Positions 1 to 64,000 of a DNA stretch of 64,000 bases are shown in pieces. The first letter of the stretch is position 1, and every line of letters starts with the position of its first letter. Position numbers and translations under genes: made by a program. The notes under the pieces were generated by a model, which was given only the letters and a program-made list of their open reading frames with translations, did no database searches and was not told the origin of the DNA. The DNA is taken from contig CAIIXF020000005.1 of the NCBI GenBank assembly GCA_903813345.2, positions 13,581,375 to 13,645,374 on the forward strand, written 5' to 3'. This stretch comes from Owenia fusiformis. Lineage: Eukaryota > Annelida > Polychaeta > Sabellida > Oweniidae.

Positions 1-165
1 TTTTGACCACCCTGTACATGTATAGTCATGTAATTTGAATAGTCAAATATTTTTATAGCCATCTATTTTGTATAGTCATGTATTTTTATAGCCATATATT
101 TTGTATAGTCATGTATTTTTATTGCCATGTCTATTTTGTATAGTCATGTATTTTTATTGCCATTT
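1..165. repeat. AT-rich minisatellite at window edge
   Basis: A unit of about 33 bp built on 'tagtcatgtatttttatagc' recurs about four times with small variants (tagccat or tgccat, with or without an extra 'tct'). The array is cut by the start of the window, so its full length is unknown. No coding potential is seen. Confidence 0.75.
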
Positions 166-955
166 TGTGCACGAGATACACAATTAACAGCTATGTAATC
201 ATTGTAGTCAATCTTGTTTGAGTCATAGATAATCTTTGTATACGGTGTGGGTACACCCGATGTCCTCCATGAACTCCTTGTGCAAGAAAGCTTTAGACCA
301 TTTGCGGAATGAACTGCGCGTAACTGAAAATAGCATGGGATTCCAATTTTGAAGCTGTCAAATTTTCTGAAATAGTTTGAATACTTTGAATCTGTAGTAT
401 GAGTTCTCGTTCGTTCAGTTTTCTTGTTTTTGTCCTTTTAATTGTAAACACTTTAACATAACACGTGTGTTAGCTACAGGTAATTAGTTCTAAACGTAAT
501 CCGATTATTTCAATGGGCCAGGTAATGTGCCAAAATATATAGCTCATTTTCTTTGACGTATCCACACAAACCTACTCACTTATACCGTTTAGTGACCGAT
601 CAAGACACCTCAATTCCACAAATCGGCTTACTTTGGCGTGGTCCCTTTTCATTTCTTTCAAACTCAATTGATATTTTAGCACAATTGCAACGGCATGCGA
701 ATCACGTTTTTCTTTATTTTGGGATCATTCTCTATCTAGCCTAGTATTCATACAGTAGATTGTTTTTAGATATTATTATAAAGATCGATCAAGAATACCT
801 TTTTAATTGGGCTTTACAACTTCCATTCACATTTGTGAGAGTTGTTGAGTTCATTGCGCATTTTCTTGATCGTTGGACAATCTTGATTCCAACTAAATTA
901 GATTATCGAATCAAATAACTACAACAACTACATCATTTTTAGCAGTCCTAACACC
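166..955. other. AT-rich non-coding stretch
   Basis: Apart from one 63-codon open frame at 553-744, with no splice context and no recognisable motif, I see no gene or repeat here. Confidence 0.5.
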
Positions 956-957
956 TA

Positions 958-1330
958 AGCAGGGTAGCCTAGTGGTGTAGACTGAGGCTACTTTGCGGTT
1001 GAACGTCGTGGGATACGGAGGTCCCGCGTTCGAGCCCCAGGTACGGAGTTGTTGATCATTGCACTACAGGACATCCGGTCCGAAGGTCCAACCGTTTACC
1101 GGCCCTTGGCATGGGTTGGTTCTCTGACCGCTTTTGTCGGGGACAGATTGTGAGACTGTGGTTGGTTCCTCCACTGACGTGCTTTAGTAGACCCCGGGAG
1201 TCATACAGTATGGTAGCGAGCCCCCACCAAGGGCAGTAGTGGAACGACACGAATCGGTCCCAGTATGGTTGCCTTGCAACTGAAGAGACTCGAGGAAATC
1301 ATGCCATTCGCGGTGACCCAGAAAATACTT
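958..1330 (+). mobile_element. tRNA-derived SINE (probable)
   Basis: A polymerase III A-box-like motif (TAGCCTAGTGG, 965-975) is followed 52 bp later by a good B box (GTTCGAGCCCC, 1028-1038), giving a tRNA-like head with a long variable-arm spacing, as in Leu or Ser type tRNAs. About 290 bp of GC-richer, non-tRNA sequence follows, clearly different from the AT-rich flanks. It contains no open frame of note. The 3' end is uncertain because I see neither a clear tail nor a target-site duplication. A tRNA pseudogene next to unrelated GC-rich DNA is the alternative. Confidence 0.6.
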
Positions 1331-2650
1331 TTGCTCTTTGATATAACAATCAACTTTTAATTAATATTATTTATTGAAAACGAGTTAATTACTATACTTT
1401 AATCTTCCTGCATACTCCACACTGCAGACAGTCGCAACGTTTCTCCTTCACACTCCAGTAGCAGTTGATACGGCACAATCCTGCCCGCCCTGCACGGAGA
1501 ATTATTTCCTAAACTTTCCTGAAATATTTCAATTCTACACTCGAATTTCTGTCAATATCAATGAATAAAGCTACTCATCAACACATTGGTAACATGTACA
1601 GAGTTCATATCTTAACTTTGACGAAAAAATTATACAAAATGAACCCATTAACTATTGAGTAATCGAGAGAAGAATATTGAGTGAAACTCCACTTTATCTC
1701 TAAGAAATTCGGTAGCAACAATCACCAAGTGCACTCTCCGTAAATGCGCAAAAAGATGGAGTCTCGTGATACTTCGAGAAAAAGCAAGTGAATTACGGCT
1801 TTTGCTCGGTTATATCCGGGCAACACGCGAGACTTCGCCTCCGCACCCAATCAGAATTCGAGCTAAATCTGAGCAAGATCTTGACCATTATGGGATCCAC
1901 ATTCTCTACTGTCCCTTGGAATAGCGCTTTAGATAGAGACACTGATAGATCATAGATCATTGACCATTAAGGAAAAAGATTGTGAGCAAGGATTGCAGCC
2001 TTTGATTCAAAGTTAAGATAAGAAGATATTTCTCTCAGACTAGGCCTAAAACTCGTTCCTCAGCAACCATTCGTTTGGACGGACTAAGCAATAGCACCTA
2101 TTAGGACCCTAATAGGACCATTATTAATCCACACTTTTTCGAAGAGAGCTCAACAGTAGTTGAGTAAGCTCGAGGTTTAATAGTAATCAAATGTTTATTC
2201 TTTAATTATAGAGTATCAATGTTGAAGTAGTCACCGTCCTTATAATTGTAAAAGAACGCAAGATGTTAAAGAGGTTCATATCCACGGTGTCCAACCCAAA
2301 CGCTCTTACATGCACAACGGAGGGTTTCATTTCATTCTTAACCAGCCTATACATTTTAGTTTTACTCGCATATTTGTATTTATATTTATGTACATTTATT
2401 ATACACACTAATTTAGAATTGCACCATAGGGCAACACCACCTTTCTTCAATTTACAAAAATTGTATATTTCTTTTACTAGCTTACAAGATATTGAAAGCA
2501 TCTCATACTTTCATACAGTACTGCAGTACCGACCTTGGGGAAGGTACGATGATACGCTATGTCTTCCGTTTAATTTTTATAGAAAACGCAGATCCATAAT
2601 GTCATTTTTTTTATTAATCTTAAGAGTGTTAGGTAACAGGTCTATCTAGG
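1331..2650. other. Intergenic DNA, no supported gene
   Basis: Open frames lie on both strands at 2202-2649 and overlap each other. Neither has a recognisable domain or convincing splice sites. The minus frame at 2202-2340 has a protein-like stretch (KPSVVHVRAFGLDTVD) that could be a degraded retroelement tail, but I cannot assign it to a family. Confidence 0.4.
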
Positions 2651-2654
2651 CCTA

Positions 2655-2820
2655 CGGCGTGCGTCTACGCGGTAGCTAGGCGTCGTCGTCAGTACAAAAA
2701 ACAACAACAAAACAATGAATTAAAATATAGTCATTTTTTTATAATTGCGTTACAATTAGGTGCTAGGCCAATCTTGGTCGGCGGCGTGCGTCTACGCGGT
2801 AGCTAGGCGTCGTCGTCAGT
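2655..2820. repeat. 39-bp direct repeat pair, GC-rich
   Basis: A 39-bp GC-rich sequence containing 'gcgtctacgcggtagctagg' and 'cgtcgtcgtcagt' occurs at 2655-2693 and again, identical, at 2782-2820. The two copies are 127 bp apart in AT-rich DNA. The sharp composition contrast and exact identity suggest a recent local duplication or a fragment of a larger repeat family. Confidence 0.8.
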
Positions 2821-2829
2821 CATATTGTT

Positions 2830-5171
2830 TGTTTGTAAATAGTGATTAGTTTCAATTTAACATTTACATAATTTGTATACATGTATCTCCTTTATATAAA
2901 GGGCAATAAATATATACATACATACATTACTGAAATTAAACAAAGAAACGCTCCGGAGTAGGAAAACTGGCGGGCGGGAATGATGAGCCGTCTGACGATT
3001 TCCTCAATAATGGGAACAAGAGCTATAGTCCAGTTGAAGCAATATTTATGAAGGTGTACATGTCTTGATCCTTTTAAAATACCATTTGCTGAAAAAACTT
3101 CCGGCTCTCGGGTCGAAAAATGTCTTTCATCACAAGGGGTCAAAAAACGTAAATATTTTGATTCGAACTTTTATACATTTTATAAGACACAGACCGTTAT
3201 TCTAAGCATACGAACAAAAATAAATTATTATAATTTAAAAATAAACTATTTAATTTTACCGTAGATGGCGGTGTTTAATTAGTGTAATTATGCAAGTGTG
3301 TTTTTCAGATTTTGTTTGATTTTTCAAATATGAGCCAAGCCGATTCAACAAAATTATGTGGAATATTTAGGTAATTTATGATTGGGAACATATTAGTTTT
3401 TTTACCATTTAAAACATTTTATTACCAGAATTTTTCCATATAATCGCAAGGGGTCTAACAACAAATTATTGTTCATGTTTTACAAAACATAATACAATAA
3501 CAAATAGGTAAGATTTATATCTAATTAAATGTTACTGAGGTATTGGAATGTTCATATATTCCAAGAGAATGTCTAATAATCAATTAGAGTCATATGCAAT
3601 CGAACGCCCTGAAATTCTTCCTCGACGTTACTTGTGGCTATCATCAAGTTTTCTGATGGGTGTTTGTTCTTTGACCTTACCGCTGGATACAATCAAATTT
3701 TAAGAAGATAATGATAACGATTTTTCTCAATTATTCATGAAATCGATCAAGTTTTGATGGTTGTTTTATAAGCAACTGAGCTATATCTAACTACGGGAAA
3801 CAGAATTTTAGCTGTAGTCCCAATTAGTCAAGGAAGAGCAATAGGCCCGCCTTTATTGATAATTTTCACCGCTGAATAAAAGTCCATATCTCAAAACGTA
3901 TTGAGACCCCTTTTGTGAAAAAACTAGCATAATTTAAACATTTGTCATTTGTCATAAAAGCGATTCGTTTGTAGCCTTTATCTTATTAGGACCTGAGAAA
4001 CAATACAATAACAAAACGTCGATACACTGATTACATATTTTTTGGTATTGATAAGAAAAATAACCTCAAACTTGTAGCTTAGAAACCTAAATCATATATT
4101 TAAATCATTTTTTATTATTTTCTGTTGCATTATGTACTCCAAATTGTGAAAAATTGGGATTTTATTTTTTGGTGATTTTTTTACCTCTGTTAATGGCAGG
4201 CATAATTCAACCTTAAAGCCGGAAGTATATTGAACGGTTATAATAAAAAGTATTAGGGGACATATGTAGGTATGTTAATGTAAGGTCAAATATCGCTGCG
4301 CTATAGTGTGCTACCAACTCCTTTATTAGACGTCCTAAAGATTTCAAACCATGGACTACTATGAGTTACATATTTCGAGTATACCATTCGATGGGTGTGA
4401 TATTCATGCTGTACTTGGCTGGCTGTTGACGTTTGAAGCAATTAGGAAGAGCTGTACCAAGCAGTATAGTTATCAAAATCCAAAAACGTATTTGTCATTC
4501 TACCGGTCAAAACCCATTTTGTCGAGACATGTGATTAGTTGAGCCAAGATTAGAGCACTAACGTATATTTTAGTCAAATTCCAATGCTTCAACGCACCAT
4601 ACATTATCGTAATAGTGATTTGATGACCGAAAGTCTTAAAAATGATGACATTCTCATATTCAAGAAACGCTCTGATCTGGTTAACACAGTGAACTGGAAA
4701 CGCTCCGATAATCTAGATCTGTTTAGGAAATACATAGCTTGCCTTTCCTTTTCAGGAAGAGAAAGAAATGATCTATAATACCCCTTGGCATCAAAAGAAG
4801 AAAGATTAATTCACATATAAACTTTTTGTTTTTTTCAATAGTTTTATGACTTAGCACACAAGTAGCATGACATCATCTAATGTAGGCTTAAATCAGCTAG
4901 CTGCACGTTTAGCACCACCAGGTTCGGACGTTTCAATTTGCCTAACAAGTACAACACGTTTTTGAGAGATAGATTCGATTCGGAACTCTTCTCTAATAAT
5001 CTGAAAATGATATCAAAACAAAATGGTAAGAGCGTTTCTAAAATTGTGTTCTAAATCGACGGAGCGTTTCGAGAAAAACAAGCGATTTCTCTAGAACAAG
5101 TAATGGATTTGGACTGGGATTTTAGGAAATGAGAATATACGAGTTTGTGATCTACTAATTTAACAGAAAGA
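2830..5171. other. AT-rich intergenic DNA
   Basis: Short open frames (2892-3143 minus, 4351-4542 plus, 4584-4778 plus) have no family resemblance and no supporting splice pattern. I see no RNA gene or clear mobile element. Confidence 0.5.
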
Positions 5172-5176
5172 TTAAC

Positions 5177-5867
5177 CACCTTTGGTATACGCAGCTAACG
5201 AAAATTGACCGGTACGGGTCAAAAGCTGGACCGGTGCGGGTTAACGGTTTTATTTGAATTTAAAATAACCATAACTTGCTCAATATTGACTTCCTCGTGT
5301 CTAATTTGAAATATATGATGCTTCCCGATGCTTTTAAGTACCCCAATTTTTTACAGATTTTTAAACGGACCAAAACTCTCTAAATGCGCATTTATGCTCT
5401 TTTCTCTCGAGAACGACTGTCTCATTTTCACGATAACTTTTGTTTAGTACTTCTAACATATAAGATCTATTTTTCCCCATCAAGGTATGATGTAAATGAC
5501 ATGCTATTTACATCTTGTGAGTTTTAATGACGCGCGTTTGATTTTATAAAAAATGCCAAACTTTGTGACAAAGAATTTCATCCTGCTTGCAGCGAGAAGA
5601 CGGACCGGTTCGGGGCAATCTGCTTGCAGCGAGAAGACGGACCAGTTCGGGGCAATAGCATTTGGAGAGTTTTGGTCCGTTTAAAAATCTGTAAAAATTG
5701 GGGTACTTAAAAGCATCGGGAGGCATCATATATTTCAAATTAGACACGAGGAAGTCAATATTGAGCAAGTTATGGCTGTTTTAAATTCAAATAAAACCGT
5801 TAACCCGTACCGGTCCAGCTTTTGACCCGTACCGGTTAATTTTCGTTAGCTGCGTATACCAAGGGTG
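5177..5867. mobile_element. Foldback transposon with about 215-bp inverted arms
   Basis: The left arm (5177 to about 5395) is repeated in reverse complement at about 5652-5867. The outer ends read CACCTTTGGTATACGCAGC and CACCCTTGGTATACGCAGC. The flanks are a direct TTAAC repeat (5172-5176 and 5868-5872), a clean 5-bp target-site duplication. Both arms carry iterated 'ACCGGTACGGGT' motifs. The core holds a 37-bp unit repeated twice (5583-5619, 5620-5656). No transposase is encoded, so it is a non-autonomous foldback element. The 74-codon open frame inside (5544-5768) is a by-product of the arm sequence. Confidence 0.88.
5583..5656. repeat. 37-bp tandem duplication inside foldback element
   Basis: Two copies of a unit starting 'ctgcttgcagcgagaagacg' and ending 'gttcggggcaat' lie head to tail and differ by one base (accgg versus accag). 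They sit in the loop side of the foldback element. Confidence 0.85.
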
Positions 5868-5872
5868 TTAAC

Positions 5873-7880
5873 GTTTTCATATAAATACTAGTTTAATTCG
5901 TAATTTGTGGTCAATTCGTCATCTTCAGATTCGTTCGATCTACACTACGGAGCGTTGATCAAGCAAATAACAGTAGTTGAATAAATAAGATCTTAAAATG
6001 TCGACAATGGTTGGAGTAACTTACCGAATTATAGGTCTAACATTAACTTGAATTCATTACCTACATCATGGACCCTTTTCATGTATTTGAAATGCTAAAC
6101 GACAAAGTTGATTAACTGCAAATCTTAACTGTAATTTTGTCACCCTCTATATATCTTATACTAGCGTTAATCTGAAATGCAAACGAGCATGTGGAGTCAG
6201 AGTGTAATTGACTGTCACGAAGATACAACCAACTGCCATCAATTCAAATGAACGTGATCTTTAGGAATGAATATCTCATCCAGTAAAAGAATCAATTTGG
6301 CCCCTACATATTCATGTCTTAACATTTAAAAAAGAGTAGAAGAAAGAGAGTGTACATGTGTGTAATCATTGTATCAATTTATCGGCGATAGGTGGAGCAT
6401 ATATCACCCTCTACCCAAATTACATTTACGCTGGTGTCTGTAGTTATATAAATCAAAAATCACATCCATCATATTTTGTAATTAACATGGATGACATACA
6501 GACGTGTGTTGTGCCCGATATAACGCTGAAATTAATTAAGACACCCTTCATATTGATATTCCTATGGAATTACTATACGTGTTGATGACTTTTAAATCGC
6601 GATCGATCGCTCCATTTGGATCATAGGCATACTTGATTTTGAAACCATGGATTCTGGTTGTATTTCCAAACCCGAAACACCGTTGTCAAAAATTATGGAA
6701 CATTTCTTCATTTTTCAGATAATCTCCCATGGATGTTTATTATATCTCTTTATTTCCCATTTAGCATGGAGTACAAAAATATTCAACATTTAACACAACA
6801 GTGAAAATTAACCAAAAACAACGACACAAAAACACATCTAAAAATTTAAGACAATAACAAAAAACACACAAAAGCAACAAAAACAATCCACATCTAAAAT
6901 GTCAATGACAAGTTAGAAAGTATCTATTAAAAAATCACAAACAGCGGTGGAAAGTCACATTTCTAAAAAATATTTTCATCACTCTAAAATGGAGTGGTAA
7001 GATCAATATTTAAAAGTTCCACAACAGTACACGAGAAAGGTAGTAGAATTGCCATGCAAGACGTTTGAATTATCTGTAAAATATTAGCTGGAGAGGCCTT
7101 TCACTGACACACAGAATAGTTCTGTTAAGGTTCACGACATCGCTAAGTTGTGAAGCATCTCATTGCGAGCATCTTCAGTTTTAGAACAATCCAAAAATCG
7201 GCATGTGAAACCGAATCCGGAGATAGCACGCTATAGACAATGCTGCATTTGTCAAATATCACCAAAAACCATCCTAACTACAATATGATTATATTTGCAT
7301 GGACGTAATTATCTCTCGAAAATACACATTTTGATATTGTCGATCAAGTTTGCAATAAAGGATTTAATTTAAGCCCTGGACTCAGTGCATTCTAGAAATA
7401 TTTGTTGGTGTTCTAATAAGGATTCACAAAGAAAGTGCAGACAGAAACAGGAACTTTTTGAAGTTTTATGCTAGATAAGAACAAATACGACAATGTTAAA
7501 GCTTAGACTAAAGACTATTCTCCCTTTTCTATGGGATATACTGCCTAGGATGAAGGTACTCCTCCGAAATCTCCAATTTTTGGTTTTATTCGAATCAATA
7601 AACGTCATATCATTTGAATATCCTGAATAAAATGGCTTCCACTGAATTTATTTATCCCGTTTTGACATACAGTAATATACTGGAGGGAAATAAATGGACT
7701 TAGAATATTTGATATATATCCAGCAGTGTACCATAAAAAGTAATGAAGAAATCTACACTTGGGACCAGAGTGGATAATAAACCGAATTGTCAATGAAATA
7801 CTGCTTTATAAAAACAATAAAATGATGTGACGAATCGAGATTGTAAATTCATCGTATACCCGATTTAAATAGTTTATGAT
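5873..7880. other. AT-rich intergenic DNA
   Basis: Only short unsupported open frames (6358-6585 plus, 7605-7793 minus) and A-rich patches (6760-6880) are seen. No gene is supported. Confidence 0.5.
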
Positions 7881-7882
7881 CA

Positions 7883-7990
7883 AAAGTGGTGACGCATTGT
7901 CAAGGTCTCCATTTTTGTGACGGCAAGTGGCGTCTCGAGTTCGGCGTCTGAAACAAATGGCAGGTAGTGACATTTTGCATGTTAATGCAT
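7883..7990. mobile_element. Single arm of the 'TTCGGCG' inverted-repeat family
   Basis: The sequence 'aaaagtggtgacgcattgtc', then 'gtctcc', 'ttttgtg', 'gagttcggcgtctg' and 'aacaaatgg..gcatgttaatgc' follows the same order of motifs as the arms of the 29,276-30,131 element. No matching inverted arm is seen nearby, so this looks like a solo or broken copy. Confidence 0.55.
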
Positions 7991-7994
7991 TGTT

Positions 7995-10900
7995 ACTCTT
8001 ATTTTACATTTGAATTTGCAATTTGTATAATTACAAATATTTCATAGAAATTATCTTAGTAAATAATTCACTATTTTGAACAGCAGTGTAAAAGGTGCCA
8101 GTGACATAGTTATATCTAAAGTCATCATCGTAATTTGATTTCATATAATGGATTCTTCAGTAATTCAATATTTACTACTGTTTTATGATATTTAATTCGG
8201 CTTTATATTTATAATGATCAGTTGTGAAGGATTTCTGTACCTCGAATTATAATTTACGTTACTACGCTGTTTGGCATGTTTGGAGCCAAATAATTAAGTA
8301 CGATTTTGATCATATTGTCAGAAATGTAATCATAACCTAATACATAGTAATAAAACAACTACAAATACACATAAGACCACAGGAGATATAATGTGTTACT
8401 TTAAAGAAATATGGCAACATAAACCCTTATTTAACGCACATGATTAATCCGCCTGGGATATAAGTCGTGTTAAACTGACATCCAGTGACATACGCAACTA
8501 CTTTTTGTAGATTAACAAAAATGAGATAGCATGCGAGGGGATACAAATGAAATGGGAAAAGCACAATTTTTAATACTTTCTTACAAGTCCAATTAACAAT
8601 TACGTCATCTCAGAAGAAATTGAGCGAGGAACGCAATCAGTACAGAAATAGCATAAGGACAATGTGCTGAACAAACAGCTTACTGTAGTAATGTTTTTTA
8701 AGATGAGCCTAGAACTCTGTTTATAATCATTTACAAGGTGTGCATAATTTCAAATTAGGATTAGGGGATTAGTGGAGCCTATAGAGATACAACATCGACT
8801 TCTGGAGCTCCAGATTGCCCACAGATTGGCATCATTACACAGTGTATTAGATGTAAAAACAACCGTTGAGGTAACAACCTACGACTGACGTACAATATCA
8901 AAACATATTCGACTGCAGGATTTAAACATCGTAATTGGTCATTTGACTAGAAAACATGTATTCTACAAATTGCAGATCTAAAGAAACACTTCTTATGAGA
9001 TAATTTGTTACAGAAATATAATAGGAAACATCACACCAAGAGATAATCCGACCGCTCGAGACACGAAGTAAAACATTAGTTTATTGAATATTTGTAAACG
9101 CGTGATACATTCACATTGCAACAAATACTATGCTACTGAAACACATACGGTATCATAATTAGATGAATTGGTATCTATCAAACATTTTTCACTTCGAATT
9201 CATTCATCGACTAGTTCATCAGAGTAACATTGATTGGGAAATAATGAAGCAAAGACACCGTGGGCAGAACGGCAGTGTTTCTCCCCAAATGAAATAAGAA
9301 CGTCGCGGTGTCTTTCAGGAGCTTTTCAAACAAGCAGATAAGAGGGGCTCTGGTGAATTAGCAGTAAGGAATTAACACACAGCAGAGGTGAAAAAACCAA
9401 ACGCATTGTCAGAGGCGTTTTATCTTGAAACGTTCAGGAAGGTATCCAAACGTATTGTAATCGATTATCGTACGCAGTAAAGGATCCGAACGCATTGTAG
9501 CAACCGCAGACCAGTGTTTATAGTAAAGGATACGACGAACGCATTGTAGTGGGCTATCGTACGCATTGTAATATTATATAAACTGACGAAAAGAAGCATT
9601 TATCTTAATGCAGTGACAAGCACATTTTAGAAGCGTCATGTTTTATTATGTAGGTAATAGTAAGGAACCCAAACGCACATGGAAACTGTGTCATCAGTAG
9701 ACCTACTTCGCTAAACATAACAGCGAAATTGTTCAGTTGTTAATCATGTACTTTAATCCGCGATAGAGTGACAAGGGGAGTGTAATTCACGGCGACGCAG
9801 ATTATGAAATATTGCTGCAGATAATGCGGAAACAGGCTCATGTAACTCTTTGTATAAATGCACAATAAACGAGGATCACATTGTAATCAACGTATAGCGC
9901 TACAAGGTGTTTGCTTACAAGGAGATAACCCTTCAGCTAGGCCATAAAATAAAATTATGACGCGACGCCGGAAACAAATACGGCAAAGCCAACACCATCA
10001 GAAGTAACCAGACCTCGGAATTATTACTTTAATATATCATTTTTATGGACGTTACGGACACATGATTTTGGCCAGGCCGTCGGCAATTAGGATAACGATC
10101 GTGATCCATGGTCAACAAAGAATATGGCGAGTAGAGACGATGGATGAAAAAATGCCACTCGCATTAGCTAGTAGCAAAGCAAAAGGTCTGTTTTAATTAA
10201 TTTATAGCACGAGATGATATTATTTATTAGCATTATCGTAAACGATACATCATTTAGATAGATTCTAGATTATTTATCCATTTACATCTGAGCAAATGTA
10301 TTCATGTACAAAACAATTACAGTCTGTCTTTCATAACATGCGAAAATGAAATTAAATGTTGTCGCACGTTGTTATCTGAGACGAGATGTTTAGCCTATAG
10401 TTCCAGGTTGTTAATGGACGAATGGACTTTTTGAATACATACATGTACGTTTCGACATTATTTTGGGATATTTTCATTGTACTGTATGATATGATTTTAT
10501 AATGGGTCATTAATTATATCGTGTTTTCGTTACAGTACATCACTGGAGAGGTTAAGCTAACGATGTTTTTCACAACGTAACCGTGAACGCAAAGTACAAA
10601 AATTAACAAAGGAATGTATCGAGCGCTCATAGTTTTATGCGCGCTTAGTCTACTTCAGATACTCTTTCAGCTTCAGAGTTTCGGGTTTAGAACGGGAGAT
10701 TTAGGAATTTGACGTTGGGTCAACGGGAACCATTTTACTCGTGTCTATTGAACACTATGCTGTCAATTTTGATTTCGATGCACAGTTGAATTCTTGCTGA
10801 ACACGATGATGTATGTCATGCATGATTTAGCGCCAAAAATCTTACGAAACGAGCTCGTTTAAAATATGTATTAGAAAACCAGCTATAAAACCGCATCAAT

Positions 10901-11270
10901 GACATACTATAGAATCATTACACGCTATGGTGTAGTCTAAACAAACACTGGATTTGAACGGCTATTTATATGAGAAGGCTACATGAATTTGTATATGGTC
11001 GAGTGATACGTACAGGTTCAGTTTCGATTATATATGCAAAGCTTAACCTCTCAATTATCATATACAGTACTGCTGGAGCCAGAGCACTGCTTCGGTAATT
11101 TGAGAAACAATTCTAATATGAAGAGATCAGAGGCCTAGAAAATTTTCATTATCGAAAAATCATAAAACAGGGAACACTCTAATCAGTCTAATGCCAACCT
11201 ACAACAAGCATACGTAAAGGCCCGCTGGAAAAGAAACCACCTTACTTTGTAATTCAAAACAATTCTTTTA
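7995..11270. other. AT-rich DNA upstream of the membrane-protein exon
   Basis: Earlier exons of the gene ending at 11,637 could lie here, but I could not identify any by domain or splice signal. At 9,400-9,570 a degenerate motif 'aacgcattgta' recurs several times with 'gtaaaggat' and 'atcgtacgca', suggesting an eroded tandem repeat. Confidence 0.4.
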
Positions 11271-11278
11271 TGTTCCAG

Positions 11279-11637
11279 GAATGGTGTTTCAAAATGTTGT
11301 TTCTGACACTAATAGCACCACAGCGTCAATAACAGACTCAAAACAGTTCTGGTATGGACTCGGAATTGCCATTCCGATATCTTGCGCAGTTCTTGCAATT
11401 ATCTTACTTTGCTGTTGTGGCTGTTTACGGAAGCTCTGCATGAGGATTTGTAAACTTAAAACATCTTCAGAGGGAAGTGACACAAATACAGAAACTGTTG
11501 ATATTGATGTAGCGGACGAACCGGATGAGAATTTGAACACGTCACCACCCGCTCCGGGTGGGGCAATCGTCAATCCTGTCTTCCAATCAGATTGCGACAC
11601 GTTGATGGAGGGGGCGACTGGCGCTACTGCCATCTGA
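11279..11637 (+). CDS. Terminal coding exon of a single-pass membrane protein
   Basis: The exon follows a good splice acceptor (ttcttttatgttccag ending at 11,278). The open frame begins one codon phase in (GA then ATG), which implies a phase-1 intron, common between extracellular modules. Counted from that Met, about 22 mostly polar residues with an N-glycosylation sequon (NST at 11-13) precede one hydrophobic segment (about residues 24-49). That segment ends in a cysteine cluster (CCCGC), likely palmitoylated, and basic residues (RK, R, K), so the topology is type I. The cytoplasmic tail of about 68 residues is acidic and Ser/Thr/Pro-rich and ends ATGATAI. No tail motif identifies the family. 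The ATG next to the acceptor is probably internal, not a start. The upstream extracellular exons were not found. Confidence 0.6.
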
Positions 11638-11901
11638 AGGATGTAATGAGCAAAAACAGGTGACAACGCGAACTTGGATCATTTCTGGGATATTTGGCGA
11701 TCGTTTTGCCCGATATGGAATTTTGCGACACACAACAGTGGGATGAGGTCGAAATAATCCAAATTGAAGAATACGATAGTCTAGTATGTCAAGTGACTTG
11801 AATTCGAAATGGCCACAAAAATTGCAATTGCGTGGAACCATGGATAATACCACAGGTTGTCTTTGCAAAATTGCAATTTTCAGAAATGCAACGCGACCCA
11901 A

Positions 11902-11907
11902 AATAAA
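11902..11907 (+). terminator. Polyadenylation signal AATAAA
   Basis: A canonical AATAAA lies 265 bp after the stop codon of the membrane-protein exon and would give a 3'UTR of about 290 bp. The assignment rests on position and consensus only. Confidence 0.5.
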
Positions 11908-11929
11908 ACCAAGCATGGTCTCGGGTTAA

Positions 11930-14655
11930 CAAAAAATATTTGCGTCACCTTACTATTGAAATGGGTGAAATTGAGAACCCTTCCAAAAAAGATGCCCAAT
12001 CACAGTACTAGATCATGAACCTTCACACGGCAGATTCAACGATCTATTGCGAAGTATATGTTCGGATGACGGAAATCAAAGGAACGAGAGATGCCGAAAG
12101 CTATGAACGCAGTGGACCAGATGACTAAACTCCTAGAAAAAATGCTCGTTGAGAAATCATTCATTCACAGCAATTAAATGAAAATGTAAAACCATGCCGA
12201 TTCGGTCCTGGATTCAGTGTTTTTGTTACTTGCCTCGCGACCAGTCCGGTTATTGGTTCAGTTCAAGTTAGGATGGGTGACCTCTGAGCCCCGGGCCTCT
12301 GGGCTTATTTTTTCCATATCAGTTGGTAGTTACAATGGTCTCGTTCATAAGAACCTTATTCGTACACTTCATCATGCTCAATAAGGCCATCATCCGAACG
12401 AGAGGATGCATGCATATGAACAAAGGAAGGAAGGAACAAAGTAAATGACGCCTAAACCTTTGCGTTTGGAGGTTGAATAAAGGGCTCTCAAGGGACATTT
12501 AGAAAGGGACGCCGGGAATATGAATTCCACGGAAGAACAATCGGTAACATCAGATTAACAGCCTTCATATAGGCATTAGGTATGGATCATACCGTCTTCA
12601 TCTTGACCTAGAGCTACACATTGCCGACATTTCTGAACGTCTTTTATAAATGAAGCTTAGTTTCTCAGACAAGCGCCAAATTGATATAAATCTGAAGCAA
12701 GCTTAGTATAAAGTACTTTGATGATGGCAAATTACGACCTAGATGGTTTTAGATGTGATAACGTGCAGCTTATTGTAAGATATTTTGCAGGTTCAACTGA
12801 AACATATCATTCATAATTAATCAGTTTAGTCTCGCTGGGATTGGACATGGAATTCGAAAAACTCCAGGGTCGAATCGCGATGACCCCATCAATCCCTCGA
12901 GGAACACTTTGTTTTCAAATTGGATTATGATCAAATTACAGATCTTGAATGGAAAAATAGTGTTTGAATTTCCTTATTCAATAAATTGACTCGGATGCAC
13001 TAGATACTCAGCCTTTGTAGTATTAATTAGTAGTCGTTCGTCGATTACATTCACTTAAAACCAGTTGTAGCAATTATGTTGCATCCGGTTAAATCCTGTC
13101 ATTACCATAACCTTGCTTCTCCGAAAGTATTAAGTTCTAAATATTTCACGTCTAGACATGCAATGACAGCTTGTTCAGTCAACAATGACATGACCAGGCA
13201 TGAACTATTACACGACTGCCTATAATAACATGCCCAGGCACACAAATGGTATTCATACAAGTGTAGGCAAATACATCCATACGTCAACGCTATTTTCAGG
13301 CAAATGCTGTTGTATATTCGCGAACACGTTGATATCCAGACATATAGCATGCATAAGCAAATATGCCTAAATGTTCAAAAAGGATCTTTTCTGATATCAC
13401 ACGCCACCATTTTGTTCACATCAACATTTGAATCGTGAATTTTGGTCTTATTTCCTAACGGAAACTTACAAAACTCACAAGAAATGATCTAGATATTGGT
13501 TCAAATCTTTTGAACTGTTTATTTTGAATTTATAGTCGGTTATCATTTCAGAAAATAACAACGAGATTTCGACATTTTCATTGTTGGTAAATATCGAGTC
13601 TCGATCCTGGGAGTCAATCCTCCTTGTATTTTGTATACCAGTACCTAATTAATAAAATGCCCATATCGTGTCATTCCCAGGCAAATGAAACTTTATTGAA
13701 GATTCCACTTCACTGTAAGTAATATATCAGGGTTGCTGACAACACAGAGTGAAATAAATGCAATCTAGTCACTTACGTTTCATTTAACATACCTTTAAAG
13801 AGGATACAATTAATTATATTCTTGGAACACACAGGTAAAACGGAAATAATTAGAAAAGTGTAGCTGTTATAGATCAAATGAATGTATGCAATCAGGATAC
13901 AGAACGACTGTGTAAACGAGTGTTGCTTAATTGATGCATGAATAGAGTGCATCATTGAACCGAGGTGGACGAGTTTGCTCGATTTTGCAAGAATTTTTCC
14001 TGAAAACCAACGATGACATCAAATTAACATAAAATGGATTTTTAAGCCAGAATTGATATAACCTCAAAACATATAAAATTGATTTTCTATCCAATGAGGT
14101 AAAATTGATTTGTTCAATGCAATGTCAGAATTATTCTTTTGTAGAAGGATAGTCCCCTATGGATATTGAATATATTGAGTTTATTTTGTATCAAAATTGG
14201 ACAATATGCAATCCATGTGAAAAGTCGAACCATATGATGCGACTCTGAACAATGATTCGAAACAAGCATCATCATCTATTTACACTCGAATAGGATGTCA
14301 AAAACAACGTGCATCTCACATCGTGCGCGAGATTTGAAGTCACGTGACATTTACATCCTGGTTTCTATAATATGCAACCCCGTGGAAATGTTGTGTTTAA
14401 AAATATATAATTTATTTTTTTGCATTTTTCTGCATGGTAACCTCGTTCAGTGCAAAAGTCACGCGAGATTTCGAAAGAATCTAAAACATTCATGTGTATC
14501 TATATAGTGAGGTGTATCTAGAGAGAGCAAAAACCTTTGTTCGACTCATATACTCTATTCGATGTATTTGTTAAACAATATGTTTCCCAAAAAAGTTACA
14601 AGTACAAAATGGTCAAGATCTCTAAAACCTCATTGAATTTTTAAAGAGTAACCTC
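11930..14655. other. Intergenic DNA, no supported gene
   Basis: Short frames (13,102-13,350 and 13,773-13,955 minus, 14,295-14,507 plus) show no domain and no splice context. Nothing else is recognised. Confidence 0.5.
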
Positions 14656-14659
14656 TTTT

Positions 14660-15124
14660 GATTAATTTGACACCAGCAGATTGACAATCCTTCCAAGGTT
14701 GACTACACAGGGCCGATTTCTCACGAGTCAATGAAGGTTGACTACACAGGGCCGATTTCTCACGAGTCAATGAAGGTTGACTGCACATGGCCGATTTCTC
14801 ACGAGTCAATGAAGATTGACTACACAGGGCCCATTTCTCATGAGTCAATGAAATTTGACTTGCGCCAATTTCTCAATGATAAAAAAAAACAAAGTACAAA
14901 GAGGAAGCATTCCCTGAACAGTTTTATTCACAGTTGAATTTTACTGATTTTTACACATTTTACTGATTCATTCTGTAATTTGCCTATCTGTATTTCGTAT
15001 AACATTGCCGCCGTACCTATCCACGATTCCACCTAAACATTCCATCGCCTCAACATGTGTCATAAAAGCTGTCTTTTGCAGTCAACCATGGATGGATTTT
15101 ATATCTGCTGGTGTCAAATTAATC
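14660..15124. mobile_element. Inverted-repeat element with a minisatellite interior
   Basis: A 47-bp imperfect inverted repeat bounds the region (left 14,660-14,708, right 15,078-15,124). Its outer 20 bases match (ATTAATTTGACACCAGCAGA), and the inner part (a variable stretch then GGTTGACTRC) also aligns. The left arm runs straight into a 39-bp tandem array. No transposase is present, so a MITE or a hairpin produced by inverted duplication are both possible. Confidence 0.65.
14695..14850. repeat. 39-bp minisatellite, four units
   Basis: Four head-to-tail 39-bp units start 'aaggttgactacacagggcc' and end 'cacgagtcaatg', with a few substitutions in units 3 and 4 and a fragment of a fifth. Because 39 is divisible by 3 the array stays open in several frames and yields repetitive open frames on both strands (14,630-14,848 and 14,731-14,937). 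These are not genes. Confidence 0.92.
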
Positions 15125-15663
15125 GAGAGAGCTTATATTTTAGGGTAAACGCCAAAATTATAAAAGATAAATGATTTTCATACTTGTAACATTGTGAAGA
15201 GCGGATAATGTACAACATATTCTCAGCGATATCATTTTCCAAATACGACCTCTTTAATTGATCTACTGAGTAAATAGGTTAGTATTGGTTAAAATGTCTG
15301 ACATTCTTAAGTTAAAGTACAATCAAGTGAATCCATTATATTATCAATTCACCGATCCTCGGGATTAATTAATTACTAATAAGCCTCCAGTCTTTTGCAT
15401 ATAGACTCCACATCTTGATTAGAAATACCAAACTTTATATTGGGCTTGATTGTGCCCTATTTGTCTGTTTTTGACTATTTAAATACTTTAGATCCTCTGC
15501 AACCTGCCTCGTCTGTCGCAAATAAGTCTTACTGTTCTTGTCCAACTTATTCCCCATATGCACCCGAGGTCGCTTTGCTTTTGAAGATGCTACTTTGGCT
15601 GAACTACTGAATTGTTTAACTGAACATCTATAGTAATTAATTATAGTTATGAGTAAATAACAA

Positions 15664-16003
15664 AAAAAAAATCCTCGCATCGATGTCCTAACAGACAGAG
15701 CTAAAAAAGTCATGGTTTTAGTACGATGATAGTCCGTCTGGGTGGCATTTTTTTGTGTCACCTTATACGTAATACAGCCTGGATTCTTTATTCCTTAATG
15801 TAATGTAAGCCAATGGAAATAATCACTTTATAGATTTATAGATGGTACAACGCTTCCGAATTAACTACATCGTTTAAAGATGGCAGCTTGATTTCTAAAT
15901 ATCCCTCCTGTTGAACTGATGAACAAAGGCGGACCATCATCACTGTCGGTAAAACCATGACTTTTTCAGCTCTGTCCGTCAGGACATCGATGCGAGAATT
16001 TAT
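15664..16003. repeat. Inverted repeat, about 78-bp arms
   Basis: 15,664-15,743 and 15,927-16,003 are imperfect reverse complements sharing 'gcatcgatgtcctaacagac' and 'gtcatggttttagt' with few differences. Open frames on the minus strand cross both arms (15,435-15,761 and 15,836-16,210) and are not recognised. The pair could be a damaged mobile element, but no target-site duplication is evident. Confidence 0.6.
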
Positions 16004-16009
16004 TGTTTG

Positions 16010-17700
16010 TGAACATTTGCCAAACGATGTGGTCGGAAAGAAGTCATTAAAGGATATGAACCAAGGACTCGATGACTTGTTGGTAGATTTAATGAAAAAG
16101 TTCTTGTATGCGAGCCTTTTACCGCGACCGCTAGGTTGAGTCTTTGTCCTAAATGGACGCAACATCGATTGGTTTGGTATATGAATAAGATTCTTACATT
16201 GGCTTTCCATGTATCATAATGACTCCATTAGCAGTATTTCAATATGGATTTGTCGTTTCTTGACGCTGTCGATTTGTGTTTTTATGATCTACCAATTTTA
16301 GGCAAAGTTACGCCCCATACGTCACGTCGAATATACAACATTAACCAAAAACAAGACTGAGACCTTTGTATTGTATTGCTGGATGTTATGCATGTATTAT
16401 TCGAATTTTGTCACAAAATAAATCAAGAATATTTATTATTTGCCTCTGTTTATACCTCGAAGGAAAATCGTCATCCATCATGTAATAAAAAAGTCTGAAT
16501 ATTTCCAAGATGACGTCATCATACTTTCAAAAGTGGTAACGTTTTCTGTTTGCAAGCATATCTGCAATTTTAAATCCTCAAGGGTTCAATTTCAAGACTT
16601 TTTAATGAGTGTCATCGTGTCCAGAGATAGTTTTTGACAATATGATTTGTTCTGTTATACACTGACGTGTTTTAGTACGACAGGGTGTAATTGGCAAAAT
16701 TGGATTTTTATCAAGAGTACAGGACATCGACGAACTTGAGAGAGAATAATAACAACGTAGCTGATTTTACCCCCAAGGTTCAAATAAAACTGCAATCGAC
16801 TGTGGATTTAATTGATGGTTTATTGAAGTCTAATTATGTTAGAATGTTTTATTTTCCAATATGGGAAATGAATACGACTCAGATTAAGCACCCTCAGGCC
16901 ACTTAATTTCCATATTGCATATAGTGATACTGAACTGGTCATGGGCGAAGTGACATTTCTTCTATTTTTCATCCCACTGGGGTATGATGACATGATCACA
17001 AAGTATCTCTTGCAATCTTGGTCATTTAGGAAATTCACTTCACTGATTTCACTTTTGTAGGAAAATGAATGTGTTAATCTCGTTGTTTTCTGTTTCCGAC
17101 TTACTACTTTGTATTCACATGGTTTGGCTTCACTCCATTTATTCGGTATGCTCAATCCTTCAAGATGGGGATTCACTGCCATAGCAACCATATAGAAAGC
17201 ATTGAAATACCATTGGACCAATGATGGGTATGCTCGCACCCACAACGACCTACATCTCTTGACAGGTTGACAACGTGTCTTAAATGTATCCAAAGAAAGT
17301 TAAAGTAAGTAAGCTAAAACACCAATTTTAGATTGCATGATCACATTACACTCGATCGGATACAAATCGATACGTATTTATGTTTCTCAACTCATTGAAA
17401 AGAAGCATGGGGTTTGGAAAATATAATAAACGTTAATACTAGATATTTATTTGCAAATGAGTATAGTATTATCACACGCGCCCTTATATACGAGTACATC
17501 TTTTCATACGATTGGCCATGTGCTTTACTGCAGACTTGGCTGTACTGTAAGGGGTTCGACTGTCGAAATATTTGGCGAAATTCGTCGTGTATAATGGAAT
17601 CTAATTATGTTTCAAAATAAAGAAAAAAATGGTCCATTCTGATCACACTAACTGCGATTCCCGCACAATGAAGGTGCCCAGCCAGAAGGTACAACTTTGG
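16010..17700. other. Intergenic DNA with unrecognised open frames
   Basis: The longest frame is 157 codons on the minus strand (16,820-17,293). It has no recognisable motif or splice context and overlaps a plus-strand frame at 16,691-16,906. I do not treat either as a gene. Confidence 0.4.
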
Positions 17701-17706
17701 GAATTA

Positions 17707-17836
17707 ATCAGTTTAAGCTTGCATATAAAATCGAAACGCCAACCTATACGTATGACCAATCGCCCACACAAATGCATAGCTTATTTATTTTCCGTTCACG
17801 TTTAGGTTGGGAAAAACATTGCAAGCTTAAACTCCC
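17707..17836. mobile_element. 130-bp MITE, copy 1 (TA-flanked)
   Basis: This copy is colinear with 35,581-35,710, of exactly equal length and high identity over the interior ('aaaatcgaaacgccaaccta', 'tatgaccaatcgcc', 'ccgttcacgtttaggttg'). The right terminus is GCTTAAACTCCC; the left terminus is eroded (ATCAGTTTAAGC instead of GGGAGTTTAA). TA dinucleotides flank both ends (17,705-17,706 and 17,837-17,838), as for Tc1/mariner-type insertion. Confidence 0.85.
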
Positions 17837-17839
17837 TAA

Positions 17840-18497
17840 TATTTGTTCATGACGTAAGTCTTCACGTCTATAATGTTGTTAATTAAAGTGTGCGCCTGAC
17901 CCGGCTACGTATAGCACAGAGTTTATACTGGCGGATTAGACTAGTTCATTTTTTATATGTGTGTGAAAGCTTTCTCTTATTTGCGTTTTTTCGTTTAGTA
18001 CGGTTTTGTTATAATTGCCGAGGTCATATAACCGGGATAAAACAATGATTATCGTTGACTGCCCACACACAAAACATACGTTGAGTGAACAGTGTTATTA
18101 CAAACAACAGGCTTTAGAATACAAAGCGTAGTGTGATAATAAGCTGCACACTACCACTGCTGCATGTACATATTACTAATTTACTAGGGCTCACAAAGAG
18201 TGGATAGGGAGGTTGTGTTTGTCACTTTTAAATTTTACATTTCAAAATTGTCATTTCACATGTCATAATTTGTTGGTTTCATTTGTTTAGCCAATCAAAA
18301 CATTGTAAAACAATAAATTGTCTGTTACGTACAATCAATTTTGTTCAGTTTTGATTAGTTGTCAGAATAAAGTTACGTTCATCTGAATTCATGTATCAAA
18401 ACAAAAATCCTATTTTCACTTCAAAATACTTCAGTGAGATGAAGGCTTGGAATTGTCACATGCAATAACTTATTGTCGTATTCGTTATTTTATCTTC
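17840..18497. other. Intergenic DNA, nothing recognised
   Basis: AT-rich sequence with no open frame of note and no repeat that I can pair. Confidence 0.5.
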
Positions 18498-18502
18498 TCG
18501 AT

Positions 18503-18802
18503 CAGGGGCGGATCTAGGAACCAACAAGGGGGGGGGGGGGGGCCCAAATTTCAGGTCAGAGAAAAAAACGTCCGCGCTTACGCGAAAAATTGGGCCCCTA
18601 AAATCCAAAAGTGGGCCCAAATTTGAGGCCCATTTTCTTCAAAATTTGGCCTGAAATTAAAAAAAAAGGCCTTAAAAGGCCCAGTAATGACCAAAAAGGC
18701 CCACTTTTTGGGGCCTGAAGGCCCAATTTTTTTCTGGGTCCACCCAAGGAGGGGGGGGGGGGGGCCGGGCCCCCAGCCCCCCCCCCCCCTAATCCGCCAG
18801 TG
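18503..18802. mobile_element. CAG-terminal MITE family A, copy 1 (5-bp TSD)
   Basis: The ends are CAGGGGCGGATCTAGG and, reverse-complemented, CACTGGCGGATTAGG. They are flanked by TCGAT on both sides (18,498-18,502 and 18,803-18,807). The interior consists of 'ggccca' and 'ggccttaaaggccc' motifs and homopolymeric G and C runs, and matches 41,425-41,664. CAG termini with a 5-bp duplication fit a hAT-like group with 5-bp sites, but this is inference. The minus-strand open frame inside is an artefact. Confidence 0.85.
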
Positions 18803-18809
18803 TCGATAG

Positions 18810-20020
18810 TAGCATTTAGTCGCACATTTGATGCCAGGTCACCTTGTCGCGTACCTCTTGGGGAACCCCACATTTATGTGTGTACTCATGGAAGTAAATT
18901 CCCCGGTGTAGCCGAGAAACACAAACTTTTCAACAGGTTCGAAATGACCAATTTCTCTCATATATACTCTAAATATTTTATTATTTAGCACCTACAAAGT
19001 ATTGCTAATAACCATATGTAATTTCAATAAGGAAACTTATCTGGCTACATATAAATTCAATATCAACACTAGCTGTTCTCTCAACACGTCCTGGGTTACC
19101 TTGTGGTGACAAACCCTGGATTTTCGCTATTTATAGTTTATCAACACCTGGACGCATGCGCATTTTATACTTTATCGGGCACTTTAAGCGGATAAGCCTA
19201 CGTGCGCCCTTTCACCCATCCGAGATAAATAAGTACCTTTCAAGATGTGTCTCCTTTTAATGACATTTAGATGTAAATTGTAAAATAAGTGTGATGGATT
19301 TGCTAGCCGATTTTGCGGATTGGTTGAAACATTTGAATACACTCCTCTCCAAAAGTCTCGTTGGTAGCACCAACTCTCGTAATGGATTATGAGAATTAGA
19401 TAAATCGTCAGTCACAGTGCTATTAATATGCGATCTTGCAATAACCCAGATGCGAGTAGAAATAATCTTGATTTACGTCATTAAAAATTCAAAATTCAGT
19501 CAAAGTGATGTCATATTTGAAATCTGCATGTAAAAGTACATCTTAAAATATGGTTTCGAAAATTGTTTATCAACTTAGAAAATTTAATTTTTTTTGAAAA
19601 TGTGACTTCTTGTTCGGGTTGATTCCCCATAGACCCCATGATACAAAATCACAAAAAGTGAAATATCTTTTCTTGTATTGGATAGATAACATTTTCTTTT
19701 AATGGACATATTTCAGTTTGCATAACTATTAGATACATAAGGGTTATATGAAAATTGAATCATTAAAACAGATGTGATTTAAGTTTAAGGGAACTTTCTC
19801 CTATACCCGCCATGCTATCTGACCCGAACGAGCCACCTGGTGGCCACCTACTCGCATCTGCGTTATTGAGGAAAAACGATCTTAAACATAGCTTTAATAG
19901 ACGGTTACATCATTCAAGAGTAAGGTCGGGTTCCCAAACATTTGGAGAAAAATGTAGTTGTTCATGGTTTCCAATAGAAACAGAAGCGAACATTTTATTT
20001 ACTAAATAACTGCAACAAAT
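18810..20020. other. Intergenic DNA downstream of the receptor gene
   Basis: Two short plus frames (18,800-18,988, partly in the MITE, and 19,812-20,009) have no recognisable content. No other feature is seen. Confidence 0.45.
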
Positions 20021-20030
20021 GCAGTCGATA

Positions 20031-20036
20031 TTTATT
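20031..20036 (-). terminator. Polyadenylation signal for the receptor gene
   Basis: AATAAA on the minus strand lies 221 bp past the receptor stop codon. A second AATAAA at 19,994-19,999 is 37 bp further on. Either would give a short 3'UTR. The assignment rests on consensus and position. Confidence 0.45.
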
Positions 20037-20257
20037 GAAAACATAAAACATAGAACTCTTCTCGCAACATTTTTGGGCCTATGCAAAACAATTTAATAAT
20101 TTGGGGATTTGATTGAAATAAACTTGGGCGATTTACCAATTCAGTTTTACATTTTCCTTAATGTGTTCTGTTAGATTCTGAATGCTGTTATCCAAATAAT
20201 CGCAAAAGGTTTCTTTCAATCGAATCCACCAAATGTTATATATTATATACTGTTGGG

Positions 20258-21090
20258 TTATAGCCAATTAACACCAGTTTGATCGGCTTTATAAATAACA
20301 ATCTGTGGACGTTTCGCATTATTGGGACCAAGTTTTGAGGGATCATTTTGTTTACATGGTTTTATGTCAACTCCAATGGTCGCTCCCCCACCACCAGCAG
20401 CGGGGACTATATCCTCGTGATAAACTATTTTATCTGCGTTCAAGTCAGATTGCTCCATGGTTGAGTTCTCATGAAAAGAACCCGATTGCATGGTACCGTA
20501 CGAATGTTTTGATTTAGGGACATGGGGATTCCGTCTAGGAAGATCGAGAGAGGCGCTTGCACTAACATCGAGCGATACCTCTGATCTTTCATCGTCCGTT
20601 GTAATCTCGTTGGCCGCTGAATCGTCATCGCTAAATGTCCCAGGCTGTGTTTTGCGTTTCTCCTGTAATAATTTCAGAGAAGCTAACGGCGATTCTAATT
20701 CTATACGGCGAGTGCTACCGTGGCGGTTAGAGGAATATCTTTTCTGTTTGTTGATTTTATTTCTCGAGGTAGGCGTTTTTATTGTCGCGGAAAAGGTATT
20801 ACCTCGCCTGCTCTTAAAATTAAGAGTTAATCTCCGTATTGTCTCAAATCTCATCATAGTACTGTTAGATGTCGCCCCAGTCGAACTGCTCGAATTGAAA
20901 TCCATATCTTGGACGAGAAGTCTGGGACGACGCCGGAACTGGCAGTGTAAGATACGGATGAACGCCCGCTTGAATTCCCGGCTCGAGGCGGCGTAGATGA
21001 TCGGGTTACACATGCTATTGCAATAGCCTAGCCAGAATATGATCTTGAATAACCAATCGGGGATCTCGCAGGCACCTTGACAGAGAGAAC
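20258..21090 (-). CDS. ADRA1-like: Alpha-1-adrenergic-like receptor, 3' coding exon (TM7 and tail)
   Basis: This exon encodes residues 365-641 of the receptor whose 5' part lies at 34,053-35,145. It follows a strong acceptor (tatatattttcag, reading on the minus strand) and completes a split Ser codon. It carries the third extracellular loop, TM7 with [15 protein letters not shown] (NPxxY at 393-397), helix 8 (SSREFKRAF) and a probable palmitoylated Cys414 before an Arg cluster. The [23 protein letters not shown] pattern is diagnostic of alpha-1 adrenergic receptors and differs from insect octopamine receptors. The tail is long (about 240 residues), rich in Ser, Thr and basic residues, with a GGGG run and a QTGVNWL C-terminus, and is probably the site of kinase and arrestin regulation. 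Stop TAA at 20,258-20,260. The intron position near the end of TM6 matches vertebrate ADRA1 genes. Confidence 0.95.
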
Positions 21091-24000
21091 CTGAAAATAT
21101 ATACATATCTACGATTAATGGGGGAACAAATGAGATAAATATGAAATCAGTTAGTGTCAAGATTTATACAGTAATCACTCGTTGGAAATTGCTGCCGTGT
21201 GCTGTTCTGAAAACAAATTGAAGAAGGGTTGAATGACGCAGAATATACAACTTGGTGCAATCAATTGATACTGTACTAGTACACATAGAAATTAAGCAAT
21301 AAGTTAAAATTTTAGGAAGATTTAAAAAGTATTTTTTTGTCAAATTTTGGCGAGGCAATTGCCTTATAGCTAACTATGCATATGGAGAGGCATCATGATC
21401 TGAGGCTCATATGAAACAAATCTTGTATCACGCCACCTGTTTTGGAACCTCATTTATTTTCCTAAAACCATCGTCTAGCTTGGAAAAGAGAATTAAATGA
21501 CGGAATGTAAAACATGAAATTCGAATTACTGTAATGGAATTATAAAAACAGAGTAGCGTGTCATAGCCAGGCGGATAGTATCTAATACCGTACCAAATTA
21601 ACTTAATTTGTTTCGTAAAACTAGTACTACAAGTGTATCAAGAATGCGATCCTCGAACTTAACACAGAATTACGATTCGTGATGATATATTCGAGAAGAA
21701 GTGCCTTGGGATATTAGCAAACAAGTCGTGGGAGTTATGTCACAGAAGTAACTAGTAATTATTGTTGTACATCGAGATCATTCGGTTGGCTAGATTAATT
21801 CGTTATTTCCCAAGTCATTCTAGTTTTACGATACAAAAAGTGGGTATGACAAATGGTACAGGAATAAAACTCCCCACGCGAATATCAAATTACAATGCGC
21901 AACCGTGGACCAACCTATCTCTTCAATTCCGACTCTTCAGTACGAAATTTATGTCAAAGACAACATTAGGCACTTAATTTTAAGCCACAAATTCAATAAC
22001 GAAATCTTGTTTTCTTAATGAACAAGAAAGGCTCAAGATTTTCTGTCAACGATACTTTTCTTATCATTTATTCTAATTTACGTATAGTCTTGACAACCTA
22101 GCCTTGGTACAATACCAAGTATGCCACCCCCCTGTTGCCACGAGACTCTCTAAAATACCAACTTAGACCGGATCTGAGACCTAACACCCCCTCCAAAAGC
22201 ATTGGAATCCCATTCTCTTTGGATGGTGTTTTAACTCCTAATTATATTTGCAAATTGATTTTTATTCCTCAATTACAAATATTTTGTGAAAATCGTCAAT
22301 AGTAAATAAACCAGCTTTCATACATTGTCTAATGTGGAGCTGTCGTTGCTGAATCTTTTGAGTAAGGTATGTATAGGTAAATGAGATAAACTGTCTTCGC
22401 GGATACAGCGAACAAGGTAAAGTCCATAATGTATTGTGCTTAAACTTGATTTTTACTTTTAGACGCGTATCAAGTCTTGTCTTACAGGGATCTTCGAGTT
22501 TACAAGGTTACGAGTACATTGAGCGATAATTCTCTTTCAAGTTCTTCGGTTCTTCGCGAGAAAACCATTAATCTTGTAAGATCCGTTAAAACTTCTGAAT
22601 AAAGAACGATAATTGATCACTACAGATCTCGCGTTTGTTCTATGATAGCACCAACGACTTTCACCGACCAGAGCACCCACACTGATGCATTGTCTAAGCA
22701 ATGATAATTTATTATCTTGATATATAAATGATATAATAAATCTATCCATTTATCCATGCTAGGCTAAACTCGAGGTTCAATGACGACGTAAAGTAATTTA
22801 TGAAGCAAATATGAACATGGCTGAAAATCTTGGGGAATAGATCATATAAGTCATAATTATTGCTTGATGTCATCAAAGTCAAGAACATGATAAATATGCG
22901 GAAGGCTTTTATTGTACCGTATGCTTATAACAGCTATCATTTTTCATGTTAAAAGAATGCGATGCTGACTCCGTATATTGATACAAACGCCATATCTTTC
23001 ATCATACTAAAATAATAATCTATTTTAGGAAAATGCTGTCATTTTTATAAAATGGCGAACGGATGCGTATTTGCATTTTTGAGTGCTCTTATAATCATAT
23101 TAGTTGATGGTAAATGTAGATATATCAGGTTTTCCATATGAAGTTTTAAATAATCAGATAAAATGGCCATAAATGTCACATAAACTAATAAGAAACTATC
23201 ATTTATGAGGTATGTTAGATAAAAATACAAAATATGATGTCACAGTCAACATATTGGGAGACATTTGGTGCAGGCCACCATTTTTCTTTCCATATTTTCT
23301 TTTCTTTTTATACATGAAATGGTTCTTTTGGAATACATGTACCTATACTTTAATTTGGAAACAAGATTTTGGAGTTTATTCGGAAGTAGGCAAATATGGT
23401 TTAAATCAAAAGGCTTATTTGTACGTTTAAAGGGATATTCCTCTTACGAGTACGTTTTTCTCTTCATAAGAATGGGAAAATCCCAGGGTTCATAGAAGAC
23501 ATATGACGTCATTCAATGGTGGTTTACACAATTTTCTCGAAAAGAGCTACGGATAATAGTATTCTTATTTCTTGCGTGTTCACCAATAGCATACCTTGGT
23601 ATTTCACATCAAGATAAAGAAAGATATAGGGAATATGCTAGCATCGATTAAAACATCACACCGTGACGTTCTATATTTGAAAACTAGCCAGTGAACAATC
23701 GTGCAAACGAAGGTGGTAAGTAAGATGCGTAATTTTGTCGGTCATCTGTAAGCTCTGGTGTTTCCCTCCTCTTTCTTCATGTGGTATTTTGTTTGCACCG
23801 AAATCAAAACGAGGATGCGACGTATGTTTGACCTAGAATCGGGAAACCAAATTAAAAATGAAATTGGGTTCCTTGGGTTCCTTGGTGACAAAAAGGCACA
23901 CTGCTAAAAGTAAAGGGCAGAAACATTCAAATGTACAATACATCTTACGCATCTTCTCTGATTGTATTTTAACAAAAGTCCCTGCTTATAACATACCAAA

Positions 24001-27000
24001 ACAAAAAGTCAGTTAACCATAACAATAGACGAAAGACAGTGATGAAAATAATCATGGAGTTTTTTGAGATTTTAGCAGGCCTATACAAAAATAACAACTA
24101 CACAGAAGGAGACAATCATTTGATTAGGAGACTGAGTGATTTTGTGACTGAATCAATCTGCACAGTTCAAGACAACAAATATATTTGGCAAATATAAATA
24201 TTCTGATTACATGATTCGAACAAGAGTACATAGAAGCGTGGCGTCATTTTAAAAGAAGAGCCGTTTGAAAGAACATGACCGCGTATGCCAAGTACACTCA
24301 ATGTAACATTTTCTACATTTGACAGCCGCTTTTCACAAATTTTAGTTAGCTGTAAGGTTAAGGGTGATGAATATCGTATATATCAGCCAAATGTCGGTCG
24401 TTAAACCTAAATCGGCTAACCCTGAATCTCATGGCTCGTTTTATTTGACAGTGAATAAATCCTGGATACTTAATTTTCATTTTGAACAACTTTGGAAGAA
24501 AAGACAGAAATAAACCAAAATCGAAGGTCAGTACTGTAAATAACCTTTAGTGAGATTTGAAATATTCTTAAGAAAATAAGATTGATGAGGAAAAGCAATG
24601 AGGCATGTTAGAACATACCGACTAAAATGGAAGCAATCTGCTAAAAGGATAACTGTATCCTATCCGTATAGTCGATATTATAGCCTAGTGTGTAGACCTA
24701 ATTCCGAAGGCGAAAATCGTCATTGTGCAAATTATTTTATGATTTTTCTACACGCGTTGTCACTTTCTATTTTATTAATCTGTCAGTTACAGACGAGACC
24801 CCCTCCACTTTTCTGATTGCCTTCCTTTAGAAACCAATCCATCTGTACAATTCGAGATCCGTTTAACTTTTGTTCAAAATTGTTTCCACAACGGTAACTT
24901 CTGGTAAACATTTTGACACATAATATTTGCAGATATTCATTATTTTAACAGAATTTGTGTCGACAAGATATTTCTGGTCACGTTATGTTTAGGTTAAAGT
25001 AATTAATGGTGTCTGTCACGTGGAACTTGTCTTAACAATCTTTCTGACATAAACTTCATAGCTGGTTACATTCCCGTCCAACATCATGATATCCGACATT
25101 TTATCCTATCGACTTCAATGCTTAACAAAGTAATTATTACCATCTAGGATTTACCAACCAATGTGCCATTTTCTATTCTAAATATTTATTCCAAACATAT
25201 CTTTATATAACATATATTAACATTTTTAATCATTTTATTAAATCCATCGTATCCCAAAATGCTGGGATGAAGGTGTTAGATGTTGTTTTGGATATTGGGG
25301 ATTGTTTTCCCTTTGAATGTTAACGTTCTCATGTCCTTTGCACAATACAGTAAAACCTGTCTTAGGGAACACTTGTGCCAAGTGGACACCCTTCCCCCGC
25401 GCATACCCTACTAACTTCTATATAAGTTACCCTCCCTGTATAGAAGATATTGCTAGATTCATAATGTAGAAATCTGTAAATTACTTTTAAATGATACAGT
25501 CTAAGTAGAATATCTGATTAGGTACTGCCGTATTTAGGCCAAAATAATGGAGAAAGTGATAATTCTAGATCTTATTTATCAAATGTTTTTACATGGTTTT
25601 GAAAGTGATCTATGCTCTAGGGGTACTCTTTGTGATTTTCGCCCTCATTTCATAATTTCCAAGAAATTCTGACAGTCAATTTAATATTTTGTATATATGC
25701 AATGCTACTGAGTGTTCCGGTAAACGCTCAAATCGTTGTGAACACTCTGTACTTCTGACTCAAAGATCACTCAACTGTTATAATACATATAATGAGCTCT
25801 TACTTGTACCATCAATAGACTTTGATCTAGACTTACTTTCTGTCGATATCAAAGCCTGAATATTGGTCACGTATCAAACAGCTTGACAAGTCCTACTTGA
25901 AATTGATGCTCTCATCCAATTTTTCATTTTCATGAGACAATTTATCGGGACCTCTATTCAACTACTACGTGAGCATTTTTTCAAGCTTCGATATTTACTG
26001 AAAAGAAGATGATATCAAAGTGTGTCGATGGTGCAATTTACTCATAAATTAACACATTTTTGGTTAATTTTTGGGTCGGACTCTACCTTTAAGGGCCTTT
26101 TCATCAAATGTGGTGTTTTGCAAACAAAGGACAGCATGGGCATTTTTTAAAGACAATTGTGTAACAAATGCAACATTCCTATCTAGGTTCATAATTCTAG
26201 TGCATGTGAAATTAAATAAATGTCACAGAACCGAGACTTGAATTTTACCAGTCACTGTTTGTACAGATACTTCATGATCGAAACATAATTATTCGGAGAC
26301 TTTCTCGTGGTTTTAACCCTGATAAAGAAGATATCTAACAGAACAGGTGCATAGCTATTAATGTAAACCTCAGAAACTCACTTGTCAAAATCCACACCGT
26401 AAAATGAAAAGGAATCTTTGGAACCGAGGGGAAATCGAGGGCATTGATCCAATATAATACCATCATTCAAAACATGGCCCATAATATCTAGCAATTAACA
26501 GTCAAAGGTCTTGTCGTGTGGTAAGTAGATTAAACTATCACGAATAATTTTGATGGAGGAATGAGAATCAAAATTTTTACATTAGTTTTAAGCTGTTAAT
26601 GACGAATTTGGGTATGTCCATCATCTAATTGCCATAGATTTCTACTCTCAGAATTTCTGAGCCCAATCCATGCGCAAAGTATGATTCTAGCTCGGGAATC
26701 CTTATTTAAAGGGGCCATTTGTATTCATATATATATTATAAGTTACCTTATTATATAGATTAAGTTGGGTGATTGAATATATGAGCTCAACGCGCGTCCG
26801 CCTCGAATACCCTGTGTAAAGAGTTCTACTTTGAATCTCTAAAACACAGTTTACTTCCGAATTGTACTGATAACCTGAAGGGTGTCAGGGTAATACGTGA
26901 AGTGAGAGTCTGCATTGACAGCTCTTCCACCAACTTGAAACAAGAACCTAAAGAAAATGAACCCAATATCATGAGATGAAACGTCCAAACGTGATAAGAG

Positions 27001-27339
27001 AGACCTTGACTAAGGCGAGGGTAACTTGATTTAATCAAGTGAACTGACTAAGGAAATCAGGTTTCAGACTGAATTGAGGAATGAAATCTTAGCCATTATT
27101 TAATTTCATCATTGAATAAGGACGTTGGTGACAAGGACTTTGTTCTTTGTTCACAGACTTATATTAATGCAAGGACACAGGATCTCCCAATTGTTGACGT
27201 TCGGTAAGTAGATAACGCGTACAGAAACGCCATTTAACAATATGATAATATCATTCCTTTCAAAAATGAAATAGAATATGTTATTAAATTCACTTGTTAA
27301 AAGAGAGTCATTTCTAAGTCAGTGAAAGAAGAAATGAAG

Positions 27340-28260
27340 AAAAAGTGGGGGAGATCTCTAAAAATGTTAGAGTGAGAGGCATTGGGAAAAGTGGAAGAGA
27401 TGAGTGGGAGGGAAGAGGAAAAGTGGAAGAGATTGGTGGAAGGTATGGAGAAAAGTGGAAGAGATCAGTGGAAGTGATAAAGAAAAGGTGGAGGGATAAG
27501 TCAGTGGAGTGTTGAAACGTGGAAGAGATGAATGGGAGGGATGCAGAATAGTGGAAGAGAGATCAGTGGGAAGGATGGGGAAAAGTGGTAGAAATGAGTG
27601 AGAGCAATGTGGAAACGTGGAAGAGATCAGTGGGAGGGATGGGGAAAAGTGGAAGAGATCAGTGGAAGTGATGTAGAAAAGGTGAAGAGATGAGTCAGTG
27701 GTGTGTTGAAACGTGGAAGAGATCAGTGGGAGGGATGTAGAATAGTGGAAGAGAGATCAGTGGGAGGGATGGGGAAAAGTGGAAGAGATCAGTGGAAGTG
27801 ATGTAGAAAAGGTGAAGAGATGAGTCAGTGGTGTGTTGAAACGTGGAAGAGATGAATGGGAGGGATGTAGAATAGTGGAAGAGAGATCAGTGGGATGGGT
27901 AGGGAAAAGTGGTAGAAATGAGTGAGAGCAATTTGGAAACGTGGAAAAGATCAGTAGGAGGGATGGGGAAAAGTGGAAGAGATCAGTGAGAGGGATTTAG
28001 AAATGTTGAGAAAGTTGAAGAGATCAGTGGGAAGGATGTTGAAAAGGTGGAGAGATGAGTCAGTGGGTTGTTGAAAAGTGGAAGAGATCAGTGGGAGGGA
28101 TGGGGAAAAGTGGAAGAGATCAGTGGGAGGGACGTGGAAAAGTGGAAGAGATCAGTGGGAGGGATTTAGAAATGTTGAGAAAGTTGAAGAGATCAGTAGG
28201 AAGGATGTTGAAAAGTTGAAGAGATCAGTGGTAGGGGTGTTGTAAAGGTAAAGCGAGAGA
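27340..28260. repeat. G+A-rich minisatellite with 130-bp higher-order repeat
   Basis: The plus strand is strongly purine-skewed and built from variants of 'gtggaagagatcagtgggag' followed by 'ggatggggaaaa'. A longer unit is visible: the 70 bases from 27,651 recur without change from 27,781, a 130-bp period made of several shorter subunits. It lies inside the receptor intron. Long purine runs on one strand can form triplex structures; that is general knowledge and is not shown here. Confidence 0.9.
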
Positions 28261-29275
28261 GATGCATAGTATCGGAGGGAAGAGTATACGACAGGTCAAT
28301 AAGAAAACTAAGAAGAATTTTTCAAGTTTGAGGACGGATAAAACAACACAGAGGTCAATTAGATATTCATAAAAATACATCTTAAGATTGATATACCCCT
28401 TGAGTACAAGTGAACCCTTGAATGCGTCTGAGACAGCAACTATAAGATTCTTAGTCTTTGAATCAACGGGGTGATTAGTACTCTTAGAACTAAGTGTCTC
28501 AAGAGGATGAAATTATTTAAAAGAAACTCCAGAAAATAATCGAACTACTCAATTATAGAGATTGAACAACATTTCACAAGGGAAGTGTACGGTCAGCCAG
28601 GAATGCAAATTGTCACTTTCCAGGGTTAATCAATATAAAAACAATCGGATGTTTAGAGACAAAACAATTTTGTTTTTTGTAGAAAAAATAATTTGATTTA
28701 ATGGAACGTTTCAATGAAAAGGGAAATGTTTTGTATTTAATCAAAATACCCGAAGAAATGTCATTCACACACTTGATTGGAACGAATTCAACGCAAGCTT
28801 TGTGTGTGTAACACCAAGGATGTCAATATACAAACCTCTGCTTAAAGTTCGGTGAAATGTTCATCTGGAAAATGTGAAAATTATTTTCGGGGCTCAGAAT
28901 TAAGAACTGTATCGAGTAATCAATACAGTAAAGTTTATAAAAGGACGGAAGGACCCCTTTTAGTTGAACGATGAATAACAGATATAACATGTTATCATTT
29001 TATCATCAGTGAATAACGCAGCTTTTCATTTACTCGTCTTGAAATTGATTTCAAAGAGTTGAATTATGCCAATTCATAAAATGTAGGATTTATTCCTTGA
29101 ATCGTGTTGTTTTGTAGTTACTTGAACTTAAAAACAGTCGATATCGCCCGTATATGCATAGAATAATATTGATGTCACTTTTGATATGAAATACATGTAT
29201 TTTACGCATTACACATTACGCATTAAGACACATGTGTACAGGTACCATCACTACGGAATTGTTTATGGCATTATA

Positions 29276-30131
29276 AGAAGTGGTAAATTATTGTTATAGT
29301 ATTTACCTATTTTGTGGGCGGTGTTCGGCGCTCGGCGTTTGTAACAAATTCTAAGATGGTGCTATTTGGCATGTTAATGCCTTGTATTCCACCAAAATAC
29401 TATACAAAGAAATGAACCGCATCAAACTTATAAAACATGTTATCGCGATCGGGTCAAATGGATATTATTACTTGTTGATTATTGTTGGAAAAAATGAAAA
29501 GATTTTTAGTCCACCCTGTACTGGCATCCCTGTTTAAAAGACATGTACACTTTTAGCGAGCACAGAACCTCCTTCTGTTTCCATCGCCATGCCAGAACAA
29601 TCATTGAGACTAAAATAACGGATTAATTCGATGTACATATTGTACTTGTAAGTCCATTCAAATACATCCATTCAGTCTGAGCATCAAATATTTCTGAAAA
29701 AGATTCCATTTGGGAAATCAACATTGAATACTACAAGCTTCCCAGTTGTCTCATTGTTGCACGAGTATAAAAACACTGCGTTATTTCAACCTTAATTCAC
29801 CATTGTTACTGGGCGAGCCCACATTCATAATGCATATTTATGGTATATAATTCAGTTTGAAGTGATGCCATGAGTAAAATTCTCGAAAAGTCAAACACTA
29901 AGTTATGTTAGTCACGCAAGGAGGTATATTTTGAGGAAAAAACAAAGCATTAATTCATGAACATATTGGGTAAGTTGGTTCTCAAATGGGTGTCACTTCA
30001 CAAAATGTAAGGCACTAACATGTAAAAGGTCACCTCATTCCACTTGTTACAGACACCGAACGCCGAACACCAACCGCCGAACACTGACCACAAAATAGTC
30101 GGAGACTATACAACAATATGTCACCACTTCT
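29276..30131. mobile_element. 856-bp element with about 120-bp inverted arms ('TTCGGCG' family)
   Basis: The left arm (29,276 to about 29,395) and the right arm (about 30,008-30,131, reverse complement) share AGAAGTGGT, ATATTGTTRTATAGT, 'tattttgtgg', iterated 'gtgttcggcg' motifs, 'tgtaacaa' and 'catgttartgcctt'. The interior is AT-rich without coding capacity. A related solo arm is at 7,883-7,990. The target-site duplication is unclear. Confidence 0.75.
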
Positions 30132-30550
30132 AGAGGTGACATAAAAACATCATTCACGGAAGGTATACGATTGGTTGAATTGGACTCCTGAATAACTGAA
30201 TAAAAACTGAAAATAAGTTATGTAAGAAAATTAACTGTTGGTATAAGATAGATTGAAAATCACATATAATAATGCGTGTTCCGCATATGATGATGCGTAT
30301 TTCGCATAAGATGATGCGAGTTTTGAATCACAAAGTTCGTGCGCCAACATAGACAATGGTGAAATCGTGAAATCGTAAGAAATTACAAAGGGACATATTT
30401 TAAAATTGAACTAAACAATCATCTTTAAATACAAAAAAAAAGATATAAGATGAGCAACCAAATCGATGCACAATTGTATGGATACATGATCTATAATTGT
30501 GCAAAATTTCAAATCAGATCTCAATGTGGAACTTGAGCCAAAATTGCAAA

Positions 30551-30726
30551 ACATTTCGATGCACCCAAGTATGTAAGTCCCAACGTACTCCTAAACATTT
30601 CGATTCACCCAAGTATGTAAACCCCAACGTACTCCTAAACATTTCGATGCACCCAAGTATGTAAACCCCAACGTACTCCTAAACATTTCGATGCACCCAA
30701 GTATGTAAGCCCCAACGTACTCCTAA
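30551..30726. repeat. 44-bp tandem repeat, four units
   Basis: Units begin at 30,551, 30,595, 30,639 and 30,683, with a 7-base start of a fifth at 30,727. Each reads 'acatttcgatgcacccaagt' then 'atgtaarycccaacgtactcctaa'. Copies are nearly identical, so the expansion is recent. There are no variable spacers, so this is not a CRISPR-like array. Confidence 0.93.
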
Positions 30727-31080
30727 ACATTTAAGAAACGACTAAATGATTAAATCATCGTTTAATGATTCCTGTGAACAAAACATTCATTCACAATTCA
30801 TGTCAGGACAATGATTTCAATCTGCTGGTCAGTAAGGGGGATCAAGGAAAATATTCTTGCTTGAATACTTGATCCATGTTATTCGGGACAGAGTAATCAA
30901 CATTAGATTAAGCTTAAAGTATTTAAGCAGGTTTTTAGACAAACAGGTCATGTTCGTGGAATTTTACATGGACATTCATAGCGTGAAATGTTGAAAGTAA
31001 TTTTTAAGGAACCATTCCAATGTTTCCTTACAATTCTAATTCTATAAAAAATACATTTATGCCAATTTCTTCGAAACTTA

Positions 31081-31255
31081 TGCCTCAGTCACATTTGATC
31101 TACGGCAACCGTACGGCGGCCGTAGCTTCCAAAAATTGCTTGAGAAATGGGCAGCATAAAAAGTGGATGAAACACTACGATGTGGGTTTTGTATCTCGAT
31201 TTTGAAAAGCTACGGCCTACGTACGCCCGCCGTAGAGCAATATGTGATCGAGGCT
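31081..31255. mobile_element. Harbinger-like MITE, short form (TTA TSD)
   Basis: The termini are GCCTCAGTCACATTTGATCT and, reverse-complemented, GCCTCGATCACATATTGCTC, both followed by CTACGG. TTA flanks both ends (31,078-31,080 and 31,256-31,258), the 3-bp site typical of PIF/Harbinger. Subterminal palindromic blocks repeat 'ctacggc' and 'gccgtag' motifs. No transposase is present. The 61-codon open frame here is incidental. Confidence 0.78.
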
Positions 31256-31414
31256 TTACTTTCAAAACGTCTCTATCCCTTCTAGTCCCTTTTTATATGT
31301 ATCTTTACTTTCATCTCTTCAGCCACGACTACACTATAAATGTTTGAGTGAGATTTTGACTATGGGCTGGTGAAGACTGGAACTTATGCAAGACTGGTAA
31401 AACACTAAATCACT

Positions 31415-31808
31415 CTATGCAGACTGTGCTATACCCAAACAAGCGCTGTGGATATTATGTGCGCAGGGTGCGGATATTGGCGGTCATTTTTGAAATTGAA
31501 TTCGTGAGATTTTACAAATTAAGGCTTGTTGGGTATTCAATTATATTCATACATGTGTACAATACTGCATGAAGGCTGTAAACTGTGTAGTAAAGCAGCA
31601 ATTTCATTTATTTGACTATGGAGAAAGGATGAATACTATAGACAAATTTCCCTTTTACTAGGTATCCTCTACAAATGGGTGACTATGATTGTGTATCCAA
31701 CAAGCCTTAGTGTATGAAATATCACAAATTCAAAAATGACCGTTAATATCCGCACCTTGCGCTCATGATATTCGCACCGCTCGTATTCGTATAGCACAGT
31801 CTGTATAG
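31415..31808. mobile_element. Inverted-repeat element with about 120-bp arms
   Basis: The left arm (31,415 to about 31,535) and right arm (about 31,692-31,808) are reverse complements sharing CTATRCAGACTGTGCTATAC, 'gcggatatt', 'cggtcatttttgaa' and 'aaggcttgttgg'. The interior of about 155 bp is unrelated AT-rich sequence. There is no coding capacity. It inserted in the receptor intron. Confidence 0.8.
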
Positions 31809-33725
31809 GGTGTAAATGGTGTTCTTATCTAGAGCCGCAATATAAAAACAAACACCGGTTGCATTTTTCTCGCTGAGTCAACAGTTTGATTGCCCGGTCA
31901 CTTGAGTCAAAACAAATTAAAAGATGAGGAAGATAGCTAGTAGTCGTAATAAACTACTAAATTGCGTCTGCCTTTCCGTCAAATGAAGCCTATAGGCAAT
32001 GATGGACCGATAACAATCTGACAGTTGACTCACTTCGTTAATTAAGGCGTTCGGTAATCCACTCATCCGTAGGTGAAACCCGAACAGAGATCCAAGGACT
32101 TTTACAAGTAATAAAGCACGCAATAAAATTCCTATTAATGAACTGGTCAAATTTGATGGCAATTTGCATTGATCTCCGAGCTCATCGGTATAAATAATCC
32201 ATAAAATGGAAGATTTGTAATCAAACAGCTATCAAATATAAAGACCAAACTGTAATAATGAGTCGTATAAAACTGTCAAATACTGCGACAACGAGCAAGT
32301 GATGTCGTAAATATAATCCATTTAGATCCAACTTTTGACAATGAAGGATATGTAGGGTCTAGACTTCAACATTGTAAATTCTGATATGCAATAATTAATC
32401 CATTGAGAATTACTCATTTTCCGTTTGGTGGTACAGTAATTGAATCAGACATTGAAAGAAATATTTCATATACATTCTGATATGAGTTCCTCTTTTTCAA
32501 GAGAGGAAGAGATAGTCTGAATAGTTCAACTCCAGAGATAGTTGAGGATGTGGAACCCATACAATTCTTCACTAATACTGTATTAAGCGAGTCAGCTCAT
32601 TTTTGATAATGGAAATTAGTCTAGTACAGTGTATATTTGTTCTTTACTTTGGCATCAACAAAAAAGTCCAAGAGCCTAAGCTTTCAGATGGTATATCAAT
32701 AATTAAAAATATGAAATCCAGAATAGTTAGTCCAAATTGGAAGATACAACGTTTTCAAATGGTAGGAATCGAATTTCATATAAGACACTGAGTGTTTGTG
32801 GAAACGTTTGACGGTTGGATTTTGTTGAAATGTGAAGTTCAAATATATCGATGCCGACTGTATACTTTGAACATCTTCAACATTCACTTGTATTTGCTTA
32901 AGTAGCAATTCAATTCATGAATATTCCGTCAATCAAAGATGATTGTTCAGTATGATATTTTTTGTTTGCTCTGAATTTGAGACAGTCATCATCGTAAGCA
33001 TTAAACTCTCGTAACATCTACCGGCGTCAATGAACAACTTATCTTTTAGTGTTTTCTCAACATAAGATCCCCGTCGGTTTATTGAATCAACCTATGTGTA
33101 TAACAACGCTCTATTGTCCTTCATCTTAACGTTGTCAGGCTCCAATGATCTTCAAAGGGCATAGATACTATAGGTCAAAAGAGGGGGAATTACCCAGAAT
33201 TCATAGATGGACCTCTGGGTTAATCTTTACATGAAGATAGGCTCATCTTTGAGTTCTGGATTAACTTCCTACTCTTGGTCACAGATCTTCGTAACACCCC
33301 TGACACTTGTGTCTAGTTAGAAAATCTGTTTACGTTTTTGCTTCGTATAGGAGATAAAAGATAAGATGAAGAAATTGTGGTATGTCTTAGCTTACAAATG
33401 ATGATTGTGCGTTGTTCAATAGTAATTAGTATTCTGATATACAAATTGTCTCGTTATTTAGCCCAAACAACAGAGCGAACATTAGGAAAGCTTGACCGTG
33501 ATGGCGGTTGTCTTACGTGGTAGAATTATAAATGGGGGTTCCACAAGGAAAATAGTTTCAATGACAAAGGCATATTTTGAAATGCAAAATCGAGTAGAAA
33601 TATCTAATTAGCAAGGATTATTATGTACTCACTGTGCTACGGAGATGAAAGCAGGGAATAGGGGAAATCATTATTACTACCACTAAGGTAGTAAAACTCT
33701 AATTCAATTAAGAGGGGGGTGAGCA

Positions 33726-33902
33726 CAGTAAAACCTATATCATTCCAAACACCGTTATAACCAGAATGCCTCTCAATTTGAACTTTGGTCCCATTTTTAA
33801 AATCTGCCATATACTTTAATGTTAAAAGGTCAAAATTTGAACACCTGCCAATCTGAACACTTTTGGCAGACCCAGTAGCGTTCGGACTATATAGGTTTTA
33901 CC
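33726..33902. mobile_element. pogo/Tigger-like MITE (probable)
   Basis: The left end is CAGTAAAACCTATAT and the right end is TATATAGGTTTTAC, an inverted repeat of the kind seen on pogo/Tigger-derived short elements. Inside, paired 'tctcaatttgaac' and 'aatctgaacac' motifs recur, as in that element class. The right terminal bases diverge (ACCAT instead of ACTG). Family assignment is from memory of termini only. Confidence 0.55.
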
Positions 33903-34052
33903 ATATGCAGTGTTCTTAGCTGTAACCCTAAGCTGCAAACAGTGTTAGTATGTAATATAGATATTTTGGAGCTCGAGCTTCCAACTAATTTTCGGGTGTA
34001 CGGGAGTGATGATCGTTGCTATAGAGAAAGGTTAATCAGTGAAGATACTTAC

Positions 34053-35145
34053 TCAGCGGCAATACAAAGAAAAATGGGAACCAGCACATGATGAAAACAC
34101 CAACGACAATGCCCAATGTCTTGGCTGCTTTCTTCTCTCTTTTAAACTTGGCCTCCTTGCCGGCTACAGTATTTCTGGAATAATGTTTTCTATTGGATCC
34201 CTCTGAACTGGAGCTACTGCTCTGAAATGAATGATTCTGTCTGTTGTTGTTATTCCTCTTGGCAGTGTTCGCTACTTGATACCCACCAGAGTGAATCCGT
34301 AATGTAATCTCACTGTTGAACTCTTCATTTCTCTGAGTTTTCACTCCTGTTTTAAGGAATTTTGATTGGATTAAAGCTTCTCTGTAGATTTTTAAGTACA
34401 CTGATATAATTATAAATAAAGGGATATAGAATGAGCCTGATACGGAAAATATAACGTAACCAATCTGTTTGGTAACCCCACAGTCGTAAGGGTTTTCTGG
34501 CGGGGGTTCCTTCCAACCAGCTAATGGTGCAATTGATATAACTGCCGCCAGAATCCACACCAGGACTACGATCATAAGGGCACGTTTCTCCGTTATAATA
34601 GTGGAGTGTTGGAGCGGCCTCGTGACGCCGATGTAACGGTCAATACTGATGACACATAAGGTCATAATGGACGCCGTGCAGCACATTACGTCAATAGCTG
34701 CCCAAATATCACAAAATATCCTACCAAATACCCACGCTTTAATAACTTCTAAACTAGCGGAGAACGGCAATACGGTTAATCCAAGCAACAAGTCTGCAAT
34801 TGCTAGGTTGACTATAAAATAATTAGTTGTACTCCGAAGGTGTGAATTTACGAACACTGCAAGTAATACTAAAACATTTCCCCCTACGGTCATGAGTATT
34901 AAGATACCCAGGGGCAATCCACTGCACAATGCATGTTGTAGATCCACAGTTGGGATTGTGTAAATGGTTCGATTAGTATCATTGAACGTCGTATTGCTTA
35001 CATCCAGAGTATGATTAGCACCAACATTCATAATCGAATTGCTATTTATGTCATTTTGACTGAGGACGTAGGGTTGATATCCAATATCATCCAATGTTGG
35101 ACTATGTGATGAATTCTCTGCAATATTGTGTAGAACATCTTCCAT
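34053..35145 (-). CDS. ADRA1-like: Alpha-1-adrenergic-like receptor, 5' coding exon (TM1-TM6)
   Basis: This exon encodes residues 1-364 plus one base of a rhodopsin-class amine receptor at the plasma membrane. The extracellular N-terminus (about 75 residues) has five N-glycosylation sequons (N11, N44, N51, N55, N58). TM1 has GGN (N90); TM2 has NLAIAD (D118). TM3 has the amine-binding Asp152 and DRY at 169-171; Cys145 pairs with loop Cys222. TM5 FSVSGSFYIP has Ser234 and Ser238 at the catechol-contacting positions, and TM6 has CWFPFFFVLP. The third loop (about 88 residues) has a Ser run and a basic C-terminal end. All activation and ligand motifs are intact. The start is supported by an in-frame TGA eight codons upstream. 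The donor CTGA|GTAAGT joins in frame to 21,090, giving 641 residues, longer than human ADRA1 proteins. Ligand and G-protein (Gq in the known family) are inferred from homology. Confidence 0.96.
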
Positions 35146-35175
35146 TCTGTCAAGACCTGCTTGAATCAGTCATAC
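35146..35175 (-). promoter_or_regulatory. Short 5'UTR segment after a splice acceptor
   Basis: On the minus strand 'ctctcttctacttccag' ends at 35,176, a strong pyrimidine-tract acceptor 30 bases before the receptor ATG. The implied upstream non-coding exon was not located, so promoter and transcription start are unknown and may lie beyond 36 kb. If the acceptor is not used, this stretch is simply contiguous 5'UTR. Confidence 0.65.
35150..35173 (-). promoter_or_regulatory. Seven-codon uORF just before the receptor start
   Basis: An ATG at 35,173 opens a frame of seven codons (MTDSSRS) that ends in TGA four bases before the receptor ATG, in a different frame. If the mRNA contains it, ribosomes would meet it first, so it could damp translation of the receptor. 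The effect is inferred. Confidence 0.5.
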
Positions 35176-35179
35176 CTGG

Positions 35180-35578
35180 AAGTAGAAGAGAGATACAGAG
35201 TTACGAATCACAAACTTAATCTTTATCGAAATATAGAGTTTCGAGTTTCCATATGATATGAGGGATAACATTCTCTGTCAGTTGTTAAAACGCTATCAAT
35301 TTTTGGGTTCATAAATTTGCAATTTTTGCCGCGAGTCACCAATAAACGGTCCATCAAAGTTGAACTCTTAATACGTATAATTAGAGGCCTAATTATTGTT
35401 GGGAACCGAAAAACAAGGTTATACGGTTTAATAAGTATTCAGGATCAATTGTTCATTTTATCATTATTTATGTACGTGAGAACATTACTTTAAACGTTAG
35501 TGTGTCATTTACATATTTGGGAGCTCGATACAAATGTTACTTAACGGGAGTGAATTTGCACGATATAGTATCAGTCAA
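35180..35578. other. Region upstream of the receptor exon, nothing recognised
   Basis: This is probably 5'UTR intron if the acceptor at 35,176 is used. I see no promoter motif or non-coding exon that I can support. Confidence 0.4.
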
Positions 35579-35580
35579 TA

Positions 35581-35710
35581 GGGAGTTTAAACTTGCATAT
35601 AAAATCGAAACGCCAACCTATACGTATGACCAATCGCCAATACAAATGCATTGCTTAAATATTTTCCGTTCACGTTTAGGTTGTGAAAAATATTGCAAGC
35701 TTAAACTCCC
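35581..35710. mobile_element. 130-bp MITE, copy 2 (TA-flanked)
   Basis: The intact termini are GGGAGTTTAAACTTGC and, reverse-complemented, GGGAGTTTAAGCTTGC, with TA on each side (35,579-35,580, 35,711-35,712). The same family and exact length occur at 17,707-17,836. The element is too short to encode a transposase. Confidence 0.9.
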
Positions 35711-35712
35711 TA

Positions 35713-36530
35713 TTTACTCCCCGTCGTAACGTGATATCATAACACAGTGAGGGGCTTCTCCGTATCCCTACAGATTATTTGTACGGATACGAAGAAGCTA
35801 TTCGTATATACCTAGCAGGATTTCACAATGCAGCGACTACTGGACCTTAGCCGAAGCCATGATATCATGTAATTGTGCATACATTTTGACGGGGCCTAGA
35901 TAACCATCATACTACCTTAGAACAGATTATTTAGCTGAGTAAACATTTGATCCATTCTGACTTTTTATTTTCTGAACCTGAACATGCAAACAAGGTTACG
36001 ATAACAACATAAAATACAATTGCGTTTCTTGACAAGTAAATTAAATGCGTTGATTTCTATCAACTAGTTTATGATGCAAATTCTCTAGATCTATCAGTAC
36101 TGTATATCCATTTGTAACGGAGTTGTTATTGTACCAGCCGTGTCTGAAATAAAACAGAATAAGAACAATACACCAATTGTAATTAATAAGTGATGACGGA
36201 TATAATGAATTCACCAACTTCTTGGAAGTTACTTTTGTATCAGCTTACTAATTTGATATTAACATCGTCAATTAGTTTAATATGTTACCAAATGCTTTTA
36301 TCTTAATTAGTTACTGAATCCTGCAGTTTGTCAAGAGTCTGTTTTGCAGTTTTTACAGAGTTGGAAAATATACAATTTTGAAAAAGTTAGGAGCAACCTA
36401 TTTGTTATACAATACGTGTATATTTTCTCATTAGAAAATGGTAAAATTCAAGTATTTGGGAGTAATGATTAGTTCATGAAATAATTATATGAACAAAAAT
36501 GCATTTCCATCGTATGGTCTAATCGTCTTT
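35713..36530. other. Intergenic DNA, nothing recognised
   Basis: AT-rich sequence. A small inverted pair 'ggggcttctccgtatc' and 'ggatacgaagaagc' near 35,752-35,795 could form a hairpin. No gene is seen. Confidence 0.4.
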
Positions 36531-36533
36531 TCC

Positions 36534-36622
36534 CTTAACTTTGCATGCGCATTAGTTCGAATTCGCTTCTTAAAAGAGTGCTTCATCTAGTTAATAACTA
36601 TAGACTCTGTGCGCAGGGTAAT
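36534..36622 (-). repeat. Dispersed repeat R1, copy 1
   Basis: This about 89-bp stretch is the reverse complement of 62,316-62,400. Shared blocks are TACCCTGCGCRCAGAGTCTA, CTCTTTTAAGAAG and TTGCA with flanks. It lies 138 bp from the Harbinger-like element at 36,760. The other copy abuts the element at 61,624, in the same relative orientation. Confidence 0.7.
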
Positions 36623-36759
36623 TGTTTTTGGAGTTCGAATGTTTCACATTCAACTAATATATCTAATGTTTCAAGCAATAGTGGAAACGCATTCATTAAA
36701 GCTGAGTAAACCTTCAATTTCCAAGTTTTAAAAACGAGGTGTCTTATAGTGTTTGCTAA

Positions 36760-37522
36760 AGCCTTAGTCGCATTTGCTCTACGGTTGCCGTACGACAGAA
36801 AATCTACATAGTACTGCTTATCCCTGTATTTGATGCTGCATGTTTCTCTCGATTTTGGGAACCTTCGGCCGCCGTAAGGTTTGTTACGCGGAATATGGCA
36901 TACATTCATGGTTGCGCGGTATTTGTGATACGGGTGAATATGCCAAACTCACCTGCGGTATATGGCATATTCCGCAGGTGAGTATGCGATCTTCTGCAGT
37001 GAATATGCGATACATTGATTTCAGTGAATACCCGATACTCACCTGCAGAATATGTCATACTCACTTGCGGAATATGCCATATACAACAGATGAATATGAC
37101 ATTTTCCGCAGGTAAAACGTGATACAGAAAGACTTGGTTTGATTGGTTGCGAGAATCGATTCTAAATGTAAAACTACGCTGGATTACCAATATTGTTAGT
37201 GCGTCGAGTACTAAGATATGAATCCTGGATTGATTGGGTAAGTTTATTACGTGAGATTGGTGAGTGATACTTCTGCATACGTTGATATATTCAATAAACT
37301 GTACTGTTGATTCAGTAATCATTATAATAATTCATAAAGTTTTACTTGACAATTGCGTACTTCCGTACCACGTTCTCATTGGATAGTGTGTATGCCATAT
37401 ACCGCAGGTGAATCTGTCATACACCGCAAGTGAATATGCCATATTCGTTGCGGAATATGGCATATTTTTGTATCGTGTTTGCCGCGTAACAAGGTTGCCG
37501 TAGATCAAATATGACCGAGGCA
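36760..37522. mobile_element. Harbinger-like element, long form with iterated motifs
   Basis: The termini are GCCTTAGTCGCATTTGCTCT and, reverse-complemented, GCCTCGGTCATATTTGATCT, both followed by CTACGG, so it is the same family as 31,081-31,255. The flanks are TAA and TTA. Both subterminal regions carry 'gttacgcggaatatggcat'. Motifs of the type 'tcacctgcggaatatgycat' are scattered in both orientations at 36,930-37,120 and 37,385-37,470. No transposase is seen. The open frames in it (36,598-36,909, 36,840-37,115, 36,906-37,322) come from this repetition. Confidence 0.75.
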
Positions 37523-37887
37523 TTAGCTAGTGATATATTCCGTATTTTCAATGTAAAAGTTAATAAAAAATATTATCCGAGTATGTGTTATTTTAACATA
37601 ATAGAACAAATCTTTTTGATTTTGAAATATCCATGTATGTTGGAAAATAATACCCATTTCATTTATTATTGGAAATTCTAACCATAAGTACGGATCTCCC
37701 TTTATAACGTAAATCACAACTATGCTGTTTCTTTCTACAAATAAATTAATTGAACATATTTTCTCAAATGGATTTATGATGCAAATCCTCCCAGCCATTC
37801 GTAACGGAGTTATTGTATAAGTCATGCTCGAAATTAAATCAAAATAAGCGGATACAGTTTATATATTCAAAACAAAAATTCTGAAAA

Positions 37888-38032
37888 CATCCTTATCAAA
37901 GTAAACGGAGTGCATGTCTTCATTTGCTAAAAACTCATTAATTAATTAGGTGGTGGATTTAAATCCGAGATTTAATTAATTAATGAGTTTTGAGTGAAGG
38001 AAGACATGGGCTATGTTTACTTGATAAAAATG
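37888..38032. mobile_element. Hairpin MITE with about 61-bp arms
   Basis: The left arm (37,888-37,948) and right arm (37,972-38,032) are reverse complements with few mismatches, ending CATCCTTATCAAAGTAAAC and CATTTTTATCAAGTAAAC and meeting at an 'attaattaatt' core. The whole element folds into one hairpin. No target-site duplication could be fixed because the flanks are T-rich. Confidence 0.78.
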
Positions 38033-38039
38033 TTTTTTT

Positions 38040-39995
38040 TTCACTAAAAAGTTACTTTCATATTAACTTACCAATTTGATTTTTTGTTGTTTATTAGCCT
38101 TCTGTTTTTATCCCAATTACTTTATGATTGCAACTCTCTAGTGTCTGCTTTTCACTTTCTAATTCTAGTATAGTCTAACTGTCGATTGCCAGATTCTCGA
38201 AATGTTAAACTTGTTACTATGTAAAGCAAGTCTAGATCTGCGTATTGGTAAAACGTGCTGGTCCCAGGAGCACTTATTGCTTGAATAAAACCGAGTCTAG
38301 CGTGCCCTTCTTAATGTACATTAAGTTCCCATTGAAGATACGGAATATCACTTAACATCAACAATGATAATGACTCTTACTTACTCTTACTTGTATCGAA
38401 TTATATCTAGTAGTTAACAATGACTCTAAGTATTGTTACATCTGTCATGTTTGCAGACATATCACGCTGGTACTTATCGATGCATTTTCTTTAAGCATTT
38501 AGAAGGATTCCATTAGCATTTCGACGTTTGCATAAGAGTTACGTTGACTTGATTATGATTGATCACAATTAATAAAGTACATCCGAGATGACGTCGCATG
38601 GCTGGCGTTCTTTCAATAGGTAACAGACGCAAATAAAGTCCAAGCTCATTAGAAATCGAAATAACAATTCATCTTGTGTTGTATTGTATTCAACTGCCAG
38701 TCAACCTCATAAATTAATCATTCCACCAAAAGTTTTCTACTGAGATAAGTCTTGCATATTTGTCGTTATAATCATGAAACGAAATTTTGATGATTTCTCA
38801 ACAGTGTGAAAATAAGACTCGTTTAAATGGGTGGATTTAAGCGCGCGGCTTTAAGAGCTTGAAATATACAAAAAGACAGAAATCAATATAGCAAAACCAT
38901 TTAGATGATAAAGTGTAAACATGTCCGATTGTAAACAATAAATGCATGATGTTTCCCGATTATACATGCTATATGTGCTATTGCTTCATTAATTCGTTAC
39001 CAACTCCCCTCGCAAACCAATGTTTGTCCTCGAACTCTCACTCAAATCTTGAATCACCCACGTAAATCTCCTCCATATCGAAAGTTGCGAATATTGAAAT
39101 GACGCTCTTATATCAGTAAATGATGTTTTATTCCCGACGCTTATTGAAGATAAAGCGGAGACTGACATAACCATGACAAATAAGATTGAAGGGGTTTATG
39201 ATGAGTAAAAGGAAGCACTGCATGTTTTATTAGACCATTGTTAAGATTTATTATTATAATGCTATCCATGCCTATGATATTACAGTCTACTACAAGACAT
39301 TAACTTTCTCACCGGAGCACATATGCAAATTTACATTGTGGTAATAATAGCGCCTTCGGTTTGAAATCAACCCTATTTCCGTCTGATATGTAATCTAACT
39401 TTTAAGGCTAGCTGAAAGAACAGTATGTGTTTTGTATTTTCATACTTTGAGGGTCAATATGAATCGTTGTAATCGGATTTGTTATTATTACCATAAGTAA
39501 ACTAGCATCAGAGTTCTTATATCCAATAGAGCGTTGGATTAATACCTTAGCGTCCAGAGAGAAGCTACTTCATCACGAGTGATGTACTTTTGAAGATGGT
39601 TTGAGTAACTCTGCACTCGACAAGAAAATTAAGATCAATAACTTACGACCCAAAAATAGATGTACAACCAAGTTTACATTACGAATAAATATGTGTAGAA
39701 TCAATTGACATAGTTCCTGAAATGTTAAACATACCATCAAAATGCCATAACCGATACATTTATAACAGAGGTTTAACAAGTGTTTGTATCTAAACGGAAG
39801 TAGTTGAAAGTTCGACATCTGATTTGATTCGTCTTCTCCAATCGTAGTTTCTTGGATCATTTTGATAAAAGCAATCAAAGTATATCAAGAAAATGAAATT
39901 CCGCCCATACATGATATTTTATTGAGTGGACGTTCACGAGTACAAACAGATAAGCGTGTGGGTGAAGTTTTTGACTGGCGTAGGTGGCCTAAGGA
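38040..39995. other. AT-rich intergenic DNA
   Basis: Short minus frames at 38,989-39,174 and 39,573-39,878 show no domain. Nothing else is supported. Confidence 0.45.
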
Positions 39996-40004
39996 TGCAT
40001 TGGA

Positions 40005-40212
40005 CAGGCCCGTAGCCAGGGGGGGTTCGCAGGGTTCGGGCGAACCCCCCCCCCCTGGCCAAAAATTCTTTTAAAATCATGCAGTTTTTCACCATTTTGA
40101 GCACTTTTCAAGTGATTTTAGCCATATTTAGGCCAAAATTGTCAAATGTGAACCCCCCCTGGAAATTTTTGAAAATTGAACCCCCCCTTGGCAAATCCTG
40201 GCTACGGGCCTG
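40005..40212. mobile_element. CAG-terminal MITE family B (5-bp TSD)
   Basis: The perfect terminal inverted repeats CAGGCCCGTAGCCAGG and CCTGGCTACGGGCCTG are flanked by TTGGA on both sides (40,000-40,004 and 40,213-40,217). The interior holds 'gaaccccccc' runs in both orientations. It is non-autonomous. The 5-bp site and CAG ends match family A at 18,503 and 41,425. Confidence 0.9.
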
Positions 40213-40217
40213 TTGGA

Positions 40218-41419
40218 TAAACTAATTCAATCCGAAACACTGCTGATATTTTAGTCCAAGGAAAAACATCTTGCGCCGACGATATCAGGGTTAATAAAGC
40301 ACAGCTTTAATCATTTGATTTAAAAGGAGATTCATCGTTAGAGAGGTTTTGTATTAATTTGTTTGTTCTCAATGAAAAATGACAGCTGCTAATGTTTGGC
40401 AATGACAGGCTTCACGCAAGAACTGTCGCCTAATATTCAATCAAATCTACAAATTACATCATTCTCAGATTCAATCGGAGAATAACATTGCGTTCAGGGA
40501 TGTAACGAGTAACTTTTATTTAATTTTATTTCCCAAGCGATCCGTATCGTCTTCTTAATACCACAAAGGAAAGCGAGACTAACTAAGAACACGATAACCT
40601 CTCCGAGCATAACTGACAACATGCAACATTAAAATAGAATTATGAATCCTATTAAACAACCGCTTTTTCTTTCACGAAAATAAGTATTTGATGGACAGTT
40701 TTATCCAAATCGATAAATTATATAATCTTCTACTCAATTGTAAGTTTAGATCGAGGAACAAAAACATCAGTGAGAGATACAGCATAAGCTATCAAATATA
40801 CCTGTGAGGGATATGACAACTGATTTATCCCCATCGACCGAAGTACTGCACTAACCATCTTATCCTTTTTCAGGGCGCGATGAGTGATGAGTAATTTAGG
40901 CAATACGAGATTACAAAGGAGATAAAAGGTTCCCATAGTGACAGAGCTTAGTATATTAGTAAACGAAGCTTTCTTTTAAAGATGAAAAATTAAATCATTC
41001 GAAAGTATTCGTACGTACGTTGTAAGAATCTCAGTTCTATATTAGTTCGAAATATCGAAACGAATCTAAAAAAGCACTAGCGAAATTGGTCTCTGGAATA
41101 CTTGATATGAGAGAACTGGTTACATTAGTTCAGTTCTATTCCCAGCGTAATCCATTTTAACCACTCATGCCTTTTCATTAACTAATTTAAAGATTCACTA
41201 TTAGCATGATCAGTTACTCATCGCCTGCTGGACTGATGGAATGAGCAAATTCAATTAGCAAAAAATTACCTACATATTCATTCACAGCTTCCTCGGTGGA
41301 AGTTATTCCAAATGGCGAGTGAACTCTGCAGAAAGCGTCTACAAGGTGGTCCAGGGACGAATGATCGACGCGAGATATTGGGTAAATCGTCATGAAAACC
41401 AGTTTTCGAAATCTAATTG
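40218..41419. other. Intergenic DNA, nothing recognised
   Basis: One short minus frame (40,730-40,936) has no recognisable content. No repeat pairing is seen. Confidence 0.45.
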
Positions 41420-41424
41420 TATCC

Positions 41425-41664
41425 CAGGGGCGGATCCAGGAACCAACAAAGGGGGAGGGGCAAATTTCCGGTCAGAGAAAAAAAAAATTTGAGGCCCATT
41501 TTCTTCAAAATTTGGCCTGAAATTAAAAAATAAGGTCTTAGAGGGCCCAGTAATGACCAAAAAGGCCCACTTTTTGGGGCCTTAAGGCCAAAGTTTTTGG
41601 GCCCAATTTTTTTCTGGGCCCAACCGTGCCCCCCCCCCCCATCCTCCCCCCGGATCCGCCACTG
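41425..41664. mobile_element. CAG-terminal MITE family A, copy 2 (5-bp TSD)
   Basis: The termini are CAGGGGCGGATCCAGG and, reverse-complemented, CAGTGGCGGATCCGG. They are flanked by TATCC on both sides (41,420-41,424 and 41,665-41,669). The interior aligns with 18,503-18,802, sharing 'ttgaggcccattttcttc' and 'cagtaatgaccaaaaaggcc', but is 60 bp shorter. The overlapping minus open frame is an artefact. Confidence 0.9.
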
Positions 41665-42146
41665 TATCCTCACGAGATGTCAAATGAATATAACCAGGAA
41701 TAAATACAGAATTTTGAAACGGAAGTATCAACCGGAACATCTATTTCTACTTTAGTTTTGTCTAATTGTATAGTCATAACGTGTAACTGTTCTCCCGAAG
41801 GACTAGCTTACAAACATCGTGCTTTGGTAATTACATGCCGTGTATGACATAACGCAAGAATACTTATTATGCTGAAGAGATAATGTTGTCACATTGGTTA
41901 TTTTGCATTTAGACTCTTTTAGCGATAGCGTCTGTAATGGCCATTGGCCTTTATGCTATTCACCCAGAAACTAGAAATGAAAATGTAATTCAGTGGAATT
42001 TGTAAGGTCGACAATTTAGAAAATTCCTGTGAGTGCAATACTGAAAAAATGCACAATTATTTAGTAATGTATCTCCTCTTATACACTCGTTCGCCTTTTT
42101 GATGTAGTTCATTAAGCAACTGCTTACATAAGCATTTGTATTTCAA

Positions 42147-45100
42147 ACAATGCTGGATCCCATGACAACGATTTGAAAAATAAGGGAATAATATTTGTGC
42201 CGAGCAAATATTGTGATTTTATTGAATCGTTTTATTTTCTGCATTAATGTTATTAGCAGAATAGAACTTTATTAAGGTTGAGTGATGTGAATGACTTCCG
42301 TTATTATCCAATACACAGCCGCCTGTGAATGGTATCCATAAGCATCAAACCTGGTATACGGTAGATATATATAAAGAAATTATTCACCAGGAGGGATTTG
42401 ATATGGGGAATATCACAAGGTTGATATCAATATTCCCCGAGGGAACGCAGTGGCAGAGGGAAATATTGATATCATCCTACCATGGTCAAGAGCGATATCT
42501 ACCTAAAATCCTTTGTTGACCGAGCGAAAAAGTCTAGAAAATGAAAACTTTTGAAAAATGAAAAACTTTGAAAAAAATGAAAAACTGTAAAAATTTAATA
42601 TTGTACCCGTGTTGATATCCATATCATCCCTGATATCATCAATCTAATCCCAATATCATCCTTGATATCACCCCTATCCCAAACATCTGATTTATTGTTT
42701 GTTTTCCTTATGACTAGTATACACTTAGATGTTTCTTTTTCTTGCTTGGTTCTGTAACAATTGTCATTTTGGCACTTGTGCGTACATCTTTAAATCATAC
42801 TGAATTGCTTTATACCAGTGTTGAAAATCGATTAATCATTCCACTTATTTATGTTTATATTTATTTATCTCTTGCAATACAACTGGATGATAAAGAGCCT
42901 GAATCGAATCTAAATCATGATTAATTAACAGCTTGCATTACTCGTTATGAAATATGACGCCAGGTCACAAAACTAAGATAAATAGCTATAGCACAAAACA
43001 TGAGTCAAATATACTACCCTCGATAATACACAGCCGTGTGACAATATATCTGCCATTTATATAAATTCATTTCTACTTTTTCACACCGTGTTTTTGTTCC
43101 ATATAATTTGTCTTTACTTGAATGTTGTACTGTAATATCACGGACACCAGTGGTTATCAGATAAGAAATACCAATCAATTCATTTGATCTATAGTCAAAG
43201 TCATATCACACATTGCGATTTCAAAAGAGTTAGATTCATTGCCAAAACTGACTCCTGTGTTGAACCAATATTACTCAAAAAGGCTCGATATTGCCCATTT
43301 TCGATTCCTGTTCTATTATAGGACCAGAACCATGCATGATGCTTAAAGACAAGGAATTTCCCAAATGCGTTATTCATATCGGCATTCACGCTAGGAGTTT
43401 GAAGAAGAGATGTAAGAGAAGATTGTTCTCGTGACCAAGGGATTAAATGATCGAGTTATAAAATGATCAAGTAGCCAAACATTGATAGTTCGGTCTGTAT
43501 CTTTCAAATCACATCCATGGCAAACATGCCTTGTTATCAATCTTATTTTCCACGATGAAAAAAAACAGAATGCATGTTATTAAGTTATTATTTTAGTAGT
43601 GATAATAAATAAATACGAACGACGATAAACAATATGAACTATAAACATGAATTAGTAGACATGTGATTAACCTGCTGATACTGTAAAAACAACATTGACA
43701 TTTTATCTAAGTAGGGTATGTTGATATATATTCCCAAGGTTCTACTTCCTGTAATTCATTAATGTCATAATATTTTGTTTTAGGCATATAATGAGATTAT
43801 ATTGTAATTTGTCGCACTTGTTGAAGGTTTTCGTCAGCTTTTAAGTAGATTAATTTGGTTAATACATTTTCTACTTTACACCGTTTTTCATTAATCTGGA
43901 ATATAACTTCACAAAAAGTCATTTTACATTTTATAAAAAAAACTATAAAAAAGTTAATTTTTTTTAAAAATCGTATGATGTATAAGAGATCAAGAAGAAA
44001 AGAGCAACGTTCTTGCTAAAAACGTAACAACAACTGAAATCGTGGATGAACAATTGCAATTGTAATTCGATTTGACAGAGGAAATGCATATTAATTTGGA
44101 AGAGATCATTTGTTTCATTCCAACTACCTTAAAAGCACCTTAACCTTAATTTGATGTACATGTACAAAGTATTAAAAGGAATAATAAGGAATTCTCCAAG
44201 AAGCACACTAACGGAAATATAAGTTGATATAAGTTGTTGATTTTTATCATATTTCAGTCCTTGATATCCTCCTACCTTGTCTTATCGAATTTACGAAGCT
44301 GTTTATCAGATTTGTCTAATTTGCAAAGATGCAGAAACATTCTGAAATGACGTTTACGATTTATAAAGTCTCCGTTACTTCCGATCATGCCATGCTTTAC
44401 AGCGCAGAATTCTCGTATCAGTTTCTAATTTGGAGTTTTATGTATTCGTTCAAATAACAATTGACACTTACTTGATTCGAAACAAACTTTCACCTCGTCA
44501 ACTTTCAACTGGATGAAATTGGGCAGTACTCCGCTTATTTCTACTACTCCAGGTGTGTTCAAAGCGCAATTGTTTTTTGTAATCACTTGAGTTTTATATT
44601 ATTTAGTGAATGTACATTACGTTCGTGTTTGAAACTCAGTATACCGCAACTTTATATTCCACGTAATGTTGACTTACCATATCGTACTAAAATATAATGT
44701 GTAGTTGTGCAACGATAATAGTTTCTACGACAATACTGACAACTTGAATCGTTAAACACAATTTAACACTAATTTGTACAATCCAACAATCATATAGTAC
44801 TTTCTGCTTTGTAAACAATACAAGGATCAATCCTCCATTATTGTATCTGAAAATAAATGCCGGAAAAGCAAATGAAGTGCCAGATCCATTCACAGGTTGT
44901 TTGCTAATCCTACTGTGAACATCAATAAAATCATCCTCTCCTCGAGCAGCAAGCTTTTTATGATTCTGATAAGTTTTACTCAGCGACGTAACAACATCTC
45001 TCAATCTTTGCAGACACTATAGATTGAATGAGCGCGGTATTACTACCGTTCAATATAGACTAGTTTATGCATTTGCCTTGTAATTTCCCCCTCTTAATAT

Positions 45101-48100
45101 CACGTTTTATGAGGGATTCTTGTCTCAAAATAAATTGTTGCCACTAGAATAAGTCCTTGTTTAAACAATCACATGAAAAGTAACTCAGAGAACGCGGTTG
45201 ATAAATCAAGACTAATAAGGAAATCTGGTTCTAGATTTACAGGCTCAGTATTCAAGTTTTAGTGCTTTTTAGACCAAGTTTCAAGATTGTGAACTCAAGA
45301 AAAGTGACTAAAGAAAAATAATCCAATAATGTCACTCAAGAGTGTTGACTCTCAAGGATCGCCATTTTGAAATAAAGGCTAAACAATACAGTTCAAAGCG
45401 ACCCAAGAAGACTAAGGGATACTAACTTTGAATATGTCCTGGTGAAAATCGACAAGACTTGAAATCAAGACAAATGGGATGATACTTTTTAAATTAAGCT
45501 TTCCAATACATCAGTGTGAATGTTCTGCTTTATATCCTGGACGAGATCTTTATCTTGTAGAGAACCAATGAGTTTTTTGCAAGATATATCGTTATTTCTA
45601 TCTAGATGTATGGCTGTCCGTAAGTAGATATATGATTCTACGATCCCACAGTGGTACAATGTTCACTAGTTTGGAATTTAATTTCGTCCACTGTGCCATT
45701 GGGAATAGTAAATAAATCATAACACTCTTCCTCACTTTCACAGCTCGTTCTTCATTTGGAAATATGCTCAGTCGTAATAAAATTTGGTGATAAACAAGTC
45801 AGAGGCCTGAGAAACATTCTATTTGTAGTATCACGCCGAGTGTTCTCAAATGAGAAATACGTTCAGGAGATAGTGATGATAGGAAGATCCATCATAGTGA
45901 GATCCCTATTAATTTAGAGTAAAGCTTCATACTGAGTACAATGATTTTATCAATTAACAGAACATAAAATAAATCTTTGATTTCGATAAATTGGAAATGG
46001 GAGGTTCATCGGAGTAGCCTTAGGAAATCTCAAAATAAACCTCAATGTAGAAGTCAACTACTCCATCAAGTCAAATACTGCCTTCGAGTACTGAATATTA
46101 ATTTATCTATGAGCGGATTAACGTGTTTGCATTTGTCAAAGCTATCTAAGCCTTACTGTCACATTTAAACATAAAAAGATGAGAAATAGGTAAAATACAA
46201 ATATCCCACGTTCAACTTTTATTTTCAAATCTGATTGTTCCACAAATGTTTGCTCCGCCTTTAAAAGAATAAGATTTGTGTGTGCATACACGTGTATTAC
46301 ACGTATTTGTCCCTCATAAATCTTAATCGCTCTTAGTCACCTACTTCTTAATAAGAATTTATGAATTGACCTTAACGTCCACGTGGGGAAATTTCATAAA
46401 GTCTACTGGAAAATAATCTAATTATAAGATTGACGATTTGAATGATTTAATTTTGATTATTACGTGCTAGTGAGTCATTTTTTCTAATACGCTTAGACAT
46501 TGCTCTTCATTTTGTTTGTTGGTAAAAGCATTATAAAATGGTAAATGCATCCCCGTTGAATCGTAGCCTTTGAAAGAATTGCAATCAAAGCGTTAAGGGT
46601 CAACATGACAATGTCATAGAAAGGAAATATTTCCAAGAATGAGTTTTTGTATTACGGTGTTAATATTTTATTTCCATGAAATGGTCATTATAGGATGATT
46701 GATCGATCAGCCTTAATGAACAGCATTAATCATACTGATGAGTTAAATGTAAATATTATGTTCATATTCAATATGTCTGTTTGTTAGGACAACGGCGATT
46801 GTTCAGACCTGTAGAAGGGATGATAGGACTAAAATGATTCCATTGATAAGCCTGAGCTTGGCGGAAGTAATCATTGCAAACATATGTATCTGTTTAGATT
46901 TGCTATCAATTGTATTTTGGTGAAGGAAATTAGAAAAATACCCATAATGAAGCACTGGGCAGAGGACTGTGAAACTAACAATGCAATCGAGAAAGCTCTG
47001 AATGAGGATATCGTTGATTGATTGACAGAAGAAGAGAAAATTGGATATTGAGAGCAACTCTCAGAAATCGGCACAAAATGATATTATGGCACATGGGATA
47101 TATTTGAGGCCCGAAAACTTATGATGTTTTCAAGACATCTATTCCATTTCCTTTTGAGAATTGACAAACATAAACACCATTTACCTTATTAATTTTGATT
47201 TATAAAATAGAAATCGTTAAGTTTGAACTACCGCGTAATATGACAATTTAATAATTGTTCCTGAGGTGATTTATAATCGTTGTGGAGTGTGGGTGTGGTA
47301 TCTTAATGATCACATCACCATAGAAACCATGACAATAAAGCTAGAAATGAAGATGATGAACCCAAATGATAAAAAGACATTATGTTAGAAAAACAAAACT
47401 ATGAATGATTATCAGAATATTCACAGAAGAGAGTGACGTAGAGAAAAAAAACATTTTTATTGCACAGCGTTCAAGACACCTATCTTTGCCGATTTACTCT
47501 GATATCAAATAGTGAATATATTTTATATAGATGTTATATTTTTACTATTATATGTTTGTTATGAAAGAACATGGTGAATCATACCTCAAACTTAGCTCTT
47601 AACATAAAAAGACTGGGCTGGATCCCATTCATTCGAGTTTCATTACTAGAAAATGTAATCGATTATTGGGACTTCCCACCAAAACCTATATTTTCAGTGA
47701 ACTTGATATGTCGTTTTTGTTACATCAACTGTTTTCTAATATGATCACGTCTATCATGAATTAACTCACATTTTACAGTTACGGTTCACTTGATACGAAA
47801 CCCGGCCGCCTCCTACAAGTTCTGTGACGTGTGTCATCCTATTCTAAACGCAAGATATATTATTAATTTCAGAGTCAAGTTCTCTACTTAAAACATTTAT
47901 TCAAATCAATTTGATTGATTGAATAACATACAATTACTATTTACGATGCAACACGCATCTAAGAACCTAATGAACCTGACCTGATATAAATACAGGCCAA
48001 TTATTCGTTCTAATATTTGACTTTGGGGATGTTGCCTTTAATACAGGAATCCCAAAGACGTTCAGATATTAAGAAAACGTCCACTCTGTTGAAAATCAAT

Positions 48101-50170
48101 GTCGATGTTACCATCATGATAGGGCAAGATTGATTGTGATTGATTCTCTGACGTTGTGCACTAAAATATAGGTCTCTATATTGTCTTGTTAGGATACTGT
48201 GGAGGTGGCATTTAAGGTGCTTTATAAAGGGTGTCAAATACATCCCACCCCTTGCTTTAGCTAAACCCTTAATACATGGCACCTTTTGTGATATATCCTT
48301 TAAAAGATCATCCAAAGTTACATTGATTCACCAACTCTCAAGTATTTTGGATGGAATTTACTTAGATTTTCATGATGTCTTTAACAGTTAGCATGCCTTC
48401 CTGCAGCAGTTAATCTCGTTTTCATTTCACTTCTAACAAAATATCTTCACCACTTCAATTTCTGTCCCCCTCTATACTCTGCACATCAGAAGTGAACCAC
48501 AAATTCCACGAATTGGTTGCATTCACTGCAATATGCTTAATATGTTTTCATCTTGAGTTTCTTTGACTTTTCCGATGCATGAGTTTTAAAATCCTGCGAA
48601 TAACGCCTAATTGCCATGCTTCTAGTTCCATGGTCAACTCAGTGTAGCAAATTGTGAGGTTGATTGACTGGTATACAAGTATATGTCAATCTTTGGATGA
48701 ACTCACCAATGATATATTACACTTGGTACCATATATTTTGGGTTTGGCTGTAGGGGGTGACTTATTTTTCTAGAAACATGACATCAGGCACTCTCAGATG
48801 GTGTTAGGAACATCGAGGAGTCTAGATGCATTTAGACACACATGTATTCCATATGCATTGTTCAGTACTTGATGCGGATTACCTGTAAGCTTTTAATCAC
48901 GCACAGAAACATCATCCAAGAAAGGCAAAGTAAATAAGCTCACGTCATAATAGAAATTCTTATCATTATAAAGATCGTTACATTTTTGTGCCTTATCTCC
49001 TACTATTCCCCAACTAGTTTCTTTGACGTAAAGTAGCAAAATAGAGGAACTCTCTGTGTTCAGAGTTCGGTAAGAGTTTTTCGTTTCCTCAATTTAAAGC
49101 TACTTTATATAAATCAAGTTGCAGATTATAATCTGGCTCTAGTTTTGAGTCTATTCTAGTTTCAGAATTGTTACGCAGTTTAGAGTTTGGTTTTCAATGA
49201 AGCCGCAATTCATACATTTAGTCCACCACATCGACATTAGTCCACGTCAAAACTGATCAAAATATCGGTTAAATTCTAGAAATTCGCCAATGTTACAAAA
49301 GTAATGTAACTAAATATATGAACTGCGTTTGTTTTAAAACCACATTACTAACCGAATGTTCTTAAAAAATGTTCTCTAACTTTGAGCCATATGTAACTTG
49401 ACTTATAAAGTAGGTTTTATCGAGAAAAATATTATCAATCAGTTAGTTCCTCAATTTTGTTACTTTTATATGTTATGTCAAACAGTGGGTAACAGTGGTC
49501 TGTCAAAATAACTAATTGGGTAACAGTGGTCTTTATTCAAGATATTTAATTATGTCGTGAGCTAATAAAACTGAAAATCAATTTTACTTCGTCTTCTTGG
49601 TTTATTCTACAAAATTGGTTTCAATGTGATAGAATCCTCCTTATCATCTTAGAAGTATAGAAAACGACCTGTAAAACAAATGACCTTAAAAGAAAATCCA
49701 CCATTCCTTATCCACACATTCTAGGTAAAATCATACGTCAAAGATGTCACCAAAAATGTACACATTATCTAAATGTAGACAGCATATTGCTGCAACAAAC
49801 TTATAAATCATAACCATCCTGTCACCAGAGAGTGTATTTATTAAGTTCAGAAGTGACCCATATATAGGAAGATCGATTGAAAGGGCAAGTTTGCCACATT
49901 CCAGTGATTGATTCGAAACGAACCTACCTTCTAACGACTTGAGAAATAAATCATCTTATACACAAGCGAGAAATAACATTTGATATTGAAATTTTATTGC
50001 AATTATTTAATGGGCTGTAATAAAGCATTCGAAAGTAGCTTTAACTGCACATGTTAAGTGCTATTCTTCTTGAGAAACGTAAGTTTAATGGTCTGGTTTG
50101 ACCATTGTATTCTTATCCTCAACAATACACACTTGTTTTTGCTTCCTGATCTCGTAAATTAATTGATAAA
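42147..50170. repeat. Tandem duplication, copy A
   Basis: Colinear matching blocks with the next 9 kb are 42,147-42,300 with 50,969-51,120; 45,455-45,990 with 51,798-52,360; 46,440-46,920 with 52,677-53,133; 47,975-48,140 with 53,308-53,475; 48,915-48,995 with 57,645-57,730; 49,865-50,165 with 59,455-59,745. Order and orientation are kept, with indels between blocks. No recognisable gene is carried. Open frames in it (44,687-45,004, 46,803-47,074, 48,010-48,315) are not conserved as frames in copy B. Confidence 0.8.
42422..42474. repeat. Hairpin with TGATATCA motifs
   Basis: 'tgatatcaatattccc' at 42,422-42,437 pairs with 'gggaaatattgatatca' at 42,458-42,474, a near-perfect 16-bp stem. The motif TGATATCA recurs at 42,610-42,675. 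It may be part of an eroded mobile element, but its ends are not identified. Confidence 0.55.
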
Positions 50171-50260
50171 TCAATAGATTTGAAACTGATACTATTATGA
50201 ATATCATGATACATCTTAGAACCAAGCGGGACGATGTACCTTTCTCGCAAGAGGGCAATT

Positions 50261-50569
50261 TTATCCAACCCGATTCAACCTCAATGTCACATTTATGTTA
50301 CCCAAGTGCTTTTGTTGAGCCTTTCGTAAACTGTACAGAGCAACGGGTGATAATATAACATAACTAAACTGGATCCACTTGAGTACTTGTAATCTATAGT
50401 AAATGCATGGTTCCATCACTGAGTATGGAGCTGTTGCTCTTTTGTAGCTTACTTTAGCCACAACTACTGCTAAATGATAACCAGGATTTAAAAATAAGAA
50501 ATTGATCCTAAGAGCAGGTATATGTGTGTCCAGTGTGAAATAACGTATATTAGTGTTAGAAGAATCCAA
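50261..50569 (-). other. Unrecognised 102-codon open frame
   Basis: The frame lies between the two duplication copies. Its composition (KRATAPYSVMEPCIYYRL) is somewhat protein-like, but I recognise no family and find no convincing splice sites. Chance cannot be excluded, and a decayed retroelement fragment is another option. Confidence 0.15.
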
Positions 50570-51323
50570 TGGTTAACTAAATCCCCGAAATGGATGCTTC
50601 AATGCAAACTTACTTATGTGGATAGGTTGATTGGTGGATGGGTGCATGAATGGATGCATGAGATTGATACATCACAACACGATAGTACAAGATGAATAAA
50701 AAGGATTAATTACTTGAAATGTTACAACTCTCTGCCACAATCTATTATTTGTGACTCTACAAAATATTTATCTGCATATTTAATATTTACCTGCCACATG
50801 ACATGACATGTCAGTTGACATGATACCAATTTATACTTAATACAACATAGTCATATTAATCATTGACATTGATGTCATCTTCAGCATTACAATAATGACA
50901 TACTTGCCACTTAAATACCATAATTCTAATTAACGTAACTCAATTAGATTCTACCTGTGTTTTCAAATCATGCTGGATCCCATGACAACGAATTAAAAAT
51001 TAAAGAAATGATATTTGTGACGAGCAAATATCTAGCATTTTATTAAATAATTTTCTTTTCTGAATTGAAAGTTATTAGAATATAAGCAAACTTATAAGAT
51101 TGAGTGACGTGAATGAAACGTATGTTTCAACAAGTGATCAATGTCACAATGCATACACACTGTCAATGAGTGTGTCAGCAGGTGATTAATAATTATTCAG
51201 AAATATCAAACTATTAAATGGCATGATGACGTGAGGAAATTACTCTGAGCTCAAAAGTACATTCACGTTCCTGCTCACTGTTGGTACCTCACCAGCGAAC
51301 TGACAAGCAACGCTTTATCTAAT

Positions 51324-51638
51324 GGTACGTTCACACCAACGGCGCTTTGATGGCGCTTTAAAGCGGCTTGTAAAGCGGCAACAAAGCGTAACAAAGCTTA
51401 ATTAAAGCGTCGGGGTCGTAATAGGTCGTAGAAAAGCTCGGGAGTAATGCGGGATATTCGGCAAGAGCGCTAAAAAATTTAAAAAAAATTTAATCAAACT
51501 TTGTTACGCTTTGGTGCCGCTTTACAAGCCGCTTTAAAGCGCCATCAAAGCGACGTTGGTATGAAGAAAAATGACAAAAATGACGGCGCTTTGCTCGCCG
51601 ATTTAAAGCGTGGCATTCGCCGTTGGTGTGAACGTACC
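51324..51638. mobile_element. MITE with nested palindromes of GCTTTAAAGC
   Basis: The perfect terminal inverted repeats GGTACGTTCACACCAACGGC are at both ends. Inside, a second inverted pair (about 51,341-51,396 and 51,500-51,560) is built from 'ggcgctttaaagcggc', 'acaagccgctttaaagcgcc' and 'aacaaagcgtaacaaag'. The adjacent 10-bp flanks match at 8 of 10 positions (tttatctaat and tttatcagat), a possible old target-site duplication. No protein is encoded. Confidence 0.82.
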
Positions 51639-53620
51639 TTTATCAGATAAAATTGACCAACCTGTTGCCAAGCTCACTGTCAGTTGTGTCAAGTTGTGTG
51701 GAGCAAGAATAATTTCCACGACTATCAAGACACACTGGACTCGTTTATCCCAATGCAATAGGAGATTTTCAAAAGATTCGAGTATGACTATCTCCTGACA
51801 AGACTTGAAATAAAGATGAATGGGATGATACTTTTTGAATTAAGCTTTCCAATACACCAGTGCGACTGCTCTGCTTTATATCCTGAAAAAGATCCTTATC
51901 TCGTAGAGAACCAATGAGTTTTTGCTAGATATATCGTTATTTCTATCTAGATATATGGCTACCCGTAAGTAGATATATGATTTTACGATCCCACAGTGGT
52001 ACAATGTTCACTAGTTTGGAATTTAATTTCGTCAGACTCTTGGCCACTGGCAATCGTCCATCAATCAAAACACTCTTCCTCACTTTCAAAGCTCGTTCTT
52101 CATTTGGAAATATGCTAAATCGCAATAAAATTTTGTGATAAACAAACTCATGCCTTAATAACATTCTGTCCGTAGTATCACACAGAGCGTTCTCAAATGT
52201 GGGATAAACGAGAAATATGTTCAGGAGATAGTGATGATGGGAAGATCCATCATAGTCCGACCCCTATTAATCTAGAGTAAAGCTTCAAATTGAGTACCAT
52301 GATTTTATCAATTAACAGCACGTGAAATTAATCTTTGAGTTCGATAAATTGGAATAGGGAGGCGGATTGGGGCAACCTCGGGAAAGCACTCGATAATATA
52401 ATCGTATATTTGTCAAAACACTCTATCAGTAAAGTCAAATGCTACGCATATACCTATACTGAATATTCATTCATCTAGTAGCGTACCAAAGACAAGAGTG
52501 TTTACATTTGTCAAAGCTATCTTAATCTCTGCTGTCATAATAAAACATAGAAAGCTGAGAATGGAGAATGGAAAGTACATACATCCCCGTTTACCTTTAA
52601 TCTTAAGATCCGATTCTACCACGTATGTTGCTAGCTCTTATTAACTTACTGATGATGACCGTTCGAAATTATTTAACTTAGATTATTACGTGCTAGTGAG
52701 TCATTTTTCTAATACGCTTTGACTTTGCTCTTCATTTTGTTTGTAGGTAAAAGCATTATAAAATGGTAAATGCATCCCCGTTGAATCGTAGCCTTTGAAA
52801 GAATTGCAATCAAAGTGGCAAAGGTCAACATGACAATTTTATAGAAAGGAAATATTTCCAAGAATTAGTTTTTGTATACGGTGTTAATGTTTTATTTCCA
52901 TGAAATGGTCATTATAGGATGATTGATCTATCAGCCTTAATGAACAGCATTAATCATCTTGATGAGTTAAATGTAAATATTATGTTCATATTCAATATGT
53001 CTGTTTGTTAGGACAGCGGCGATTGTTCAGACCTGTAGAAGGGATAATTGGACTGAAATGATTCCATTGATAAGCTTCAGTTTAACGGAAGTAATCATTG
53101 CAAACATGTGTATCTGTTTGGATTTGCCATCTCTTAACGCATTCTGGCGGACACCGGGAAGGATATTTTTGGCTGTTACTCTCATTATCTATTGAAAACG
53201 ACTATTCCTTTGAGGTTTTCAGTCGCTCACAATGAACAAAATGTGATATCCTTGAACTTCATTCAAGTCGAATTGATCTCGTTTCCTTTCTGAGATGCAG
53301 GATCTAATTTACTTGACCTGATTTAAATACAGGCTTATTACCCCTTCTAATATTTGACTTTGAGTGTATTACCGTTGATGGCAATCCAAATTATGTTTAA
53401 AGCATGAAGAAAAAGTTCTTTGGAAAATCAATCGTGGTATCCATCATGATTGGATAAGATTGATTGCCTCCTTTACTCGCTACAATACGATATAGTTATG
53501 TCATTTTCTTATAGGAATCTTGTTGGGAACGTTTATCCTACTTATTTCATATGCATACATGCATATCCTAAAACCCGTGATTTGATTTGAAACTACTGTC
53601 GATAATTGTATGGTTTTAAT

Positions 53621-54566
53621 GCTCACAATGTATCATATTTACATAGCCGTACGTGCGTGGTGGTTGTTCAATTTCACAATGTATCATATTTATAGTACTA
53701 GTACATATCCGTACTAGTTTGGTTGTTCAATGTTCACAATATATCGTATTTACATAGCCGCAAGTGTTTGGTGGTTGTTCAATATATCGTATTTATATAG
53801 CCGTGCGTGGTGCTTGTTCAATTTCACAATGTATCATATTTATACAGACCCGTACGTGTTGGTTGTTCAATGTTCACAATATTTCGTATTTACAGAGCCG
53901 CACGTGATTGGTCGTTCAATGTTCACAATGTATCATTATTTATAGTACTACAACATATCCGTACTAGTTTGGTTGTTCAATGTTCACAATATATCGTATT
54001 TACATAGCCGTACGTGTGTGGTGGTTGTTCAATTTCACAATGTATCATATTTATAGCACTACATATCCGTACTTGTTTGGTTGTTCAATGTTCACAATAT
54101 ATCGTATTTATATACATAGCCGCACGTGTTTGGTGGTTGCTCAATATATCATATTTACATAGCCGTACGTGTGTGGTGGTTGGTCAATTTCACAGTGTAT
54201 CATATTTATACACACCCGTACGTGTTGGTTGTCCAATGTTCACAATATATCGTATTTACATAGCCGCACGTGATTGGTCGTTCAATGTTCACAATGTATC
54301 ATATTTATACTACTAGTACATATCCGTACTAGTTTGGTTGTCCAATGTTCACAATATATCGTATTTACATAGCCGCACGTGATTGGTCGTTCAATGTTCA
54401 CAATGTATCATATTTATCGTACTAGTACATATCCGTACTAGTTTGGTTGTCCAATGTTCACAATATATCGTATTTACATAGCCGCATGTGTTTGGTGGTT
54501 GTTCAATATATCATATTTACAAAGCCTTATGTGTGTGGTGTTTGTTCAATTTCACAATATATCATA
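53621..54566. repeat. 52-bp satellite array, segment 1
   Basis: The repeated unit contains 'ttgttcaatgttcacaatgt', 'atcatatttacatagccgta' and 'cgtgtgtggtgg'. In this segment, units reading 'atatcgtatttacatagccg' alternate with 'gtatcatatttatagtacta'. Open frames in all three plus frames (for example 53,730-54,316) are repeat translations and are not genes. Confidence 0.93.
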
Positions 54567-55652
54567 CGAGGGGTGATCAATAAGTAATGGACGCTTTTTT
54601 ACACAGATGCTTTTTATAGACCAATCCCTTCGATTTTCTTCGCAGTGATACATCATTCAATTATCTATCAACTCTGAAGATTTGAAGACAAAATATATAA
54701 AACATGTTAATATATCCTTATTTCCGTGAAGGAGGTACAGGTACCCCGGGACCGACATTTACGTCACATATTCTGAAGCTGTTTTAGCTTGTTTAACATG
54801 CAATGCAGTTGAATGCAGGCTGAACAAAACAAACCATTATGGTCATGAATTACCCCATTTTGTTTTGCCATAGTTGATTTAGATTATTTTATCATCACTA
54901 TGTGGTATTCATGCCACATTCATTCCACAGGGCCCTCTAAATAGGTTCCATCAACTGCTACATGTACACAATTCCTCATCCTCTCAACTCAAGATTGTGA
55001 GACAAGGCTGAATCCATTCTCTGACATGGTAGCAAGACGCAGTTGCACGGGTTGTTTTATTTCATCAATGTCAATAAACCTGCGTCCTTTCTCTATAGAA
55101 ATAAGTAGTATAGAAATAAACAAGTCACATGTGAGCAGATCTGGACAATATGGTACGTCGGCCAAGGGCTCAATTTTGAGGCCCAGGGATATTGTTTTCT
55201 GAACATTTTGAGATCTGTGGGCAGGTGCATTGTTCATATGGAGTAGGGTGTTCCCTTCTCTCACCACCCCTTTCTTCCACAATTCTTTCTCAAATTGACC
55301 TGCAAACCCCTTCCATACAACACTCTGACATCACAATACTTTCTGTTTATGTGTTACCAGTCAGCAAGAAATTTCAAACAACACAACACTTGTTGCAAAT
55401 AAAAAGTTCAAATCTAACCGAAATTTACCAAACTGGCTAAAAACTGAATATGTGACGTAAATGTCGGTCCCGGGGTACCTGTACCTCCTTCACGGAAATA
55501 AGGATATGTCAATATGTATTATATGTTTTGTCTTCAAATCTTCAGAATTGATAGATAATTGAATGATGTATCACTGGTAGAAAAATCAAAGGGATTGGTC
55601 TATAAAAGGTATCTGTGTAAAAAAGCGTCCATTACTTATTGATCACCCCTCG
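54567..55652. mobile_element. Mariner-type element 1, long inverted repeats
   Basis: It is bounded by TA duplications (54,565-54,566 and 55,653-55,654). The ends are CGAGGGGTGATCAATAAGTA, extended into inverted repeats of about 207 bp that reach 'gacgtaaatgtcggtcccgg'. It inserted into the 52-bp satellite. It contains a minus-strand transposase fragment but is too short (1,086 bp, over a third of it inverted repeat) to encode a complete enzyme. Confidence 0.92.
54989..55282 (-). pseudogene. Mariner transposase fragment 1
   Basis: About 97 codons match the second half of a mariner-type DDD transposase: LLHMNNAPAHRS (normally H-D/MD-NAPAH), PYCPDLLTCD (the YSPDLxPCD motif) and GRRFIDIDEI. Full-length enzymes have about 340 residues, and the N-terminal helix-turn-helix domains are absent. 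The catalytic Asp of the NAPAH motif reads Asn here, so even the retained part would be inactive. Upstream codons continue in another frame. Confidence 0.85.
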
Positions 55653-55654
55653 TA

Positions 55655-56335
55655 TTTATACACACCCGTACGTGTTGGTTGTTCAATGTTCACAATATAT
55701 CGTATTTACAGCCGCACGTGATTGGTCGTTCAATGTTCACAATGTATCATATTTACATACCCGTGCGTGTGTGGTAGTTGTTAAATTTTCACAATGTACC
55801 CGTACGTGTGTGGTGGTTGTTCAATGTTCACAATGTGTCATATTCACATACCCGTACGTGTTATGTGGTTGTTTGATTTTCACAATGTGTCATATTTACA
55901 TACCCGTATGAGTTATGTGGTTGTTCAATGTTCACAATGTGTCATATTTACATACCTGTACGTGTGTGGTGGTTGTTCAATGTTCACATTGTATCATATT
56001 TACATACCCGTACGTGTAGGGTGGTTGTTCAATGTTCACAATGTGTCATATTTACATACCTGTACGTGTGTGGTTGTTGTTCAATGTTCACATTGTATCA
56101 TATTTACATACCCGTACGTGTTGGGTGGTTGTTCAATGTTCACAATGTATCATATTTACATAACCATACGTGTGTTATGTCATTTTCTTATAGGATCTAT
56201 GTTCAATGTTCACAATTTATCACATCCAAACAGCCATACGTGTGTGGTGGTTGTTACATGTATCATATTTACATACCCGTACGTCTGCTGTGGTGGCTGT
56301 TAATGTTCACAGTATATCATATTTACATAGCCATA
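55655..56335. repeat. 52-bp satellite array, segment 2
   Basis: Period 52 bp is directly countable: 'ttcacaatg' or 'ttcacattg' recurs at 55,827, 55,879, 55,931 and 55,983. A stray 'gttatgtcattttcttatag' inside the array (about 56,176) also occurs at 53,495 in the flank, so flanking sequence was captured into the array. Long open frames here (55,639-56,356) are artefacts. Confidence 0.93.
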
Positions 56336-57328
56336 CGAGGGGTGATCAATAAGTAATGGACGCTTTTTTACACAGATGCTTTTTATAGACCAATCCCTTC
56401 GATTTTCTTACCAGTGATACATCATTCAATTATCTATCAACTCTGAAGATTTGAAGACAATATATACATTACATGTTGATATATCCTTATTTCCGTGAAG
56501 GAGGTACAGGTACCCCGGGACCAACATTTACGTCACATATTCTGAAGCTATTTTAGATTGTTTAACGCAATGCAGTTGAATGCAGGCTGAACAAAACAAA
56601 CCATTATGGTCATGAATTACCCCATTTTGTTATGCCATAGTTGATTTTGAATATTTTATCATCACTATGTGCTATTCATGCCACATTCATTCCTCAGGGC
56701 CCTCTAAATAGGTTCCATCAAGTGCTACATGTACACAATTCCTCATCCTCTTAACTCAAGATTGTAAGACAAGGCTGAATCCATTCTCTGACATGGTAGC
56801 AAGATGCAGTTGCACGGGTTGTTTTATTTCATCAATGTCAATAAACCTGCGTCCTTTTTCTACAGAAATAAGTAGTATAGAAATAAACAAGTCACATGTG
56901 AGCAGATCTGGACAATATGGTGCATTGGCCAAGGGCTATATTTTGAGGTCCAGGGATATTGTTTTCTGAACATTTTGAGATCTGTGGGCAGGTGCATTGT
57001 CCATATGGAGTAGGTTGTTCCCTTCTATCACCACCCCTTTCTTCCACAATGCTTTCTCAAATTGACCTGCAAACCCCTTCCATACATCACTTCCAACACA
57101 ACACTTGTTGTATATAAAACTGAATATGTGACATAAATGTCGGTCCCGGGGTACCTGTACCTCCTTCACAGAAATAAGGATATATCAATATGTATTATAT
57201 ATTTTATCTTCAAATCTTCAGAATTGATAGATAATTGAATGATGTATCACAGGTAGGAAAATCAAAGGGATTGGTCTATAAAAAGTATCTGTCTGAAAAA
57301 GCGTCCATTACTTATTGATCACCCCTCG
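56336..57328. mobile_element. Mariner-type element 2, long inverted repeats
   Basis: It has the same family and termini as element 1, with TA duplications (56,334-56,335, 57,329-57,330). At 993 bp it is missing about 90 bp of internal sequence compared with element 1. It also lies inside the 52-bp satellite. Flanking satellite bases differ between the two copies, which favours two insertions over a copy of the whole block. Confidence 0.92.
56936..57169 (-). pseudogene. Mariner transposase fragment 2
   Basis: About 77 codons contain VWKGFAGQFEKALWKKG and LLHMDNAPAHRSQNVQ, the central catalytic block. The Asp of the MDNAPAH motif is retained, unlike in fragment 1, but the frame breaks soon after (LDLKI then stop) before the third catalytic Asp region. 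It is a non-functional remnant. Confidence 0.85.
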
Positions 57329-57330
57329 TA

Positions 57331-57530
57331 TGTGTGTGGTTGTTCAAGGTTCATAATTTATCACATCCACATAGCCGTACGTGTGTGGTTGTTCAATGTT
57401 TACATGTATCATATTTACATAGTCGTACGTGTGTAGTTGTTAAATGTTCACGATGTATCATATTTACATTGCTGTACTTGTGTGGTTGTTCAATGTTCAC
57501 AAATCACAATGTATCACATTCATCATATCT
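57331..57530. repeat. 52-bp satellite array, segment 3
   Basis: The last, more diverged units ('ttgttcaatgtttacatgta', 'catagtcgtacgtgtgtag') fade into unique DNA. Overlapping open frames are repeat translations. Confidence 0.85.
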
Positions 57531-58655
57531 AATGAATATTACAGCAGTCGCTGCCAAATTATCTTGGAAATATTGGGAGTCATTGGATTAAGCAAGACAT
57601 ATTTGCCCATACGATACCCTTGTGTCTGTCAGCCTTCAAAAACGTCGTAATCAACCAAGAAAAAGCAAAGTAAATGAACTCATGCCATAATAAAAGTTAT
57701 AAAGATCGTTGCATTTTTGTGGCCTCGTCTATATTCAGGATATTAAACTGCATTATTAGCTCATAAAACCATGTTTATCAATATTATTTCATTTTCTTCA
57801 TTTTCCCTTCTGAAAAATGCCTCAGATGATTTGACAAGTATTATTTTTACTTTCTCCCGAAAAAAACATTGTGAAAATGAGCTCGGTGTCAAGTACAATT
57901 CATAATTTTAAGTGAAAGATGTTTTGCCTCTTTATAAGTTCATTTTACAACATCTTGGTTTTCAGTTTACGTTTGTCAATAGTAAACGTAACGTCATTTA
58001 TTGCAAAATTATACCTAGCTACTGAGAAGTCCTCACAACGCATGTCAATATGTATACATTAAATCGTAAAACAAAATCCTGATACAAGAACCCGTCTTAC
58101 TTTCAAGATACGCACTTCTTCCATCGATCAATGAATTAAGATTAACTTAGCCTTGGGAATTATTGCAAATTGATTTTAATTTTAGGTATCTCTCAGGTTC
58201 CTATGACCTTCAACGGCAATGGTTTATTAAAATATAAGTAAGATTCCCTTCTGACACGTCCGTTAATCATGTTTTGTCTTCGTCTTCTCAATCAGCTAGT
58301 AAATCAGAACTAATAGCATTCATCCAAAAATGATGCTATTATACTTTGTTCGAAAGGAGGTGTTCCAGTATTGTAAACGATTTCGAATAGTCATTAGGAA
58401 CCAAGGTCAGCACGACTTTCAGTATTATATTTTAATTATTGCCCTTTATGTACAAATATGCGTATACACTGAATGTTGTTTCAACTCACATGGGGAAATG
58501 TATATTACAAATATCCGTTAATTGACGAAATTGAGGCTAAAACTGAAAACTTGTAACATCACATAGATGCAAGATGGTATGCTTTTAGCTGTTTTAACGT
58601 AGCAAGGTTGCTGATCTTTACCATTGGATGATTAAAGTAATCTTATTAAAAAAAA

Positions 58656-58961
58656 TTAGAGCACTTTTGGATCGCCCCTCGTATATCGGTTGCCAATATT
58701 TGGCCATATGGATACTAGCCTAGTATTCTCCTGATGACCATTCGGAGATATTTTTGGGATAATTGCGTCGGCTTTTACTGATAAATTAGTGTATGTAGCT
58801 TGATGGATCAAGATTGCATCGGCTTTGCTGATGGATGTTGACCCTTTGATCCGCTTATGGACTGGATTATGTCCACCCCGCATCATTTGAGACTTGTATG
58901 AATCTACAGCTATTTTTGATGTCCAAGGATTGGTTATCAATTTAAATTTACACTTCAACAT
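58656..58961 (-). other. Unrecognised open frame with internal repeat
   Basis: This 101-codon frame has a short internal repeat (KADAILI and KADAIIP). The plus strand at 58,670 reads 'gatcgcccctcgta', close to the mariner terminus found at 55,652 and 57,328, so this may be the edge of a third, decayed element. No protein family is recognised. Confidence 0.25.
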
Positions 58962-60042
58962 GTATTGTAATAATACTTCAGTGTCCTTGGTTTCGGATTG
59001 TGGTAATGGTGCTTGTGGTAATATAATGGTTGAAGTGGGATAAAGACACTGTTTCTTTTCACGTTAAATCATGGTTTGTGTGTCGGGGATTGTTTTCCTC
59101 TTGACTGGTGTATATTTAGAAGTTGTCTTTTCTTCTTGCTATATTCTGTAACACGTTGGGGCCCTGTAATACGTTTGCACCCATATTTACAAATCTGTTC
59201 GAAAAATGTCTCAACGAAAACCGTTCAGAAACGCAATTTGCCCGGATTTCTGTATTATTCATTATCTTTTTGCATTGATGCTTTACATGTAAGGTTCTTA
59301 CATATAGTCGATTATATGAAATAGTTCATCACTGTTTTACCAATTGAACACTCTGTCTACAAAAAAAACGCATGACGATTCTATCAGAGAGATGGTTATT
59401 CCAAAAATAACGGGTAAATTTTCTTTTGTGACCTTGCATAAAAGAAGATCCATTGAAAGAGTGAGTTTGCCACATCCCGGTGATTGATTCGAAACTAACC
59501 TACCTTTTAACGACTTGAGAAATATATCATCTTTACAAGCGAGAAATAACAGTTGATATTGAAATTTTTATTGCAATTACTTAACGGGCTGCAGTAAAGC
59601 ATTTAATAGTAGCTTTAATTGCACAGGTAAAGTGCTATTTCGTTTGAGAAACATAAGATTAATGGTCTTGTTTGACCATTGTATCCTTATCCCCAACAAT
59701 GTATAATTGTTTTTGCTTCCTGAACTCGTAAATTAATTAATTAGTTACATCAGTAATGTTATCGATTCAATTATTCCCACGATATCTTCAAATTGGACAA
59801 AGTTCTTTTAATATGAATCACCGTGTCTTTTAACTAGTTCTACCTTTTCGAATAATATTACAGTTTTTATGATGGTAAGCATTTGTGATCCAATTTGAAG
59901 TACCTCTCATGGCCTAATTGTGTGAACCTGAACTAAATGCCACGTATTGTTAAGCAGCTGATCACATCGAAGTGAATACTACCCTAAACCCTTTCTGTCA
60001 TGAGTGGTCCATGATTTTCAACTGCACATTTTGATTTTCAAG

Positions 60043-60249
60043 GCGGAATCAACGGAATATTTCTCACTCAGAAAGTGCAGACGATGCTCTCTTGGATGCG
60101 CTGTCAAACACATGGAAAGGGTAACAATGACACCATGTCATGGACCAACTTCTCAGAAAGAATATGTTCCAGAAGGGCGCATTTTTATCCAATCTCAATG
60201 TATTGAATGCAGCAACGTAATCGACGCATGGAGTCAATTGTGTTATTAA
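60043..60249 (+). CDS. Candidate cysteine-rich exon (TNF-receptor-like spacing?)
   Basis: After a plausible acceptor (cacattttgattttcaag, ending 60,042) an open frame of 68 codons has CRRCSLGC, TPCHGP and CIECSNVIDAWSQLC. The C-x2-C spacing followed later by C-x2-C and a further Cys recalls TNF-receptor-type repeats, but pairing is incomplete. The frame ends in TAA just after the last Cys, without an obvious donor. It could be a terminal or decayed exon, or chance. No partner exons were found. Confidence 0.22.
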   Translation, partial: AESTEYFSLRKCRRCSLGCAVKHMERVTMTPCHGPTSQKEYVPEGRIFIQSQCIECSNVIDAWSQLCY

Positions 60250-61620
60250 CGTTACTGAATCTTGCTTACACTTCCATCATAAACAAGATACTAAATAACA
60301 AAGCCTCAAAGGTTTCAATCAAAAGATTATGCATATATAAAACGGGGTGATACAGGATCATGATAATAACCTAATTGCCAGTCTTATATCTTCTCTTTAC
60401 CTATCATTTTCACACAGTAATAAAACAAAGGATAAAGATCCAGGGATTTCTTTTATCTAGCAAAGCACCGTTCACTTACTTCCACACGTGACACAAGAAT
60501 GATTGGCTCCCAGAATGCAATCTCGATATTTTCCAACAATGAAAATCTCGTTATTGTCTAACAGTAACTGGCTATAAAATCAGCCAGCTATTCTTGATCA
60601 CTTCTTGTGTGTTTTGAATTTTCTTTATTGTGTAATAAGACAAAAGCTTGTGATTCAAAATCTGAAGTGAAAACGGCGATTCTTAATTTTGAATTTCGTA
60701 ATCGCGACATCTTTCAAGATCGAGTTTGTCTAATACTCGGAGCTCGGTAATTATGTACCGAGCGAAACGAAAGAATACCGAGATTACATTATTGGTGCCG
60801 AGACTCCTATTTATGACATATATATTGCCTTCTGAAATCAGAATTTAACCGTATTTAGATGGATTTGTTTTCTCTGCACTCATGATCATGATGATCTCAT
60901 ATATCAATCATGTCCATAACTCTTTATTACATCATTACACCCAGCCGATTATTTGCCAGTGGGGGATAGAGACTCGCAGTTAATATAACCTAAGTATTCA
61001 ACCGACGTGTCATCGAGTGAAATACAATTCTTTGCAAGTACTTGTGCGGTCTTTTGGGTCACCCACATATATTCGACTGTATAGTATTTGACACATAATC
61101 TCGAAATACTTGGGTCAATTCAGAATAGTCGGACACAAGTCAAAACACTTTGACAGCAAAGAACGATTGGGCTTCCACAAACATAATTTTATTCCGGAGA
61201 TCCGATTTGACAATATAGTTGAGCAAACGAGGGTTTAAAGAATGAAGCTATTTATCCCAGGGTTTTGATATACCATTAGAAATGGAAACGTGCTGTTACA
61301 AAATTGACCAATAAGTGCTTTCTTGAATGTTTTCTAAACACAAAAATGTCGACGGGAAAGATATTTGAATTTCTTTGGAAGAGCTTGAAAATATTATTCA
61401 AGAAGACTGTTGACCCCTAACTTGTGATGGACGACATCGAGCTGTTTTTCATCAAATTAACCCCCTTGTGATGACATGGTTAATAAGACAACGTTGTTAC
61501 AAGTGAACCTTCGTATGCACGCCGGATCCTTTAAGCTGTCATTCTCACCCTTTAAATGAGTGCTTTTAGGACAAATTGTGTCATTTATTTTTCATTGAGG
61601 ATTGGACTTTGAAGCTCCTG
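60250..61620. other. Intergenic DNA, nothing recognised
   Basis: A small inverted group of 'ctcggtaatta' and 'taccgag' motifs lies at 60,737-60,805. Otherwise no gene or element is seen. Confidence 0.4.
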
Positions 61621-61623
61621 TTA

Positions 61624-62307
61624 TGGCCTAGTCACATAGCCCGGCCGATGTCCGGCATCGGTAGAGCTCGGTGGATTTTTTTGGTGCCACCGAGCTCTCC
61701 TCATCGGAAGCAGAGCTCGGTGACATGAACGGACTCCGTCTGGACATCTTCAGGCGACCGACCGAACACCGGCCGGTGACCATACGGAGTCTGTCTCAAA
61801 ATGGTAGTTTTTTTCTGCCGATGTGGCAGCAACTACCGGCCGGAGGTCGGCCGGACATCGGAAGGAATACGGCCGGTACCCGAGCAGGTAACAGGACACC
61901 GTGCGATCGCCGGCCGGGTTGTTAACGGGCTTTGAACAGTGACCGGCCGATGCTCTGTCCCACATCGGCCGGAGCTCGGTCGGAGCTCGGCCGCTGTCCG
62001 TTAAAAAACCTCGTCCTCTGGTTGTCTCAGATGCACGGAACACCGGCCGATACTCGGCCGTGCACCGGCCGACGTATTTTCCGATGTGGTTACGATGGGG
62101 CTGCTATGACATGATGAGGGAGCTCGGTGAGAGCCCGGTGAAATTTAACTCCGAAGTTAAAATTTCACCGAGCTACCACCGATGCGGTTTTAAGCAACAA
62201 ACGCCACGGATGTCCGGCCGGTGTCCGGCCGGTGTTCGGCCGATTTCGGTGAAAATTGCATCGCTGGCTCATCGTAACCTCATCGGCCGGGCTATGTGAC
62301 TAGGCCA
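61624..62307. mobile_element. GC-rich Harbinger-like element built from iterated motifs
   Basis: The perfect 27-bp terminal inverted repeats begin TGGCCTAGTCACATAGCC. TTA flanks both ends (61,621-61,623 and 62,308-62,310), the PIF/Harbinger signature. The interior is much richer in G and C than the surroundings and is made largely of 'ccggccgatg', 'caccggccg' and 'gagctcggtg' motifs in both orientations. Two larger inverted blocks with 'accgagct' are seen near each end. No transposase is encoded. The open frames (61,671-62,299, both strands) are motif by-products. Confidence 0.88.
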
Positions 62308-62315
62308 TTACCCTG

Positions 62316-62400
62316 TACCCTGCGCGCAGAGTCTAGTTATAAACTATTGAAGACGAAGCTCTCTTTTAAGAAGTTAAGTCGAACGAATGCAAAAGTTAAG
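62316..62400 (+). repeat. Dispersed repeat R1, copy 2
   Basis: Reverse-complement partner of 36,534-36,622, sharing TACCCTGCGCGCAGAGTCTA and the CTCTTTTAAGAAG block. It starts eight bases beyond the Harbinger-like element. Confidence 0.7.
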
Positions 62401-62745
62401 TTCTTCTTTGCCCATCTAATAAATTGATGCTCTTTTGAAGACTGAAACGTGAACTAGATGAACATGCTTGTTTGGTCTAATCAAACAATAACACTGATTG
62501 GTTACACGACACCCTTAATCTACATCATCAAACGGAATTCTGTGAAATGTTTGCAGTTCAATTGGATTTCTGAAATATAATATTTTCAGCATTTCCTTAT
62601 GAAATAAAATGTAAATAATACCATATCAGAAAAAGTGTAATATGGGTAATCAAAACGGGGGTATTAAAAAAGCCTAACACATGGTGTTTCCTTAAAGGAA
62701 GTAGATATATAGAAAAATATTTTAACAGTTCATGATTTTATTTAA

Positions 62746-63318
62746 AGGCCCTATATAAAATTTTGAAAAAAATTGGGGAAAAAAGTCATCAAATATTATA
62801 CTATAAAGTGCAAAACACATTATCTTTATAGCACCATTACGAACAAAGGACAAGTTATTTCAATAATAAAATTTCATATTGAATGTGCCACTTAAATGTT
62901 TTAGCATTTTAAAAATTGTTGCAATCTCTTCTAAATATGACAAACTTTCAAAATAATCCAATGTTGATAGTCTAACTAGATTGAAAATAGAAATATATCA
63001 TGTTTTAAACATTACTGTACCGTTGGTTTCTATTAGAACTAAAATTTCATAATGTGTTTTCTCTGAACCACTCTTATTCATGTATAACTTTTTTCTCGCT
63101 TATTTATAGACCAATTTTCTTACTTTTCGACAAAAGACACTTGAGAACGAATGGTAAATGTGAATTATCGCTAGTTTTGTATAAATTCACAAACTTTCGA
63201 AAAAGTGCTTCAAAGACGACCACTGTTTGAAATTTAAAAAGCTACACATATCACATTTTGATAACAATGGGTAAGGCTACAAAATAAGCCAAAGTGGTTT
63301 AAACTTTATATGGGGCCT
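62746..63318. mobile_element. TTAA-flanked MITE (piggyBac- or Kolobok-like site)
   Basis: The termini are AGGCCCTATATAAAATTTT and, reverse-complemented, AGGCCCCATATAAAGTTT. TTAA is present at both edges (62,742-62,745 and 63,319-63,322). The 573-bp interior is AT-rich with no coding capacity. A TTAA site with AGG ends fits Kolobok or piggyBac derivatives; the superfamily is inferred. Confidence 0.72.
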
Positions 63319-63324
63319 TTAAAG

Positions 63325-64000
63325 GAAATTCCTCGATTGTCGAGGCTATCGGGTTATAGTTTAGAAATAGGAGACGCATTTATTCTTATTTCAATGAACT
63401 TAATATCGCCATTTCTCAATCCTAATCTTCAGTTACCTCATCATAACTATACAGACTAGAGTCACGGGTCCTTTGTCCGATCCCTTTCGTTATGTTGAAA
63501 TTAATCATATCATATTTGTACTCTATGATGAATATAATGTAAACATACCATATGGTAGACGTATAGAATATCCCTTATAAAAACAATATCTCAGGTCTTT
63601 TTTCAGAAAAGGAATTTATAATTTGCATGATTTAAGAAGATAACTTCCTTTTACACTCATTATATTTTCATAAATAAATGAAATGAAATCACTCACTATC
63701 CATTTGCTTCCTTTACGGCAATGATCTGACAAAAACTTTGACAGTTAACAGGGCAACGACCACAAATAGGATGAAATACGTCCTACCAGCAGATATCAAT
63801 AAACCATCATATGCAATAGGGGATACGATCAAGACCACTTAGGTCAAAAAGCGAGATCAATCATTTTGAGGAATAAGCTCATTGTGCTATTCCACTCAAT
63901 TCTTAGGTGTTCGGATGCTCATTAAAATATCATTTCTGCGATTATTTCGCTAGAACACAATTTTTATCCGATTGATCTTGCGATTAATGAGGAATCCTCG
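63325..64000. other. Right-edge AT-rich DNA, nothing recognised
   Basis: No open frame, RNA gene or repeat that I can support is present up to the window edge. Confidence 0.45.

Follow-up and report, generated by a model that had tools for sequence, protein, structure and literature searches.

Three MITE-like transposons with related ends, called E1, E2 and E3 below, probably account for three separate segments of the window (the entire 64,000-nucleotide stretch of DNA analysed here); their iterated motifs would be phased binding sites, and E2 carries a second transposon nested inside it. We put the probability of this reading at roughly 0.7. In the proposed mechanism, E1, E3 and the outer shell of E2 would be non-autonomous DNA transposons of the cut-and-paste type, whose short ends are related and whose target duplications are of the TTA type; the transposase that moves them would most likely be encoded at another place in the genome. 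Their subterminal motifs, which recur in both orientations roughly once per helical turn (11 bp), are most likely binding sites for that transposase or its accessory DNA-binding protein, and the arrays would grow through selection for more sites. The features on which the argument turns are these:

31081..31255, + strand: E1, a 175-bp TIR element (sequence, inverted arms, DNA fold)
31078-31080 and 31256-31258: TTA and TTA, flanks of E1 (sequence)
31100..31125, + strand: left subterminal block of E1, CTACGGCAACCGTACGGCGGCCGTAG, two 11-bp CGGC units
31210..31235, + strand: right subterminal block of E1, 81% identical to the left block
36760..37522, - strand: E2, an E1-family shell plus the nested element (blastn, and collinearity with reverse-complemented E1)
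36878..36880, no strand: GGT, left duplication copy of the nested element (sequence)
36881..37492, no strand: nested second transposon, 612 bp, TIR TTGTTACGCGG/CCGCGTAACAA, carrying an array of 22-bp units of the TGCGGAATATG type that run in both orientations
37493..37495, no strand: GGT, right duplication copy of the nested element (sequence)
61624..62307, + strand: E3, a 684-bp TIR element with TTA on each side and a 27-bp perfect TIR

Three elements and a transposon within a transposon

E1, E2 and E3 (175-763 bp) are apparently short non-coding TIR transposons, and the sequence bears out what the first-pass annotation said of their positions and inverted ends. They resemble MITEs in being short, apparently non-coding, TIR-ended and flanked by a duplication that is exact for E1 and E3 and inexact for E2. 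The TTA/TWA flanks that had been claimed for all three are TTA/TTA at E1 and E3; E2 is flanked by TAA and TTA, so that its target duplication is not exact. A Pfam scan of the five ORFs overlapping E2 and E3 yielded no match above cut-off; E1, which contains no ORF of 90 aa, lay outside that scan.

Interior arrays in both orientations had likewise been ascribed to all three elements. They are present in E3 (lag z 16.3) and inside E2 (lag 22, z 10.6, computed on 36881-37491). The arms of E1 are imperfect and shorter than 70 bp (76% identity over 68 bp, flanks included), and its interior is not an array, because it consists of a core without iteration and, on either side, just one quasi-palindromic block of 26 bp.

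Why, then, does E2 look so different? Near its right end it has received a second TIR transposon, which brought along a 22-bp motif array; to judge from the sequence, the array of E2 is this separate element. The TIRs of the nested element are 11 bp long and perfect (TTGTTACGCGG), and its duplication, GGT/GGT, differs from TWA. Where the reverse complement of E1 has GCCGCCGTACGGTTGCCGTAG, E2 has GCCGCCGTAAGGT, a 612-bp insert and GGTTGCCGTAG: E1 reads straight through the point at which the nested element sits in the E1-like shell. Subtracting the insert leaves an outer element of ~148 bp.

The first-pass annotation proposed a single Harbinger-derived family, each member of which grows an array from its own subterminal sequence, with three different interiors as the outcome. 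E3 is compatible with such growth, since its TIR contains CCGGCCGATG, which is iterated again in the interior; the corresponding sign in E1 is thin (both blocks contain the subterminal CTACGGC, and there is no array beyond these blocks). For E2 the proposal is wrong: the array there lies between TIRs and GGT copies that belong to a separate transposon within an E1-like shell, although its motif does match the subterminal sequence of that nested transposon. Adding that E1 and E3 have a CGGC-centred 11-bp unit in common, we regard the proposal as quite improbable. As a general mode of growth it turns out to be mostly ordinary, because one of the three interiors is a second transposon that landed inside; this comes close to the outcome, repeats inserted later, that the annotation had itself named as fatal to the idea. 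A misleading pattern is thereby removed: the supposed case of like ends with three unrelated interiors is largely a nested insertion.

How far the ends are shared

The terminal cores are TGCCTCAGTCACAT and AGCCTCGATCACAT in E1, AGCCTTAGTCGCAT and TGCCTCGGTCATAT in E2, and TGGCCTAGTCACAT at both ends of E3; the ends begin with TGCCT, AGCCT and TGGCC, respectively. A degenerate core, allowed up to one mismatch across the window, matches nothing beyond the six ends of these elements. The common core that had been claimed is strong for E1 and E2, which agree at 91% over 34 bp and along a collinear interior stretch at 75% over 87 bp (E 4.5e-5, blastn); E1 and the outer part of E2 are clearly one family, and they are its only clear copies in the window.

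For E3 the claim holds to a lesser degree. An end matrix built from the four E1/E2 ends was used to score 6,750 TWA-anchored sites of the window: the two ends of E3 reach 11.8 bits and rank above everything except those four ends, the best remaining site having 9.35 bits. When the TWA anchor is dropped, four unrelated sites among 127,966 outscore E3 (12.9-13.4 bits), and the link is therefore probable yet modest: E3 would be related to E1 and E2 through 14 terminal bases plus TTA. Might E3 instead be unrelated, its likeness a product of chance or of weak end preferences common to TTA-targeting elements? The left end of E1 and the end of E3 agree at only 11/14 bases, and the four unanchored sites point the same way; set against this are the anchored ranking, the TTA duplication that is identical in E1 and E3, and the CGGC-type unit with 11-bp spacing that both contain. 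We consider an unrelated E3 unlikely.

That unit also bears on the claim that the three motifs are unrelated, which is not confirmed: E1 and E3 each iterate a CGGC-centred unit in 11-bp steps, and their motifs, as far as such matches can tell, are not clearly unrelated. The E1-derived CGGCNNNCGT, with up to one mismatch, occurs 14 times in E3 vs 4.1 times in shuffles (0/400 reach the observed number), a count inflated by the repetitiveness of E3 itself; its exact form occurs once, as 76/400 shuffles also manage. ACGGCNNNCGT, also derived from E1, is found 3 times with one mismatch (equalled by 44/400 shuffles), and TACGGCNNNCG 18 times with two mismatches (equalled by 4/400). The unit form CGGCNNNNGT was picked after inspecting both E1 and E3, so its counts are post hoc: 5 in E1, 9 in E3, 2 in the E2 shell and 24 in the entire window.

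A point against our main reading is that neither E3 nor the nested element recurs in the window. The repeat adjacent to E3 at 62316-62390 (matching 36549-36620 reversed) provides no empty site, because it starts past the insertion point. Pattern scans of viral_contigs with end pieces of E3 and of the nested element gave no match; a 17-base match there to an E1 end piece was judged to be due to chance.

Register, spacers and the origin of the arrays

The motif arrays follow a register that is local. Among ten inverted repeats within 1 kb (the tandem region at 53.6-57.5 kb being excluded), five have 11 or 22 bp as their top repeat lag, each at z of at least 6: 11 in E1, 22 in the nested element, 11 in E3, 22 in 31411-31812 and 11 in 51323-51641. 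(A technical note: arms that belong to a single element do not count as independent in this test.) In control windows, 11 or 22 leads in 7/108, none of the 7 at z 5, and the 11/108 that do reach z 5 do so at other lags; the excess over controls has a Fisher p of 0.0009 at any strength and 0.0025 among strong lags. The left part of the E2 shell has a top lag of 25, with 11 ranking third, and a sliding scan also puts lag 22 first at 51901 and 62351, outside the inverted-repeat elements studied. At lags up to 150, multiples of 11 are not kept in 31411-31812, and other lag classes are equally strong in E3 and the nested element.

Half-elements were also tested one at a time, at two word lengths, against a trinucleotide model for which the piece itself had served as training sequence. 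The right half of E3 is matched by 0/100 at each word length; its left half has lag 21 first and 11 second and is not significant. The nested element gives 0.01 and 0.00 for its left array and 0.03 and 0.24 for its right; 51323-51641 gives 0.26 and 0.05 on the left, 0.28 and 0.31 on the right; E1 and 31397-31820 are not significant. Taken singly, then, only the right half of E3 and the left nested array have a firm register. A literature search on helical or same-face spacing brought up no title that mentions an 11-bp register.

The arrays could also be by-products of replication slippage and template switching, which yield tandem repeats and quasi-palindromes, and have no binding function. 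The spacers between recurring motifs bear on this directly. Spacer bases are conserved at 2/7 in E1, 5/17 in E3, 5/18 in 51323-51641 and 11/57 in 31397-31820 (where the signal is effectively one motif pair mirrored across both arms), values near chance on few countable bases; six further tandem arrays in the window show conservation of 0.54-0.96. That motifs recur in E1, E3 and two further elements while their spacers do not favours phased protein-binding sites over slippage, as does the recurrence of the 11/22-bp register across elements with different motifs, weaker in the single-arm test. Slippage has its own evidence: the nested 22-bp array has conserved spacers (63/96) and in this resembles an ordinary tandem array; near-perfect short 11-bp runs occur in E3 (e.g., 62211-62242); and E1, E3 and the nested element fold as single-stranded DNA much better than their shuffles (z -7.8 with 200 shuffles, -22.8 with 20 and -10.7 with 20, respectively), by which template switching would be favoured. 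The spacers of 5172-5871 are intermediate (18/36). Slippage without binding strikes us as rather unlikely. Binding of subterminal motifs by protein has precedents elsewhere: in Harbinger3_DR a 9-bp subterminal motif is recognised by the Myb-like protein (PMC9710019), the subterminal repeats of CACTA elements are bound by TNPA (PMC2613891), and the repeated TIR sites of Galileo are bound by a THAP domain (PMC3688188).

Superfamily and known systems

Membership in PIF/Harbinger is unproven. The TTA/TAA duplication of that superfamily fits TTA/TTA at E1 and E3; E2 has the inexact pair TAA/TTA, and the nested element GGT/GGT. An autonomous PIF/Harbinger relative would encode a DDE transposase plus a Myb/SANT/MADF protein; the Pfam scan, limited to 15 ORFs of the window, listed no transposase family, and curated cut-offs were passed solely by ORF 34036-35169, with hits to 7tm_1 and three related 7TM families. 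The PIF-like TIR signature G(N)5GTT, a plant signature not known to hold for animal members, is found at 0/6 ends; by eye, G(N)5GTC stands at five of them and G(N)5ATC at the sixth. CACTA/EnSpm TIRs start with CACTA or, alternatively, CACTG; neither begins the ends of E1, E2 or E3 or the nested TIR TTGTTACGCGG. Subterminal motifs in both orientations, as in CACTA/EnSpm, occur in E3 and the nested element, E1 having two blocks only. Foldback/Galileo TIRs run to hundreds of bp with internal repeats; those of E3 and the nested element measure 27 and 11 bp.

Motif arrays as such are not new. They have been published for the PIF/Harbinger subfamily MtPH-A6-4 of Medicago truncatula, together with nested insertions; that plant system has known transposase ORFs, 60-bp units with a triplicated 12-bp motif in place of the 11-bp register found here, and was searched for by way of G(N)5GTT (PMC2213677). 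CACTA elements (En/Spm, Tgm) resemble ours in a 3-bp duplication, a short conserved TIR, and direct and inverted subterminal motifs that diverge between families under similar ends (PMC2613891); they differ in that the TIRs here do not start with CACTA, no TNPA/TNPD-like gene was seen, and the host is apparently an animal, with a genome that resembles an invertebrate's. Muta1 and related mosquito MULEs have short subterminal tandem repeats in their TIRs and non-autonomous derivatives with variable interiors, but their duplications are 8-9 bp, and 12-bp units with 3-4 bp spacers give Muta1 a register of ~15-16 bp (PMC5225508). Galileo also has repeated TIR sites bound by the transposase DNA-binding domain, with a proposed role in binding specificity; it belongs to the P-element superfamily, however, with TIRs up to 1.2 kb and sites separated by anything from just over a hundred to hundreds of bp (PMC3688188). 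The opposite situation is seen in coral MITEs, whose interiors are conserved and whose TIRs differ (PMC2872659), and in Arabidopsis short interrupted repeats have been linked to MITEs (PMC10342631).

What remains is a candidate regularity: the motif arrays of several transposon families keep to a local register of 11/22 bp while their spacers are free. One can speculate that several unrelated TIR families have converged on one design, in which each family repeats a motif of its own in both orientations at one (11 bp) or two (22 bp) helical turns, with free spacers and a phased binding face. We hold this to be distinctly unlikely; were it true, non-autonomous copies would compete for a common transposase or accessory protein through added sites. 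The register would bear on the ways in which non-autonomous elements attract transposase and compete for it.

Ends of three short elements, and a transposon nested in one of them

Reading the window sequence, the source of everything said here on the elements, confirmed three short inverted-repeat elements where the first-pass annotation had placed them:

E1, 31081-31255: 175 bp, flanks TTA/TTA
E2, 36760-37522: flanks TAA/TTA
E3, 61624-62307: 684 bp, G+C 58.5%, perfect 27-bp inverted repeat, flanks TTA/TTA

A single terminal core had been assigned to all three. Judged by sequence, the E1 and E2 ends are indeed related: BLAST matches 31077-31110 to 37526-37493 (34 bases, 91%) and 31107-31190 to 36881-36799 (87 bases, 75%, E 4.5e-5); E1 is reversed in the two alignments, which are collinear. 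Extending the core to E3 is probably right: scored with a matrix that was built on E1's and E2's four ends and requires TTA or TAA just before the site, both E3 ends reach 11.8 bits, the highest among 6,750 TWA-anchored sites after those four ends themselves (next-best 9.35). With the anchor dropped, 4 unrelated sites out of 127,966 come slightly above them. (A separate repeat pair, 36549-36620 and 62316-62390, is 80.5% identical and mutually inverted, with CTCTG(T/C)GCGCAGGGTA as the end of the repeat; one copy stops 140 bases ahead of E2, the other begins 6 bases beyond E3's right-hand TTA.)

The interior of E2 had been thought to have grown from that element's own subterminal sequence; its structure argues otherwise. 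Globally aligned with reversed E1, E2 shows a single long gap, close to its right end, at which E1 runs through as GCCGCCGTACGGTTGCCGTAG while in E2 612 bases (36881-37492) separate GCCGCCGTAAGGT from GGTTGCCGTAG. The insert's two ends, TTGTTACGCGG at the start and CCGCGTAACAA at the finish, form an inverted repeat that is perfect over 11 bp, and GGT brackets the insert (36878-36880, recurring at 37493-37495); E2 minus the insert and one GGT comes to ~148 bp, an E1-like length. These features mark E2's interior as a second transposon, with a duplication 3 bp long, yet GGT instead of TWA. The TGCGGAATATG array (9 sites at <=2 mismatches, both orientations) lies entirely within the insert and was therefore not grown from E1/E2 subterminal sequence; it resembles the insert's own, TTGTTAC followed by GCGGAATATG.

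Nor are the motifs of E1 and E3 clearly unrelated, as had been supposed: E1 has blocks of CGGC units at 11-bp steps (CGGCAACCGT, CGGCGGCCGT), and E3 iterates CGGCCG(A/G)TGT, likewise at 11-bp steps. The E1-derived CGGCNNNCGT, at <=1 mismatch, matches E3 14 times (shuffles give 4.1, and none of 400 attains 14), a count inflated by E3's own repetition; its one exact match is equalled by 76 of 400. Two longer E1 patterns match E3 3 times (reached by 44/400 shuffles) and 18 times (4/400), and the looser CGGCNNNNGT, picked post hoc with both elements already seen, occurs 5 times in E1 and 9 in E3, out of 24 in the window overall. Kinship of the two motifs through the CGGC unit is suggestive.

An 11/22-bp register

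Identical 4-mers with at least three different letters were counted for every lag of 6 to 40 in 10 inverted-repeat elements and in 108 control windows of 500 bp.

Leading lags in inverted-repeat elements
E1: top lag 11, z 8.3
Nested element: top lag 22, z 10.6
E3: top lag 11, z 16.3
Palindrome 31411-31812: top lag 22, z 6.0
51323-51641: top lag 11, z 10.6
5172-5871: top lag 37; lag 22 second, z 6.5
Remaining four: top lags 39, 14, 8, 7

Lag 11 or 22 thus leads in 5/10 elements and in 7/108 controls, all of the latter at z <5; the 11 controls with z >=5 are every one at other lags (Fisher p 0.0009 at any strength, 0.0025 for strong cases only). Single half-elements, set against a trinucleotide model that was fitted to the piece itself, with words of 4 and 5, are clear only for the right half of E3 (0/100) and the left nested array (0.01 and 0.00); the right nested array gives 0.03 and 0.24, and 51323-51641 gives 0.26 and 0.05 (left) and 0.28 and 0.31 (right). 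By this test the register is not significant in E1, in 31397-31820, or in the left half of E3, where lag 21 leads. The register is local: when lags are extended to 150, none of E3, the nested element and 31411-31812 has multiples of 11 as its sole prominent lags. The E2 shell (the E1-like outer part) has lag 25 leading in its left portion, where 11 is third. Among the best 45 windows of a sliding scan, lag 22 also leads at 51901 and 62351, outside the inverted repeats studied.

Other motif-bearing repeats in the window
51323-51641: inverted-repeat element, ends GGTACGTTCACACCAACGGCG, flanks TTTATCTAAT / TTTATCAGAT (8/10 bases agree); AAAGCG(G)C motifs run both ways, 11 +/- 1 bp apart
5177-5867: inverted-repeat element, flanks TTAAC/TTAAC; GACCGGTRCGGGT twice per arm, 22 bp apart, with a variant form in an internal 37-bp tandem repeat
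31397-31820: long imperfect palindrome adjoining E1; each arm has two GCGGATATT-type motifs at a distance of 22 bp, with some likeness to GCGGAATATG of the nested element
9400-9570: AACGCATTGTA five times (<=1 mismatch), single orientation, spacings 49, 40, 49 and 22 bp
51901-52000: three occurrences of a TAGATATATG-like motif, one every 22 bp, in no studied inverted repeat

Are these motifs held at a spacing, or are they units of decaying tandem arrays? Even drift after plain slippage should leave spacers with roughly the similarity seen in other tandem arrays, and in six others in the window spacer identity is 0.54 to 0.96. With chance at 0.25-0.27, it is 2/7 in E1, 5/17 in E3 and 5/18 in 51323-51641 (small counts, all three), and 11/57 in 31397-31820 (effectively one motif pair, mirrored across arms); being near chance, these four look like motifs kept at a spacing. 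At 63/96 the nested element looks like a diverged tandem array; 5172-5871 stands at 18/36.

Origin and possible function of the arrays

None of the five ORFs that overlap E2 and E3 matches Pfam above cut-off, and E1-E3 would accordingly be mobilised in trans, by a transposase encoded elsewhere. Iterated subterminal motifs are bound by TNPA in CACTA elements (PMC2613891), iterated motifs by a THAP domain in Galileo (PMC3688188), and a 9-bp subterminal motif is recognised by a Myb-like protein in Harbinger3_DR (PMC9710019). By analogy, the motifs here are putative protein-binding sites; from B-DNA geometry, 11-bp spacing would set them on approximately one helix face, and extra sites may increase an element's share of captured transposase. 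Template switching fits as the mutational source of the arrays: as single strands, E1 (z -7.8, 200 shuffles), E3 (-22.8, 20) and the nested element (-10.7, 20) fold far better than shuffles, and strong folding would be expected of any two-way motif array.

The window (64 kb, G+C 36%) is undepleted in CpG (ratio 0.91); this and the rhodopsin-type GPCR ORF below suggest an animal source, probably an invertebrate. Besides these elements the window holds:

34036-35169, minus strand: rhodopsin-type GPCR ORF (Pfam 7tm_1, E 1.4e-64)
20258-21163: likely last exon to go with this ORF (7tm_1, E 4e-4, under the curated cut-off)
27371-28247: purine-rich array of a 32-bp unit; strong GC skew (+0.37 across 26001-28000)
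53607-57523: arrays of ~49-52 bp units, 210-bp inverted repeats and a 1.5-kb block duplicated at 83%
54989-55330, minus strand, within the preceding region: ORF, mariner-like in appearance, with no match in Pfam

A Harbinger derivation had been proposed for E1-E3. The TTA duplication, as in PIF/Harbinger, fits E1 and E3. E1-E3 are candidate members and are not filed there; the plant PIF/Harbinger TIR signature G(N)5GTT occurs at none of the six ends, five of which have G(N)5GTC. In all, the elements are of an ordinary kind, one of them carries a nested insertion, and a single regularity, the 11/22-bp spacing, merits a genome-wide test.
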